In this document: positions 1 to 47,421 of the stretch, piece by piece
How the letters are laid out: every line of letters starts with the position of its first letter
How positions within the stretch are numbered: the first letter of the stretch is position 1
Source: Chloroflexi bacterium bin125
Lineage (GTDB): Bacteria; Chloroflexota; Dehalococcoidia; Bin125
NCBI GenBank assembly: GCA_002239025.1
Contig: MPNM01000022.1
Span: 1-47,421, forward strand
Reading direction: 5' to 3'
DNA: 47,421 nucleotides
The notes under the pieces: generated by a model
Seen by the model: the letters and a program-made list of their open reading frames with translations, nothing else
Database searches by the model: none
What the model was told of the DNA's origin: nothing
Translations under genes and position numbers: made by a program

Positions 1-2
1 CC

Positions 3-3000
3 GGCGGCTTGCAGGTCACGGGCTCATTCCCCACGGCCGCGGCCGGCCGGCACAACCTGGCCGTCACGTATGCGCTGCGCGACCAGGGCTCGTTCAAGGC
101 CGCCAACTACTCGCTGACGCAGACCACGGGCACCCTGCAAGGTGAACTGACTGCGCCGCCCACCTGCGCCGCCGGGCTGATGCTGTTCGCCGACGGCGTG
201 CCCGCCGAGGGCGGCGCACCGGTGACCGTGACGGTCGGACTGAGCAGTCCGGCCGGCGTCGGGGGCGCGAGCGTGACCCTGACCGCGACCGGCACGGCCA
301 CGGGCGACGACTACACCCTGTCGTCCACCATCGTTGTCATCGCGGAGGGAGCGACGGCCGGCACGGCCACCATCACCGTGATTGACGACGCGCTGGACGA
401 CGACGACGAGACGATCGTGCTGAACGCCGCGCTGTCCGGCTCGAACCTGACCGCCGGACCTCTGACCCTAACCATCGCCGACAACGACCCGCTGGCGACG
501 CCGACGCCCGTGGCCGCTGACGGCTGTTCCGTCCCCGCCGGCGGCGACTACGACATTGACAACGACGGCCTCATCGAAGTGTCCTGCCTGGCCCAGCTCA
601 ACGCCATTCGCTGGGACCTGGATGGCAACGGGAACCCGGGCGACGCGGAACACGGCTGGGCGGAGAACAGTCCGGCCTACGCGAGAGCGTTCGCCGGCTC
701 CGTGCCCGGCATGGGCTGCCCGGCCGGTGGATGCCAGGGCTACGAACTGACTGGGGACCTGGATTTCGACAGCAACGGAAGCGGCGTCGCCGACGCCGGT
801 GATACCTACTGGAACGGCGGCCGGGGCTGGATCCCCATCGGCGAAGGGCTGGGCGGATTTGCCGCCGATTTCGAGGGTAACTCCCACGTGATCCGCAACC
901 TGTACGTGGTGAGCCTGACCCCAGCACCCACGGCCGGTTGGTCTGAGCAAAGCGTACAGGACACCGTGGAGCATTCCGCGGGCCTGTTCGGGCTCCTGCT
1001 CAACTCCGGCGCCATCCGCAACCTTGGGCTGGAAGCGGCGTACCTGGACACCAGCGCGTACTCTCGACGGACCGGCGCCGTGGCCGGCGTCAGCGACGGG
1101 CTGATCAGCCGGAGCTACGTCAGCGGCGCGCTGAAGGGACAGGCCGCCGTCGGCGCTCTAGTCGGGTTCGCCCGCGGCAAGGCCGTCATCATCGACAGCT
1201 ACTCCAGCGCCAGCGTCGAGGGAACCCTGGCCGGTATGCCAGGCGGGTTCATCGGCGGGCTGGTGGGCTACAGCCAGGGAGATGTCCTGGGAAGCTACTC
1301 CACCGGCGTTGTCTCGGGCAAAGCGCGCTCCACCGGCGGCCTGGTCGGCTTCAACGATTACGGCAGCTCCATCGTCGCCAGCTACAAGTACGGAAACGTA
1401 TCCAGCAGTGGCTGGAGAGTGGGCGGACTGTTGGGCGTCAACCAGGGAAGGGTTGCAGCCAGCTATTTCGCAGGCCAGGTGTCGGGCGGCGATCAGGTGG
1501 GCAGCGTGGTGGGACATATCTTGGACCACAGGATCATGGACAGCTATTGGGACACACGGTTCACGGGCAGTGGCAGTTGGGGCCAGCCCACCGCTGAGTT
1601 GCAGAGCCCCAGCGGCTACGCGGGCATCTACGCGAGCTGGAACGTGGACCTGAACGGCGACGGCAGCCCCGACGACCCGTGGGACTTCGGCGAGTCGGAC
1701 GAATATCCGGTCCTGAAGCGGGGCATCCGTTCGGTCGACGCTCAACGGCAGGGATTCCCGGCCAATGCGCCCCCGGCCACCACTGCCCCGGAGCCGTCGG
1801 CCAGCCTGACCCCGTCCGTGCCGTCGGCGGGCCAACGCGTCAACCTGGTCGCCAGCCTGGATCTCAAAGCGGCAGGCTACGATGACGCGATCCTGCGGAG
1901 CATGTCGCTGCCCCAGGGCGTGACCATGGACCCCGCGTTCCAATCCGGCGTCCACAGCTACCAGCTGACCGTTCCTAACGACGTGGACCGGCTGACCTTC
2001 GCCGGCCGTTTTGAGCGGATGAAGGCCCCAGGCTCAGGCGAGGCTTGGTCCATTCTCGTGGTCGAGCCCGGGGATTTGACGCTATATGAATTGTTCCTGT
2101 CCAACCGCGGCTTTGGGAAGGGGACCCCGTATGACGGGGAATATGTCTCCAACTACTTCAAGAGGGCAATTGTCGCCAACCTCCAGAGAACCGCCGGCGT
2201 GCACACCATCGCGTTGCCGCCGGATGCAGCCACGGTGATCAAGATCGCGGTGTACAAGACCCGGATTGACGACCACCGCGGTTTTGCCCCCGCTGACGCT
2301 GGCACGCTGGCTCGCAAGACCGTGTACACGCTGACGGTGACGCGGGGTGATGCCGGCGCGGGCGACGCAGAGCAGTCCGCGCCCACGGTGGCCGCGCCGA
2401 TCGCCAACGTGACCGGCCTGGTGGTGGGAGCAACGCGGGACATCTCCCTATCAGGGGTGTTCAGCGACGTTGACAGCGACAGCCTGACCATCACCGCCGC
2501 GTCCTCGGACGAAACCAAGGCGACCGTGGCCGTGGCGTCCGACTACTCGAAGCTGACGCTCACCAGCGTGGCCGTGGGCACGACGACCATCACAGTTACG
2601 GCGGCAGACGGCAACGGCGGCACGGTTTCTGACAGTTTCACCGTCACGGTGAAATCCGCGCCCACGGTGGCCTTGCCGATCGCCGACGTGACCGGCTTGG
2701 TGGTGGGAGCAACGCGGGACATCTCCCTGTCGGGGGTGTTCAGCGACGCCGACGGCGACAGCCTGACCATCACGGCCGCGTCCTCGGACGAAACCAGGGC
2801 GACCGTGACCGTGGCCGCCGACGACTCGAAGCTCACGGTGGCGGGCGTGGCCGCGGGCACGGCGACGATCACCGTGACGGCGGAGGATGCCGACGGCGAG
2901 CGGGTCAGCGACACGTTCCAGGTTGCGGTGGAGAAGCGCTACGCGGCCTTGATTGCGCAGGTGGTCGAGTGGCGCAACCACCCCAACGGCGTGAACAACC

Positions 3001-5159
3001 AGAGCCACACCGATCGCTGGGACCGGGCGCTGCTGGCGCTGGGCGAGACGGTGGCGGACACGTCGCTGACGCCGATGACGACGGCAGAGGCGGAGCAGAT
3101 GGCTGCGCAACACATGGCAACCCGCTGGAACCCCGTGGTCGCGGCGCTGCGGGAGATCGAGGCAGCCGGTCAGCGGCAGACGCCGGCCAACCAGCCGCCA
3201 ACGGTCGCCTCGGCGATCAACGACCTGAGCGGCCTCAAACCCGGCGCGAGGCGCACGGTCTCGCTCTCCGGCGTGTTCAGCGATGCCGACGGCGACGCGC
3301 TGACGATCAGCGCCAGGTCATCGGCGGTCGCGGTGGCGACGGTCAGCGTGGCGGGGAACGGCGCGAGCCTGACCGTCAGCGGCGTCGCTCAGGGCGCGGC
3401 GACGATCACCGTCACGGCCAATGACGGCCGGGGCGGCACGGTCTCCGACCGGTTGACGGTGACGGTCGCCGCCAATGCGCCGCCGACACTGGTCTCGCCG
3501 CTGGGCGACATCAGCGGGCTCAAGCCCGGCGCGACGCGCACGGTCTCGCTCGCGGGCGTCTTCCGCGACCCCAACGGCGACTCGCTGACCCTCACGGCCC
3601 GCTCGACCGACGAGTCGGTGGCGACCGTCGCGGTCGCGGCCGGCGGCGGGAGTCTGACGGTGACCGGCGTGTCCGGCGGCACGGCGACGATCACCGTGAG
3701 CGCCGATGACGGGGACGGCGCGACGGCGCTCGACTCGTTCACGGTCGAGGTCGACTTGGCCAACGCCAAGGCGACCCTCGCGGCGGCCAACGCCGCGCCA
3801 ACCGTGGCGTCCGCGATTGGCGACCTGAACGGGCTCACGCCCGGCGCCACGCGCACGGTCTCGCTCGCGGGCGTCTTCCAGGACGCGGACGGCGACGAGC
3901 TGACGATCACTGCCAAGTCGTCCGCCGCTGCAGTGGCGACGGTCAGCGTCACCTCGGGCGGCGCGAGCCTGACCGTCACGGCGGTGGCCGAGGGCACAGC
4001 GACGATCACGGTCACAGCCGATGACGGCAAGGGCGGCACGGTCTCGGACAGCTTCACGGTGACGGTGGCGGCGGCCAATGCCGTGCCGAGAGTCGCGTCC
4101 GCAATTGGCGACCTGAGCGGGCTCACGCCCGGCGCGACGCGCGCGGTCTCGCTCGCGGGCGTCTTCCAGGACGCCGACGGCGACTCATTGACGATCACTG
4201 CCAAGTCCTCCACCGCTGCGGTGGCGACGGTCAGCGTCGCCTCAGGCGGCGCAAGCCTGACCGTCACGGCGGTGGCCGAGGGCACGGCGACGATCACGGT
4301 CACAGCCAATGACGGCAAGGGCGGCACGGTCTCGGACAGCTTCACCGTGACGGTGGCGGCGGCCAACGCCGCGCCGAGGGTCGCGTCTGCGATTGGCGAC
4401 CTGAGCGGACTGAGGCAGGGCGACACGCGCCAGGTCTTGCTGTTGAACGTCTTCCAGGACGCTGACGGCGACGCGCTGACGTTTAGCGCCAGGTCTTCCA
4501 GCAGCGCCATTGCGAGCGTTGCGTCCGCTAACGCCAGTCTGACGGTCACGGCGGTGGCCGAGGGCACGGCGACGATCACGGTCACAGCCGATGACGGCAA
4601 GGGCGGCACGGTCTCGGACAGCTTCACGGTGATGGTGGCGGCGGCCAAAGACGCGCCCACCGCCGCGCCGAGAGCCGTCAGGTCGATGGACGACGTCAAC
4701 GGGCTGACTGCGGGGACCACGCGGCGCGTGTTGGTGGCCGACCATTTCCGCGACGCGGACAACGACCCGCTGACGCTGACCGCGTCGTCGTCGAACGAAA
4801 CGGTCGTCCGGGTCTCGGTCGACGGCCGGAACTACAGCATGACGCTCAGCGCGGTGTCGGCAGGCACGGCGACGATCACGGTCACGGCCGACGACGGCCA
4901 GGGCGGCAGAGCCAGCGCCAGCTTCAGGGTCACCGTCAACGCAGCGCCGGCGTCCGAGCCCGAGGAGCAGGACTCCGGTCTGGAAGGTGAACCTGAGCAG
5001 CAACTGGTGGTGCAAGACGTGATCACGCGCTACGACACCAACGGCGACGGCGAGATCAGTCTCGACGAGTACAACGCGGCGATCCCGGACTTGGGCACGA
5101 CGCTCTCGTTCGCCGATCTGCTCAAGCTCAGAGCGGCCTTCCAAGCCTCGTCACGCTGA
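3..5159 (+). CDS. Giant secreted multi-repeat adhesin-like protein (5' end missing)
   Basis: The reading frame is open at the left edge, so the true start and any signal peptide lie outside the window; a TTG at 9 is only an internal codon. Numbering from that TTG, residues ~55-158 form a Calx-beta-type domain ending in acidic stretches (DDALDDDDE). Residues ~178-212 hold Asp-rich calcium-loop-like segments (DIDNDGLIE, DLDGNGNPGD). Residues ~340-535 carry at least five GLUG-type repeats (GGLVG...SYS..G). Eight Ig-like repeats follow, interrupted by a helical insert (residues ~975-1050). The C-terminus has a canonical EF-hand/dockerin-like loop (DTNGDGEISLDEY). Such architectures are known from calcium-stabilised surface or secreted adhesins. 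No anchor motif is visible after the EF-hand. The role in adhesion is inferred; the domain assignments are from recognisable motifs. Confidence 0.85.
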   Translation, partial: GGLQVTGSFPTAAAGRHNLAVTYALRDQGSFKAANYSLTQTTGTLQGELTAPPTCAAGLMLFADGVPAEGGAPVTVTVGLSSPAGVGGASVTLTATGTATGDDYTLSSTIVVIAEGATAGTATITVIDDALDDDDETIVLNAALSGSNLTAGPLTLTIADNDPLATPTPVAADGCSVPAGGDYDIDNDGLIEVSCLAQLNAIRWDLDGNGNPGDAEHGWAENSPAYARAFAGSVPGMGCPAGGCQGYELTGDLDFDSNGSGVADAGDTYWNGGRGWIPIGEGLGGFAADFEGNSHVIRNLYVVSLTPAPTAGWSEQSVQDTVEHSAGLFGLLLNSGAIRNLGLEAAYLDTSAYSRRTGAVAGVSDGLISRSYVSGALKGQAAVGALVGFARGKAVIIDSYSSASVEGTLAGMPGGFIGGLVGYSQGDVLGSYSTGVVSGKARSTGGLVGFNDYGSSIVASYKYGNVSSSGWRVGGLLGVNQGRVAASYFAGQVSGGDQVGSVVGHILDHRIMDSYWDTRFTGSGSWGQPTAELQSPSGYAGIYASWNVDLNGDGSPDDPWDFGESDEYPVLKRGIRSVDAQRQGFPANAPPATTAPEPSASLTPSVPSAGQRVNLVASLDLKAAGYDDAILRSMSLPQGVTMDPAFQSGVHSYQLTVPNDVDRLTFAGRFERMKAPGSGEAWSILVVEPGDLTLYELFLSNRGFGKGTPYDGEYVSNYFKRAIVANLQRTAGVHTIALPPDAATVIKIAVYKTRIDDHRGFAPADAGTLARKTVYTLTVTRGDAGAGDAEQSAPTVAAPIANVTGLVVGATRDISLSGVFSDVDSDSLTITAASSDETKATVAVASDYSKLTLTSVAVGTTTITVTAADGNGGTVSDSFTVTVKSAPTVALPIADVTGLVVGATRDISLSGVFSDADGDSLTITAASSDETRATVTVAADDSKLTVAGVAAGTATITVTAEDADGERVSDTFQVAVEKRYAALIAQVVEWRNHPNGVNNQSHTDRWDRALLALGETVADTSLTPMTTAEAEQMAAQHMATRWNPVVAALREIEAAGQRQTPANQPPTVASAINDLSGLKPGARRTVSLSGVFSDADGDALTISARSSAVAVATVSVAGNGASLTVSGVAQGAATITVTANDGRGGTVSDRLTVTVAANAPPTLVSPLGDISGLKPGATRTVSLAGVFRDPNGDSLTLTARSTDESVATVAVAAGGGSLTVTGVSGGTATITVSADDGDGATALDSFTVEVDLANAKATLAAANAAPTVASAIGDLNGLTPGATRTVSLAGVFQDADGDELTITAKSSAAAVATVSVTSGGASLTVTAVAEGTATITVTADDGKGGTVSDSFTVTVAAANAVPRVASAIGDLSGLTPGATRAVSLAGVFQDADGDSLTITAKSSTAAVATVSVASGGASLTVTAVAEGTATITVTANDGKGGTVSDSFTVTVAAANAAPRVASAIGDLSGLRQGDTRQVLLLNVFQDADGDALTFSARSSSSAIASVASANASLTVTAVAEGTATITVTADDGKGGTVSDSFTVMVAAAKDAPTAAPRAVRSMDDVNGLTAGTTRRVLVADHFRDADNDPLTLTASSSNETVVRVSVDGRNYSMTLSAVSAGTATITVTADDGQGGRASASFRVTVNAAPASEPEEQDSGLEGEPEQQLVVQDVITRYDTNGDGEISLDEYNAAIPDLGTTLSFADLLKLRAAFQASSR
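2376..4941 (+). repeat. Eight tandem Ig-like domain repeats within the giant protein
   Basis: Each unit runs roughly P-T/R-V-A-x-x-I-x-D-x-x-G-L ... G-V-F-x-D-x-D-G-D-x-L-T-I ... G-T-A-T-I-T-V-T-A-x-D-G-x-G-G-T-V-S-D-S-F-T-V. Two units precede the helical insert (~2930-3180) and six follow it. Units five to seven (~3790-4640) are nearly identical at the DNA level in their second halves, which points to recent duplication or gene conversion. Units one and two (~2380-2930) form a second closely related pair. Confidence 0.85.
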
Positions 5160-5302
5160 TCGAGACGGGAGCCGGGCCGGCCGCCGCCGTCGGCCCGATT
5201 GCTTCCCGCCCGCCATGATGATCGACTCGCTGGCTCGAAGGCGATGCATGAGCGAGAGCGCCGCCCTCGCTTAAACGCAAAAGAGACCGCACAGATGCGC
5301 CT

Positions 5303-5339
5303 GGAGGAGGTCACCGCCGCTTCGGCGGTGACCTCCTCC
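5303..5339. terminator. Bidirectional hairpin terminator between convergent genes
   Basis: A perfect 16-bp inverted repeat (GGAGGAGGTCACCGCC and its complement) surrounds a 5-nt GCTTC loop. It lies between the convergent stops of the adhesin gene (5159) and the helicase gene (5368). There is no long T run, so it may work as a structural, bidirectional terminator. Confidence 0.8.
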
Positions 5340-5367
5340 GAGGATGCGGCCTGCAAGCCGTTCGCTG

Positions 5368-7728
5368 TCAGCCGCCGGCGGCCACGAGGCCGGCCTGCTG
5401 CTCACGTTCCAGGGCCCAGTCGAACAGCGACGGCCCCGAGGGTTGCGGGTTGCGCCGTCGAGGCTTCGGTAGTTCGGACCCATCGGCCAGGAACTCGGCC
5501 CAGCTGAACAGGGATTGCTGCTGCTCCCCCTGGCCGTGATGGTTCGCGCAGGGGACCAGTTCGACCACTGGCGCAGCTTCCCCGTCGCTCGGAACAGCCG
5601 GGACCAGCGTCTCCGGTTCCGGAGCCGGCCGCTGCCAATCGGCGTCGACCAGCAGTTGCTCGGCCTGGGCCGCGACCTGCTGCGCCTGGAGGAAGATGTC
5701 CTCGACGGGTGCGTCGTCGGTCTCGCCCGAGACGAGCTTGCGGGCCAGGGCCATCATCAGGTCGTCGCCGGTGTCGCCGTAGGCGGCCAGCCCGTCCTCG
5801 GGCAGGTCGCCCTCGACCGCCAGCGAGGACTGCAGCTTCTGCGCGACCAGCTTGAGCGCGTCGGCCTGCAGCGTGTTCCGATAGGCCAAGAACACGACCT
5901 TGACCGGCTGGGTCTGGCCGATCCGCCAGCTGCGACGCGAGGCCTGGCGCATGGTGTAGACCGAGTAGTCGGTCTCGTACCAGCAGATCGTCGGAAAGGC
6001 GATCAGGTCGAGCCCGGTCTGCACCAGGCGGGGGTGGCAGATGAGGACGTCGATCCCCTCCTTGACCCGCTTGGCGACCCAGGCCTCGCGCTGCTTCGGC
6101 TCAACCCGGTCGGCCTTCATCACCGCTGTCTTGAACCCGTGCCGCGTGAGCAGCGTCTCCAGCCGGCCGGTGATGTCGCGCGTGCCGGTGTGGGTGGCGT
6201 AGACCAGCACTCGCCGTCCGGCCAGGCGCTCTCGTGCGACCAGGTCGAGCAGCTGCTGCTCCTTGGGGTAGATGCGCTCGGCGTCAAGCGGCGGCAGTTG
6301 CACGATCAGGTCGCCGGTGTCCGGGTCGAACACGGACTCGCCCCGGGTGCAGCCCTCGGGATAGGCCAAGAGCGCCTGCAGGTAGGTCGAGAGCAGCCGG
6401 GCCGAACCGCGCTCGATCGCCTGCAGCAGGGCGCGCTTGAGATCGGTGGCGAGGATCCGGTAGGCGGAAGCCTGCGACAGACCGTGGACGCCCTCCTCGG
6501 TGTCCATGCTCGCGACCTGGATCTGTTCCTCGTAGGCGGGCAGTCCCGAAGCCACGTCGGCCAGCCTGAGGAAGAGCGAGTGGCCGATGATGTGGAACAG
6601 CGCCGCCGGCGCCATCCCCGGCCGCTCCTTCGTCTGCTTGCGGTAGTTGCGCCGCCGGGAGACGGAGCCGTCCTCGGTCGGGTCGTCGTCGCGGTCGTGG
6701 CGCACGCGCTGCTCAAGGAAGCCGTAGCGTTCGACCCACTTGTGCTCTTCGGAGCGGCCGAACTCAGACCGGATCTCGGGCGAGAACCGGTAGAGCAGGT
6801 GGAAGAGCGTGGAGGCGTAGCCGCCCATGAGCGTGCCCGAGAGGGCCAGCGACTTGCCGCAGGCGTCGGCCAGGATGCCGGCCGAGACGCCCTGGGCGGA
6901 ACCGCGACCCTTGTGCTCATGAACTTCGTCGACGATCAAGAGGTCGAAGTAGCCGCGCATGTGCTGCTTGACGTAGTCGGCCAGGGGATACTTGCGCGGC
7001 CCTTGACCGGGCCTGCGGCGCGCCATCAGACCGGCGTTGTAATCGGTCGTCACGGTCTGTACCGGTCGCGCCTCCGCCGTCCACAGGGGCGTCCCGCAGT
7101 TGGGACACTGGTGACGCTTCTTGTCCAACTGCTTGTGCGGGACCGGGACGCCTTCGGCATCCACGATCTGCGCGGTGCAGTCGGGGCAGGCCGGGGTCAT
7201 GATGAACTCGCCCGTCTCTTCGTCGCGGACGGGGTTGCCGTCTTCATCCTTGAGCCGGCGCGTCCAGTAGGCGGGACGGAAGCGGTGACCGAGCTTGGCC
7301 CGCGAGTGGGACATGACCACGTACTGGGGGCCGTGGCCCTCCTGGCGGCGCAGTTGCTCCAGGTCGGTGATCGAGTCGGCGATGCCGGTGCGGACCAGCG
7401 GGATCGTGTCCTCGATCTCGCGCTGCCACTTGCCCACCAGGTGTGGCGGACAGAGCACGAGCACGCGGCGGAAGCCGGCCAGCTGGGCGGCGGCGATGGC
7501 GATGAACGTCTTGCCCACGCCCATCTCGCCGACCACGGTCGTGCCGCGCTGCTCGCTCAGGCTCAGCGCGGCGCCGCGGATCGCGGTCTCCTGGGCGCCC
7601 ATCGGCCGGCGCTTGAGCTGGGGCATGGGTCGGTCGTCCGCGGCCGGGCGGTAACGGGGTGGGTAGCTGTGGACGATCCGCTTCGTGATCGCCTCGCGGT
7701 AGGTGTCGATGAACTCTGAGAGGTTCAC
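5368..7728 (-). CDS. SNF2/superfamily-2 DNA helicase-like ATPase with inserted zinc ribbon
   Basis: The 786-aa product has all core SF2 motifs: Walker A GEMGVGKT (67-74), Walker B DEVH (267-270), motif III LSGTLMGG (296-303), motif V VQTGLDL, and motif VI QASRRSWRIGQ, the SNF2-type arginine-finger signature. Between motifs Ia and II lie two Cys pairs, CPDC (181-184) and CPNC (208-211), which predict a zinc ribbon. The C-terminal ~150 residues are Gln/Glu/Pro-rich linker. The GTG start at 7728 is chosen because GAGGAG sits 5 nt upstream and the preceding gene stops 2 nt before it. It is the last gene of the long leftward cluster. By family it is an ATP-driven dsDNA translocase; a role in replication or recombination of the element is inferred from its neighbours. 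Confidence 0.85.
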   Translation of the reverse strand: MNLSEFIDTYREAITKRIVHSYPPRYRPAADDRPMPQLKRRPMGAQETAIRGAALSLSEQRGTTVVGEMGVGKTFIAIAAAQLAGFRRVLVLCPPHLVGKWQREIEDTIPLVRTGIADSITDLEQLRRQEGHGPQYVVMSHSRAKLGHRFRPAYWTRRLKDEDGNPVRDEETGEFIMTPACPDCTAQIVDAEGVPVPHKQLDKKRHQCPNCGTPLWTAEARPVQTVTTDYNAGLMARRRPGQGPRKYPLADYVKQHMRGYFDLLIVDEVHEHKGRGSAQGVSAGILADACGKSLALSGTLMGGYASTLFHLLYRFSPEIRSEFGRSEEHKWVERYGFLEQRVRHDRDDDPTEDGSVSRRRNYRKQTKERPGMAPAALFHIIGHSLFLRLADVASGLPAYEEQIQVASMDTEEGVHGLSQASAYRILATDLKRALLQAIERGSARLLSTYLQALLAYPEGCTRGESVFDPDTGDLIVQLPPLDAERIYPKEQQLLDLVARERLAGRRVLVYATHTGTRDITGRLETLLTRHGFKTAVMKADRVEPKQREAWVAKRVKEGIDVLICHPRLVQTGLDLIAFPTICWYETDYSVYTMRQASRRSWRIGQTQPVKVVFLAYRNTLQADALKLVAQKLQSSLAVEGDLPEDGLAAYGDTGDDLMMALARKLVSGETDDAPVEDIFLQAQQVAAQAEQLLVDADWQRPAPEPETLVPAVPSDGEAAPVVELVPCANHHGQGEQQQSLFSWAEFLADGSELPKPRRRNPQPSGPSLFDWALEREQQAGLVAAGG

Positions 7729-7730
7729 GG

Positions 7731-7916
7731 TTACTCCTCGATGTGGGCCCGGGCGTTCTGGACGCATTCGGGCAGTCGTTCGTACTGGTCTCGGTGCAGA
7801 CCGCAGCGGCACCACCAGCTGTAGCTACGGCCGGCGGTCTGGTTGCCGTGGTGGTCGATGGCGACGAGTTCCTCGAAGAAGATCTCGCAGCCGCGGTCGT
7901 TGCTCCAAAGGTTCAT
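7731..7916 (-). CDS. Small Cys-containing protein, tandem paralogue 1
   Basis: This 61-aa acidic protein has a CxC pair (WWCRCGLHRDQY) and a further Cys in ECVQNARAHIEE. It aligns end to end with the next gene upstream (7923-8111): both begin MNxWxNDxGC, share H-G-x-x-T/Q in the middle and end in A-R-x-H-I-E-E. The pair looks like a tandem duplication. The ATG at 7916 is preceded by a GAGGAG-type site inside the end of its paralogue. Its stop lies 2 nt before the helicase start, so the two are probably co-translated. The spaced Cys residues suggest a small zinc-binding fold, but no family is recognised. Confidence 0.7.
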   Translation of the reverse strand: MNLWSNDRGCEIFFEELVAIDHHGNQTAGRSYSWWCRCGLHRDQYERLPECVQNARAHIEE

Positions 7917-7922
7917 GCGTGG

Positions 7923-8111
7923 TTACTCCTCGATGTGGCGGCGGGCGTCGCGGACGCAGTCGGCCAGGTCCTCGTACTCGTCCTGGTCGCGTCCGCAGTT
8001 GGCGCAGTAGTAGCGGTAGGTGAAGCTGCCGGTCTCGGTTCCGTGCTCGTCAACCGGCGCGATCCGGTCGAAGTAGATGTGGCAGCCTTCGTCGTTCAGC
8101 CAGGGGTTCAT
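7923..8111 (-). CDS. Small zinc-ribbon-like protein, tandem paralogue 2
   Basis: The 62-aa product is the paralogue of the 7731-7916 protein. It has a clearer metal site: C10, a CxxC pair in YYCANCGRDQDEY and a Cys in the closing helix (DCVRDARRHIEE). It is strongly acidic. The coding region follows a 10-bp hairpin and precedes its paralogue by 6 nt. No known function. By position between helicase, methyltransferase and recombination genes it may be an accessory protein of the cluster, but this is inference. Confidence 0.7.
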   Translation of the reverse strand: MNPWLNDEGCHIYFDRIAPVDEHGTETGSFTYRYYCANCGRDQDEYEDLADCVRDARRHIEE

Positions 8112-8129
8112 GGTCGGGTTCCGTTCTAG

Positions 8130-8156
8130 CCCGACCCGCGCAAGCGGCGGGTCGGG
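8130..8156. terminator. Intercistronic GC hairpin
   Basis: CCCGACCCGC pairs with GCGGGTCGGG across a 7-nt loop. It lies between the stop of the 63-aa gene (8172) and the start of the Cys-rich paralogue (8111). It has no T tract, so it may be an attenuator or an RNA-stability element rather than a full terminator. Confidence 0.6.
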
Positions 8157-8171
8157 CGGGTTGGTGATGGT

Positions 8172-8363
8172 CTAGGCCGTGAGCGCGAGCGTCAGCTGCC
8201 GCTCGGGGGCGACGGCGTCGAGGCGTTGGGCCAGGAGCCGGACGTCCTGGCGGTCGGCGATGTCGTCAGGATCGATCCACTCGAGTTCGAGCAGCTCGCT
8301 GATGACCTGTCCGATCGTGACGTAGGCGTTGAAGTCCGGTAGCGACGGCGTGTGCTCAGGCAT
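8172..8363 (-). CDS. Small acidic hypothetical protein
   Basis: The 63-aa product is mostly helical and acidic (ELLELEWIDPDDIADRQDV in the middle) and has no Cys. I recognise no family. Its ATG at 8363 overlaps the end of the preceding gene (stop at 8356) by 8 nt, which suggests translational coupling and supports it as a real gene. A GC hairpin follows its stop. Confidence 0.6.
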   Translation of the reverse strand: MPEHTPSLPDFNAYVTIGQVISELLELEWIDPDDIADRQDVRLLAQRLDAVAPERQLTLALTA

Positions 8364-8613
8364 CAGCCGCCAGCCAGACCAGGTCCGTGGGCTGCCAGTC
8401 GACCAGCTCGACCCGGTCCTCGGGCTGCCAGCACGTCAGTGCGTCGTTGCGCACGTCGAAGATCGGGTACTCGCGCTCGCGGACGCCGCGGGCCTCGCGC
8501 CGGGCGCAGGTCGAACACTGGTTGAGCGGCGCCGCGTCGGCGTCGGGCGTGTAGGTCTGGTCGCCAACTTCGTAGATCTCGCGGCAGAAGCCGCACTGGG
8601 TAGTCTGGGTCAT
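8356..8613 (-). CDS. Small zinc-finger-like hypothetical protein
   Basis: The 85-aa product starts at ATG 8613, with GGAGAA upstream; a longer frame exists but runs through the upstream hairpin and gene. Two Cys pairs, CGFC (7-10) and CSTC (~33-36), make a four-Cys zinc-binding knuckle, followed by an Arg-rich segment and an acidic/aromatic tail. Proteins of this size with two CxxC knuckles often bind nucleic acid or partner proteins, but no specific family is recognised. It overlaps the next gene, so it belongs to the same transcript. Confidence 0.65.
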   Translation of the reverse strand: MTQTTQCGFCREIYEVGDQTYTPDADAAPLNQCSTCARREARGVREREYPIFDVRNDALTCWQPEDRVELVDWQPTDLVWLAADA

Positions 8614-8635
8614 GTCAGTTCTCCGTATCTGACTA

Positions 8636-8668
8636 GAGCGGGCGAGGGATGCATCCCCTCGCCCGCTC
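8636..8668. terminator. Intercistronic GC hairpin
   Basis: GAGCGGGCGAGGG pairs perfectly over 13 bp with its complement around ATGCATC. It sits between the stop of the 96-aa Cys-rich gene (8676) and the start of the 85-aa gene (8613). It is one of a series of hairpins separating genes in this cluster. Confidence 0.65.
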
Positions 8669-8675
8669 ACTTGGT

Positions 8676-8966
8676 TCAGTTGTTGCAGTCGCAGGGATCG
8701 GGCGACTCCAGCGATTGTTCGATCCGGCCGCAGACCGAGCACTCCCAGCGGGTGAACCCGTGCTGGTGGAATCGACGCCAGGTCTGGCGCTTCGCTTTCT
8801 CGTCCGTGATCCGTTCCGCGCTCTGGGGCGTGTGCTGGGTCATGTAGCCGCAGCCGCCGCAGGGCGCCTGGACGACCTCGGTCTCGTGGTATCGGTAGTC
8901 GAAGTACTCGGCGGACGACGTGTGCCCGCAGCGGTCGCAGGCGTAGTGGACTCTGAGTCGGGGCAT
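8676..8966 (-). CDS. Cys-rich (six CxxC-type Cys) zinc-binding hypothetical protein
   Basis: The 96-aa product carries CDRCG (10-14) and CGGCG (~36-40) near the N-terminus, ECSVCG near residue 75 and a final CDC, so two zinc-ribbon knuckle pairs plus extra Cys are expected. The core is His/Tyr-rich (FDYRYHETE). GGAG lies 8 nt upstream of the ATG at 8966. It is one of five small, mostly Cys-rich genes between the methyltransferase and the helicase. No family is recognised. Confidence 0.7.
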   Translation of the reverse strand: MPRLRVHYACDRCGHTSSAEYFDYRYHETEVVQAPCGGCGYMTQHTPQSAERITDEKAKRQTWRRFHQHGFTRWECSVCGRIEQSLESPDPCDCNN

Positions 8967-9059
8967 GTTGGGTCTCCATTTCAGGTGTGGGCGGTGTCGG
9001 TGTTGGTGCGCGTCCGCCCGTCCGCGCTGTAGTCGTGAGGTTGGGTTCGTTCCGGCCAG

Positions 9060-10088
9060 CTACGCCTCGATCCGTTCGATCCGGCCCGAGTCGAGGTCGA
9101 GCGTGACCACGCTGGTGTGCAGCTGCTCGCGGTAGACGTCGTGCGTCTCGCCCTCCTCGACCAGGACCATTTCCTTGGTCGTGCGCCCCTTGGCCAGGAC
9201 GCGCGATTCGGGAGTTTCCAGTTCGAGGTTGTCGAGGAAGCCGGCCGCGACGAGCATGGCCAGATGGCCCTTACGCAAGGGCATCAAGGGGCGTGTCGAG
9301 CGGTCGGTCGGCGGCCAGAATGCGTCCGTGATCTCGTCCTGGGTCCAGAGCCCGCGCTTGCGCGCCTCGGCGACCGCTTTCGAGAAGTCGATCACCCGGG
9401 TCGTGAACATCACCGGACCCGGCGCCGACATCCCGACGTCGTACTCGGGCCGCAGGTCGTGATGCAGCGGTTCCAGCCCGTCGACGCCCGCGACCAGGTC
9501 GGCCATCGCCCGCGCGTCGGGCCGCGGTTGCGGCTTGCGCACGCCCATGACGACAACCTGGTCGAACTGCTCGCGCTCGGGCTCAGGAAAGGTCCAGACC
9601 CGGACGCGCCGGTAGTTGGTCGTCAGGAACCGTGCCGAGGTCGCGATCTGAGGTCGCGGGATGATGTAGACCAGCAGCCCGTCGGGCTCCAGGTAGCGCG
9701 AGCAGTGGGTGAGGAACGCGTGCTCGACCCGCTTGTCCTCGCGGTCGTGGTCGTAGGGCGGGTTGAGCCAGAGCAGGTTGAACGCACGGTTGGCGATCGA
9801 GCAGCGGAAGAGGTCGCTGGAGAGCGCGTGGTCGAGCCGCTCGGCAGCCTCCTGCGCGCGCGCGGCGTGCAGTTCCACCCCGTAGGTCTCGTTCGGGACG
9901 TGGCGGTTCATCGACCCCGCCAACTGCGACAGGGCGTCGCCCGGACCGCAGCAGGGGTCGAGCAAGCGGACGATGTCGTCGCGCTGGCGGCCGTAGCGGA
10001 TCGGCGCCATCAAGAGCGAGCGGATGTAGTCGACCACGCGCGGCGGCGTCGGGTAGTAGCCGCCCTTCAGTTGTCCGGCGAGTCTCAT
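9060..10088 (-). CDS. DNA N6-adenine-type methyltransferase-like protein (DUF6094-like)
   Basis: The 342-aa product begins with a Gly-rich YYPTPPRVVDYI segment typical of adenine methyltransferases. It has a SAM-binding motif I, DPCCGPGDAL (~44-53), and the catalytic motif IV NPPYD (~113-117). The C-terminal half resembles the helical/β extension of DUF6094-type enzymes found on mobile elements. By family it would methylate adenine in DNA using S-adenosylmethionine. No endonuclease partner is adjacent, so it is probably an orphan enzyme serving element maintenance or anti-restriction (inference). The ATG at 10088 overlaps the stop of the 59-aa gene (ATGA) and has GAAAGGA upstream. Confidence 0.85.
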   Translation of the reverse strand: MRLAGQLKGGYYPTPPRVVDYIRSLLMAPIRYGRQRDDIVRLLDPCCGPGDALSQLAGSMNRHVPNETYGVELHAARAQEAAERLDHALSSDLFRCSIANRAFNLLWLNPPYDHDREDKRVEHAFLTHCSRYLEPDGLLVYIIPRPQIATSARFLTTNYRRVRVWTFPEPEREQFDQVVVMGVRKPQPRPDARAMADLVAGVDGLEPLHHDLRPEYDVGMSAPGPVMFTTRVIDFSKAVAEARKRGLWTQDEITDAFWPPTDRSTRPLMPLRKGHLAMLVAAGFLDNLELETPESRVLAKGRTTKEMVLVEEGETHDVYREQLHTSVVTLDLDSGRIERIEA

Positions 10089-10264
10089 TCGGTGTCCTTT
10101 CGTTCGTGGTCGGCCTCAAGGAGGCCGACCAGGTGGTCTTCGAGGTCTGCGGCGATCTGGGCGATCTGCCAGCCGGACTCCTCGGGTTGGAGCCACCAGC
10201 GGGCTGTCTCGTCGGCGCCCAGGCGGACGCTGACGATGATCTGGTCGTAGGTCGCATCGATCAT
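10085..10264 (-). CDS. Tiny hypothetical protein coupled to methyltransferase
   Basis: This 59-aa frame starts at ATG 10264 with a very strong AGGAGGAG site 5-6 nt upstream. Its TGA overlaps the methyltransferase ATG (ATGA), and its own ATG overlaps the stop of the preceding gene in the same way. The product is acidic, beginning MIDATYDQIIVSV, with an ARWWLQPEESGW stretch and a helical, charged C-terminus. No family is recognised. The two four-base overlaps and the strong ribosome binding site make it a convincing gene despite its size. Confidence 0.75.
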   Translation of the reverse strand: MIDATYDQIIVSVRLGADETARWWLQPEESGWQIAQIAADLEDHLVGLLEADHERKDTE

Positions 10265-10452
10265 GGGTGCTCCTCCTGGTACTGCTCAAGCAGGTTGAGC
10301 AGGTGGTCGTGGATGTCCTCGTGGACGCCCTCCTCGATCTGCGAGCCGTCTTCTTCGAGGTCGAAGTTGTAGATCGCGGTGATCTCTTCGCCGGCGATGT
10401 CGTCCTCTCCCGCTCGGGTCTCGACCGTGACGGTCACGTAGCGGTGGCTCAT
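10261..10452 (-). CDS. Small acidic hypothetical protein
   Basis: The 63-aa product starts with a β-strand-rich half (RYVTVTVETRAG) and ends in a strongly acidic helix (GVHEDIHDHLLNLLEQYQEE). GGAGG lies just upstream of its ATG at 10452. It overlaps its neighbours on both sides by ATGA junctions, so three consecutive genes (230-aa, 63-aa, 59-aa) and the methyltransferase form one translationally coupled block. Function unknown. Confidence 0.7.
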   Translation of the reverse strand: MSHRYVTVTVETRAGEDDIAGEEITAIYNFDLEEDGSQIEEGVHEDIHDHLLNLLEQYQEEHP

Positions 10453-11141
10453 GCCGATCCTCCGTTCAATTCGCGCGGCAGCTTGAGCGCGCCGTATTTG
10501 ACGGCCGCCGAGAGCTCGGTCTCTAGTAGCTGCGGGTCGTGGTAGCAGGCCCAGGCGTTGAGGCCGACCGACTTGAGCGGGCGGATCGCCTCGTTCTCCA
10601 GCCCCTGCTGCCAGAGCCAGTCGGCCCAGCTGTGGTGCAGCGGCAGCTCGCTGCGCTGGTTGAGGAAGCGCAGGTGCTGGGCCGGCGCTGCCGAAGCGTC
10701 CGGAGTCAAGAGCAAGAAGGCGTCGCGCTCAAACGAGAGCTCCGCCATCTGCGTGTAGACCATCGCGTGATGAGCGCCTGATTGCGGCAGCCTGGCGATC
10801 TTGGTCTTCCATGTGCCGATGCTGTGCTCCGGGATCTGGCAGCGCTCGTAGCCGCCCTCGTGCAGGTCGTCCACGGCGCCTTTGATCAGGAAGGCCGGGC
10901 TGGGCGGCGAGTTGAGCAGCGCCGCCCAGATCGCCTTGAGCGAGGTCTGGGCGCCGACCATCGAGACGAACCAGAGCTGGTTCTGTTCGGGGTCGGCGGC
11001 GAACGCGTCGCAGGTGGCTGAGAAGCCGCCCGCCGTGATCGTGTAGAGCTGAGTGGCCTGCCCCGGACTTGATCCGGCGGCCTGCCCCGCACTTGATGCG
11101 GGGTCGTCTCCCGAAGGAGGCGTGGTTGGGGTGTCGAGCAT
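10449..11141 (-). CDS. Conserved-looking hypothetical protein of the recombination cluster
   Basis: The 230-aa product starts at ATG 11141, which has AAAGGA 7 nt upstream; an ATG at 11156 would place that site inside the gene. After a low-complexity Ser/Pro/Gln N-terminus (~30 residues, encoded by two palindromic repeats) it is an ordered α/β protein with many aromatic residues (NQLWFVSMVGAQTS, HHSWADWLWQQG). No motif of a known enzyme family is visible. It lies directly downstream of radC and is coupled to the 63-aa gene. A role in handling element DNA is a guess from context only. Confidence 0.65.
   Translation of the reverse strand: MLDTPTTPPSGDDPASSAGQAAGSSPGQATQLYTITAGGFSATCDAFAADPEQNQLWFVSMVGAQTSLKAIWAALLNSPPSPAFLIKGAVDDLHEGGYERCQIPEHSIGTWKTKIARLPQSGAHHAMVYTQMAELSFERDAFLLLTPDASAAPAQHLRFLNQRSELPLHHSWADWLWQQGLENEAIRPLKSVGLNAWACYHDPQLLETELSAAVKYGALKLPRELNGGSA
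11063..11103. repeat. Two REP-like palindromes inside a gene
   Basis: CCGGA-CTTGA-TCCGG (11063-11077) and CCCCGC-ACTTGAT-GCGGGG (11085-11103) are adjacent palindromes sharing the core CCTGCCCCG(G/C)ACTTGAT. They encode the low-complexity N-terminal segment of the 230-aa protein. A related, nested palindrome lies at 14518-14557. This resembles short palindromic repeat insertion. Confidence 0.6.
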
Positions 11142-11183
11142 GGCTCGTCCTTTCATTGAATGCGGTGTTGGAGTGCGCAGGGC

Positions 11184-11702
11184 TCAGTCGATCAGGCCCT
11201 GGCCTTTGAGCGAGACCCAGCCATCGGAGCCGATCACGACGTGGTCCAGGAGTTCAATCCCGAGCAGGTTCCCAACCTCGACCAGGTCCTTGGTCAGCTG
11301 GATGTCCTCGCGGCTCGGTTCCGGGTCGCCTGAGGGGTGGTTATGCACCACGACGATGTGCGGGACGGCCTCGATCACAGCCGGTCGGAAGACCTCGGCC
11401 GGGCGCACCAGGGCGGCGTAGCCGTTGCCCTGATAGATCGTGCGCTGGCCGACGACGCGGTTCTTGCGGTCCAGGAGCAGCACCCGGACCTGTTCCTGGG
11501 CGAGCTCGGACATCTCATCCGAGAGCATGTCGACCACGGTCTCGGGCCGGAAGATGGTGGGCATGTCCTCGGGTCGCTCGGGCTTGGTCTCGACCTCGTA
11601 GCGGATCGCGAGTTCGCCCAGCAGGTTGAGGTTCTGGCGCAGGGCGTCGAGCAGGGCCTGCTGTTCGGGCTTGGCGGAGGTGGGTTCGGTCTGGGTGGTC
11701 AT
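11184..11702 (-). CDS. radC: RadC-like JAB/MPN domain protein
   Basis: The 172-aa product carries the complete JAMM metal-binding signature: HNHPSGDPEPSREDIQ supplies the two His and the downstream Asp, with a Glu earlier in the domain. It lacks the N-terminal helix-hairpin-helix of chromosomal RadC, as is usual for copies carried by mobile elements. The N-terminus is a coiled, acidic segment. GAAAGGA precedes the ATG at 11702. The family is metal-dependent by structure, but the biological role of RadC is unsettled. Association with SSB, Rad52 and exonuclease genes supports a role in plasmid or element DNA metabolism. Confidence 0.9.
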   Translation of the reverse strand: MTTQTEPTSAKPEQQALLDALRQNLNLLGELAIRYEVETKPERPEDMPTIFRPETVVDMLSDEMSELAQEQVRVLLLDRKNRVVGQRTIYQGNGYAALVRPAEVFRPAVIEAVPHIVVVHNHPSGDPEPSREDIQLTKDLVEVGNLLGIELLDHVVIGSDGWVSLKGQGLID

Positions 11703-11757
11703 CTCGGTGTCCTTTCAGGTACTGGTGGCTGTCCCGGACTGAGTGCCGGGAACGAAG

Positions 11758-11794
11758 CGGGGCCGCTCCCCTCGTTGATGGGAGAGCGGCCCCG
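11758..11794. terminator. Intercistronic GC hairpin
   Basis: CGGGGCCGCTC pairs over 11 bp with GAGCGGCCCCG, with an inner TCCC/GGGA pairing. It lies between ssb (stop 11836) and radC (start 11702). Confidence 0.6.
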
Positions 11795-11835
11795 TGGTGC
11801 GCCTCTGGAGAGGCGTCGATTGGCGTAGAGCGTGA

Positions 11836-12210
11836 CTAGAAGGGCTGGTCGCCGCCGTTGCCGTTGCGGCGACCGTTGCCATTGCCATTTCGCGAATCGA
11901 GGAAGACGACCTCGTTCGCGTGTACCTCGGTCGTCTGACGGCGCTGACCGTCCTGGTCTTCCCAGTCGTCGTAGCCGAGCCGACCCGAGGCGTAGATCCG
12001 GTCGCCCTTGCGGACGTATTCGGCGACCGCCTCGGCGGTCTTGCCCCAGCAGACGAGGTTGTGCCAGTCGGTCTGGCTCTCGCCCGACCCGTTGCGGCGG
12101 TCGGTCGCCAGCCGCAGGCGGCAGACGGCCGTGCCGCTCTTGGTCTGGCGCAGTTCGGGGTCGGTCCCGACTCGGCCCAGCAGTTCGATGCGGTTGATCG
12201 TGCGTGACAT
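11836..12210 (-). CDS. ssb: Single-stranded DNA-binding protein
   Basis: The 124-aa product starts at ATG 12210 with GAAAGGAG upstream; a longer in-frame extension to 12336 reads through a hairpin and is not credible. The OB-fold is clear: MSRTINRIELLGRVGTDPEL at the N-terminus, then TDWHNLVCWGK, YVRKGDRIYASGRL, and a VVFLDSR strand. A short Gly/Asn-rich linker leads to the tip GGDQPF, matching the conserved C-terminal D-x-P-F partner-binding motif. It coats ssDNA during replication and recombination of this element and probably recruits the neighbouring exonuclease, Rad52-like protein and primase. Confidence 0.93.
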   Translation of the reverse strand: MSRTINRIELLGRVGTDPELRQTKSGTAVCRLRLATDRRNGSGESQTDWHNLVCWGKTAEAVAEYVRKGDRIYASGRLGYDDWEDQDGQRRQTTEVHANEVVFLDSRNGNGNGRRNGNGGDQPF

Positions 12211-12272
12211 TCGTCGTGCTCCTTTCAGAGAGCGTGAGGCGGCGCGGACTGCCCGCGCCTGTTGAAATGGGG

Positions 12273-12305
12273 CAGGGCCGCTGCCAACTCGAGGCAGCGG
12301 GCCTG
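12273..12305. terminator. Intercistronic GC hairpin
   Basis: CAGGGCCGCTGCC pairs with GGCAGCGGGCCTG around AACTCGA with one mismatch. It lies between the exonuclease gene (stop 12353) and ssb (start 12210). Confidence 0.55.
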
Positions 12306-12352
12306 TGATGCGCGCGGCCGGCGGCCGGGCGTCCATGCAATGAGGTGGCAGG

Positions 12353-13417
12353 TCAGCTGACCCGGAGGTACTCCGAGGTCTGTTCGGTCACGATCTCGGC
12401 CCGCTGTTCGGGTTCGAGCAGCGCGTTGAGCCGCTTGTGGTCGACCGAGTAGCGGCGGCTCGTGACCATGCCCACGGTGCGGGCCTTGGCCGAGCCCTCC
12501 AGCCTGGCTTTGGTTTCTCCTTTCCCTGTGAGCCAGTGCTGGAGGGTCTTGAGCGCTCCGCGCTTGTCGGCGTCGAGCGACTTCAGCTGCTGCTGGATGC
12601 GCTCGTACTCGTGCAGCGCCGCCTGCGCATCGTCATCGGAGACGGGATCAACCGGCTCGGCCTCGGCCTCTTCAGAGGCCTCAATCGCCTCGCCAGGCTG
12701 GCAGACGTTGAGGTAGGGACAGCGCTGGCACTGCCAGTCGGAGGGCCCGAAGTCGCGTTCCGGCAGGGCCTCAGGGTCGGGGCCGCATGTCCGGTAGCGG
12801 TCGGCCAGCGGCGCCAGCCGCTCGCAGGCGCGGTCCCAGGCTCGCTCGACGCGGCCGGCGGGGATCACTTCGTAGTCCCAGCGCCGCGAGCCGGTGTCGA
12901 GCGTCGCGATCACCGTCTCGCGGAAGTCGCCGTAGAGTCCGAGCGTGTAACAGGCCGCCTGGGCGACCGACTCGGGGTGGCTGCGCTCCGCGCCCAGCGT
13001 CTGCCAGCGCTTGAACGCTTCGGGGCCGCGCGTCTTGACCTCGATCACCGACTCGTCGCCGAACAGCTCGATCGCGCCGGTCGCGTCCGGATGTCCGGTC
13101 ACAGTCAGTCCCGGTACGGCCTCGACTTCGACCCGCAGCGGCGCGTCGGGGTCAGCCGGAGTGACTGTCCAGAATCGGCGCTGCATGGCGCGGACGACGA
13201 CCGGTTCGAGCGCCTGTCCGGCCTCGAGCACCAGCTTGGTCTCGTCCGTCATTGGGTTGGTCACTTCCTGGCCCGTGGCCGCGTACCAGAGAGCGCGGCG
13301 GCATTGGCCCAGGGCCGAGGCGCGGACTTCGAGCCGCTCGTCCTCGGTGAACCGCGCCGCCGGGCGGTCGAACACGCGAGAGCGACTCGGGGTCAGGGGT
13401 GGGTTGCTAAGGGTCAT
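12353..13417 (-). CDS. PD-(D/E)XK (RecB/Cas4-like) nuclease with Fe-S cluster ligands
   Basis: The 354-aa product has the full RecB-family active site: GHPD (Asp111), EVKT (Glu126, Lys128) and a Gln at ~153 in QAACYTLGL. One Cys near the N-terminus (LGQCRRALWYA, Cys39) and three near residues 230-239 (CQRCPYLNVC) match the Cas4/AddB arrangement for a 4Fe-4S cluster. After the core there is a Glu-rich linker and a helical C-terminal domain. By family it is a metal-dependent ssDNA or dsDNA-end exonuclease. Next to a Rad52-like annealing protein and SSB it would make the 3' tails used for single-strand annealing. GAAAGGA lies upstream of the ATG. Confidence 0.87.
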   Translation of the reverse strand: MTLSNPPLTPSRSRVFDRPAARFTEDERLEVRASALGQCRRALWYAATGQEVTNPMTDETKLVLEAGQALEPVVVRAMQRRFWTVTPADPDAPLRVEVEAVPGLTVTGHPDATGAIELFGDESVIEVKTRGPEAFKRWQTLGAERSHPESVAQAACYTLGLYGDFRETVIATLDTGSRRWDYEVIPAGRVERAWDRACERLAPLADRYRTCGPDPEALPERDFGPSDWQCQRCPYLNVCQPGEAIEASEEAEAEPVDPVSDDDAQAALHEYERIQQQLKSLDADKRGALKTLQHWLTGKGETKARLEGSAKARTVGMVTSRRYSVDHKRLNALLEPEQRAEIVTEQTSEYLRVS

Positions 13418-13453
13418 GTCGGGTTCCTTTCGGGATACCTGTAGGGAGGAAAC

Positions 13454-13484
13454 GCGGGGCCGCGACTTAGGTCCGCGGCCCCGC
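13454..13484. terminator. Intercistronic GC hairpin
   Basis: A perfect 11-bp stem, GCGGGGCCGCG with CGCGGCCCCGC, surrounds a 9-nt loop between the Rad52-like gene (stop 13512) and the nuclease gene (start 13417). Confidence 0.6.
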
Positions 13485-13511
13485 TCCAGTTGGTTGGCTG
13501 GCTGAGCTGGC

Positions 13512-14438
13512 TCAGCCCTGTTGCGACCGCTGCCGCTGTTCGAGTTTCTCGGCGGCGGAGGCGATCAGCGGGTTGATCGCGTCGGGACCCAGGTCATCCA
13601 GCGGGCGACCGGTCTTCGCCTCGACCGCTGAGCGGACCTGCGCCTCGGAGAAGCCCTGCTGCGTGCTCAACTCGATCAGTTGCGCGCGCAGGTTCGCGGC
13701 GTCGCGCTCATCGACGCTGGCTGATTCGGCCGTCGGCTGAACGACCCGGCGTCGCGGTTGCGGCTCGCTACGGCGTTCGGGTTGCGGCTGCTGGCGCGAC
13801 TCTGGGGCCGGTCCTGGTGGTCGGCTGTTGCGGGTGCTTGTCGGCGGATCGCCATAGAGGCCGTTGCCGAAGCGATCGCCGAAGCTGCGCAGGGCGCGCT
13901 TGAGCGCGTCGGTCACGGCGCCCTTGAACGCCGTCTCGTGGCCGTCGGCGGACTCGTCGGTGACCGCCTGGAAGCCGACGTCGGTGCGCGAGGGCGCGCC
14001 CGGCACAGTGACCTTGACGATCGCCGAGTAGGCGGTGCTGCTCGTGACCTCGCCGCTGCGCGAGTCCATGGACTCGATCTGGCGCAGGGTCACGTCGCCG
14101 ACCAGTTCGTAGCCCCAGCCGCCGAATCCGAAGATCCGGTTGGCCTGATCAATAGCCGTGTGGCCCTCGATGTAGTCGAACTTGCGCCCGCCGCGGCCCT
14201 TGCGCTGCGAGACCAGCCGCGGGTCGAGCGTTTGCCCCAGCGCCTCCGTGACGACCGGAGCTAGCGCGTCCCAGTGCAGCGCCTCCGGCGCCGTCGGCGC
14301 GGAGACCGTCTGCGGGGCGAAGTGCGGGCGCGCTCCGTTGCCCCCCGTTCGGGCCGGGGGCAGGCTGTTGCCGTTGCCGTTGCTGCTGCCGTTGCTGCGA
14401 ACCGCTGTCGCGGTTCCGTTGCCGTTGCTGCTGCTCAT
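13512..14438 (-). CDS. Rad52/Rad22-family single-strand annealing protein
   Basis: The 308-aa product has an Asn/Gly/Ser-rich N-terminus (~45 residues), then the Rad52-type annealing domain (~55-200). That domain includes RKFDYIEGHTAIDQANRIFG, FGGWGYEL, and the closing segment KGAVTDALKRALRSFGDRFG followed by NGLYGD. A disordered Pro/Gln/Arg linker and a helical C-terminal domain follow. Rad52-family proteins form rings that anneal complementary ssDNA coated by SSB. With the adjacent exonuclease and SSB it makes a phage-Red-like recombination set. AAGGAG precedes the ATG at 14438. Confidence 0.9.
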   Translation of the reverse strand: MSSSNGNGTATAVRSNGSSNGNGNSLPPARTGGNGARPHFAPQTVSAPTAPEALHWDALAPVVTEALGQTLDPRLVSQRKGRGGRKFDYIEGHTAIDQANRIFGFGGWGYELVGDVTLRQIESMDSRSGEVTSSTAYSAIVKVTVPGAPSRTDVGFQAVTDESADGHETAFKGAVTDALKRALRSFGDRFGNGLYGDPPTSTRNSRPPGPAPESRQQPQPERRSEPQPRRRVVQPTAESASVDERDAANLRAQLIELSTQQGFSEAQVRSAVEAKTGRPLDDLGPDAINPLIASAAEKLEQRQRSQQG

Positions 14439-14479
14439 TTCGTGCTCCTTGTTCAGTGGTGTTCGTGGTTGTTGGGTGC

Positions 14480-14557
14480 GGTTGCCAGTGACGGCAACCG
14501 TGCGCCGTGCCGCCTGTCCCGCACTTGCCTGCCCCTGGCTTGACCAGGGGATGCGGG
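14480..14557. terminator. Hairpins upstream of rad52-like gene, including REP-like palindrome
   Basis: GGTTGCC-AGTGAC-GGCAACC (14480-14499) is followed by a nested palindrome: CCCGCA...TGCGGG outside (14518-14557) and CCCCTGG-CTTGA-CCAGGGG inside (14532-14550). The second resembles the palindromes at 11063-11103. Together they separate the primase gene (stop 14655) from the Rad52-like gene (start 14438). Confidence 0.55.
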
Positions 14558-14654
14558 GCCGGCACGGTCAGCTAGAGGCCATAGGCAGGCCCTCCGTTTC
14601 ATTGACTTGGGGAGTTGGGTGGTAGCGGGACGGGTCCCGCTGGGAATGTCGTCG

Positions 14655-15698
14655 CTAGCGAGCGGCGGTTGCCGCCAGCCGGAGTTGGTCGAGGAGGACG
14701 GCGCGGCCGTCCGGGCGAGCGCCCAGCTCGCCCACGTCGGAGACGCCCCGAGGCAGGTTCACGATCGCGGCCCGGCGAGCGCCGAGCAGTCCGGCGAGCT
14801 CGTCTGCCGCGGCGCGTCCGGCCTCATCGGCGTCGAAGGCGAGGAAGACGCGCGGTCGCCCCTGTAGGGCGGAAGCCAGCTTGTCCATTCCCTGCGTGCC
14901 AAGCGCTGCGCAGGCCGGCAGGCCCCATGTCGTCAGCAGGAGCCAGTCGAACAGGCCTTCGGCGACGACGATCCAAGGGGCCTGGCAGTCCAGCCGGCGC
15001 AGGCCGAGCACCGGTTTGGGGCCGGGCAGAGCCTGGAACCTGGGGCTGACCTCGGGCCAGATCGATCGCCCGGCGAGCCAGTGGACTCGTTCCCCAATCA
15101 GTTCGGGGACGACGATCATGCCGCCGAAGCGCTCACGCCGCTCCCGGACGAGGCCGCTGCGCAGGATCCGTTCGTCATCGAACCCGGCCTGCTTGAGCCA
15201 ATCGCGCAGCCCGTGGCCGCTGGCGTAGCCCAGCCCCAGGCGTCGTGCGGTCGCGAGGCTGATCCCACGTCCGGCGAGGTACGCCTGGGCGGCCTGGCTG
15301 AGCTGCAGCTGGCGCTGGTAGCAGCGCATCGCCGCCGTCAACAGGGTTGGGTCACAGATCGGCGCACGTGGTTGCGCGCTCGCGTCTCGGAGGGGAGGGT
15401 CCGGCATCGTTGCAACCACGGGCGAGGAATCGAGGCTGCGAATCGCCTCGGGCAGGCTGAGCCGCTCCGAGCGCTGAATGAAGTCCAGGACGTCTCCGCC
15501 CAGGCCGCAGCCGAAGCAGTAGAACCGCTGCGTGTCGGCGTAGACCGTGAAGCTGCCTTCGGTTTCCTCATGGAAGGGGCAGACGCCCTGGCGGACCCGA
15601 CCTCGGCCGCGCAACTGAACGCCGGCTGCCTCGACCACGCCGCCCAGAGGGTGACGCGCCTTGAGCGCGGGAATGTCGATAGTGCTGCTCAGAGTCAT
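14655..15698 (-). CDS. Short DnaG-type primase (CHC2 zinc finger + TOPRIM)
   Basis: The 347-aa product starts at ATG 15698, which overlaps the previous gene's stop (ATGA). An N-terminal CHC2 zinc finger (Cys40, His43, Cys61, Cys64; CPFHEETEGSF ... FYCFGCGLGGD) is followed by the RNA-polymerase core with RFGGMIVVPEL. The TOPRIM metal residues are Glu247 (VVAEG) and Asp289/Asp291 (FDADEAGR). It ends soon after TOPRIM and lacks the C-terminal DnaB-binding domain of chromosomal DnaG (~600 aa), which fits a mobile-element primase. It would synthesise primers for the element's own replication. A frameshifted copy of its first ~70 residues lies at 29171-29377. Confidence 0.9.
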   Translation of the reverse strand: MTLSSTIDIPALKARHPLGGVVEAAGVQLRGRGRVRQGVCPFHEETEGSFTVYADTQRFYCFGCGLGGDVLDFIQRSERLSLPEAIRSLDSSPVVATMPDPPLRDASAQPRAPICDPTLLTAAMRCYQRQLQLSQAAQAYLAGRGISLATARRLGLGYASGHGLRDWLKQAGFDDERILRSGLVRERRERFGGMIVVPELIGERVHWLAGRSIWPEVSPRFQALPGPKPVLGLRRLDCQAPWIVVAEGLFDWLLLTTWGLPACAALGTQGMDKLASALQGRPRVFLAFDADEAGRAAADELAGLLGARRAAIVNLPRGVSDVGELGARPDGRAVLLDQLRLAATAAR

Positions 15699-16144
15699 GA
15701 CGCACCGCCTTTGGACAGCGGTTTGAGCCCTCTGAGGCTGCGCTGCGAGACGACCTTGCCGTGATGCCAGCGCATGCCCAGGACGGCTCGAACTTCCAGC
15801 GTCCCGTCGTCGCTTGGGGTCAGGACGGCGGCGCGCCCGATGCCAGGGTTGTAGAGCTGTGCCCGCGCGTCGCCGATGTGACGACGCGCCAGGCCGAGGA
15901 ACTCCGCGTAGGCCCAGCGCCGTTCGCCCTCGGTTGCACTGCTCAAGTCGATGTCGGCGAAGACGGCAAGCGCGCCGTCGAGCTCTCCCGCGCGTCCGAG
16001 TCGTCGCGCTTCGTGAATCACCCGGGCCGGGGAGGTTGCAGGCTGCGCCGGTTCGTCCAGGCCGAAGATGGCGTCGATCAGTCGGTCGACCAGTTCCTCC
16101 AGCGTGGGCCGGGGAGCGGTCGAGGTGGTGATTGCGGCAGTCAT
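15695..16144 (-). CDS. Hypothetical protein coupled to primase (intact copy 1)
   Basis: The 149-aa product starts at ATG 16144 with GGAG 8 nt upstream. It is helical in its first 90 residues (RPTLEELVDRLIDAIFG, then ARRLGRAGELDGALAVFADI, resembling a TPR-type helical pair). It ends in a small β-rich, basic domain (GTLEVRAVLGMRW ... SQRSLRGLKPL). No enzyme motif is seen. Its stop overlaps the primase ATG, and the same pair with the same overlap occurs at 29374-29814, so the two are a conserved functional unit. A primase-partner or regulatory role is inferred from this linkage. Confidence 0.75.
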   Translation of the reverse strand: MTAAITTSTAPRPTLEELVDRLIDAIFGLDEPAQPATSPARVIHEARRLGRAGELDGALAVFADIDLSSATEGERRWAYAEFLGLARRHIGDARAQLYNPGIGRAAVLTPSDDGTLEVRAVLGMRWHHGKVVSQRSLRGLKPLSKGGAS

Positions 16145-16219
16145 GGTGGTCTCCGTTCTTGAGGTGGTGTGTGACTGCGGTCGAGTTGGTCGCTGCCTGC
16201 TGAGCGGCAGCGACCAACG

Positions 16220-16243
16220 GGGCCGCCTCCGTGGAGACGGCCC
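16220..16243. terminator. Intercistronic GC hairpin
   Basis: GGGCCG-(C)CTCC-GT-GGAG(A)-CGGCCC forms a hairpin between the 185-aa gene (stop 16272) and the 149-aa gene (start 16144). The duplicated segment keeps an equivalent hairpin near 29868-29886, with a different sequence but the same position. Confidence 0.6.
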
Positions 16244-16271
16244 TGTTGTGCAGATGGGTTGCGATCGTTGG

Positions 16272-16829
16272 TCAGCGGCGACGGGCGGCGCGGGTGAGCG
16301 CGGCCAGGCGGCCAAGCACAATCCGATGCGCGAGCCAGCCGGTCCAACCGAGGCCGAAGGCGTTCAGCGCGACGACTTGGAGGTCGTAGCCGATCGCGAC
16401 AGGGGCCGCCAGCAAGAGCAGCAGGAACGGCAGCAAGACGACCCGCCAGGAGCGTCCGCCCGCTGCCTGCGCCGCTGGCATTGCTTGCGTCGTGGAACTC
16501 GGGGATTGTGGTGTCTGCGTGTCCTCAGCGCGGTAAGCCGACCAGATCGACTCGCCGCACTGAGTCTCCAGCCATCGGATGAGCCGCTCCCGTGAGCAGC
16601 CCGCCGATGTGCAGCGGACGTCGATTCCGTCGCCGTCCGGCCGTTGACGTAAGGCAAGCAGGTCCTGGTCCGATCCGTGACAGGCGGCCGCGGTCCAGAA
16701 CCAGCCGCGCTCGAAGCGCACCCGCTGGTGGGGCGCGATCAGTTCGGCGATCCGCGCGGCCGTCGGGCCGATGTAGCGCCCTCTCGTTCTCGTTCTGTTC
16801 GATCCGTTCGTCTCGTTCGTGTCCCTCAT
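16272..16829 (-). CDS. Membrane-anchored primase-like zinc-ribbon protein
   Basis: The 185-aa product starts at ATG 16829 with GAAAGGAG upstream and is the first gene of the cluster. Residues ~20-100 resemble the N-terminal zinc domain of phage/plasmid primases: WFWTAAACHGSDQ, then DGDGIDVRCTSAGCSRERL giving a C-H-x(n)-C-x4-C ligand set, followed by the helix typical after that knuckle and CGESIWSAYRAED. A Ser/Thr/Pro linker leads to a strongly hydrophobic segment (~133-153, PFLLLLLAAP) and a second, weaker one (~158-176), ending in Arg-rich residues. No polymerase or TOPRIM part follows. A zinc knuckle tied to the membrane is unusual. A role in tethering element DNA or RNA to the membrane is speculation. 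Confidence 0.75.
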   Translation of the reverse strand: MRDTNETNGSNRTRTRGRYIGPTAARIAELIAPHQRVRFERGWFWTAAACHGSDQDLLALRQRPDGDGIDVRCTSAGCSRERLIRWLETQCGESIWSAYRAEDTQTPQSPSSTTQAMPAAQAAGGRSWRVVLLPFLLLLLAAPVAIGYDLQVVALNAFGLGWTGWLAHRIVLGRLAALTRAARRR

Positions 16830-16859
16830 CGTGAGCTCCTTTCGCTTGAGCCGTGTGTC

Positions 16860-17460
16860 TGGGCGGGACGTGGTGGATGGTGAGCCGAGCAGGCTTCCCC
16901 GGATCGAGTACGGAGCAAGCCAGGCGCGGTTCGTCGCGGTTGATGGTGTGACTGGGTGGATGTTCGAGAACGCTCTCCGGGCGTGATCGGCCTGTCCGTA
17001 CTCGATCGGGGGCTGCCGGAAACGCGGAGTAGGAGTGCGATCTAGGGCGCTGGAGGCCGATCGGAGGTCATCAGCAGGCCCGGTGAACGCTATGAACGAC
17101 GGACGTGGGCATGGGAAGACCGGCCTGCGCTCCACGCAGTCCGATCAAGCAGTTGGATAACGAGCAGCGAGCGCGATGTCGGCGCCGGTGCTGGTGTCCT
17201 CCCGAGCCGAAGCGCAGAGTGCGCATCGCTCAGGCGTGACCTGCGTTCCGAGCAGTCAGGGTCGAGCAAACCTCAGATTCCGTGACCGCTGCACGCAGCA
17301 GGTGCGCGCTTGTCCCTCCGTGAGTCCGGTGCTTGGGAGAGCAGACCTCATCCACTTGCCGGTCTCGAGTCAAGGACGAAACTCTCCAGCGTTTCAAGGC
17401 GGGAAATGCTGGCAAAGCCTGAAACCATCTCCAGTTGTACTCCGGTCGCCGGACGCCAAA
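16860..17460. repeat. Dispersed repeat R1 (copy 1 of 3), upstream of the leftward cluster
   Basis: No credible gene. The segment aligns with 30490-31160 (R3) over most of its length and with 21420-22000 (R2) in parts. Shared landmarks are the GTGTGACTGGGTGGA motif at ~16948, the GGCATGGGAAGACCGGCCTGC block at ~17108 (R1/R3), and two successive hairpins at 17386-17412 (CCAGCGTTTC with GAAATGCTGG) and 17411-17419 (GGC-AAA-GCC) followed by TGAAACCA. Because it lies upstream of the cluster's first gene it probably also contains that gene's promoter. Confidence 0.7.
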
Positions 17461-17709
17461 CAGGGCGCGCTCGCCCGATCCGCGGCAAATGATCGGCTGC
17501 TGCCGGGGCGACAGTGCGTGCACAGGCAGAGCGTTCGGACAGCGTGGATCGAGCGCCGGCAATTCGTATGCGTCCTAATGTCCAATGGCAGACCCTGTGA
17601 GGGAGGAAGCCAGGACGCCATCCCCGGCTATCTGTCGATGGCCGGGGTCAATAGGCCACTCGTTACCAGAGTCACTGGGCCATGTTGGAGGCCGGTAGAT
17701 GGTCGGATG

Positions 17710-18160
17710 TTAGTGGGTGGTTGGCGGGTCGAGCACCTCCTTGTGTTCGAGCAGGGCTCGGTGCAGCGAGGGCGGTCGACGGCAACTCTCATCCTCGGTC
17801 TCGATCTGGTAGCTGGCCTTGGCCAGCCGGTCGAGGGCGCCGCCTGCGAGAATTGGGGCGTCAAACAGGCCCAGCCGTCCCTCGTCTGTGCGGCTAGAGG
17901 TGATCCTTGAATCAAGTGCGGGACAGGTGCGAAGCCACCCCCGATCGGAGTCGGGGCCAGGCGCTGCGCCCGCGGCGGATGACCAGTGCGTTGAGCTTGA
18001 TCGTGCGTCGGCGGTTGAGCCAGCGCAGGCCGAGATCGTCGATGATCGCAGGTCGAGACGGCGGTAGCAACGGAAGATGTCGTCGACGGAGCGGTCGATG
18101 AGGGCCAGGTCGGCACGAGGGTCCGGCAACCGCTCGGCCGGCGCTGGCCGCCGCGCCACC
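17710..18160 (-). pseudogene. Decayed IstB-like transposition ATPase fragment
   Basis: Only pieces of coding sense remain, in shifting frames. The most telling piece, ~17710-17875, reads LFDAPILAGGALDRLAKASY followed by QIETEDESCRR, like the C-terminal end of IS21-family IstB ATPases (LDRL...I...GES.R). Upstream (~17980-18150) another frame shows a hydrophilic DDLGLRWLNRRRT segment that I cannot place. There is no intact frame, so it is a relic of an insertion sequence at most. The stretch 17461-17710 shows no gene. Confidence 0.4.
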
Positions 18161-18232
18161 GAGCATCGGTTCTCACCGGCAGGCTCGTGACTGGACTGTT
18201 AGCCTGAGCGCCCCACCGAGGGACCCGTGCTC

Positions 18233-19384
18233 ATGGCTGACCTGCCCCAACCATCGCATCCTCCTGCTCTGTCGGAGTCGCTGCGGCGGCAATGGGACGC
18301 GTTCGGCGCCTGGGGCTACGAGCGCCATGCTCGCTGGGGCGGCCAGACCCTGACATCGAGCGGGAGCTGGGCGAGGACCGCCGTGTTCACCTTGCTGGCG
18401 CTCATCCTGTTCATCGTCGGGCTCGAACGCCACGCGAACCTCTGGGACTGGCTGTCCGGGCATCGACAGTCGTTCTTCATCCTGCAGGCGATCGCCACGT
18501 TGGGCCTGGGCCTGCTCTGCATCTGGCTGCTCGCCTATCGACCCTTGACCCGGCGCTCAGCTCAGATGGCGGCCGGCCTAATCGTGCTGCTCGTCGTCTC
18601 CGGGCTGGCGCTGCTCTGCGACCGCGCCAACGACGCGCTCATGACCACCGGCGCCACGTTGTTGCTCGCGATTTCCTGGCGCCTGACGGCGATGAACACT
18701 TGGGCTCCGCACATCGCGCGCGACCTGGTCGCGGTGGCGCGCCGCATCGAACGCCCCCTGCTGCCGTCCCTGGCCGCTCCAGCGGACGAACCCAACGGTC
18801 AACCTGTCCCCGTTCCCGCTGCCGCGGAACACACGGCGGTCGCCGAGGCCGAGGACGAAAGGGCAGCCGGCGATCAACCGAGCCCGCTCGCGCGGCTAAC
18901 GGCCGCGCTGGCCTCGCCCCAGTTCAATGCCTGGCTGACCTTGACCGTCAGCGGCGCGTTGCTGTTGATCGCCGCCTTCACCCTGCCCATGTTCTCCGTC
19001 TCGTTCGGCGAGTTCGGCTCGGCCAGCGCGACGCTCGAGGATCTGGCCCGGCTGCTGGAGGCGAACGAGGACGGCATCAGCCGCGGCACCGAGATCGCCT
19101 GGCAGTTCGGTTGGGGGACGATCGCCTTCGCCGCGCTGGCGACCGCGGTCGGACTGGTCGGCTGGCTCAACCTGGCGCGCTTGCCGAGCTCTGTCTTGGC
19201 GATCATCCTGTTCGCCGGACCGCTGCTCTTCGTTATCCAGCTGGTCGGCGTCATCCTCTTGACCGTCGAGGCCGAGGCGGGGTCGGGGCTGATCGTCGGC
19301 ACCAGCGGGTTCTGGCTCAATCTGATTGCGTTCGTCACGATCGGCGGGTCGCTCTGGGCTCTGCGCGTGCGTAGCAGCGGTTGA
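18233..19384 (+). CDS. Polytopic membrane protein of unknown function
   Basis: The 383-aa product starts at ATG 18233, with GAGGGA 9 nt upstream; a GTG two codons earlier is too close to that site. There are about eight hydrophobic segments in two blocks: four near residues 47-155 and four near 238-380. They are separated by a long cytosol-like, Pro/Ala/Glu-rich linker (~180-225). A loop in the second block (GEFGSASATLEDLARLLEAN) is probably extracytoplasmic. It has no Cys-ligand or enzyme motif. It is transcribed alone, away from the leftward cluster, and no family is recognised. Confidence 0.75.
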   Translation: MADLPQPSHPPALSESLRRQWDAFGAWGYERHARWGGQTLTSSGSWARTAVFTLLALILFIVGLERHANLWDWLSGHRQSFFILQAIATLGLGLLCIWLLAYRPLTRRSAQMAAGLIVLLVVSGLALLCDRANDALMTTGATLLLAISWRLTAMNTWAPHIARDLVAVARRIERPLLPSLAAPADEPNGQPVPVPAAAEHTAVAEAEDERAAGDQPSPLARLTAALASPQFNAWLTLTVSGALLLIAAFTLPMFSVSFGEFGSASATLEDLARLLEANEDGISRGTEIAWQFGWGTIAFAALATAVGLVGWLNLARLPSSVLAIILFAGPLLFVIQLVGVILLTVEAEAGSGLIVGTSGFWLNLIAFVTIGGSLWALRVRSSG

Positions 19385-19613
19385 ACCGCGAGCATTGACG
19401 TTCTGGCGTCGGCTGCGACCGCAGACCATCGCGAATCGGCCAGCGGGCGTTTGGTGGACGCGACCGCGTTCGTCGCTGGCCGAAGCACCATCGTTGTCGG
19501 TGAGCGTGATAGTGCCAACACAAATGAGCAGCACCTGTGTCTCTGCAAGGCCCTGGCTCATCCTCCGGCTCACTCACCGCTGGCATTGGTAGCTCCGCAT
19601 CCTGCTTCACGTT

Positions 19614-19811
19614 CTAGCCGCCCAAGTGCTTCTCCAGCACCCGGCGCATCCGCCGGATGACGTGCCGCGACTCGTGGCAGTTGGACGCCCTGCGGTAGCT
19701 GACCTCCAGCAGCTCAGCCGCCTTGACGTTGCCTTCGACCTCGACCGACCGGTCCAGCGCCGCCAGCAACTCCTCGTCGCTGGGAGCCCCCTTGCGCCCC
19801 CGCCGACTCAT
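19614..19811 (-). CDS. Small helix-turn-helix-like protein next to iteron array A
   Basis: The 65-aa product starts at ATG 19811. It has a helical N-terminus (DEELLAALDRSVEVEGNVKA) followed by AAELLEVSYRRAS, resembling the first two helices of the HTH in the neighbouring 279-aa protein (TANQLGVDRKTVWRAL), and ends in a basic helix (RRMRRVLEKHLGG). The expected recognition-helix region (NCHESRHVIRR) is atypical, so the fold may be altered. The phased TGCAATC array A lies 84-112 bp upstream of its start, so autoregulation or iteron binding is a reasonable inference. It could also be a fragment of a longer HTH protein. Confidence 0.6.
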   Translation of the reverse strand: MSRRGRKGAPSDEELLAALDRSVEVEGNVKAAELLEVSYRRASNCHESRHVIRRMRRVLEKHLGG

Positions 19812-19894
19812 CGCAGCTCACCCGTCTTGTTGAGAAGAACAATGGCCGCTGCTGTCCGCTCACTGTCCGCAACCCCGGACAACCTGGCCTGAAC

Positions 19895-19923
19895 TGCAAT
19901 CCGAGTGCAATCTGACTGCAATC
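19895..19923. promoter_or_regulatory. Iteron array A: three TGCAATC units at 11-bp spacing
   Basis: TGCAATC begins at 19895, 19906 and 19917, exactly 11 bp apart, so all units face one side of the helix. The array is upstream (on the minus strand) of the 65-aa HTH-like gene. A GGGGGGAAGGAGCCCC block follows it, as in array D. Confidence 0.75.
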
Positions 19924-20004
19924 CGGGGGGAAGGAGCCCCAGACACCCACTGGTTGCCGATTTCCTCCTGTAGAGGTGCCCAAGTCCAGACCAGGACTGG
20001 AGAG

Positions 20005-20052
20005 CCGGACTCGATTGCAATTATCAATCGAGTCCGGATTCCTGTACACGCC
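20005..20052. promoter_or_regulatory. Perfect 13-bp palindrome plus GTGTACAGGAAT box (unit A)
   Basis: CCGGACTCGATTG and its exact complement flank CAATTAT (20005-20037). Immediately adjacent is ATTCCTGTACACGCC (20038-20052), read on the minus strand as GGCGTGTACAGGAAT. The same box occurs at 21349, 22933 and 37916. The palindrome arms contain GATTG/CAATC, the core of the iterons. Confidence 0.75.
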
Positions 20053-20190
20053 TCCGACTCCCAACGTGCCGATCCCGCTGTCCGGCCAGATCGAGGGTGT
20101 CGCCGGCAATATTCCCGTCGCAGCGAGCTGTTGGTCCGCGCCACCGGGCGAAGGAGGTCCAGACCCAGACCGAGCCGCCGCGAGACCAGC

Positions 20191-21030
20191 TCAAGCAGAC
20201 CTCCATCGATTGACGAAGCTAAGCGTCGCCAGGCGCAGCAGACGGCGTCGACGCCGCGCCCGCTTGAGCGCCGAGCGAGCCGTCCCAAGCCGCTGGGTCC
20301 GCCGACGCGCTTCCCGCCGGCGTTGGTCCCAGGCCCGGGGCAGCTGGCCGGGCGGCAGGGTGAGGCGGCGCTGCTCGATCAGTTCGAGTTCCAACTCCAG
20401 CATCCGCACCTCGGACTCCAGCCCTTCAAGCGAGGGCCAGTGTTGGTCGAACCGAGCCTGCTGCTGGCGCCACTCGGTAATCAGCGGCATCGCCGCGCCG
20501 AAGACCTCGGCGTCGTCGGGCAACACATCGACCATAACGACCTCGGGGTGGTTGCGGTGGGGAGATCGATGCGCCGTCGAAGCGGTTTCCGACCCTGTCT
20601 CGTCTGGCAGCGACCGAGCCGAAGCGCGGACCTCCTGACGCAGATTCGACAGGTCCTCGCGCAGGCCTGCGAGACCATCGGCCAGTCGCTGCTGCACCTC
20701 CTGTAGACGCCGCTCCAACCCTTCCACTCGCAGTTGCAGTTGGTCGCCACTCGGCGCTTCACGTTCGGCGGTAATCTGTATTCGTTCCAGCGCGTCCCTC
20801 AGTCTGGGCGTGAGCCGACCCGCATCGAGCGCCCGCCAGACGGTCTTGCGGTCGACGCCCAGCTGATTGGCCGTCTTGGACGAGCCCTGCTCCTCGGTCA
20901 GCAGCCGCAGGAGTTGGAGCAGCGGGTCCTGGTCCTGGCCATCGTCCACGCCCGAGGGGTCAGGTGGTTCCGCCCCTGAGCGAGCGCCTGTCTCCTGCGG
21001 GTCTTGAGCATCGCGCCTCGACTCATCCAC
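20191..21030 (-). CDS. HTH protein with coiled coil and helical C-terminal domain
   Basis: The 279-aa product starts at ATG 21030 with GGGAGG upstream. After a disordered acidic N-terminus (~32 residues) comes a helical segment with a compact HTH (SSKTANQLGVDRKTVWRALD, ~50-70) and an extension (GRLTPRLRDALERIQI). A long coiled coil follows (~95-130, LRVEGLERRLQEVQQRLADG). A C-terminal domain contains GAAMPLITEWRQQQARFDQH and ends in an extremely Arg-rich tail. The AMPLITEW segment recurs as ALPLIAEW in the small gene at 22409-22660, so the two genes share a domain. It is probably a DNA-binding, oligomeric regulator or iteron-binding protein; the specific role is inferred from repeats upstream at 21139-21232. 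Confidence 0.7.
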   Translation of the reverse strand: MDESRRDAQDPQETGARSGAEPPDPSGVDDGQDQDPLLQLLRLLTEEQGSSKTANQLGVDRKTVWRALDAGRLTPRLRDALERIQITAEREAPSGDQLQLRVEGLERRLQEVQQRLADGLAGLREDLSNLRQEVRASARSLPDETGSETASTAHRSPHRNHPEVVMVDVLPDDAEVFGAAMPLITEWRQQQARFDQHWPSLEGLESEVRMLELELELIEQRRLTLPPGQLPRAWDQRRREARRRTQRLGTARSALKRARRRRRLLRLATLSFVNRWRSA

Positions 21031-21138
21031 AGCTGCCTCCCTGAGGTGGGCGATGGGGGCGCTTGTTCGTCCGAGGCCCGTCGGTCACCGGCGCCACCGT
21101 CCCCGATCGTGTGGCCCCGTTGACAGAAGGCCCGTGGC

Positions 21139-21232
21139 AGTCGGGGGCAGTCGGGGGCAGGTATCCGGTAGGCGGCCGCCCCACCCCGCCCTGCATGTTC
21201 CAACTGCCCCAGATCAGCCCCAGATTGCCCCA
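21139..21232. promoter_or_regulatory. Iteron-like array B1 with GCCCCA core
   Basis: CAGTCGGGGG is repeated head to tail from 21138. Around 21200-21230 the core GCCCCA occurs three times at 11-bp spacing (CTGCCCCAGAT, CAGCCCCAGAT, TTGCCCCATTA), flanked by GTTCC and GGAAC. The array is upstream of the 279-aa HTH gene in the place where the other units have TGCAATC. Confidence 0.55.
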
Positions 21233-21347
21233 TTACTCCGGAACCAGCCCTTCCACCCCGCCCATCCCAGTTGGCCCTGCCTGGGACAGCGTTCGTTCAG
21301 TCCTGGACTGGCGATCGTGCCCAGTTGTCCCCCTGCCCCAGGACGGG

Positions 21348-21366
21348 GATTCCTGTACACGCCCAT
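21348..21366 (-). promoter_or_regulatory. GTGTACAGGAAT box (unit B1)
   Basis: On the minus strand the site reads CATGGGCGTGTACAGGAATC, the same box as at 20038, 22933 and 37916. In this copy and in unit C it is preceded by GTCATGG. It lies 318 bp upstream of the 279-aa HTH gene, distal to array B1. Confidence 0.6.
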
Positions 21367-21419
21367 GACACCACGGACCCGCCTGGCTCGAAAAGGGCGC
21401 GGACGCCGTGTCACGGGTG

Positions 21420-22000
21420 TCATGGCGCACGCCCTGTCGCCCTCCCAATCGCCGCGCTTCGTGGATCGGCCTGGATGCCGGCGTGTCCTCGGCGCTTGAC
21501 GGTGTGACTGGGTGGATGATCTCAAGCACGCTCCGCCCATGGTCGAATGCCGGACGCATGGGAGACGAAGCGCGAACAGAGGGGTGGGAGCACTGCAATC
21601 GACTGCAATCGGAGTGCAATCCAGGTGCAATCTGGTGCAATTGCGCTCGGATCGGCGGGCGCTCAGTGGCGGTACGGGCACGAAGCGACCGGACTGCGCA
21701 TCGCCACATCATCCAGATCATATGGCGGCAGTCCGGTCAGTCGTCCACTCAGCGGTCGGCGAGTCGTTGCCACGAGCCGGAGACCGGTTCCGCAATTCGA
21801 GCGAGTCTCAGGAGAGCCAGGCTCAATCCCTTGACCAGTTCGCGCAGCGGGGGCGCTTGTCTCTCAGTGGGCCGGACCATCGGGAGAGCAAAGCTCAATC
21901 CTCTGGCCGAACCCGGGTTGGAGACGAACCCACCAGTGTTCTAGGCGAGAACAACTGGCAAAAGCCGGAAACCACCCCCAGTAGTACGCCTGCCGACCGC
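21420..22000. repeat. Dispersed repeat R2 (copy 2 of 3) containing iteron array B2
   Basis: No credible gene. It has the GGTGTGACTGGGTGGAT motif at ~21500. TGCAATC/T units at 21594, 21604, 21615, 21626 and 21636 are five phased iterons. A block of ~350 bp shared with R3 contains GCGACCGGA, CACATCATCCAG, GGCAGTCCGGTCAGTCGTCC and GAGCGAGTCTCAGGAGAGC. Two successive hairpins follow: CCAGTGTTCT with AGAACAACTGG (21933-21958) and GGC-AAAA-GCC, followed by GGAAACCAC. Confidence 0.7.
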
Positions 22001-22129
22001 AGATGGCAACGGTACGAAGGTTGTCGCCGGCCGATCGCTTGCCGCGATGTGCCGACAGTGTGACGGCGAGGTATCTGGCCACGTCCCTAGCGCGGTGGCC
22101 CGATACGCTGCCGGGCGGAGGCCGTCGTT

Positions 22130-22384
22130 TTGATCACCCCGCAGCAGGTCCAGCTCGCACTCGAACTGGTTGAACCGCAGGGCAGCTACGCGCCCAGCGA
22201 CTTCACCCTGGTCGCGGAGCGGGCGAACGACGAACTTGCCGCCTGGGGACATGCGGGTCACGAGGTTGCACTGGAGCGCGTGGTCCCGTTCTACGGCGAC
22301 CCGCGCGTGCTGCGCTGGTCGTTCTGGTGCGAGACCTGCCACGTCTCCCAGCTGGCGCTGCTCTCGCGACCGGCCGCCAGCTGA
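22130..22384 (+). CDS. Small protein with FWCETCHVSQL motif (intact family member)
   Basis: The 84-aa product starts at TTG 22130 with GGGCGGAGG about 8 nt upstream. It is a compact α/β sequence (TLVAERANDELAAWGHAGHE in the middle) ending in WSFWCETCHVSQLALL. The CxxC-H tail could bind a metal or act as a redox pair. A frameshifted relative lies at 31293-31528 (FWCESCHVSQL), and a more decayed one near 23247-23300 (FWCESGHIS followed by a stop). All three follow repeat or iteron regions. No known family is recognised. Confidence 0.6.
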   Translation: MITPQQVQLALELVEPQGSYAPSDFTLVAERANDELAAWGHAGHEVALERVVPFYGDPRVLRWSFWCETCHVSQLALLSRPAAS

Positions 22385-22408
22385 GAGATCGACCCCGACT
22401 TCCTTGGG

Positions 22409-22660
22409 TCACCCAGCCAGCCAAGCACTCGCTGCTAGCTCAGATCCTGTAGTTGCCCATCCCCCCAGCCCTGGTTTGTCGGTACCCGCTACCGCCCCCC
22501 CCCACAGTCCCAGCGTGTGCAGCCGCGCCGACCAGTGCAGCATCCATGTCCAGCGCCACTCGGCGATCAACGGCAGTGCTCCCAGGTAGCCCCGCTCCTC
22601 GTACCGACCCAGGGCCCGTGCGACCTCCTCGCGCAGCACCGCATCCTCGTCGTCCTCCAT
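22409..22660 (-). CDS. Small protein sharing the PLI(A/T)EW domain with the HTH protein
   Basis: From ATG 22660 the 83-aa product begins with an acidic helix (MEDDEDAVLREEVARALGRY), then YLGALPLIAEWRWTWMLHWS, which matches the C-terminal domain of the 279-aa HTH protein (AMPLITEWRQQQARF). It ends in a low-complexity Gly/Thr tail. The open frame continues upstream toward iteron array C, so the start is uncertain. No HTH is visible. It may be a truncated derivative of the HTH protein beside its own array. Confidence 0.45.
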   Translation of the reverse strand: MEDDEDAVLREEVARALGRYEERGYLGALPLIAEWRWTWMLHWSARLHTLGLWGGAVAGTDKPGLGGWATTGSELAASAWLAG

Positions 22661-22802
22661 GTTGTCCGTGTTGTGCACGTCGACATCAAGCAGTTCCGCC
22701 GTCCCCAACCCGCCATGCGTCTTGCTGGCTGCTGTGGTCCACTTGTCCGCCTCCCCTGATTCGTTGATCTGCCTGGACTGAGCGCCACCAGGCGCGATCG
22801 AG

Positions 22803-22949
22803 TGCAATCGACTGCAATCAACCGTGAACCAGAGGTGGACAAAGATCGTTTGCCGATTGCACTCTGTCGGACGCGCTTCGCCCCTGATTTTCCTACTGAT
22901 CGAGGCCAGATTGCACTGTGCAATCGACCCTCGATTCCTGTACACGCCC
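22803..22949. promoter_or_regulatory. Iteron array C, inverted iteron pair and GTGTACAGGAAT box
   Basis: TGCAATC at 22803 and 22813 (10 bp apart), an inverted GATTGCA at 22855, and the palindrome GATTGCA-CTG-TGCAATC at 22909-22925 are followed by GATTCCTGTACACGCCCATGAC starting at 22932. The order matches units A and D, upstream of the 22409-22660 gene on the minus strand. Confidence 0.7.
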
Positions 22950-23093
22950 ATGACGTCACAGCGCGCCCGATCTCGGCTAGGGGTCCAGGGCATGGCGTCG
23001 TCCCTGATTGTTGTCCCGCAGTCCGCCTGCGAACACACTCCAGAGCATCGCCAGCACATCAACAGAGCATCGATCTGCGCAAGGAGGCGGATC

Positions 23094-23300
23094 GATGAAG
23101 GTGCGAGCGGGTAACCGCCAGGGGTGGCGTTGGGGCGCGGCCGCCGGGTGGTGCACCGCCGCAATGATCGCGATGCCGCTCTGGGGCGTTGATCTCGAAT
23201 GGATGAAGCAGGGCGAGAACTGGATCGAGCGCGAGCAGCACGGCAAGTCCGGTGTCCCGGTCTGCCCGTTCTGGTGCGAGAGCGGCCACATCTCCTAGCT
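23094..23300 (+). pseudogene. Decayed member of the FWCESCHVSQL small-gene family
   Basis: The frame from the ATG at 23094 ends with CPFWCESGHIS and then a TAG, where relatives continue as VSQL. After the stop the same frame reads LTVLDEVEL, resembling LLVLPE in the relative at 31293-31528. The second Cys of the CxxC is replaced by Gly. The 5' part is not clearly homologous. I regard it as a relic. Confidence 0.45.
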
Positions 23301-23542
23301 GACGGTGCTGGACGAGGTGGAACTCCGGTAGGCAAAGAACGGGCAAGTCGAAGCCGGCTGTAGCCTCGCGAAGCCGCAGGGTCCCCCTGAGCTCACTGGC
23401 CGGCAAAGTCCACAACAGTCGGCGAGGAGCTGCCCGGCGACCGATCGGATCGCATGAGGAGCGACCCTGGTGGTCGGCCGGTCACTCGGCCCACTCGGGC
23501 CTCACAGCTCGATAGGGTTGACACACGACCTGGAGGCGCGCC

Positions 23543-24688
23543 ATGACCAACTGTCTAAACCTGCTCAAAGCGGCGCTGCCAATCCTGGCGCTGGCCGCCG
23601 TTCTGGTCGGCTGCAGCGCCGATCCGCCAGCTCGTCTGCCTGAGCAGATCACCGCCGCCATTGTCTACAACGAGCAGGCCGAGCGCTGGCACGCGGGCGC
23701 TATGGTCTCGGGCGACCGTCCCTACTCGTCGCTCAGGGTCTTGTGCCTTACCGAGGAAGGTAAACCGGGGGTTGACGCTGGCGACAGCCACACGGGTATC
23801 AACGTCGATGCGTCACCTGGCGAACAGCAGGAGGGCGAGTACTCATGGAGTAGCTCGGTCAGCCCGTCGGACATCACAGATCCTGAGAGCGTGTGGGGGC
23901 GCGAGTGGGCATGGCAGCTCGACGGGCAGCCCTGGCAAGGGGGTCGCTGGCGCATGAGCACGAACACCAGACCTGCGAACCTGGTTGCGGAGAGTGAAGA
24001 AGTGGAGTCGGCCTTCTTCGACGATCTTCAGCGGGCCCAGACCGCTGAGTTGATCGGCAGCAGAGAGGGAGCGGATGATCTCAGCATCACGTTCGATCTC
24101 TCGTCGCTGTTCGGCACCCCGGCGCAGTTCGCCATTGACGACTGCGACGGTGGCGCGATCGAACAGCACGCCGGCGCGTATCACTCGGCGTACGCCTACT
24201 GGTTGCCTGACTGGGAGCGGCACAGCATCACCTTGATCGAACGCGATCCTGCCGCGGATCGCAGGGTCATCATCAGTTGCAGTCCGAAGGGATGGACCGA
24301 CGACGATGCGCCGGCCTGGATCCGGGAGGCGAAGGGTGATGTCTACGCCGCCGCAACGCTGATGGGATTCGTGGAAGATTCCGAGCACGACCATGAACAA
24401 GCCAACGCCCCTGTCGTCGAATCCGCGACGGTGTCATGGGTGGATGACGACGGCAACGCGGGGACGGCGGTTTGGCAGGTGAACCACAGCTGGATGCACC
24501 CGCCTTCAGCGGCCGAGAACCTGCGGTTCATCGATGCGCTGCGCGGGTCGGAGGAGCTCACCGTCACCGTTGAGCTGCCTGATGCCGCGCCGATCGAGGT
24601 CCGCTTGCGAGGCGCAGCGCTGTTCGCGAAACCGATGGGCGCTGAGTTGGACACTTGCATTCGGGAGTTCGCTGAACTCAATGGCTGA
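23543..24688 (+). CDS. Lipoprotein of unknown function
   Basis: The 381-aa product has a lipoprotein signal: a hydrophobic stretch (LLKAALPILALAAVLVGC) with LVGC as lipobox, so it is expected to be diacylated and anchored outside the membrane. The mature part is acidic and β-rich with several Trp. It seems to repeat a module twice (residues ~35-215 and ~225-380), each with an early Tyr/Trp-rich strand, a central S-W/W-x-D segment and a DxC near the end (DDCDGG, LDTCIREF). No known domain is recognised. TTGACA at 23519 could be a -35 element of a promoter. Confidence 0.75.
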   Translation: MTNCLNLLKAALPILALAAVLVGCSADPPARLPEQITAAIVYNEQAERWHAGAMVSGDRPYSSLRVLCLTEEGKPGVDAGDSHTGINVDASPGEQQEGEYSWSSSVSPSDITDPESVWGREWAWQLDGQPWQGGRWRMSTNTRPANLVAESEEVESAFFDDLQRAQTAELIGSREGADDLSITFDLSSLFGTPAQFAIDDCDGGAIEQHAGAYHSAYAYWLPDWERHSITLIERDPAADRRVIISCSPKGWTDDDAPAWIREAKGDVYAAATLMGFVEDSEHDHEQANAPVVESATVSWVDDDGNAGTAVWQVNHSWMHPPSAAENLRFIDALRGSEELTVTVELPDAAPIEVRLRGAALFAKPMGAELDTCIREFAELNG

Positions 24689-24782
24689 AAGACCTGATGC
24701 GCCGGTCATCGTCATCGGAGGAGGCGCCGGCGGCTCTACCGCCGTCAATCTGCTGGCCTGGCTTGCCCAAGCGGACAACTGA
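24681..24782 (+). CDS. 33-aa ORF with Rossmann GxGxxG start (truncated flavoprotein relic?)
   Basis: ATG 24681 overlaps the end of the lipoprotein gene. The peptide reads PVIVIGGGAGGSTAVNLLAW near its start, the classic first β-strand and Gly-rich turn of an FAD/NAD-binding fold, and stops after 33 codons. Too short to fold as an enzyme, so it is more likely a relic of a deleted flavoprotein gene than a functional gene. Confidence 0.4.
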   Translation: MAERPDAPVIVIGGGAGGSTAVNLLAWLAQADN

Positions 24783-24902
24783 TAGCGGCCGCCGAGCCGC
24801 CAACGAACCGACTACGCATTGGCTAGCCTGCGGAAGTGCGGCGCGCTGACCCCGCCCGCGGCCGCCGAGAGCCGCTTGTCCCGCCGCACTCTCGCTCAGG
24901 CG

Positions 24903-24932
24903 CTCCCGGTAGACCGACGACGGTCCCGGGAG
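24903..24932. terminator. Hairpin in a gene-poor stretch
   Basis: CTCCCGG pairs with CCGGGAG and encloses ACCG-ACGA-CGGT, giving a near-continuous stem. It may end transcription from the lipoprotein gene. The rest of 24783-25134 shows no convincing gene. Confidence 0.45.
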
Positions 24933-25134
24933 TGCCTCTTGCGCGGCGCAACCGCACCGCGCCGTTGAGGCCGGTTGAGCCTGTCATGGGGCGCTGCTGG
25001 AACACTCCCGGAGCATCTCCGTCGGCTGCGTCCAGCGCCGGGAACGTGATCAGTTGCTCAGACCTGGTCTCGCCAGCCGCGCCGCCTACGGGCCGGCGGG
25101 GTTCTGGCCCGACTGACTCAGCGCAGCATCAGTC

Positions 25135-25632
25135 TCAGTCATAGTCGGGCATGCACGCTGCGCTGACTTGTCGGTCAATCACCAGCAAGCGGTAGCGCAG
25201 ATCGATCGCCATCCGGCGGGTGTCGGCGTGCTGCGCTTCGGACTCGGGAACGTCATCGAGCCGCTCCTGCAGCTCTGCGGCGGTGGCGCCCAGATCATCC
25301 CAGGCATCGAGCTGGGCGGGGTCGTCCCAGAAGGTGAAGCAGGTGTAGATCGGGTCGGTGTCCGGCGGGCACGACGTCCAGCCGACGGACTCGAACTGGT
25401 AAGCGGCGGGCCATGCCTCGAAGCCGTCGAATCGGATGATGGCGAACAACGCGACCGCCGTTGCCAGCAGCAGGCCGACCAGCACGACCACGGTCCAGGC
25501 GAGTTGCCGGTTCACGGATTGTGGCTCTCGTTGCGACGATGACCAGTTCTCAGCTCGGAAGGCCGACCTGATCGACTCGCCGCTGGGGGTCTGAGCGCCG
25601 CGAGCTGCCCGGAACAATTGGCGTCTCGCCAT
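25135..25632 (-). CDS. Single-pass membrane protein with remnant of the primase-like zinc protein at its N-terminus
   Basis: The longest frame (165 aa, ATG 25632) begins with GESIRSAFRAEN, which matches CGESIWSAYRAED in the 185-aa protein at 16272-16829; the DNA matches too (GATCGACTCGCCGC). A linker and a strong transmembrane helix follow (AWTVVVLVGLLLATAVALF), then an acidic outer domain with three or more Cys (TSCPPDTDPIYTC, ending SAACMPDYD). A GTG at 25515, just before the helix, is an alternative start. It would also leave room for the divergent promoter of the 25645 gene. It appears to be a chimera, or a gene built over a decayed third copy of the zinc protein. Confidence 0.6.
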   Translation of the reverse strand: MARRQLFRAARGAQTPSGESIRSAFRAENWSSSQREPQSVNRQLAWTVVVLVGLLLATAVALFAIIRFDGFEAWPAAYQFESVGWTSCPPDTDPIYTCFTFWDDPAQLDAWDDLGATAAELQERLDDVPESEAQHADTRRMAIDLRYRLLVIDRQVSAACMPDYD

Positions 25633-25644
25633 CGTCTCTTGGAC

Positions 25645-28437
25645 ATGGTGACTCGGCCGCGAACACTACTTCTGTTTCCGATGTGTCTGCTGCTCGCGAC
25701 GCTGGCGCACTCCGCTCTTGCAGCCTCACACGCACCGCTGGAGATCGAGATATCCAACTCGCGCGAGGTCTGTACGATTGGGACCTTCACCGAGATCACG
25801 TGGGCGATCAGAGGCGGGATTGCCCCGTACACCCTGACCATCAATGGCTCGGCGATCGATCCTGAACGCACTTCCGAGAGAGTTCTGTGTGGATTAGCGG
25901 AGGGGCTCAACGACCCTGGGCAGCTCAACGCCTTCAACCGTGCGGTCGTCCGGGGGACGGTCGTGGACGGAAAGAACCAGACATCTTCCGGCGTCATTTC
26001 GATCCGGCTCAGTCCAGCGCTTCCACCTCCCGAACGAGCGTTCGCCGGAGTTTGGCAAGAATGGTCCGACTACCGGGTCGCCTCACTGTACGCCGGTGTT
26101 GACAGGCAGTGGTCCGGGGGTTCCAGGCAGCATTCAGCATCGCCGTCGCTGTTCCTGATTCGCTGGCGTCCGGCTGGAGAGACATCCTGGAGCTATCTGG
26201 TTGAAGAGGAGCCCGACTCTGGAGTCTACTTCAGTCGAAGCCTGCAACGAATCCCGGTGAACGCGGTGTATGAAGTGCAGCTGAGCCAGCAGAGGGTGTT
26301 GATTGAGCACGAGACGCCCGAAGCGCTGCGTTGGACCCGGGTCCTGAATGCCGTGAGCGCTGGACCACCCCGAGATGTCACGGTTCAGACGACGAGCCAT
26401 AGCGCGGTCGTCGCATGGCAGGCCAATCGCAACCAAACCGGCTGGCAAATCCAGATCTCACCAGTTGATCCAGACCGTTCATCTGACAGGTCTCAGGAGA
26501 CCGTGAGAGTGCAGGGTCAGCACTCATATTCGGTCGAGTTCAACAGACTCCGAGCAGACACTGCGTATTCGATCATGCTCAGGCAAGACTCGCCCTCGAC
26601 ACTCCCGGAGGCCACGTTTGACATTCGCACGGAACCGGAGCGGTTCGACGCGTCGCATCCGGACGACGGTCCAAGGATCACGTCGGTCACGCCATCGATC
26701 GGCGCGCGGGGGCTGATCGGACTGATCACCGAATGGGACTCGCCGACGACCGGCAACGAGACGCCGTACCGGGTGTACGCGCATGAGTTCGCGACACCTA
26801 TCGACTGGCACGACGCACCCGAGGTTGGATCGGATCGTCGTCAGACGCTGATCACCGGGATTCGGCCGGACACGCTCTACCGGGTAGTGGTGGAACGCGT
26901 CGATTTGCATCGGACTCGCGATGAGGTCCTGATTCGGACACCCGCAGAGTCGTTTGAGGACAAATCCGTCTACCGGTGGCAAATCCCGAATCTGTACGTC
27001 AGTTGGCGAACCTGGAACGTGTCGGGCAGAGAGCGCAGGGGATTTGTGGCGACCTGGGAGCCGCAGTATCGAGATGGATACGTCCAGATTCAGTGGCAGA
27101 AAGACGGGCGCACGATGAACAGGTACGGCGAGGCGCCGGTGGTCATAGAAGTCGCGCGGCCGGGGAGCTATCGGTTTCGAGCCAGGTTCCTCAAGAATAA
27201 TCGGTGGTCGGAGTGGACCGCGTGGCAGCATGAGACGACCAAGCCCGAACCACCGTCCAACCATTCCGTCCGCGTATCCGAACGAGCAGGGGCGATCAAG
27301 CTCGAGTGGTCGGAGTCTAGTCACTCGCTGACCCCGGTGGATGCGTACCGGGTGTATGTCAGAGGCATTGGAGACATCGAGCAGGTGTTCGATGTCTCTG
27401 GCCGCACCGGGCTGAGGATTCCGTTGGCCAGGCCGGAGAACTCGATTGAAGTGCAGATCGCCTCGGTGAGCGAGCAACATGGCGTCGGCCCACGATCGGA
27501 ACCCGTAGCAGTTCACACAGGGGCTGCGCCGAGTCTCATCAAGACAGACCAGGTGAGGTGCGACCCCTATGGCGGATTGCCGGGCATCCTTCGCTGGCAG
27601 ATTTTGGGGGGCGCCGCTCCGTTTCTGATCCATCTGGAAGGTCAAAGGCCGTTCGAGACCGTGGAGTCCAGCGGAGAAATGGTGGTGCATTGCGGGGCGG
27701 TCGCCGAAGATGGAACGCTCTCGAAAGAGTCGGTCACGCTCTCGGTGGAGGACGCTTACGGGCGACGCAATGAACTCAAGGTCACGGTCTCGCCGATTCC
27801 GCTGCACCAGGACGAGGAAGACCGAAGTGTCTCAATCACTCCTGTCAGCGTCTACAGCGTGACCGACAGCGAAGCTCACCTGGGCTGGCCGTGTTCGGCC
27901 TGGAGCGTGTTCGGTTGGGGACCCAGGCCGCCGGCAGTCTTCCAGCTTCGTTGGCGGACCCGGGAGTCTTCCAACTGGTCGTATCAGGAGATCGTGACGA
28001 GGACGTGGGGACCAAAACTGGGAGACGTGTGCCGCTGGATCTGGAGGGACCTGGCTCCGGGAACGGCCTACGAATTCCAGATCGCCCATGTGGCTATTCG
28101 CAGCCAGAGCAAAAGCGCAGAACGATTGCACTGGACTCACCCGGAGCCTTTCACCACGCTGAGTGAGGCTCGAAACGTCGTGGTCCGACGAGTTGGTGCG
28201 AACGTTGAGGTCACCTGGGATGCGCAACCGCATGCCTGGCTGCACCAGGTGATCCTACGCGGCGAGCACTCCAGTTGGTGGAAGCTCTATCGACCGAACG
28301 GCGAGGATTCGGAGCGCGCGATCTTTGAGGACATCCCCGTCGACGACGATGTGGATGTTGAGATCGTGTCGCCGCCCAAGTTTCGCCGGGAGCCGCTGAT
28401 CGGTCCAGGATTCCAGCGGTACATCCCTCCCCACTAG
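25645..28437 (+). CDS. Large secreted fibronectin-type-III-like protein (paralogue of 35314-37455)
   Basis: From ATG 25645 the 930-aa product has a signal peptide (LLLFPMCLLLATLAHSALAA, cleavage probably after LAA). About eight β-sandwich units follow. Several are FnIII-like, with Trp in strand B (VVAWQANRNQTGWQIQI, KLEWSESSHSL) and a Tyr-corner-like segment (LRADTAYSIML, IRPDTLYRVVVE, LAPGTAYEFQIA). Two related modules start with conserved CxxGxFTEITWAI and CDPYGGLPGILRW segments. The last ~90 residues (VILRGEHSSWWKLY, IFEDIPVDDDVDVEI) match the end of the 35314-37455 protein, so the two are paralogues. It is likely a cell-surface or secreted binding protein; its ligand is unknown. Confidence 0.8.
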   Translation: MVTRPRTLLLFPMCLLLATLAHSALAASHAPLEIEISNSREVCTIGTFTEITWAIRGGIAPYTLTINGSAIDPERTSERVLCGLAEGLNDPGQLNAFNRAVVRGTVVDGKNQTSSGVISIRLSPALPPPERAFAGVWQEWSDYRVASLYAGVDRQWSGGSRQHSASPSLFLIRWRPAGETSWSYLVEEEPDSGVYFSRSLQRIPVNAVYEVQLSQQRVLIEHETPEALRWTRVLNAVSAGPPRDVTVQTTSHSAVVAWQANRNQTGWQIQISPVDPDRSSDRSQETVRVQGQHSYSVEFNRLRADTAYSIMLRQDSPSTLPEATFDIRTEPERFDASHPDDGPRITSVTPSIGARGLIGLITEWDSPTTGNETPYRVYAHEFATPIDWHDAPEVGSDRRQTLITGIRPDTLYRVVVERVDLHRTRDEVLIRTPAESFEDKSVYRWQIPNLYVSWRTWNVSGRERRGFVATWEPQYRDGYVQIQWQKDGRTMNRYGEAPVVIEVARPGSYRFRARFLKNNRWSEWTAWQHETTKPEPPSNHSVRVSERAGAIKLEWSESSHSLTPVDAYRVYVRGIGDIEQVFDVSGRTGLRIPLARPENSIEVQIASVSEQHGVGPRSEPVAVHTGAAPSLIKTDQVRCDPYGGLPGILRWQILGGAAPFLIHLEGQRPFETVESSGEMVVHCGAVAEDGTLSKESVTLSVEDAYGRRNELKVTVSPIPLHQDEEDRSVSITPVSVYSVTDSEAHLGWPCSAWSVFGWGPRPPAVFQLRWRTRESSNWSYQEIVTRTWGPKLGDVCRWIWRDLAPGTAYEFQIAHVAIRSQSKSAERLHWTHPEPFTTLSEARNVVVRRVGANVEVTWDAQPHAWLHQVILRGEHSSWWKLYRPNGEDSERAIFEDIPVDDDVDVEIVSPPKFRREPLIGPGFQRYIPPH

Positions 28438-28586
28438 GAAACCTCCGTGTGACTGCTTGTTTCACCAATCCAGGCGAAACCTGACCTTGTTGTGTATCCG
28501 CACCGATCCGATAGAGCGAGATTCTCGCCTCTAATGGGAATGACGGATGAGTAGGGCTGGAGACCGGAGTCGCTTCCGGCGCCCTG

Positions 28587-29171
28587 CTAGATCGCCAGCG
28601 GGGCGTTCTGGTAGGTCGGCACGCCGACTTCGTTGAAGATCTCGTTGATTGCGCTGCGGATTTCTTCGTTCAGCTTCCAGTCGGTGGCCGCGACGTTCTC
28701 CTCGAGCTCTCGCTCGTTTCTCATGCCGACGAGCGCACACCACGCAGCGGGATGGTCAAGCACCCACGCGAGGGCCAGTTGCGCCACGGATTTGCCGTAA
28801 CCGTCGGCCAGCTCGACCAAGCGGTTGGTCGCTTCGACTTCCTTGCGGAAGTGCTCCTCCTGGAAGACCGGCAAGTTGAACGCCATGCCGCTGCGACGCC
28901 TGTCGCGTTCCTCGAACGTGGTCTTGGGTGTGAAGGCTCCGGTCAGCAGACCGAACCCGAGTGACCCGTTGGCCATGCACCAGGGCAGCACGCGCGACTC
29001 CATGCGACGGTCGTACATGTTGTAGCCGACCTGGTTGGCGGCGATGTGCCCGTACTGCTCGCACTCTTCCATCATGTCAACATTGAAGTTCGAGACACCA
29101 TAGTGGCGAATCTTACTGCTCTGTTTGAGCTCTTCCGCACCGTCCATCGTTTCCTCGATCGCCGTGTCATG
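28587..29171 (-). pseudogene. Aldo/keto reductase, N-terminal half deleted
   Basis: The frame encodes the C-terminal ~195 residues of an aldo/keto reductase: TAIEETMDGAEELK, IRHYGVSNFNVDMMEE, then a NADPH-binding end with LAWVLDHPAAWCALVGMRNE. The catalytic Asp, Tyr, Lys and His, all in the missing N-terminal half, are gone. The frame joins primase sequence at ~29171. An inactive relic, although the remaining part is free of stops. Confidence 0.8.
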
Positions 29172-29377
29172 GCCGCCCAGGCCGCAGCCGAAGCAGTAGA
29201 ACCGCTGGGTGCGGCGTAGACGGTGAAGCTACCCTCGGTCTCATCGTGGAAGGGGCACTTGCCCTGGCGCACGCGACCCCGGCCGCGCAGCTTGACACCA
29301 AAGGCCTCGACTACGTCCCGGAGTGGGTAAAGGCGCTTGAGCGCAGGAATGTCGACCGACGCCCTTCGAGTGGTCAT
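29171..29377 (-). pseudogene. Primase N-terminal fragment, frameshifted and truncated (copy 2)
   Basis: From ATG 29377 it matches the first ~54 residues of the primase at 14655-15698, including the CPFHDETEGSFTVYA half of the zinc finger. Near 29213 one base is missing relative to copy 1 (CTGGGTGCGGCG against CTGCGTGTCGGCG), which shifts the frame before the second Cys pair. DNA similarity continues to the second Cys pair and stops at ~29171, where aldo/keto reductase sequence begins. RNA-polymerase core and TOPRIM are absent. Confidence 0.85.
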
Positions 29378-29814
29378 GACGCACCGCCCTTGCCCAACGG
29401 CTTGAGCCCTCTGAGGCTGCGGCGCGAGACGCGCTTGCCCCGGTGCCAGCGCATGCCCAAGACGGCCCGGACTTCGAGCGTCCCGTCAGCTTGCGGGGTG
29501 AGGACGGCAGAATGGCCCGTGGTCGGGCTGTAGCTGAACATTTGCTCATCGCGGAACCGGCGCCGGGCCAGGTCGAGGAACACGGCGTAGGCCCAACGCC
29601 GTTCGCCCTCGGTGGCGCTGAAGAGTTCCAGTCCGGCGAACACTGAGAGCGCCGCGTCGAGATCCCCGGACTGTCTCAGGCATCGGGCCTCGTGAATCCC
29701 CCGCGCGAGCGAAGCACGGGGTGGTGTAGTTGCGTCGTCTTCGAAGACGGCGTCGATGATGCGGTCGACCAGTTCTTCCAGCGTGGGCCGGGTCGCGGTC
29801 GCGGTTGCAGTCAT
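29374..29814 (-). CDS. Hypothetical protein, duplicate of the 149-aa primase neighbour
   Basis: This 146-aa product aligns throughout with the 15695-16144 protein (RPTLEELVDRIIDAVF, SATEGERRWAYA, GTLEVRAVLGMRW, LRGLKPLGKGGAS) with moderate divergence. The frame is intact and keeps the ATGA overlap with the broken primase copy and a good upstream AAGGAG (AAAGGAGACCTCATG). It is the only gene of the duplicated segment without an obvious lesion, so it may be recent chance survival or still useful. Confidence 0.7.
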   Translation of the reverse strand: MTATATATRPTLEELVDRIIDAVFEDDATTPPRASLARGIHEARCLRQSGDLDAALSVFAGLELFSATEGERRWAYAVFLDLARRRFRDEQMFSYSPTTGHSAVLTPQADGTLEVRAVLGMRWHRGKRVSRRSLRGLKPLGKGGAS

Positions 29815-29910
29815 GAGGTCTCCTTTCCCTGTCGACGTGCGACTGCGGCTTAACGAAGAAAGGCCGCCCCGGGAGGCGGCTCTTGCATGTGGATGGATGG
29901 GGATGAACGG

Positions 29911-30468
29911 TCAGGTGCGGCGACCGGCGCGTGCGACCAAGACGAGGCGGCCGAGCACGATCCGATGCGCGAGCCAGCTGGCCCAACCGAGGCCGAAGAC
30001 GTTCAGCGCCACGACCTGTAGGTCGTAGCCGAGGACCGGCGGTACGGCCAGCAGGAGGATGACGAAGGGCGCCAGGACAACCCGCCAGGAGCGACCGCCT
30101 GCTTGCTTCGTCACCGGCGCCGCCTCCGAATCGGAGCTCGGGGATGGTGCAGCCGGCACATCCTAGGCGCGGTAGGCCGACCAGATCGACTCGCCTGCCG
30201 TCGTCTCCAACCAGCGGTTGACCCGCTCGCGCGAGCAGCCCGCCGACATACAGCGGACGTCGATCCCGTCGCCATCGGGCCGCTGGCGGAAGCCCAGCAG
30301 GTCCTGCTCCGATCCGTGGCAGGCGGCCGCCGTCCAGAACCAGCCGAGCTCGAAGCGCACCCGTTGCCGGGGCGCAATCAGTTCGGCGATGCGGGCGGCT
30401 GTGGGGCCGACGTACCGCCATCTCGTTCTCACTCTGTTCGTCTCGTTCCTGTCGTTCTTCTCCCTCAT
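29911..30468 (-). pseudogene. Copy 2 of the membrane-anchored zinc protein, nonsense mutation
   Basis: Same layout as 16272-16829: zinc-ribbon part (FWTAAACHGSEQ, DVRCMSAGCSRER, GESIWSAYRA), linker and hydrophobic C-terminus. At 30163-30165 the GAG following YRA in copy 1 is TAG here, a single-base nonsense change; the frame continues cleanly after it. Two shorter peptides could be made (zinc part alone, and the membrane part from an internal ATG at 30159). GAGGAGCTCACG precedes the ATG at 30468. Confidence 0.8.
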
Positions 30469-30479
30469 CGTGAGCTCCT

Positions 30480-31160
30480 CTCAGTTGAGCCGTGGTTGTG
30501 GGCAGGACCCTGTGGATGGTGAACCGACCCGGCATCCCCGTATCGCGTACGGTGCAGGCCTGGCGCGGTTCGTCGCGGTTGATGGTGTGACTGGGTGGAT
30601 TGGACTGGACGCACTTGTCCCGCGGCGCGGTGCGGACACGTGGAACTGGGCGCGATCTGGGGTGTTGGACGCGATCCGAGATCAACAGCAGGCCGGTTGG
30701 CCGCTGTGACGGAAGGGCGCGGGCATGAGAAGACCGGCCTGCAGCGCGCGCAGATAGGGGTGGGAACGCCGCAATTGGGTCCCGTCGGGTGCAAATGTGC
30801 TCGGATCGTCGGGCGGTCAGTCGCAGGTTGGGCACATAGCGACCGGACGGCGCAGCGCCACATCATCCAGGTCATGTGACGGCAGTCCGGTCAGTCGTCC
30901 ACTCAGCAGTCAGCGATTCGTTGCCACCAACTCGGAGACCAGTCCCGCACTTCGAGCGAGTCTCAGGAGAGCAAGGCTCGATCCGTCGACGAGTTCGCGC
31001 AGCGGTGGCGCTTGTTTCTCAGTGTGCCGGACCAGCGGGAGAGCTTGGCTCTAGCCCGAGGCGCGGTTCCGGGTCAAGGACGAACCCGCCAGCTTTCTCA
31101 GGAGGAAACGCTGGCCAAAAGGCCGGAAACCACGTTCAGTAGAACGCCGCCGGAGACGAG
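30480..31160. repeat. Dispersed repeat R3 (copy 3 of 3)
   Basis: The left part (to ~30750) is colinear with R1: GGTGTGACTGGGTGGAT at ~30582 and GGCATGAGAAGACCGGCCTGC at ~30722. The right part is colinear with R2: a decayed iteron zone at ~30770-30800, GGCAGTCCGGTCAGTCGTCC at ~30881, GAGCGAGTCTCAGGAGAGCAA at ~30954. Two hairpins close it: CCAGCTTTC with GAAACGCTGG (31089-31114) and GGCC-AAAA-GGCC, then GGAAACCAC. No credible gene lies inside. Confidence 0.7.
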
Positions 31161-31292
31161 ATCGCAACCGTGTGACGCAAGCGGATCGAGTCGTCGCACG
31201 CACGAATGTTCAATCGGCGACAATAGTGCAGCTGAGATGGATACTCGGTTCCCGGAGATCGCCGCTTCAGCGCCGAAGACGCGACGAAGCAC

Positions 31293-31528
31293 ATGAACAC
31301 GACCGAGCAACTGGCCGCCGCATTGCGACGCGCCTGGCCCCCACTCACCGCAAGGCGTGCGCCCGGTCTGGCCCGTGAGGTGAGCGCGAGCTGCGGCGCT
31401 GGGGCCATGCGGGCCGTGAGGTCAGCCTGGAGCCGGTCGGCCGGATACCCGACGAGCCCAGTTCCCTGGGCTGCCTGTTTTGGTGCGAGAGCTGTCACGT
31501 CTCCCAGCTGTTGGTGCTGCCCGAGTGA
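31293..31528 (+). pseudogene. FWCESCHVSQL small gene, frameshifted
   Basis: From ATG 31293 the first frame reads MNTTEQLAAALRRAW; around 31378-31382 the sense moves to another frame giving ERELRRWGHAGREVSLEPV and then LGCLFWCESCHVSQLLVLPE to TGA 31528. The second part aligns with the intact member at 22130-22384. One indel separates the two parts. Confidence 0.6.
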
Positions 31529-31649
31529 GCGGTCCGATAGTAGAGAACGGGGAGACTGCGCGGCGGTCGGCTGAGGGCCGAGTGTCGACAGTGAGTACGG
31601 CGTTGGGTGGAGCAGGATCTGCGCTCTCGCGCGGCTGCCTGATGCCCGC

Positions 31650-31967
31650 TCAGAGCGCGTCGCGCAGGCGCTTGAGCGGGCGCAGCTTGAGCTTGCCCCG
31701 CGCTCGCGCGGGCCGGGCCGCAATCGTGATCGGCTCGCCGGTGGCCGGGTTGCGGCCGGCGCGCTCCGCCCGGGCCGCCTCGGGCCGCACCTCGGCCTTG
31801 ACCAGCCCGGCGACGGTGACCGCGCCCGGGCCGTCCGCCGAGAGCTCTTCCAGGACCACCTCGGAGAGCGCGTCGAGCACGCGCTCGACCTCGCGCGCCT
31901 CAAGGTGGGTGCGTTCGGCGACGGCGCGATTCAGCTGCGCCTTGGTCTTGGCTGGGGCGTCGGTCAT
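31650..31967 (-). CDS. HU/IHF-family histone-like DNA-binding protein
   Basis: The 105-aa product starts at ATG 31967 with AGGAAG 8 nt upstream. It has the HU fold in order: helical N-terminus (KAQLNRAVAERTHLEAREVE), dimer strand region (VTVAGLVKAEVRP), and the β-arm with the family's RNPATGEPITIAA motif. A basic end (KLKLRPLKRLRDAL) is the last strand and helix. Normal HU has a G-F-G turn before the strand that here is degenerate. By family it binds and bends DNA and compacts chromosomes or helps recombination. It faces the same way as the 171-aa winged-helix gene upstream. Confidence 0.85.
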   Translation of the reverse strand: MTDAPAKTKAQLNRAVAERTHLEAREVERVLDALSEVVLEELSADGPGAVTVAGLVKAEVRPEAARAERAGRNPATGEPITIAARPARARGKLKLRPLKRLRDAL

Positions 31968-32125
31968 GGCGGTCGCTTCCTGTTCGTTCGGGGTCGGTCG
32001 GCCTGTGATTGTTGCGCGGGCTGGCCGTACGCGCAATCGGCCGTCGACACCCGAGCCGGTTGGGTGGAGGTGCCGGTCCGTGCTGAGCTGGTTTCAGCCG
32101 GACACGGCTGCCGCCGGGACCGTGA

Positions 32126-32641
32126 TCAGATGCCGATGCTCGGGCCTGAGCCGAACGACTTGGTCGAGACGACAACCGGTGGGCCGCCACTCGGTGCAAC
32201 CGGGGCCGGAGTCTCCGCCGCCTCCGGAGAGGAGACCAGCCGCCAGTGGTTGCGTCCCGTGTTCTCCAGTTCGCCCGTCTCCTTGAGCCGCTGCAGGCTG
32301 GACTGCAGGGTTGCCATCGGTTGGGCCGAGCGCGGCGCCGCGTTGTGCTGTTCGAGGTAGGCCAGGATCTTGGTCGCGTGCACCGGTTCGCGCTGCTGGC
32401 CCAGGAACTCACGGATCTTGGCGCTGATCAGCCCGCGCGGCAGACGCGAGCGCTTGGGGGACTGCGCCTGACGTCGAACGCCGCGCCGTCTGGTCGGCTT
32501 GTCTGCCGCCGTCGAGCTAGGCGGACCGGACCCCAGGCTCAACAGCTCTTCGATCAACCGCCGTTTCGCGGCCAGCAAGTCCAACTGCGCCTGGATGCCG
32601 TCGAGTTCGGTTCGCAGCTGAACGGCGAATGGGTCAGCCAT
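32126..32641 (-). CDS. Coiled-coil plus winged-helix-like DNA-binding protein
   Basis: The 171-aa product starts with a coiled coil (AVQLRTELDGIQAQLDLLAA), then a basic Arg/Lys-rich linker (~45-70). A winged-helix-like domain follows (~72-135): ISAKIREFLGQQREPVHATK, ILAYLEQHN, TLQSSLQRLKETGELENTGR, NHWRL. The tail is Pro/Ser-rich. GAGAGGAC precedes the ATG. It is 158 bp upstream of the HU-like gene on the same strand and may be a regulator or nucleoid-associated partner; that is inference. Confidence 0.7.
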   Translation of the reverse strand: MADPFAVQLRTELDGIQAQLDLLAAKRRLIEELLSLGSGPPSSTAADKPTRRRGVRRQAQSPKRSRLPRGLISAKIREFLGQQREPVHATKILAYLEQHNAAPRSAQPMATLQSSLQRLKETGELENTGRNHWRLVSSPEAAETPAPVAPSGGPPVVVSTKSFGSGPSIGI

Positions 32642-32996
32642 GGGCGTTCGTCCTCTCAGTGATGATCTCCGTGGATCAGGCGCGTTTCAGCATAGGAGTG
32701 CGCTCCAAGGGCGAGCCCACCGGGCCTCCCGGTGTCGACTCAGCGGGCAATCGATCGCTCCAGAGCCAGGCCGGCGCGCGTTTGCCCCGGAACCCCATCG
32801 TGCCGCACGCGCCGAACATCGTAAGGATCCCCGAGCAGGTGGCGCCGATCATCGGTCTGAACGCCGAGTCCCGCGCCGATCCCCTACATTTCGAGGTCAG
32901 TGGCTGGCTGCGCACAGGCGCGCGGTTGCCATTTCGTTGCTGCCTGGCTGCCTTGATCGAGCGCTGTCGGGGAGGCTCGCCTGCTGGCATGTTGAC

Positions 32997-33125
32997 TCAC
33001 GAGATATTCGCGCCGATCAAGCCGACGAAGATCAACAGCACGGGGCTGACCCCGACCGTGAGGTTGGCGTGGGCCAGGTCGGAATCACCGATGAATTTGC
33101 TGAAGAGTCTCACCATGATGCCCAT
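32997..33125 (-). CDS. Possible small membrane peptide
   Basis: From ATG 33125 (GAGGA upstream) a 42-aa frame reads MVRLFSKFIGDSDLAHANLT and ends in a single hydrophobic helix (VGVSPVLLIFVGLIGANIS). A short amphipathic part before one helix is typical of small membrane proteins, but nothing else supports it. The flanking 32642-32996 contains no other convincing gene. Confidence 0.4.
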   Translation of the reverse strand: MGIMVRLFSKFIGDSDLAHANLTVGVSPVLLIFVGLIGANIS

Positions 33126-33728
33126 CGGTCCTCGCCTTCGGCGGAAACGCGGCACGCCCGAGCAGCCGAGATCGCTGGCGCGCGGTGGAGCAGTCCCCGC
33201 CCCCGCATTAGTTCGCACTCTGGTGGTGGCCGCTCACGCCGTCAACTGTCCCGGTCATCCACGGGCAACTCGCAGACGGTGTCTGTAGCAAATCAGCAGC
33301 GATGGGTCTTTGGCGTCGGCAGCTGAAGTTCCGGCGGGTGCGGCGAGACCGGGACGTGATGGACATCAGCGCAGCCGGCGCTGGCCCCTGGGCGGTTCCT
33401 GTAGGTGAGCAGGTGAAACAACAGGAGGTCCTCGCGGCCGCTCGCTGACGCGCAGCGGCTCCACGATCCGCGCCTGACTGGTTCCGAGCCAAGCGTTCCC
33501 GAAGGAGATCCGAACTGGCCCGTGTCTCGACGCTGCAGCGCTGTTGCGATCAACTCCTGGACCTGGTCCAGCATCGGTCGAGCGGCGCTTGGTTGGTTCC
33601 TCGGCAGTCGCCGCCGAGTTCGCCGGGCGGAGCCGACACTTGCGCGCCGCGGCGGTGCGGGAGGATGGCCGCGGTCGGCGTTACCTGAGTCGCGTGCAGA
33701 GCGAAATCAGGGCGAGCGCAAGACGCTG
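33126..33728. other. Gene-poor interval
   Basis: Several overlapping frames are open on both strands because of the high GC, but none has a good ribosome site plus protein-like composition. A minus-strand frame at 33293-33574 contains a plausible patch (GREDLLLFHLLTYRNRP) and might be a relic. Confidence 0.4.
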
Positions 33729-34505
33729 TCAGACTCCGTCCGCGTCGGCCAGCTCGCGAGGTAGGCGGTAGACCACTTCCATCGGCAGCCCGCGAGCGTC
33801 GCGTTGCGGTTCGGGCGGGATCGATTGCAGGTCGCCCAGGAACGGGTGAGTGCCAACGGCGGTCAGCGCCGTGGCCAGCGCATCGACGACGACGGCTAGG
33901 GGGACCTTGGGCCGGGACCCGCGCCACACATCGTCGAAGAACTCGTGAGCCCAGGGCAGGTACTCGACGAGCACTCCCAGGCGCTCTGCGATTCCCTCCG
34001 GCTGCGCCTTCGAGCACGACATCGGACGCCCGCCGTTGAGCCCCCAGAAACACAACTCGCGGTGCGCCTCGCGCAGTTTCCCGCGCGCATCTGCGTCGGT
34101 CAACATGAGCGCGTCGAGTTCGGCAATCTTGGCCACCATCGCCGCAGACTGCTTGCTGAGTTTCTTACCCAGTGCGCGATGGTTGCGTTCCGACAGCGCC
34201 TCGTATGATCTCGCCTCCCCAGAGCGGAACGCCTCCACGGCGGCGCGGCTCGGGACCGGGGAGACCGAGTGGTGGCGCTGTGGCTTGAGCAAGTCCCTGG
34301 CCAGTTGGAACGCCGCTCGCCTCGGATGCCCAGCGTCTTGCAGCCCGATCGGAATACCGACCAGGATGCTGGAGGCGTCGCCCCAGGCGCCCATGAGCGA
34401 GGTCACGTCGGGAAAGACCTCGGCGCTCGCTGGCCTGGCGAGATTGTCGTCGATCCGCACGGCGACCCATCCGCCCGGACATACATTCGCACCAACGAAA
34501 GCCAT
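33729..34505 (-). CDS. DUF429 family protein (RNase H-fold, predicted nuclease) with altered acidic residues
   Basis: The 258-aa product matches DUF429 along its length: VCPGGWVAV at the N-terminus, IPIGL, a conserved Arg/Ala-rich helix, SVSPVPSR, the KLSKQ segment, and REAHRELCFWGLNGG with a nearby SK. DUF429 is predicted to have an RNase H-like nuclease fold. In most members an Asp precedes CPGGW (GVDGCPGGW) and another precedes IPIGL (DIPIGL). Here these are Asn/Val (GANVCPGGW) and Gly (GIPIGL), so catalysis may be lost or differ. The upstream ribosome site is weak. Confidence 0.8.
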   Translation of the reverse strand: MAFVGANVCPGGWVAVRIDDNLARPASAEVFPDVTSLMGAWGDASSILVGIPIGLQDAGHPRRAAFQLARDLLKPQRHHSVSPVPSRAAVEAFRSGEARSYEALSERNHRALGKKLSKQSAAMVAKIAELDALMLTDADARGKLREAHRELCFWGLNGGRPMSCSKAQPEGIAERLGVLVEYLPWAHEFFDDVWRGSRPKVPLAVVVDALATALTAVGTHPFLGDLQSIPPEPQRDARGLPMEVVYRLPRELADADGV

Positions 34506-34637
34506 CTGCAGCGTTTCTTAACTCTCCATACCCTTCGCCTAAGGTAGTTCTGGCCGCCAAGCGTTGTGGGGCAGTCGGCGGAGGCAGATTGAGACGAAGA
34601 CTTCAGCTAAACCTGCCGCGCGGCCTGTCAACCAGGA

Positions 34638-35063
34638 TCAACCGGTGGCGTCACCGAAGTCCAACAGCTTGCGCAGGTCCTGCCGCAATGAACCCGCGTG
34701 TTCCGCGACCAGTCGCTCGAGCTGTGCGCCGTCAATCAGCTCGATCCGCGGGAAGCCGGTCTGCACGGCTACCTGCTTCGCGTCTGGGCTGAACGCGCTG
34801 GTGGTCACGAACAGACCATGTCCCCCAGTTGGAATCGCACTGCGCAACTGTTGCAGCATCGCCGGTCCGATGATCCCGGTCGCGCGGTAACGCTTGACCT
34901 GAACGAACAGCTGGAGTTCGGCCAAGCCGGCAGCGTTGAGCTTGGCACGGACTTCGCCGCCGCCGTCACCGGACTTGCCTGTTCTCCGCACCGCGGCGCA
35001 GCCCATTGCCTTGAGCAGCGCCGCCACCAGTCGTTCGCTTTGCGGCGCATCAAGTTCCAACAT
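34638..35063 (-). CDS. Mrr-like restriction endonuclease domain protein
   Basis: The 141-aa product (ATG 35063; a TTG at 35117 would add 18 atypical residues) is a stand-alone Mrr_cat domain: SERLVAALLKAMGC, RTGKSGDGGGEVRAKL, FVQVKRY, GHGLFVTTSAFS, IELIDGAQLERL. The PD-(D/E)XK site is recognisable as GGGE...QVK. The usual catalytic Asp of GGxD is Glu here, with the Q-x-K pair kept. Mrr enzymes cut methylated foreign DNA. There is no cognate methyltransferase next door, which is normal for methylation-dependent enzymes. Activity with Glu is uncertain. Confidence 0.8.
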   Translation of the reverse strand: MLELDAPQSERLVAALLKAMGCAAVRRTGKSGDGGGEVRAKLNAAGLAELQLFVQVKRYRATGIIGPAMLQQLRSAIPTGGHGLFVTTSAFSPDAKQVAVQTGFPRIELIDGAQLERLVAEHAGSLRQDLRKLLDFGDATG

Positions 35064-35313
35064 TCGGCGGATGAGCGTGCGCGGGCACGGCTGAGTCACC
35101 CTCCGCCGGCTGGCCAACTACGTTTGATCCGCTTGTTCGGACCGGCAACACCGCAAGGTCACGCGTGTCCGGACGCTGCCGAGCGATGGGGGGGGCGCAC
35201 TGATCACCAGGTCGATGGGTTCGGCGCGTCCAGAATCCACCCCATGTCGCAATGGGCCGCCCATGTGGGAGGCTGGACGGCGAGCGGTCGCAGTGACTGC
35301 GGGTGGACTGCTG

Positions 35314-37455
35314 CTAGCCAACCCACTGGGGAGTGCCCACCGGCGGCATGATCACTTCGACGTCGAGCTTCGTCCCAGCGGGGATTCCCTTGAACACGAT
35401 CGTTTCGACATCCGCCCCGCTCGCGTCGTGCCGCTGCCACCAGCTCTCGCCCGTGCCTCGCAGCACGACGCTGTAGGTCGGGACGCCCGGCACCGCGTTC
35501 CAGCGCACGGTGATCGATGTCCCAACCCGCGAGACTTCGGCGCGAACCGCTTCGGGCCAGGTCCGCACCTCCTGCAGGCTCGACCATGCCTGGGCCGGAA
35601 TCTCTTCGGCGCGCAGGCCAGGAAAATCGAGGGCCAGCTGGAACTCATAGGAGGTATCGGGCGCAAGCCCCGACCATGCCACGGCCAGGTACTGAGCGGC
35701 CCAGATTTTGACGCTGTCGCGCTCGTAGGTCCATTGCTCCTGGCCGCCGACCCGCCACCTGATCCAGAAGCGATAGCCGCCGAGCAGCTCCCACGATTCC
35801 CAAACTGGCGATCGCTCGCCGTAGACGAGCACGCCGACGCGGTCGCTCCCATTGGTGATGTCTCCGAGCTGGGGCGCCACGGATCGTGCACGGTTGAGCG
35901 CTGTAGGGATTGCAGCGCTGCGCCCGCCGTCCTCGATGATCTCGTAGACGAGCGTCTCACTCATCCGCCGACCGAGGTCGTCATCAACCTGGACAGCGAC
36001 TTGCATCACGCGCCTGCCGTCTGGGCCGATACGCCCGTCGCCCGACGCGCAACCCGACTCGAACGCGCCGACGGGGAGAGTCGACGTGATCGGCTCAAGA
36101 TCGCCGACGGTCACCCGATAAGGCGGGACGCCGCGTCGAACCTGCCAGAAGGCTCTCGCGGGAGTCGACGAGCGGAGCTTGCACCTTGACTGCCAATCGT
36201 CGATTCGTAGTTCGAGCTCAGGTGGCGTTCGCAGATCGACTTCCAGTCGAGCCAGGTCGCCCAGGCCGAGGTCGTGGCGGTAGGCGCCGACCAGGAAGAC
36301 GAAGCTCGTCTGCCCCGGAACAAGCTCAAACACGGCGCGGTTCGACCGCCCGGTGTCAATCACCTGCGGCGCGGCGCCCTCGGCGATCAGGTAGGCGCGA
36401 TAGCCGTCGCTGCCCGATGGGTGCCCGCCATACGGCCAGGTCACGTGCAGCTCCGAGCCCCGGCGCTGATAGCGGATTCCCGACTGCGAGGGCGGCCAAG
36501 GCTCAGCGCCGGCGAGGCGGGCCGGCGACCATGCTGACGATGCGCCCTGACGGTCGACCCACCTGATCCGAAACGGATAGGGACCGGGATCATCGCTGTA
36601 GTAGACGAAGGTCGGCCCCGGTCCGACCCGAGACATCCGGCGACCGTCCCGAATCCATTCGACTTCGAGCGGATCTGCATTGTCTGATTCGACTGACACC
36701 GTGAACGCCCAACCTGGCATCTTGCGTGAGCTGGAGACGGCAACGTCCCACTGCGGCAGCGCGTTCGCGATGGCGGCGCGCTCGCCGACTGGACCTGGGA
36801 TCGCAACCTCCATCGTCCGGCCATAGCCCTCCAGGCCAGATGGCCGAATCGCGACTTCGTACCGCGTCCCGCGCAAGAGGGGCTTGGACAGGATGGCTTG
36901 CGAGCGGCATGCCAAGGTGCGGGATTGGGACGCCTGCGGCGCACCGTATTCCTTGATCTCAACTTCGAGTTCACGGTCCAACGCGCTGTGCAAGCACGTC
37001 CAATAGACGATGATCCGATCTCCGGCCACAGCGGCACCGATGTTCTCTGCGATGTTCGCTTCCCACCAGTGCGGCGGCACTGGCTCAGTTCGAAACGAAA
37101 CAACGGTCGAGTAGCGTCTGGAGCGCGCCGGTTCGGCTAGCTCGATGACATAGACGCGGTCCGGATCCAATCCGTCGATCGTCAACTCGTAGGGAGCTTG
37201 CGGACCCACGCTGAACTCAGCTACGGGCCAGATGGGGAAGCCGCTAGTTAGGAACTCACGGCCTTCATAGAGCCGCACATCGTAGACCCGGCCGGCGGGC
37301 GCGTCCCAACTGAGGTGCGCCTCGTCGTGCGTGGCATGGGCCGTGACCTGCAGTGATTCGTTCACGACGTTCGCTGGCGTTGCCGCCTCGGCCAGAACCG
37401 AGCACGCGAGACCGAGCGCCACAATCGCCAATAGGAGCGTGAGTCGGCGCGTCAC
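35314..37455 (-). CDS. Secreted fibronectin-type-III-like protein (paralogue of 25645-28437)
   Basis: GTG 37455 has AGGAGG 7 nt upstream and opens directly on a signal peptide (TLLLAIVALGLACSVLAEA). The 713-aa product contains FnIII-like units with the usual strand-B Trp and Tyr-corner (AHLSWDAPAGRVYDVRL, LDPDRVYVIEL, LAPDTSYEFQLAL). A Cys-bearing module (CKLRSSTPARAFWQVRRG) equals the CDPYGGLPGILRW module of the paralogue. The C-terminus (SVVLRGTGESWWQRH, VFKGIPAGTKLDVEV) is shared too. Compared with the paralogue it has one or two fewer repeats. Expected outside the cell; function unknown. Iteron array D lies ~300 bp upstream of its start. Confidence 0.8.
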   Translation of the reverse strand: MTRRLTLLLAIVALGLACSVLAEAATPANVVNESLQVTAHATHDEAHLSWDAPAGRVYDVRLYEGREFLTSGFPIWPVAEFSVGPQAPYELTIDGLDPDRVYVIELAEPARSRRYSTVVSFRTEPVPPHWWEANIAENIGAAVAGDRIIVYWTCLHSALDRELEVEIKEYGAPQASQSRTLACRSQAILSKPLLRGTRYEVAIRPSGLEGYGRTMEVAIPGPVGERAAIANALPQWDVAVSSSRKMPGWAFTVSVESDNADPLEVEWIRDGRRMSRVGPGPTFVYYSDDPGPYPFRIRWVDRQGASSAWSPARLAGAEPWPPSQSGIRYQRRGSELHVTWPYGGHPSGSDGYRAYLIAEGAAPQVIDTGRSNRAVFELVPGQTSFVFLVGAYRHDLGLGDLARLEVDLRTPPELELRIDDWQSRCKLRSSTPARAFWQVRRGVPPYRVTVGDLEPITSTLPVGAFESGCASGDGRIGPDGRRVMQVAVQVDDDLGRRMSETLVYEIIEDGGRSAAIPTALNRARSVAPQLGDITNGSDRVGVLVYGERSPVWESWELLGGYRFWIRWRVGGQEQWTYERDSVKIWAAQYLAVAWSGLAPDTSYEFQLALDFPGLRAEEIPAQAWSSLQEVRTWPEAVRAEVSRVGTSITVRWNAVPGVPTYSVVLRGTGESWWQRHDASGADVETIVFKGIPAGTKLDVEVIMPPVGTPQWVG

Positions 37456-37761
37456 CGCTGCCTCCTGTTCGCGCCAGCAGCCCGACCGCCGTGACGCATG
37501 ATGAGTGTCCCCGATCCGCAACCAAGTTGTCGACACCACTGTGAGGCCAGAACGAGTTCGGCGACCGACTGCGAGTTCAGTTCCGGCTGTCGAGGCTTGG
37601 CCCGCAGCCGACCCTGGGCACGCGATCCGACCCGCCGTTCACCCGTCCAGCGACGGCCCCAACTCTCCGGCGCTATTGTGCTGCGCAGATGGCGCTGCTG
37701 TCCGGTCGCTGTCCGTCTGCGGTCCGTAACCCCGGACAACCCCCGGCAACCTGGCTAGAAC

Positions 37762-37930
37762 TGCAATCGGAGTGCAATTTCACTGCAATCTGACTGCAAT
37801 CCGGGGGGAAGGAGCCCCAGACACCCACTGGTTGCCCGTTACCTCCTGTAGGAGAGGTCAAGTCCAGTGCAGGACTGGAGATCGGGTGCCGATTGCAATT
37901 GTCAATCGAGTCCGGATTCCTGTACACGCC
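37762..37930. promoter_or_regulatory. Iteron array D, partial palindrome and GTGTACAGGAAT box
   Basis: TGCAATC (one unit TGCAATT) begins at 37762, 37773, 37784 and 37795, exactly 11 bp apart. The GGGGGGAAGGAGCCCC block and the hairpin TCCAGT-GCAGG-ACTGGA (37863-37879) follow, then CGATTG...CAATCG and GGATTCCTGTACACGCC (37914-37930). It is colinear with unit A, but no HTH gene follows; the next minus-strand gene is the 713-aa secreted protein. Confidence 0.75.
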
Positions 37931-38387
37931 CCCGACAGCAAGCAATGTCAAACGGCGGTCCGGGTAGATCGGCGGTGTCACCGGTGACGTTCCTCTCGGA
38001 GGCCGTCCCTGATTGACTAGAGTGGCGGTGCAAGGCGAACACCGCGACCAATGAACCGCCAACCAGCCGCCTTGCAGCGAGGCAGGCAGCCGCACCGGCG
38101 CAGACACCCGGACGGCCGCTGCGGCGCGGGAACGGCGACGGTTCCCACACACGTCACGGTTCCCGCGCCCGGCCCCTCGATCCCGTGGCGCTCATCGATT
38201 TGCGGCGCGCCGGGACCCACGACCCTCGGCATCGTGCACTCGATTGTTTGTCCCGCTCGGTTCCGCCTGCGAGGTGCAACCCGACTACGCTCGTGAGGTG
38301 GGCCGGGAGGCGATGCATAAGCCGCCCGCCCGGCCGAAACCGTCTTGAAGCCGGGTCGGGTCTGTCGAAGCTGGAGCGCCGCTCGAC

Positions 38388-39254
38388 GTGTTTGCATATC
38401 TGCTCGTGTCGTTCGTGCTGGCGCTCACGTTCGCGCTTCAGGTGAGCCCGCAGATCTCCAACGAACCCCGTGTGACGGCCGTCTCGCTCAGCGCCGGCGT
38501 TGAGCACTCCTGCGCCATCGATGCCGAGCATCGGGTCCACTGCTGGGGTTCGAATCGGCACGGCCAACTCGATGCGCTCGCAGGCAGCTACGCGGCGGTC
38601 AGCGCCGGGGATACGCATACCTGCGCTATCGACCTCGACGGCGGTCTGAGCTGTTGGGGCGGAGGCAAGTTCGCCGGCGCCGCGAATCCGGTCGGCCGGT
38701 CTCTCACAGTGAGCGCCGGCGAGGACCACACCTGCTCCGTGCGCGAGGACGGCCGACTGCACTGTTTCGGCTGGAATCGCTACGGCCAGGCCAGTCCACC
38801 CGACGGGAGTTGGCTCGACGTGCAAGTCGGTGAGGACCACTCCTGCGGTCTGCGCCAGGACGGCGCGATCCAATGTTGGGGCGACAACAGCTGGGCTCAA
38901 TCAACTCCGCCCGCGGGCGAGTACGCCGTGCTAGTCGTGGGCGATGATCAGGGCTGCGCGCTCGCCAGCGATGGCCGGCTCGTCTGCTGGGGCGACGATC
39001 AGCGCGGCCAATCCTCCCCGCCGGCTGGATGGCGGTTCCAGCAGATCGCCGCCGGCTACGGCTGCGGATTGACGGCGCAGGGCGTCGTCCGCTGCTGGGG
39101 CGAACTCGACGATCCACCCCAGCCGTTGCAACAGCTCGGCTTTGTCGCGGTCGACGCCGGTCACGAACATGCCTGCGTCATCCTCAACACGGGCGCCGTG
39201 TACTGCTGGCCTGAGAGCCCGACCGCGGTGCCCGACTCGCTGGCGACACGTTAG
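38388..39254 (+). CDS. Secreted RCC1-repeat seven-bladed propeller protein
   Basis: GTG 38388 opens on a hydrophobic signal (LLVSFVLALTFALQVS). The 288-aa product contains seven RCC1-like repeats, each V-x-x-G-x-x-H-x-C-x-(L/I)-x-x-D-G-x-(L/V)-x-C-W-G-x-N, for example AGDTHTCAIDLDGGLSCWG and VGEDHSCGLRQDGAIQCWGD. Each repeat has a conserved Cys pair, so the blades are probably held by disulfides outside the cell. Seven repeats complete one propeller, with only a short tail beyond. In bacteria such proteins are usually secreted and of unknown binding partner. Confidence 0.85.
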   Translation: MFAYLLVSFVLALTFALQVSPQISNEPRVTAVSLSAGVEHSCAIDAEHRVHCWGSNRHGQLDALAGSYAAVSAGDTHTCAIDLDGGLSCWGGGKFAGAANPVGRSLTVSAGEDHTCSVREDGRLHCFGWNRYGQASPPDGSWLDVQVGEDHSCGLRQDGAIQCWGDNSWAQSTPPAGEYAVLVVGDDQGCALASDGRLVCWGDDQRGQSSPPAGWRFQQIAAGYGCGLTAQGVVRCWGELDDPPQPLQQLGFVAVDAGHEHACVILNTGAVYCWPESPTAVPDSLATR

Positions 39255-39652
39255 GCATTCGTCGTTGTCCCCGACCATGCCTCACCTGGCTTGTTCCAAC
39301 TCCGCCACGGAGTGTCCGCAGCCGCCGCTGTCCCGCTCTGTCACCAGTCGCGCCGTCTCATTGGTGTTTCCGGGGCAGCATGGTCAGTTGCCATTCTGCT
39401 CTGAAGGCCGCATTCGACATCCCCGGTCCAGTCTCCAATCCCTGTAGCTCGAGCTTATGCCCGTTAAACACCGAGTCTTCGCCGCGCCGCTCGCCGGTCG
39501 CTGACACGATGTCGCCACGAACCGCCTTGTCGCCCGCCAGCTCCTCGATGAGTCACACATTGGGTTGGTTGCGATGGCGGATGTGTGCGCGTTCGTCGTC
39601 GATCTAATACGACAGTCAGCGCTTCAATCGCAGGCGGGAGATTCGCCCTCAA
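39255..39652. other. Gene-free interval between convergent genes
   Basis: It lies between the stops of the RCC1 gene and the small-membrane-protein cluster. Short open frames on both strands have no ribosome site or protein-like composition. No clear terminator hairpin was found. Confidence 0.5.
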
Positions 39653-40066
39653 TCAGGCGAGCACGAGATAGAGGCCGACGCACCAACAGCCCCAGACGAC
39701 TAGTGCCGCGATCAGTCGCCAGCGCGAGGGCAGGAGCACGGCCGCTGCGGTGATTGGCAATGGCGCCAAGGCCAGGATGATGAGCCCAACGCTGCTGAGG
39801 GCGCTGGCCAAGCCGATGAACGCAGCGGCAGCTCCAATCAGTAAGAGCGCATTGGACTGGCGTCTACGCCGATCTGTTGCCGTCACGGTCGACCTCTCCC
39901 AGTCGCGGGAGCCGCTTCGTGGAGCCAATACCAGACCCGCAGCAATCAGCACGATTCCGGTCACAACGGTGTATGGCCCGATCCCAGCAAGCAGCGGAAC
40001 GCTGGCCAGCATGAGCGCAACGCCGCCGCCGAACAGCCAGCGGGCCAGCATCAGGCCCGACATCAT
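39653..40066 (-). CDS. Small polytopic membrane protein
   Basis: The ATG at 40066 shares a base with the previous gene's stop (TAATG), so it is translationally coupled. The 137-aa product has about four hydrophobic helices in two pairs around a basic loop (SGSRDWERSTVTATDRRRRQ). There are no known motifs. It is the last of five consecutive small membrane-protein genes on this strand. Confidence 0.65.
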   Translation of the reverse strand: MMSGLMLARWLFGGGVALMLASVPLLAGIGPYTVVTGIVLIAAGLVLAPRSGSRDWERSTVTATDRRRRQSNALLLIGAAAAFIGLASALSSVGLIILALAPLPITAAAVLLPSRWRLIAALVVWGCWCVGLYLVLA

Positions 40067-40296
40067 TAATCCCATGCCAGGGCCATGTAGAGCCAACCGC
40101 AACCCAATATCGTTCCGGCGACGAACACCACCCACCGCGCCCAGGTCCGCTCCAGCCAGATCCCGATGACCAGCAGTGGAGTGGCGACTGCCGCAATCAA
40201 CCCCGACTTGAGACCCAATCCGTAGACGAACAGGTACGAGACCAGCATCAACATCAGACCGACATTGAGCAGTGCTGCACCGATGACTGTCTGCAT
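40066..40296 (-). CDS. Small membrane protein
   Basis: The 76-aa product is almost wholly hydrophobic with two or three helices (GAALLNVGLMLMLVSYLFVY, LIAAVATPLLVIGIWL, WVVFVAGTILGCGWLYMAL). Its stop overlaps the next start (TAATG). No family is recognised. Confidence 0.6.
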   Translation of the reverse strand: MQTVIGAALLNVGLMLMLVSYLFVYGLGLKSGLIAAVATPLLVIGIWLERTWARWVVFVAGTILGCGWLYMALAWD

Positions 40297-40316
40297 GGCT
40301 TAGCTCGCTTCGCCGT

Positions 40317-40595
40317 TCAGTCCCAGAACCACTGGCCCAACCATGCGGGCCACCACATCAAGAAGGTGAATCCCGCCGCCAACCAGAATCGCCGGGTCGT
40401 CGGCTCCATCAAGAATCCGACGATGATCGCCATGTGTGCGGCGCCCAGTGCGCCAAAGAAGCCGCCAAGCCACCAGCCAACCGGCGACGCGCCGAGCAAG
40501 CCCCCGATCACAATCAGGGAGTCTGGGAGCGTCATTCGCTTCAGCGGATGACGCCTCTTGCGGGGGCTATCGTCGAGCGGTGATGGGGGTAACAT
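40317..40595 (-). CDS. Small membrane protein, tandem paralogue of the next gene
   Basis: From ATG 40595, one base after the upstream gene's stop, the product is 92 aa; an ATG at 40537 is an alternative. Three hydrophobic helices end in FTFLMWWPAWLGQWFWD, matching LTLVMWWPAVFGDLLWA of the upstream gene, and GAAHMAIIVGFLMEPTTRRF matches its GHVTVWVGFALERSRQRL. The two genes are a diverged tandem duplication. Confidence 0.6.
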   Translation of the reverse strand: MLPPSPLDDSPRKRRHPLKRMTLPDSLIVIGGLLGASPVGWWLGGFFGALGAAHMAIIVGFLMEPTTRRFWLAAGFTFLMWWPAWLGQWFWD

Positions 40596-40596
40596 C

Positions 40597-40842
40597 TCAG
40601 GCCCAAAGCAGATCACCGAACACCGCTGGCCACCACATCACGAGCGTCAACAGCAAAGTGACCACCAGCCGCTGGCGGGACCGTTCAAGGGCGAAGCCAA
40701 CCCAGACAGTTACGTGTCCCACTAGCAGAGACCCGTACACGGCCGCCGCGCTGCCAATCAAGAACCACCATGCCATTGAAGATGCGCCAATGATCAGGCC
40801 GACGAGCATCAGCGCGACCTGGATCTCAACTCGCTCGAACAT
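40597..40842 (-). CDS. Small membrane protein, tandem paralogue
   Basis: The 81-aa product has three hydrophobic helices, starting with MFERVEIQVALMLVGLIIGA and closing with LMWWPAVFGDLLWA-type residues shared with the gene downstream. Its start lies within the end of the 40826-41308 gene, so the cluster is co-transcribed. Function unknown. Confidence 0.6.
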   Translation of the reverse strand: MFERVEIQVALMLVGLIIGASSMAWWFLIGSAAAVYGSLLVGHVTVWVGFALERSRQRLVVTLLLTLVMWWPAVFGDLLWA

Positions 40843-41308
40843 GATGAATTCCCCAAAAGTGGAGCGCGACCACGTAGAGTCGCGCTCCGTGAACTGGATG
40901 GGATTCTTGGACGGTCGTGCTTATGCACCTCGCCCGCCCAAGCCAGAGAGCCTGAGCGGGCTGGGTTGACTGACTTCGGGCACTGTTCTTCCGGCATTCT
41001 TGTGTGCCCCCCCCCCAAGTGTTCAAGACGATGATCCATGCGAGAGAACCGATGCCGCACACGAGGCCAGGCAGCGCCAACAATGCTCTCCTCTTGCTGT
41101 AGTGGACCGTCAGAGCGGGCCCGATGAAGAACAGCGAGAGGAACATCAGGCCGGAACCGATCGTGACGACTGTCACCAACCCGAGGACGCATAGCGCAAG
41201 GCCAACTGCCAATAGGGCGCCTCCGACACGCGGACGTGTGATGCCAAAGGTCGACATCACGGTGCGGAGATTCGGCTTGCTCTTGCGGGTTGGATTCGGC
41301 GGTGTCAC
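40826..41308 (-). CDS. Membrane protein interrupted by a G10 tract
   Basis: The GTG at 41308 follows AAAGGAG. Three to four hydrophobic helices occupy residues ~28-100 (GGALLAVGLALCVLGLVTVV, LMFLSLFFIGPALTV, LPGLVCGIGSLAWIIVLN). Just after the last helix a run of ten G (41007-41016 on the opposite strand as C10) encodes Gly. Beyond it the 60 residues look unlike protein (many Ser/Gln/Arg/His). The alternative frame after the run stops after about 25 residues. The true end may therefore be shorter, or the tract may switch frame. Confidence 0.55.
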   Translation of the reverse strand: MTPPNPTRKSKPNLRTVMSTFGITRPRVGGALLAVGLALCVLGLVTVVTIGSGLMFLSLFFIGPALTVHYSKRRALLALPGLVCGIGSLAWIIVLNTWGGGTQECRKNSARSQSTQPAQALWLGRARCISTTVQESHPVHGARLYVVALHFWGIHHVRAS

Positions 41309-41597
41309 GAGTTGGCTCCTTTCTTTGGCTGACCATCCGTCACTCTCTGAAGCGCAGGCCTGAATCGAAATCGTCGCGCAGTTGCCTCCTCAATCACGAA
41401 GATGAGCGCCCCGAGGCGCATTCTGACACCAACCCGAACCAGTAGTGGTTTGTAACCTTGTTGCTGAAGTTGCAGGCAAAGCCTCCACCAGCCTCAAACC
41501 AAACCATCAACTTGGTCCTTGCACGCGGATCCGGAAGAACCGGGAGGTGTTCATGGAAGTTCGCATGGTTCCATGCTTTGCTCTGGCGGCGATCGAC

Positions 41598-41870
41598 TCA
41601 GATCCAATGTGAAATCGCAGGCAGCGGAGGGCGCGGCGCTGCTCCTGTTGACCCCATTGGAGGAGCGGGCCGTGAGGACGATAGCGGACAAACCGTCGCA
41701 ACGGTTCCTCGGGCTCTCCTCTTCAACGGCATCAGCGCGAGCCGCCCCGAGGTCACAAGAATCAACACGACCGCCACAAGCGTGGCGGTCGCCAGTGAGA
41801 TTCCGGGGATGATGCGTCTTTGCTGCTGCGTCGCGTGCTTGTGGATGAGGGTGGCGTGTCGGAACGTCAT
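41598..41870 (-). CDS. Probable small single-pass membrane protein
   Basis: ATG 41870 has a strong GGAGGAA site upstream. The 90-aa product starts with a basic/His-rich segment, then one transmembrane helix (ISLATATLVAVVLILVTSG), then an Arg/Pro-rich tail. The tail is low complexity, so the real stop or frame may differ. The interval 41309-41597 has no gene. Confidence 0.45.
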   Translation of the reverse strand: MTFRHATLIHKHATQQQRRIIPGISLATATLVAVVLILVTSGRLALMPLKRRARGTVATVCPLSSSRPAPPMGSTGAAPRPPLPAISHWI

Positions 41871-41997
41871 GGCGTTCCTCCTCTCTGTTGCCTCCTCGGT
41901 CTTGCCGACACCATAAGCTCCTGAACATGGTCATACAGCGATCACCAGCATTGATACGCCAGACCGTATGTTTCGTCAGGGCCATGATGGCAGCGAC

Positions 41998-42348
41998 ATG
42001 ACCATCACACCGTCCGATCAGCGAGCCGAGTGGCGCGAACGGATCGCCGCCATCGTCGACGCCCGGGGCGTGGAACCCGAGTTCAACGACGATCTACACG
42101 AGCTCTCCGACACGACCGATGTCCTGCTCTGCCGCCTTTGGGGGGCGGCCTCGCCTGGCTCACGGGTCCGACTGGATCTGCGGGTAACCGTGCTCAAGTT
42201 GCAGGCGTCGCCGGATCCTGCGCCACGCGAGGCCGCCCGGATCGGGCCGCCGAGGCGTTGGTCAGACTGTGCCGGACCACGGTACCCGGGCTCAGGTTCA
42301 GTGGCGACCGGCGCAAACGCGGTACGATTCCCGCATGCACCGGTCTAA
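41998..42348 (+). CDS. Hypothetical protein, possibly frameshifted
   Basis: From ATG 41998 the first ~75 residues are protein-like (DQRAEWRERIAAIVDARGVE, FNDDLHELSDTTDVLLCRLW). The last third becomes Pro/Arg/Gly-rich, while another frame over ~42230-42340 reads RAAEALVRLCRTTVPG, so an indel is suspected. No family recognised; the ribosome site is weak. Confidence 0.4.
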   Translation: MTITPSDQRAEWRERIAAIVDARGVEPEFNDDLHELSDTTDVLLCRLWGAASPGSRVRLDLRVTVLKLQASPDPAPREAARIGPPRRWSDCAGPRYPGSGSVATGANAVRFPHAPV

Positions 42349-42622
42349 CTCCTTCGTCGAAGGCGGCGACAGCAGGGCGCCGTCGCCCGTGCTCTGGGGC
42401 GGTTGGTTCACGCTCTGCGCAGTGCTCGCCTACGTGCTCTCGGAACTACTAGCCGATCAGCCGGCCGTCCGCTTCGTCATCTTCGCCGGGATGACGATGG
42501 CCTCCGTCTGCCTCAGCATCGTGCTTATCAACCTGTGCGCCCGAGCCAGAGTCTGGCTGGCGCGGCGACGTGGCGCGGACGGGAACGACCAGGAACAAAT
42601 GCCGCCCGACCACCCGTCCTAG
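42335..42622 (+). CDS. Small two-helix membrane protein
   Basis: The 95-aa product has two hydrophobic helices (GGWFTLCAVLAYVLSELL and FVIFAGMTMASVCLSIVLIN), each bounded by charged residues, and a basic C-terminus (ARARVWLARRRGADG). Its start overlaps the end of the previous frame. No family is recognised. Confidence 0.5.
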   Translation: MHRSNSFVEGGDSRAPSPVLWGGWFTLCAVLAYVLSELLADQPAVRFVIFAGMTMASVCLSIVLINLCARARVWLARRRGADGNDQEQMPPDHPS

Positions 42623-43192
42623 TTGGCGGTCGCCCGGTGATGCGATCCCGGCGACCTCGTTGTAGTCCGTTGCTGACACTAACAACACCTCAGCAACCGT
42701 CGGATCAAGCCACGCGCGAGGGACCGCAAGTTCGGATTCTCCCGGCCCGACGTCCCGCATCCGCCGAGAGCAGCTCCGCTCGGCGAGCCTCGAACTCGCG
42801 TTGCATCTGTCGCTCCAGGCTCACGCCCCGCCCCCAGCGCCCCAGGGTCAGGAGCCGAAGCGCCCAGTCCAGCGCTCGGCCCAGAGGCGCTCTCGCCGCA
42901 GATTGCGCAGCCGGTCTTGACGCAGCAGCACGCTTTCGCGGCGTGTTGCGAACGAACGACTGGAATCAACAACCACCCAGATTCCATTAGCGATTTCATG
43001 TAAGCGCATGCTTGAGGAATGTGGACCGCTGGGCGATGCTTGGCTCCGAAGGAGTAACCGGCTCGCCGGTTCCCTTCTTTAGAAGCTCGAAGAACACACG
43101 TTCATAGACGAATGGCGGAACAACGTACGCCGCCGATGGCCGGCCCGTGGAATGCGTCTGAGATACTGACACCAGACAACGAGGGGGCCGCG
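42623..43192. other. Gene-poor interval with a coding-like relic
   Basis: A minus-strand frame at ~42712-42950 has a protein-like core (LGRWGRGVSLERQMQREFEA) but no start codon and an unlikely tail; it may be the remains of a gene. The rest shows nothing. A promoter for the DUF262 gene is expected near its right end. Confidence 0.4.
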
Positions 43193-45175
43193 ATGAGAGT
43201 TTCAACCATCCTTGATCACATTGATAGCGGCGATATGGCGCTGCCTAAATTCCAGCGCGGCTACGTCTGGAATCGCGATCAAGTTCGCGGCCTAATGGAC
43301 TCCATGTACCGCGGACACCCCGTAGGCAGTTTGCTCGTTTGGGTTACGCAGGCTGAGGGCGCCGACCATCGCGGTTCAAATGAACTCGCTCCTGGAGTCG
43401 TTCGCTTGTTACTCGACGGCCAGCAACGAATCACGTCGCTCTATGGGATCATTCGAGGCAAGCCGCCCGAGTTCTTTGACGGCAATGCTCGTGCCTTCAG
43501 CGACCTGTACTTCAACATCGAGTCTGAAGAGTTCCGCTTCTACCAGGCGCAGCGCATGAAGGGCGATCCATTCTGGATTGAAGTGTCCGCCCTTCTGCGA
43601 CAGGGGAACGCAGGCATCGGTCAGCACATTCGTCGTTTGTCTCAGGCTCAAGAGGTCGGCGAAAGATTAGGAGAGTACATCGGTCGGCTGAACAAGGTAC
43701 TTGGAGTCCGAGACACCGACTTGCATGTCGAGGAAGTCACCGGGGCCGACAAGACCGTCGACGTCGTGGTCGACATCTTCAATCGGGTCAACAGCGGCGG
43801 CACCAAGCTCTCCCAGGGCGACCTGGCCCTGGCCAAGATCTGCGGCTCATGGCCCGAGGGACGCGAGCGAATGCAAGAGAGTCTCGCAAAGTGGCGGCAA
43901 AGCGGTTACCACTTCTCCCTCGACTGGCTGTTGCGAGTGCTCAACGGGATTGTCACCGGTGAGGCCCGATTCATTCATCTTCACGACCGCTCGACCGTGG
44001 AGATCAAAGACGGACTCGCCCGCGCTGAACGAGCCATCGATGCTTCCCTCAATCTGATTTCGGGACGATTCGGTCTTGACCACGACCGGGTGCTGTTCGG
44101 CCGCTACGCCCTGCCGGTGATGGCGCGCTACATCGATCGCCGGGGCGGCCATCTTTCAGGTGCCAAGGAACGTGATCGGCTCCTGTATTGGTACTTCCAG
44201 AGCGGCATGTGGGGCCGATTCTCGGGGTCTACCGAGTCCACGCTGAACGTCGACTTCGAGGCGACCGAGGAACTGGACGGCGCGATCGACCGACTGTTGG
44301 AGCAGTTGCGACTCTGGCACGGAAGCCTGCAAGTCGAGCCGGCCCATTTCCGTGGCTGGAGTTTGGGCGCCCGCTTCTATCCAGTCCTGTACGCGCTCAC
44401 TCGGGTCGGAGAGGCTCAGGACTGGGGTACCGGGTTGCCGCTCAAGCGCAGCCTCTTGGGCAAGATGAACTCGCTCGAAGTGCACCACATCTTTCCCAAG
44501 TCCTTGCTCTACGAGCACGGGTACAAGAGACCCGAAGTCAACGCGATCGCCAACTTCTGTTATCTGACGAAGGACACCAACCTCAGGATCAGCGCGCGAC
44601 CGCCCTCCGAGTACTTCGCGGAGATTGAACAACGCTTGCCGGGGTCGCTCGAGTCTCAGTGGATCCCTTTGGATCGAGAGCTGTGGCAGACGGAGAACTA
44701 CCCGCAGTTCCTGGAGGTCCGCCAGCGGCTGCTTGCTGAAGCGGCCAACGCATTGCTGGATGAACTGCTCCAAGGAACTGCGGATATCGCGGCTCCCCTG
44801 GCCGCCGAGATCCTCAGTGAAGAACCACCGGAGGCATTGAAGGACGTGCCTGGTGGCATTGGCGCCGACGAGGAGGAGAAACTGTTGCAGGAGATCAACG
44901 AGTGGCTCCAAGAGCGGGGCCTACCGCAAGGTGAGGTCGAACTGGAGCTATCGGATCTTGACTCTGGCACGCCCCTTGCCATTCTTGATCTCGCCTGGCC
45001 GAACGGACTGCAGGAAGGTCTCAGCCAACCGGTTGCACTCTTGTTGGACGAACCACAGGAGACGCTGCAGATCGCCAACGATTGTGGATTCAGGCACTTC
45101 ACCGAAGTCGCGATGTTCAAGCGGTACGCAGAGACGGAGATTCTTTCGCTTGCGGCAGCATCAGACCTTGATTGA
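43193..45175 (+). CDS. GmrSD-like DUF262/HNH defence nuclease
   Basis: ATG 43193 (GAGGGGG upstream, and the typical family start VSTILDHIDSGDMALPKFQR) is preferred over an ATG at 43112 without a ribosome site, giving 660 aa. DUF262 signatures are FQRGYVWNRDQVRGL (~21-35) and LLLDGQQRITSL (~72-83; the DGQQR motif). An HNH-type segment at ~427-475 reads LEVHHIFPKSLL ... NAIANFCYLTKDTN, with the His pair and closing Asn. The acidic C-terminal ~150 residues are helical. Relatives of this architecture (GmrS/GmrD, BrxU) use NTP-stimulated cleavage against modified phage DNA. Whether this one recognises modified DNA is inference. It is transcribed alone beside an antitoxin-like gene and IS fragments, a defence-island-like setting. 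Confidence 0.85.
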   Translation: MRVSTILDHIDSGDMALPKFQRGYVWNRDQVRGLMDSMYRGHPVGSLLVWVTQAEGADHRGSNELAPGVVRLLLDGQQRITSLYGIIRGKPPEFFDGNARAFSDLYFNIESEEFRFYQAQRMKGDPFWIEVSALLRQGNAGIGQHIRRLSQAQEVGERLGEYIGRLNKVLGVRDTDLHVEEVTGADKTVDVVVDIFNRVNSGGTKLSQGDLALAKICGSWPEGRERMQESLAKWRQSGYHFSLDWLLRVLNGIVTGEARFIHLHDRSTVEIKDGLARAERAIDASLNLISGRFGLDHDRVLFGRYALPVMARYIDRRGGHLSGAKERDRLLYWYFQSGMWGRFSGSTESTLNVDFEATEELDGAIDRLLEQLRLWHGSLQVEPAHFRGWSLGARFYPVLYALTRVGEAQDWGTGLPLKRSLLGKMNSLEVHHIFPKSLLYEHGYKRPEVNAIANFCYLTKDTNLRISARPPSEYFAEIEQRLPGSLESQWIPLDRELWQTENYPQFLEVRQRLLAEAANALLDELLQGTADIAAPLAAEILSEEPPEALKDVPGGIGADEEEKLLQEINEWLQERGLPQGEVELELSDLDSGTPLAILDLAWPNGLQEGLSQPVALLLDEPQETLQIANDCGFRHFTEVAMFKRYAETEILSLAAASDLD

Positions 45176-45223
45176 CGTTCGTCGCCAAATTGTCCAGATC
45201 GACGCTCTCACTGTTGGGCGCCG

Positions 45224-45448
45224 TCAGCGATCCCACGAGGCGGGGTATTCGGCGATACCGTCATCAACTTCTTTGGCAGTCTTGATGAGCCGCTCGCGCG
45301 GGAGGTCGTTGATTGCTTGGCCGGCCGAGCGCCGCGCCCTGGCAGGCTCGTGAAGCACGATCAGATCGACTGTCCGCCCCGCCTCTAACTCCGGGCCTGC
45401 CAACTCAACCCTGCCGCCCGGCAGCACCGTCACCTCTTGCTGGACCAT
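45224..45448 (-). CDS. Antitoxin-like small protein
   Basis: From ATG 45448 the 74-aa product begins VQQEVTVLPGGRVELAGPEL, like the β-strand start of small antitoxins preceding PIN-type toxins (V-x-V-x-P-G-G-x-V-x-L-x-x-P-E-L). A helical acidic end follows (RERLIKTAKEVDDGIAEYPA). No toxin gene is visible on either side, so it is an orphan or the partner has been lost. A longer frame extends to 45547. Confidence 0.5.
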   Translation of the reverse strand: MVQQEVTVLPGGRVELAGPELEAGRTVDLIVLHEPARARRSAGQAINDLPRERLIKTAKEVDDGIAEYPASWDR

Positions 45449-45650
45449 CCGCCCAATAGCTCTGTCCTCTGAAGCTATCCTAGGCTTCGCGATCATTGAT
45501 GGAGTCTCTGATCGCCATGCCCTGCTCCAACAGCAGGGCCTGGCCAAAATCGCAGAACGCCTCGGCCTCCAATCACGCCCTGCCTCTTAGGTGCCTTGTC
45601 TGCTCTGTGCGTGATTGCGAATGATGAGGTTCCTCATCGATCCTCTTGCT

Positions 45651-46202
45651 CTAGTCGACCAATCCATCCGAACAAACGATTCCAATGACTGCTGGCTCGA
45701 CAGCGTCTGATCTTCCTGAGCCGTCCAACGCAGAGAGCCGGTAGGTCTCGCGCATTGCCTCCAATCTTGCGAGCAGCGCACGCCCTTGAGGCTGTATCGC
45801 GTAGACCTCGCCGAGCGCCGCCTCCACTCGAGCAGGCTGCAGTCCGCCAAAGATCTGTCGAAGATCATCGATCCGCCGTACTGCGATGGGGTCTCCCTGC
45901 ACCTCTTCCCTAGCGAGGGTGAGATGCCTTGAAACGAACCGACGCGCCCTCGTGTTGCGCGGTCGCCTCGCCCTTCCGAGCCGCTGCCCAAGCTCCCTGG
46001 CGAACCTCTGGGACGCTGCTCCTACGCGGTCGTTCGTGCCAGGTGGCAGGGGTTCGGCCGGCGTATCCACTTCACATGCGGCGTGAGCGATGTACTGTGC
46101 GGGGCTGATTGGGCGAGCCTGAAGATCGTCGCCGACTGCGTAACAACTGTTGACCTCACCGGAGCCGAGCAGCTCTAGCGTCTCGCCGGCCACGCTGGGC
46201 AC
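45651..46202 (-). CDS. Hypothetical protein, probably N-terminally truncated by an IS fragment
   Basis: The frame ends at 45651 with EPAVIGIVCSDGLVD. The 110-160 region is helical and protein-like (RRIDDLRQIFGGLQPARVEA, QGRALLARLEAMRETYRLSA), and the Arg-rich region before it is plausible. The first residues (MPSVAGETLELL) overlap the decayed transposase at 46189-46666 on the other strand, so the original gene probably extended further and was cut by the insertion. I recognise no family. Confidence 0.45.
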   Translation of the reverse strand: MPSVAGETLELLGSGEVNSCYAVGDDLQARPISPAQYIAHAACEVDTPAEPLPPGTNDRVGAASQRFARELGQRLGRARRPRNTRARRFVSRHLTLAREEVQGDPIAVRRIDDLRQIFGGLQPARVEAALGEVYAIQPQGRALLARLEAMRETYRLSALDGSGRSDAVEPAVIGIVCSDGLVD

Positions 46203-46666
46203 CGACCGGGCCTACGACACGCGCGACTTCGTCTGGGACCTGCGCGGCCTTGGGGGTGACTCCCCATGTCGCCCAGAACGAGCGCGGTCGGCGCAGCGCG
46301 ATCGAACGTCGCACGACCCGGCATCCGGGCTACACGCAGAGTCAGCGTCGGCGCAAGATCGTCGAAGAGGTGTTCGGCTGGATCAAGACGGTCGGGGCCG
46401 GCGGCAAACTACGCTACTTGGGCAGGGCCCGCAACAAGCTCTGGTTCGAACTGACCGCCGCGGCCTACAACCTCACCCGCCTCACCAACCTCAAGGCAGC
46501 CGCCGCGTACCTGAAACACGTCGGCGCGGCCTCAGGCGTCGGAACTGCGGTCTCGATCCCGCCCTCTCACCTTCAGGACCTCCAGTCGAACGCTGCTCAG
46601 CCTGCGCTCACTCATCGAAGATGGCCAGGTCTGGCGCCTATCATCCGTAGTTCAGCAGCCTGCTAG
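46189..46666 (+). pseudogene. IS5-family transposase fragment, frameshifted
   Basis: The 3' part of a DDE transposase: GTDRAYDTRDFVWDLRGLG, then, after one extra G in a GGGGG run (~46250), VTPHVAQNERGRRSAIERRT, RHPGYTQSQRRRKIVEEVFG with WIKTVGAGGKLRYLG, and the family end IRSSAAC. The catalytic Glu is in EEVFGW. The N-terminal half with the first two Asp is absent. An immobile relic. Confidence 0.8.
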
Positions 46667-47211
46667 TCATCGGGACACGCAGAGAGCGGAGTGACTTGCC
46701 TGACTTCCCAGCGCTCCTCTTCTTGACCGCCGCCTATGACGAGTCGGACGTCGACGAGGAAGGCTACGGTTACGCAGTTTGACTCAGGCTTTGGATCCGG
46801 CCCAATATAGAGCAGGATTACTCGGTGTCCTTGCGCCCCATAGCGATCAAAGTCCTCGAAAGCCAGGGGCCACGACATCTCATCGATCAGATCAATAATC
46901 TCACCCGGCAGCCCTCCGTCACCGGGCACACCATGCGGATTCAACGGCAGGTCGTGCCTCAGCTCAATGAGCGGATGATCTCCATCCCAATCTCTCTCAA
47001 CGTGCTCCCAAGTCCAGCCGTAACCTGTCGGCATTTCCACCGATCCACTCAGTGCCGTCGCAATCTGTTGAATGGAGCCGTTCAACACGATGTCATCAGG
47101 GTGAGGCAGTGTTTTCCAGAGGTCGCGCACTTCCGTCTCGTCTGAACAGCCAGCCAGTATCCCACCAATCAGGAATAGGGCGAGCGTTGCCAAACTCACA
47201 ATGCTCCCCAT
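46663..47211 (-). CDS. Small lipoprotein
   Basis: ATG 47211 has GGAG 7 nt upstream; an in-frame ATG two codons earlier is less well placed. The 182-aa product has a signal with lipobox LAGC (GSIVSLATLALFLIGGILAGC spans it). The mature part is acidic and α/β (PTGYGWTWEHVERDW, EIIDLIDEMSWPLAFEDFDR, RVILLYIGPDPKPESN) with a Cys near the end. No family is recognised. It lies between two IS5 fragments. Confidence 0.7.
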   Translation of the reverse strand: MGSIVSLATLALFLIGGILAGCSDETEVRDLWKTLPHPDDIVLNGSIQQIATALSGSVEMPTGYGWTWEHVERDWDGDHPLIELRHDLPLNPHGVPGDGGLPGEIIDLIDEMSWPLAFEDFDRYGAQGHRVILLYIGPDPKPESNCVTVAFLVDVRLVIGGGQEEERWEVRQVTPLSACPDD

Positions 47212-47297
47212 AGTCATCTCCCATACACGCAATCTGGCACGCGAGAGCGCACCCTCCGATTGCCAGAATCACGCCTAACAATGTGGTCCAATACCTA

Positions 47298-47421
47298 GGG
47301 CCTGTTCACATCGATGGCAGCAGATCGTAGATCAGCGCCAGGTAGATTCCGCTGAGGAAGATCACGTCGAGTTTGTCATAGCGGGTGGCGATTCGTCGGA
47401 AGCGCTTGAGCCGTCCGAAGA
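47298..47421 (-). CDS. IS5-family transposase C-terminus, cut by window edge, with IS end
   Basis: On the minus strand the frame entering from the right edge reads FGRLKRFRRIATRYDKLDVI then IFLSGIYLALIYDLLPSM and stops at 47306, the standard end of DDE_Tnp IS5-type transposases (KRFRRIATRYDK). Immediately outside, GGGCCTGTTCACA (47298-47310) looks like the IS terminal inverted repeat, with CTA just before it as a possible target duplication. Confidence 0.8.

Follow-up and report, generated by a model that had tools for sequence, protein, structure and literature searches.

The window, by which is meant the whole stretch of 47,421 nucleotides analyzed here (Chloroflexi bacterium bin125, contig MPNM01000022.1), carries at positions 16272-16829 of the minus strand a gene for a 185-residue protein in which a zinc domain that is likely, although not proven, to be homologous to the zinc ribbons of primases is followed by a linker and a predicted membrane hairpin. 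This zinc-domain/membrane-hairpin protein, given here the working name ZnTM, is a new arrangement of a known kind of domain, and its description adds a family without a name in the libraries searched, from the poorly studied mobile elements of Chloroflexota. The explanation that best accounts for it, which we put forward tentatively and at somewhat less than even odds, is that ZnTM tethers the single-stranded DNA (ssDNA) or the primase of its element at the membrane during conjugative establishment or replication.

The ZnTM reading frame, with its ATG at 16829 and its stop at 16272, is kept in 25 aligned homologues. Residues 1-17 form an N-terminal tail and residues 18-99 (16533-16778; this and all other features of ZnTM, its operon and their second copies lie on the minus strand) form the primase-type zinc domain. 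When this domain was modeled alone with AlphaFold (pLDDT 84, pTM 0.76), the predicted order was a helix, two strands, C50-H51, two strands ending at C73, C78 and a helix at residues 80-91, giving the topology alpha-beta-beta-CH-beta-beta-C-x4-C-alpha. The sequence-only reading had described a C-H...C-x4-C pattern with a following helix, and the alignment and the model bear this out: the putative zinc ligands C50 and H51 (codons at 16677-16682), C73 (16611-16613) and C78 (16596-16598) are invariant in 25 of 25 members, and a search for homologues without the Cys/His set found none among those aligned. Also invariant across the 25 members are W43, T46 and the stretch R61-Q-R-P-D-G66.

Residues 100-126 (16452-16532) constitute a variable and likely disordered linker (pLDDT below 50). 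The one or two transmembrane segments that had been expected beyond it were found in residues 128-185, a part of the protein that is conserved. The first, residues 128-146 (16392-16448), is strongly hydrophobic, with a Kyte-Doolittle peak of 2.1-3.0 in all members, and is a helix in the model. The second, residues 150-168 (16326-16382; Kyte-Doolittle 1.1-2.2), is weaker in the ZnTM of the window and clear in distant homologues (1.8-2.2), and is followed by a basic C-terminal tail with six to eight lysines plus arginines. The predicted hairpin and the basic end are both kept in 25 of 25 members. Hydropathy and helices thus predict that ZnTM is an integral membrane protein, and positive-inside reasoning applied to the hairpin predicts that both the zinc domain and the basic tail lie on the cytoplasmic side. 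The zinc domain itself shows no net positive charge, and since it is about neutral by count, nucleic-acid binding is not obvious from its composition. No catalytic TOPRIM or AEP domain is present in ZnTM, only the linker and the hairpin coming after the zinc domain, which rules out that ZnTM is itself a primase. No match was obtained in an Rfam search of the window or in a search for sigma-70 promoters and terminators around the ZnTM gene.

The relation of the zinc domain to primases was analyzed in two hhalign comparisons, one with the zinc finger of the linked DnaG-like primase and the other with 14 N-terminal zinc ribbons of phage and plasmid primases gathered using an unrelated seed. Against the 14 ribbons the ZnTM domain gave a probability of 91% and a score of 35.9, with H51, C73 and C78 (three of the four ligands) and the following helix in register. 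None of 100 column shuffles of the profile reached this score (maximum 21.3), nor did any of 100 shuffles in which the four ligand columns were fixed (maximum 17.5), and the reversed profile scored 12.4. The probability stayed at 85-92% when any one sequence was dropped. As a positive control, the same 14 ribbons matched the linked CHC2 primase finger, an accepted relation, at 92.6%. These results agree with the primase-like nature first attributed to the domain. The comparison with the finger of the linked primase gave 13.5% in the wrong register, ruling out that ZnTM is a simple copy of that finger. The spacing of the ZnTM ligands, C-x0-H and C-x4-C, differs from the C-x2-H ... C-x2-3-C of CHC2-like ribbons. 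In 2 of the 25 members, L004 (about 1753-2022, minus strand) and L039 (10007-10282), some eight residues are inserted between the last two cysteines, and the Singulisphaera plasmid primase, a known element primase, likewise has an insertion between its last two cysteines.

A fold search of the domain model agreed only weakly with this assignment. Foldseek ranked the DnaG zinc domain 1d0q first of 350,542 PDB chains, but the match was not significant (E 0.18). Among the matches listed by a second aligner, VIA-align, were other alpha-beta folds at Z of about 5 (KA1, the OGG1 N-domain and frataxin), whose resemblance to the predicted domain may go no further than a shared alpha-beta arrangement. 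Neither the full ZnTM model nor the domain gave a significant match in the fold searches. Because a profile match that withstands its controls is accompanied by weak agreement from the fold search, the homology is graded as likely and not as proven. ZnTM had no match in Pfam, NCBIfam, PHROGs or PADLOC, and its profile had none among PDB sequences; Pfam and NCBIfam returned no family at E 1, PF01807 included, and a Pfam scan of all ZnTM members returned no zinc-finger family even at E 10. In the literature covered by a limited search, no protein turned up in which a primase-type zinc domain is tethered to the membrane. Libraries and literature, within the limits of these searches, are in agreement with the earlier statement that no described system has this layout.

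ZnTM had been read as the first gene of a cluster that also contains a complete primase, and this gene order was found throughout. At every ZnTM locus the next gene encodes a 144-aa partner and, where the contig reaches, a CHC2/TOPRIM primase comes after it. In the window the partner gene (15695-16129) has no match in Pfam, NCBIfam, PHROG or PADLOC, and the primase (14655-15698) is complete and DnaG-like, with a CHC2 zinc finger and a TOPRIM domain (PF01807, PF13155 and PF08275 on the close copy L008). On contigs of sufficient length the order then continues with a Rad52-family annealing protein (13512-14438; PF04098, E 4.1e-30), a PD-(D/E)XK, Cas4-like exonuclease (12353-13417; PF12705, phrog_1990), a single-strand DNA-binding protein (SSB; 11836-12213; PF00436), of which relatives have one to three copies, a RadC-like JAB protein (11184-11702; PF04002), a conserved protein of about 217 aa (10449-11102; no Pfam, NCBIfam, PHROG or PADLOC match), a DUF6094 methyltransferase (9060-10088; PF19587) and a helicase (5368-7815; PF00271, PF04851, phrog_62), which marks the downstream end of the conserved module. 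The survey of homologues showed that the linkage to primase and Rad52 genes is kept.

Some variation was observed around this order. Three tandem SSB genes (13745-15214) are present in a single operon copy, L008, and one or two in the other copies. Distant elements encode a longer protein whose C-terminal part corresponds to the 144-aa partner; in L087, L089 and L091-L094, from distant Chloroflexota, this longer version is coiled-coil-like and of about 335-349 aa, and in L090-L094 a UvrD-like helicase lies between the longer partner and the primase. Elsewhere the window encodes a protein of 1716 aa (9-5159) in which Ig/cadherin-like repeats are numerous and whose gene is strongly repetitive at the DNA level, and it carries two candidate defence genes, one Mrr-like (34638-35117; PADLOC PDC-S02, E 3.8e-41) and one GmrSD-like (43112-45175; PADLOC HEC-05, E 4.7e-43).

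Since a zinc domain with a membrane anchor always opens a replication/repair cluster, a membrane tether for ssDNA or primase is suggested. According to this explanation the zinc domain, as a primase-ribbon homologue, would face the cytoplasm at the membrane, joined by the flexible linker to the two-helix hairpin, and ZnTM would hold there either the ssDNA of the element or, in trans, the TOPRIM primase that the element encodes. The point at which the T-strand enters the recipient, or the site of element replication, could thereby become the place where priming begins, together with coating by SSB and annealing by Rad52. At first reading such a module had been suggested to locate replication or to sense incoming ssDNA, roles that are hypothetical. 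Whereas the conserved ligands, the profile relation to primase ribbons, the predicted hairpin, the fixed place in the operon and the T4SS genes of relatives are observations, we infer zinc binding, the topology, the binding of ssDNA or primase and the tethering role. Zinc domains of DnaG-type primases share in the binding of template DNA, and primase subunits can act in trans and cross-talk (PMC6163395 and work cited there). A precedent for the proposed role is p16.7 of phi29, a small membrane protein that organises phage replication by bringing ssDNA and, via the terminal protein, the replication machinery to the membrane (PMC4974454). Counting against the tether are the neutral composition of the zinc domain, its ligand spacing, the lack of family, PDB-sequence or significant Foldseek matches, the negative comparison with the linked finger, the elements that do without ZnTM and the operons in which copies cut short of the membrane part persist.

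In a bolder form of the tether explanation, ZnTM would be a primase zinc-recognition domain that a conjugative element has made into a membrane-bound subunit of its own. By capturing the T-strand at the membrane of the recipient and switching on, in trans, the primase of the same element, it would link the entry of DNA with synthesis of the second strand; we consider this form rather doubtful. To our knowledge it is poorly defined, beyond a few model plasmids, how incoming ssDNA is converted to duplex in conjugation and whether the membrane is the site. A conserved primase-type zinc domain tethered to the membrane, with its gene always heading a replication/repair operon, would be a tangible component that can be tested.

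In many relatives a divergent cluster upstream of the operon encodes a TraC/VirB4-like ATPase, type IV secretion system (T4SS) pilins and a TrbL/VirB6 protein, and the ZnTM copies of the source genome on C19 and C41 are also accompanied by the divergent T4SS cluster. Several relatives also have a replication-relaxation protein. Because the operon is often divergent from T4SS genes in relatives, the ZnTM elements are ICE-like; no T4SS genes of the window's own element were found within the window. Exclusion, regulatory and defence roles of ZnTM are less probable than the tether. A small predicted membrane protein encoded beside T4SS genes could be an entry-exclusion or transfer-control protein, whose cytoplasmic domain would block or regulate incoming copies or the T4SS channel, and both the presence of several diverged ZnTM copies in one genome and the fast evolution of the linker are consistent with such a role. 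We nevertheless regard it as unlikely, given that ZnTM heads a replication/repair operon and not a T4SS operon and that its most conserved part is the primase-related zinc domain, whereas the specificity region of an exclusion protein would be expected to be variable. The coexistence of five intact copies in one genome also argues against exclusion, although exclusion groups could differ.

The position of ZnTM as first gene of the operon, together with a 279-aa DNA-binding-like protein encoded upstream of it in many relatives, could point to a membrane-bound regulator of the operon, for example an autorepressor or a zinc-binding anti-sigma-like factor. The anti-sigma zinc pattern is HxxxCxxC, whereas the ligand pattern and the profile match of ZnTM are those of primase ribbons, and the named or annotated genes of the operon include no sigma factor. 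A regulatory role is therefore, in our judgement, quite improbable.

The distribution of ZnTM is narrow. A genome scan detected 18 loci, all in Chloroflexota/Dehalococcoidia MAGs, and since some of these loci look like repeat genomes, about a dozen other genomes are estimated to carry ZnTM. Few genomes in the phylum samples have it, with strong matches in 4 of 400. Searches of viral contigs and of phage and plasmid collections yielded no relatives, and in the samples searched no genome had ZnTM outside its own element family. Weak matches from wider genome searches were short or contained stops, and the one examined, L054, was a chance match. This confinement, in the samples searched, bears on a possible defence or abortive-infection function, in which the zinc domain would sense phage or other foreign ssDNA and the hairpin would damage the membrane. 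A zinc domain joined to a two-helix membrane part does resemble the general layout of sensor-effector proteins. Besides being restricted to its own element family, ZnTM is always part of the core replication operon and never cargo, and PADLOC, which holds described or candidate systems only, gave no model at E 1 for the ZnTM of the window or for the distant member L043. There is thus only a slim chance that ZnTM is a defence effector.

Related elements without ZnTM were also found. More distant Chloroflexota elements keep the order of primase and Rad52 genes, with the longer partner protein, and lack ZnTM, and the close element L095 has the operon with no ZnTM remnant. Because such elements exist, ZnTM is a clade-specific accessory and not a core component, and it is not essential.

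The source genome contains six ZnTM copies, five intact and one broken, four of them on contigs other than that of the window; the other five are 74-84% identical to the window copy analyzed here. The broken copy (29917-30468; 74% identical) is also in the window and is interrupted by an in-frame TAG (30163-30165) directly behind the zinc domain. Next to it are a second copy of the 144-aa neighbour gene (29374-29814; 68% identity) and remnant fragments of a second primase copy (29133-29377), and the region 29133-30468 is a second, decaying copy of the operon start, as expected from the duplication of ZnTM with its neighbours recognized at first reading. L035 and L037, two elements of another MAG, likewise have an in-frame stop at this codon (TAA, 2348-2350). 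In all three copies the frame past the stop stays open through the membrane part. L035 and L037 have most of the operon in an otherwise intact-looking state, despite ZnTM being cut off before the membrane part. The repeated stop apparently has two independent origins; programmed read-through was considered, the dN/dS downstream of the stop being uninformative. A 21-base sequence, GATGGTGTGACTGGGTGGATG, was observed upstream of ZnTM copies at 16942, 21498 and 30581 in the window, 11338 in L007, 9110 in L008 and 9075 in L010. It recurs in the source genome, is absent from the relatives checked and is a possible regulatory or transfer site.

ZnTM homologues down to 40% identity retain the frame and the ligands. 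Pairwise dN/dS, determined for the parts of ZnTM by a simple Nei-Gojobori count, lay mostly at 0.07-0.35 for the zinc domain, with a single pair close to 0.5. In most pairs the membrane part gave about 0.2-0.5, a few pairs coming near 0.9 to 1.0, and the linker gave about 0.25-0.8. The persistence of frame and ligands to 40% identity and the low dN/dS of the zinc domain indicate that ZnTM is more than a product of chance. That ZnTM is a degenerate by-product, a primase zinc domain captured beside a membrane segment and with little function, could be argued from the broken copy in the window, truncated copies elsewhere and the related elements without ZnTM, but is very hard to reconcile with purifying selection on the zinc domain (weaker on the membrane part in most pairs) and with ligands that persist at 40-60% identity.

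The tether explanation can be set beside the closest known systems. The zinc ribbons of phage and plasmid primase-helicases (phiC31 gp9a, Salinibacter phage M8CR30-2 and actinophage primase/helicases) have, like ZnTM, CHCC-type ligands, three of them in register, and a final cysteine followed by a helix. They differ in that ZnTM has the C-x0-H and C-x4-C spacings and the additional invariant W43, T46 and RQRPDG, and in that its ribbon is followed by a linker and a membrane hairpin instead of a catalytic or helicase domain. The DnaG CHC2 zinc-binding domain (PF01807; 1d0q) has a predicted topology similar to that of ZnTM, but ZnTM lacks a Pfam match, and the hhalign probability against the linked primase and the Foldseek E-value are those given above. 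A likeness of another kind is offered by phi29 p16.7 (PMC4974454, PMC11476376), also a small, element-encoded protein that puts a nucleic-acid-binding domain at the membrane, as is proposed for ZnTM. The two are likened by role and not by homology, p16.7 serving a protein-primed phage and ZnTM a conjugative element. As far as we know, p16.7 is not a zinc-domain protein. In operon content and T4SS neighbourhood, ZnTM loci resemble the modules (primase, SSB, annealase, exonuclease and RadC) that serve establishment or the processing of single strands in ICEs and conjugative plasmids; unlike these modules in the literature searched, the ZnTM operon opens with a primase-type zinc domain that is predicted to be tethered to the membrane.

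Follow-up and report, generated by a model that had tools for sequence, protein, structure and literature searches.

The window (the whole 47,421-nt stretch of DNA analysed here) contains short repeats, TGCAATC on its forward strand and GATTGCA on the other, that are set out in arrays near a constant box, which raises the question of what such a region does and which protein reads it. An earlier note had looked for parallels among plasmid replication origins and generic repressor arrays. Comparative analysis suggests instead, with a probability of about 0.6, that box, dyad and iteron array together form the transfer-control region (a putative origin of transfer, oriT, plus operator) of a family of integrative conjugative elements (ICEs) that extends across the class Dehalococcoidia, the setting being one of conjugative elements with a type IV secretion system (T4SS) and a MOBC relaxase.

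Arrays and boxes in the window

The pattern TGCAATY has 24 matches in the window; 100 dinucleotide shuffles gave 6.03 on average, and none of them reached 24. The TGCAATC arrays, all of which lie where the earlier note had placed them, are real and well above chance, and the step from unit to unit is 10 or 11 bp throughout, as it had stated. The box, GTGTACAGGAAT, is present in four mismatch-free copies, all on the minus strand (20038–20049, 21349–21360, 22934–22945 and 37916–37927). Its proposed tie to the arrays stood for copies A, C and D; the fourth box (B), which adjoins the gene of a 279-aa helix-turn-helix (HTH) protein, had been missed. On the window's minus strand, box, dyad, array and HTH gene follow one another in this order (Table 1). 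Copies A, C and D each have their first array unit precisely 115 nt from the box, and their direct repeats lie 115–148 nt off it. The colinearity suggested for copies A and D was borne out by an alignment of 249 columns with 80% identity; the difference between the two is precisely one 11-bp unit, which is what arrays gaining or losing repeat units on one face of the helix should show. For the five-unit array, no further box-like site was found in 21370–22100, the nearest being box B, ~230 bp off. The general description, a helically phased family of presumably protein-binding units at a fixed position relative to a constant box, holds.

Table 1. Positions of the box regions, their regulators and the associated element genes in the window
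Feature	Position	Strand	Remarks
Constant box A, GGCGTGTACAGGAAT	20038..20052	-	exact match
Dyad A beside box, GGACTCGATTG-N7-CAATCGAGTCC	20007..20035	.	11-bp arms, inverted-repeat scan
Iteron array A, 3x GATTGCA at 11 bp	19895..19923	-	starts 115 nt off box
HTH-A gene, truncated, 65 aa	19614..19811	-	in-frame TAG; recognition helix SYRRASNC
Constant box B	21349..21363	-	
Class-B iterons TGGGGCA	21205..21232	-	21205-21211 and 21226-21232, 21 bp apart
Class-B iteron TGGGGCA adjoining box B	21334..21340	-	
HTH-B regulator, 279 aa	20191..21030	-	recognition helix DRKTVWRAL; sole full-length regulator among the four copies
Lone five-unit GATTGCA array	21594..21642	-	no own box
Constant box C	22934..22948	-	
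Dyad C, CGAGG...GATTGCA-CTG-TGCAATC...CCTCG	22901..22933	.	from sequence; like the dyad scored in locus L017
Iterons C, 2x GATTGCA at 10 bp	22803..22819	-	start 115 nt off box
Additional iteron unit of copy C, opposite orientation	22855-22861		
HTH-C gene remnant, HTH domain gone	22430..22720 (approximate limits)	-	translations, tblastn
Constant box D	37916..37930	-	
Dyad D, CGATTG-ACAATTG-CAATCG	37890..37908	.	from sequence; identical dyad scored in locus L013
Iteron array D, four units at 11 bp	37762..37801	-	starts 115 nt off box
ICE replication half: helicase, methyltransferase, SSB, PD-(D/E)XK nuclease, Rad52-like, primase	5368..17135	-	tblastn against intact ICEs, Pfam

An intact regulator is present only in copy B; the other three copies have the appearance of remnants or of oriT mimics. 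Intact relatives of HTH-A have 267–285 aa, and no HTH gene or remnant was found beside copy D (tblastn, translations). The A-B-C cluster may consist of leftovers of successive elements, or of oriT mimics like those on staphylococcal plasmids.

The lone five-unit array is flanked by box B on one side and by a small conserved gene (22130–22384) on the other. The product of this gene (consensus AERAN.EL.AWGHAGHEV...WCETCHVSQLALL) has no Pfam match and is recurrent in these elements, with homologues in loci L015, L049, L054, L055, L168 and L173. Elsewhere the window encodes a GmrSD-type restriction endonuclease N-terminal domain (43112–45175) and a protein of 1716 aa in which bacterial Ig and cadherin-like domains recur (9–5159).

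Distribution, regulator family and conjugative gene context

The source genome (3.68 Mb in 66 contigs) was compared, as one of 15 genomes of its genus, with 46 genomes from outside the genus. The members of the genus are metagenome-assembled genomes of Chloroflexota/Dehalococcoidia, and their isolate names suggest a sponge origin. The 16-mer GATTCCTGTACACGCC has ten exact copies in the source genome; exact copies are present in 6 of the 15 genus genomes (source genome included) and in none of the 46 others. The earlier note had proposed searching related genomes for the box near arrays of this spacing; arrays of three units at 10–11 bp spacing were found in 5 of the 15 (source genome again included) and in 0/46 beyond the genus, and a reversed control pattern gave 0 matches. 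Class-A box and iterons, partly with VirD4/MOBC genes, were also met in four loci from bins labelled Bryobacterales, Terriglobia and Gemmatimonadetes (L181, JAPPMC010000026.1; L184, VYAQ01000320.1; L186, VXRL01000048.1; L189, JAPPMC010000081.1), which belong to the same sample series as Chloroflexota bins. These represent either cross-phylum transfer or misbinned contigs, and misbinning is favoured because the coverage of the RHO3 and SB0664 contigs resembles that of the Chloroflexota bins.

A search with an HTH-family profile identified about 46 near-complete genes in the first genome set, and more came from further families of the class. The box was found upstream on the same strand, 140–550 bp away, in 71 of 80 HTH paralogues, as against 2/80 for the reverse-strand control. 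This arrangement spans eight or nine families of the class Dehalococcoidia; in families other than that of the window the box is often preceded by TGATGTCAT. The protein has a weak HTH_8/Fis match and its structural model is all-helical, which points to a helix-turn-helix rather than a ribbon-helix-helix fold. The AlphaFold model of the whole protein is weak (pTM 0.42); in it, helix 39–48 starts at Y39-R40-T41, the residues that vary. No fold match to the model was found in the PDB under E 0.001. Two further features were noted around these genes: HTH regions of family f1 carry a second constant stretch, CCAGTGTTTTACCGGGCGAACG, about 50–60 nt after the box (other families have other forms of it), and CGGACA units, perhaps sites of a second related regulator, occur nine times in L015 (about 3820–4020, with an HTH protein of SQRT helix) and also near class-A HTH starts.

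The box region is intergenic, lying between the gene of the Fis-type HTH protein and a divergent operon with a PF13814 relaxase and, in most cases, a conjugative T4SS. The PF13814 family is that of the MOBC relaxases (PMC5357655). Thirteen relatives share the motif PDA...LE-x-ERRA without variation, which fits PD-(D/E)XK nucleases. A scan of neighbouring ORFs for HUH relaxase motifs gave nothing convincing; PF13814 is the relaxase here. In intact relatives the divergent operon encodes a secreted protein, TrbL/VirB6, a pilin, PrgI (VirB3), a second small membrane protein, VirB4, VirD4 and PF13814; Pfam and tblastn found such T4SS/relaxase operons in families f1, f7, f33 and f96, while the divergent neighbour in f49 is VirD4 plus PF13814. 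The relaxase is last, first or alone depending on the locus (first or alone in L256, L257, L013 and L052), and the box region still abuts the relaxase operon in the loci examined. Past the HTH gene lie genes for a primase, a Rad52-like protein, a nuclease, SSB and a helicase, and past the relaxase the relatives carry a serine recombinase (CcrB/XisF-like), i.e. an integrase linked to the element. On this gene content, the elements are ICEs of Dehalococcoidia. The conjugation module as a whole (VirB4, VirD4/coupling protein, TrbL/VirB6, pilin and relaxase together) was found in the intact relatives and not in the window, where tblastn against intact ICEs and Pfam found no T4SS genes.

Candidate structures at the box were also considered. 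Inverted repeats with arms of at least 6 bp beside the box were present in 11 of 70 regions (3.2 expected). A hairpin was rejected as a general feature on the basis of this low count, and a hairpin-dependent oriT is consequently not supported for every class. A structured RNA was likewise set aside, there being no Rfam match in the window and no general stem beside the box.

Iteron sequence and recognition helix

The box is not, as had been supposed, specific to TGCAATC arrays: several other iteron sequences accompany it, and the sequence after the box follows the class of the HTH protein. Recognition helices of YRT type occur with GATTGCA or TTGCA pairs, DRKT with TGGGGCA and SERT with TGGACA; further classes are DPRT (TTTGCA...TGCAGA), NHKT (TTCCC...GGGAA) and SDKT (GTGGACA...GTCCAC). 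TTGCA was found after the box in 13 of 17 YRT-type regions versus 3 of 50 others, and TGKGGC in 12/12 DRKT regions versus 3/55 others; the YRT proteins of f49 and one of f88 have no TTGCA there. The spacing differs with the sequence (11 and 22 bp for TTGCA, mostly 10–11 for TGGACA, 9 and 21 for TGGGGCA), and it is close to whole helical turns in all three.

In partial Mantel tests, helix similarity was correlated with 6-mer sharing after the box once the remainder of the HTH protein was controlled for (r = 0.20, P ≤ 0.0005, n = 69 regions), and this was still so with the MOBC relaxase as an additional control (r = 0.33, P = 0.0015, n = 28 regions). Relaxase similarity given helix and HTH rest was not significant (P = 0.14). 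A single clade of the DRKT proteins of f1 and those of f33/f2, a group named after inspection of the tree, was rejected (AU test, P = 0.014), and both sets pair with TGGGGCA. In class C the T4SS genes are class-B-like (TrbL 84–87%, VirD4 70–77%), and helix and iterons are class-A-like. Independent helix-switch pairs on well-supported branches amount to 1–3 per class, below what a sign test needs, and a single YRT clade within f1 was not rejected (P = 0.17); the phylogenetic case for a link beyond shared descent is therefore suggestive, not closed.

Since the link between helix and iterons survives the controls for HTH rest and relaxase, the iterons are most likely the binding sites of the linked HTH protein; they would serve as operators and, probably, as relaxosome specificity sites. 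The 65-aa and 279-aa HTH proteins of the window, treated as equivalent in the earlier note, are not: the former is a truncated class-A protein, and the latter (HTH-B) is of the DRKT class, in whose regions the iteron is TGGGGCA, and it is accordingly predicted not to bind TGCAATC.

Proposed role of the region and its alternatives

We propose that the HTH protein binds the iterons, i.e. the two units next to the box and, in classes A and C, also the phased array near its own gene (about 115–150 nt from the box). Because the region lies between the HTH gene and the transfer operon, the protein would regulate both, repressing or tuning its own promoter and the operon, and it would double as a relaxosome specificity factor. 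The constant box would be the common core, most likely the relaxase site; it is probably the core of an oriT, with a promoter or host-factor site as the alternative. Binding, autoregulation and membership of the box in an oriT are what we infer from layout and context, and for the oriT reading by itself we would put the odds at about even. ICE lineages would keep core and layout while iterons and N-terminal recognition-helix residues are swapped together, giving separate specificity groups. A more tentative extension, which we hold to be possible but rather less than probable, is that a Fis-type HTH factor and phased iterons have been co-switched repeatedly around a constant relaxase core in ICE oriTs across the class, so that distinct oriT subtypes arose, the tandem A-B-C and the lone D being captured oriT mimics.

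Several known systems share parts of this design. In the Enterococcus faecalis pAD1 oriT, TraX binds five direct repeats 70–120 bp from nic (PMC12857230). As in pAD1, a MOBC (PF13814-type) relaxase is encoded beside the region and direct repeats lie distant from the core, the arrays starting 115 nt off the box if the box is taken as nic; in pAD1, however, it is the relaxase that binds the repeats, whereas those described here covary with another protein, the Fis-type HTH. The oriT of the pWBG749 family has a constant core and variable repeats read by an adjacently encoded accessory protein, SmpO; subtypes switch, and more than one of them can be found captured next to another as mimics (PMC8136818). 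The regions described here likewise combine a constant core with variable repeats that match the adjacent protein, in this case by sequence association; however, SmpO of Staphylococcus is a ribbon-helix-helix protein, in contrast to the Fis-type HTH with predicted coiled coil, the phased 7-mer repeats and the Dehalococcoidia host. Layout like that of pAD1 together with core and variable repeats like those of pWBG749 favours a combined oriT/operator region. RA3 (IncU) encodes the auxiliary protein MobC, which controls its own operon through an operator next to oriT and increases transfer (PMC4175270). The HTH protein is similarly proposed to act on operators beside a putative oriT, although RA3 MobC is of the ribbon-helix-helix type, its only operator is an imperfect palindrome, the relaxase is MOBP-type, and there are neither phased arrays nor specificity classes.

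The strongest competitor is a purely transcriptional region, in which the HTH protein is an autorepressor acting on iteron operators that lie between two divergent promoters, the box is a promoter element or host-factor site and oriT lies elsewhere. We regard this as a serious but less likely possibility: most loci have divergent genes on either side, the TGTACA core is palindromic and might be a dimer site, and phased operators close to the HTH start suit autorepression, a dual role having precedent in RA3 MobC, which both autoregulates and aids transfer (PMC4175270). Against it, the box region stays with the relaxase operon though gene order changes (relaxase first, alone or with a full T4SS), box and iterons persist in copies A, C and D, in which the regulator is broken or absent (the decay may be recent), and no promoter motif was recognised on inspection by eye. 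ATTCCTG is similar to nic sequences of IncP, and GTCGGG to the nic sequence of CloDF13; neither similarity enters the argument.

That the iterons are instead read by a winged-helix part of the MOBC relaxase, with the HTH protein a mere neighbour, is unlikely. TraX of pAD1 offers a model in its binding of five direct repeats away from nic (PMC12857230), and the relaxases here show PadR/MarR-like HTH matches, but relaxase similarity is non-predictive given the HTH protein whereas the helix is predictive given the relaxase. It is still less likely that the iterons belong to a replication origin (oriV) used by the element once excised, and that the HTH protein is the initiator. Replicons typically have iterons and the elements carry a primase, SSB, a Rad52-like protein and a helicase; however, the box goes with the transfer genes and not with the replication genes, and, unlike in an iteron plasmid replicon, no Rep initiator gene adjoins the iterons, the HTH proteins having no Rep-family match in Pfam or NCBIfam and no match among PLSDB plasmids. 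A functionless dispersed repeat or MITE copied around the genome, as the ten exact 16-mer copies (several with decayed genes) might suggest, is very improbable given the constant position relative to one gene family across several families and the swapping of iterons within an unchanged layout.

In the literature searched, no paper turned up that deals with how conjugation is controlled in these Chloroflexota, most of which are uncultured. About 70 matched pairs of regulator helix and DNA repeat form a natural catalogue for a direct test of a recognition code. The data suggest how transfer specificity diversifies among co-resident conjugative elements, with an HTH protein in the role that in known systems falls mostly to ribbon-helix-helix accessory factors. 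Captured mimics, if A-B-C and D are such, would let several ICE lineages mobilise one island, and the box, if it is an oriT, would provide a search handle for mobilisable islands across the phylum.
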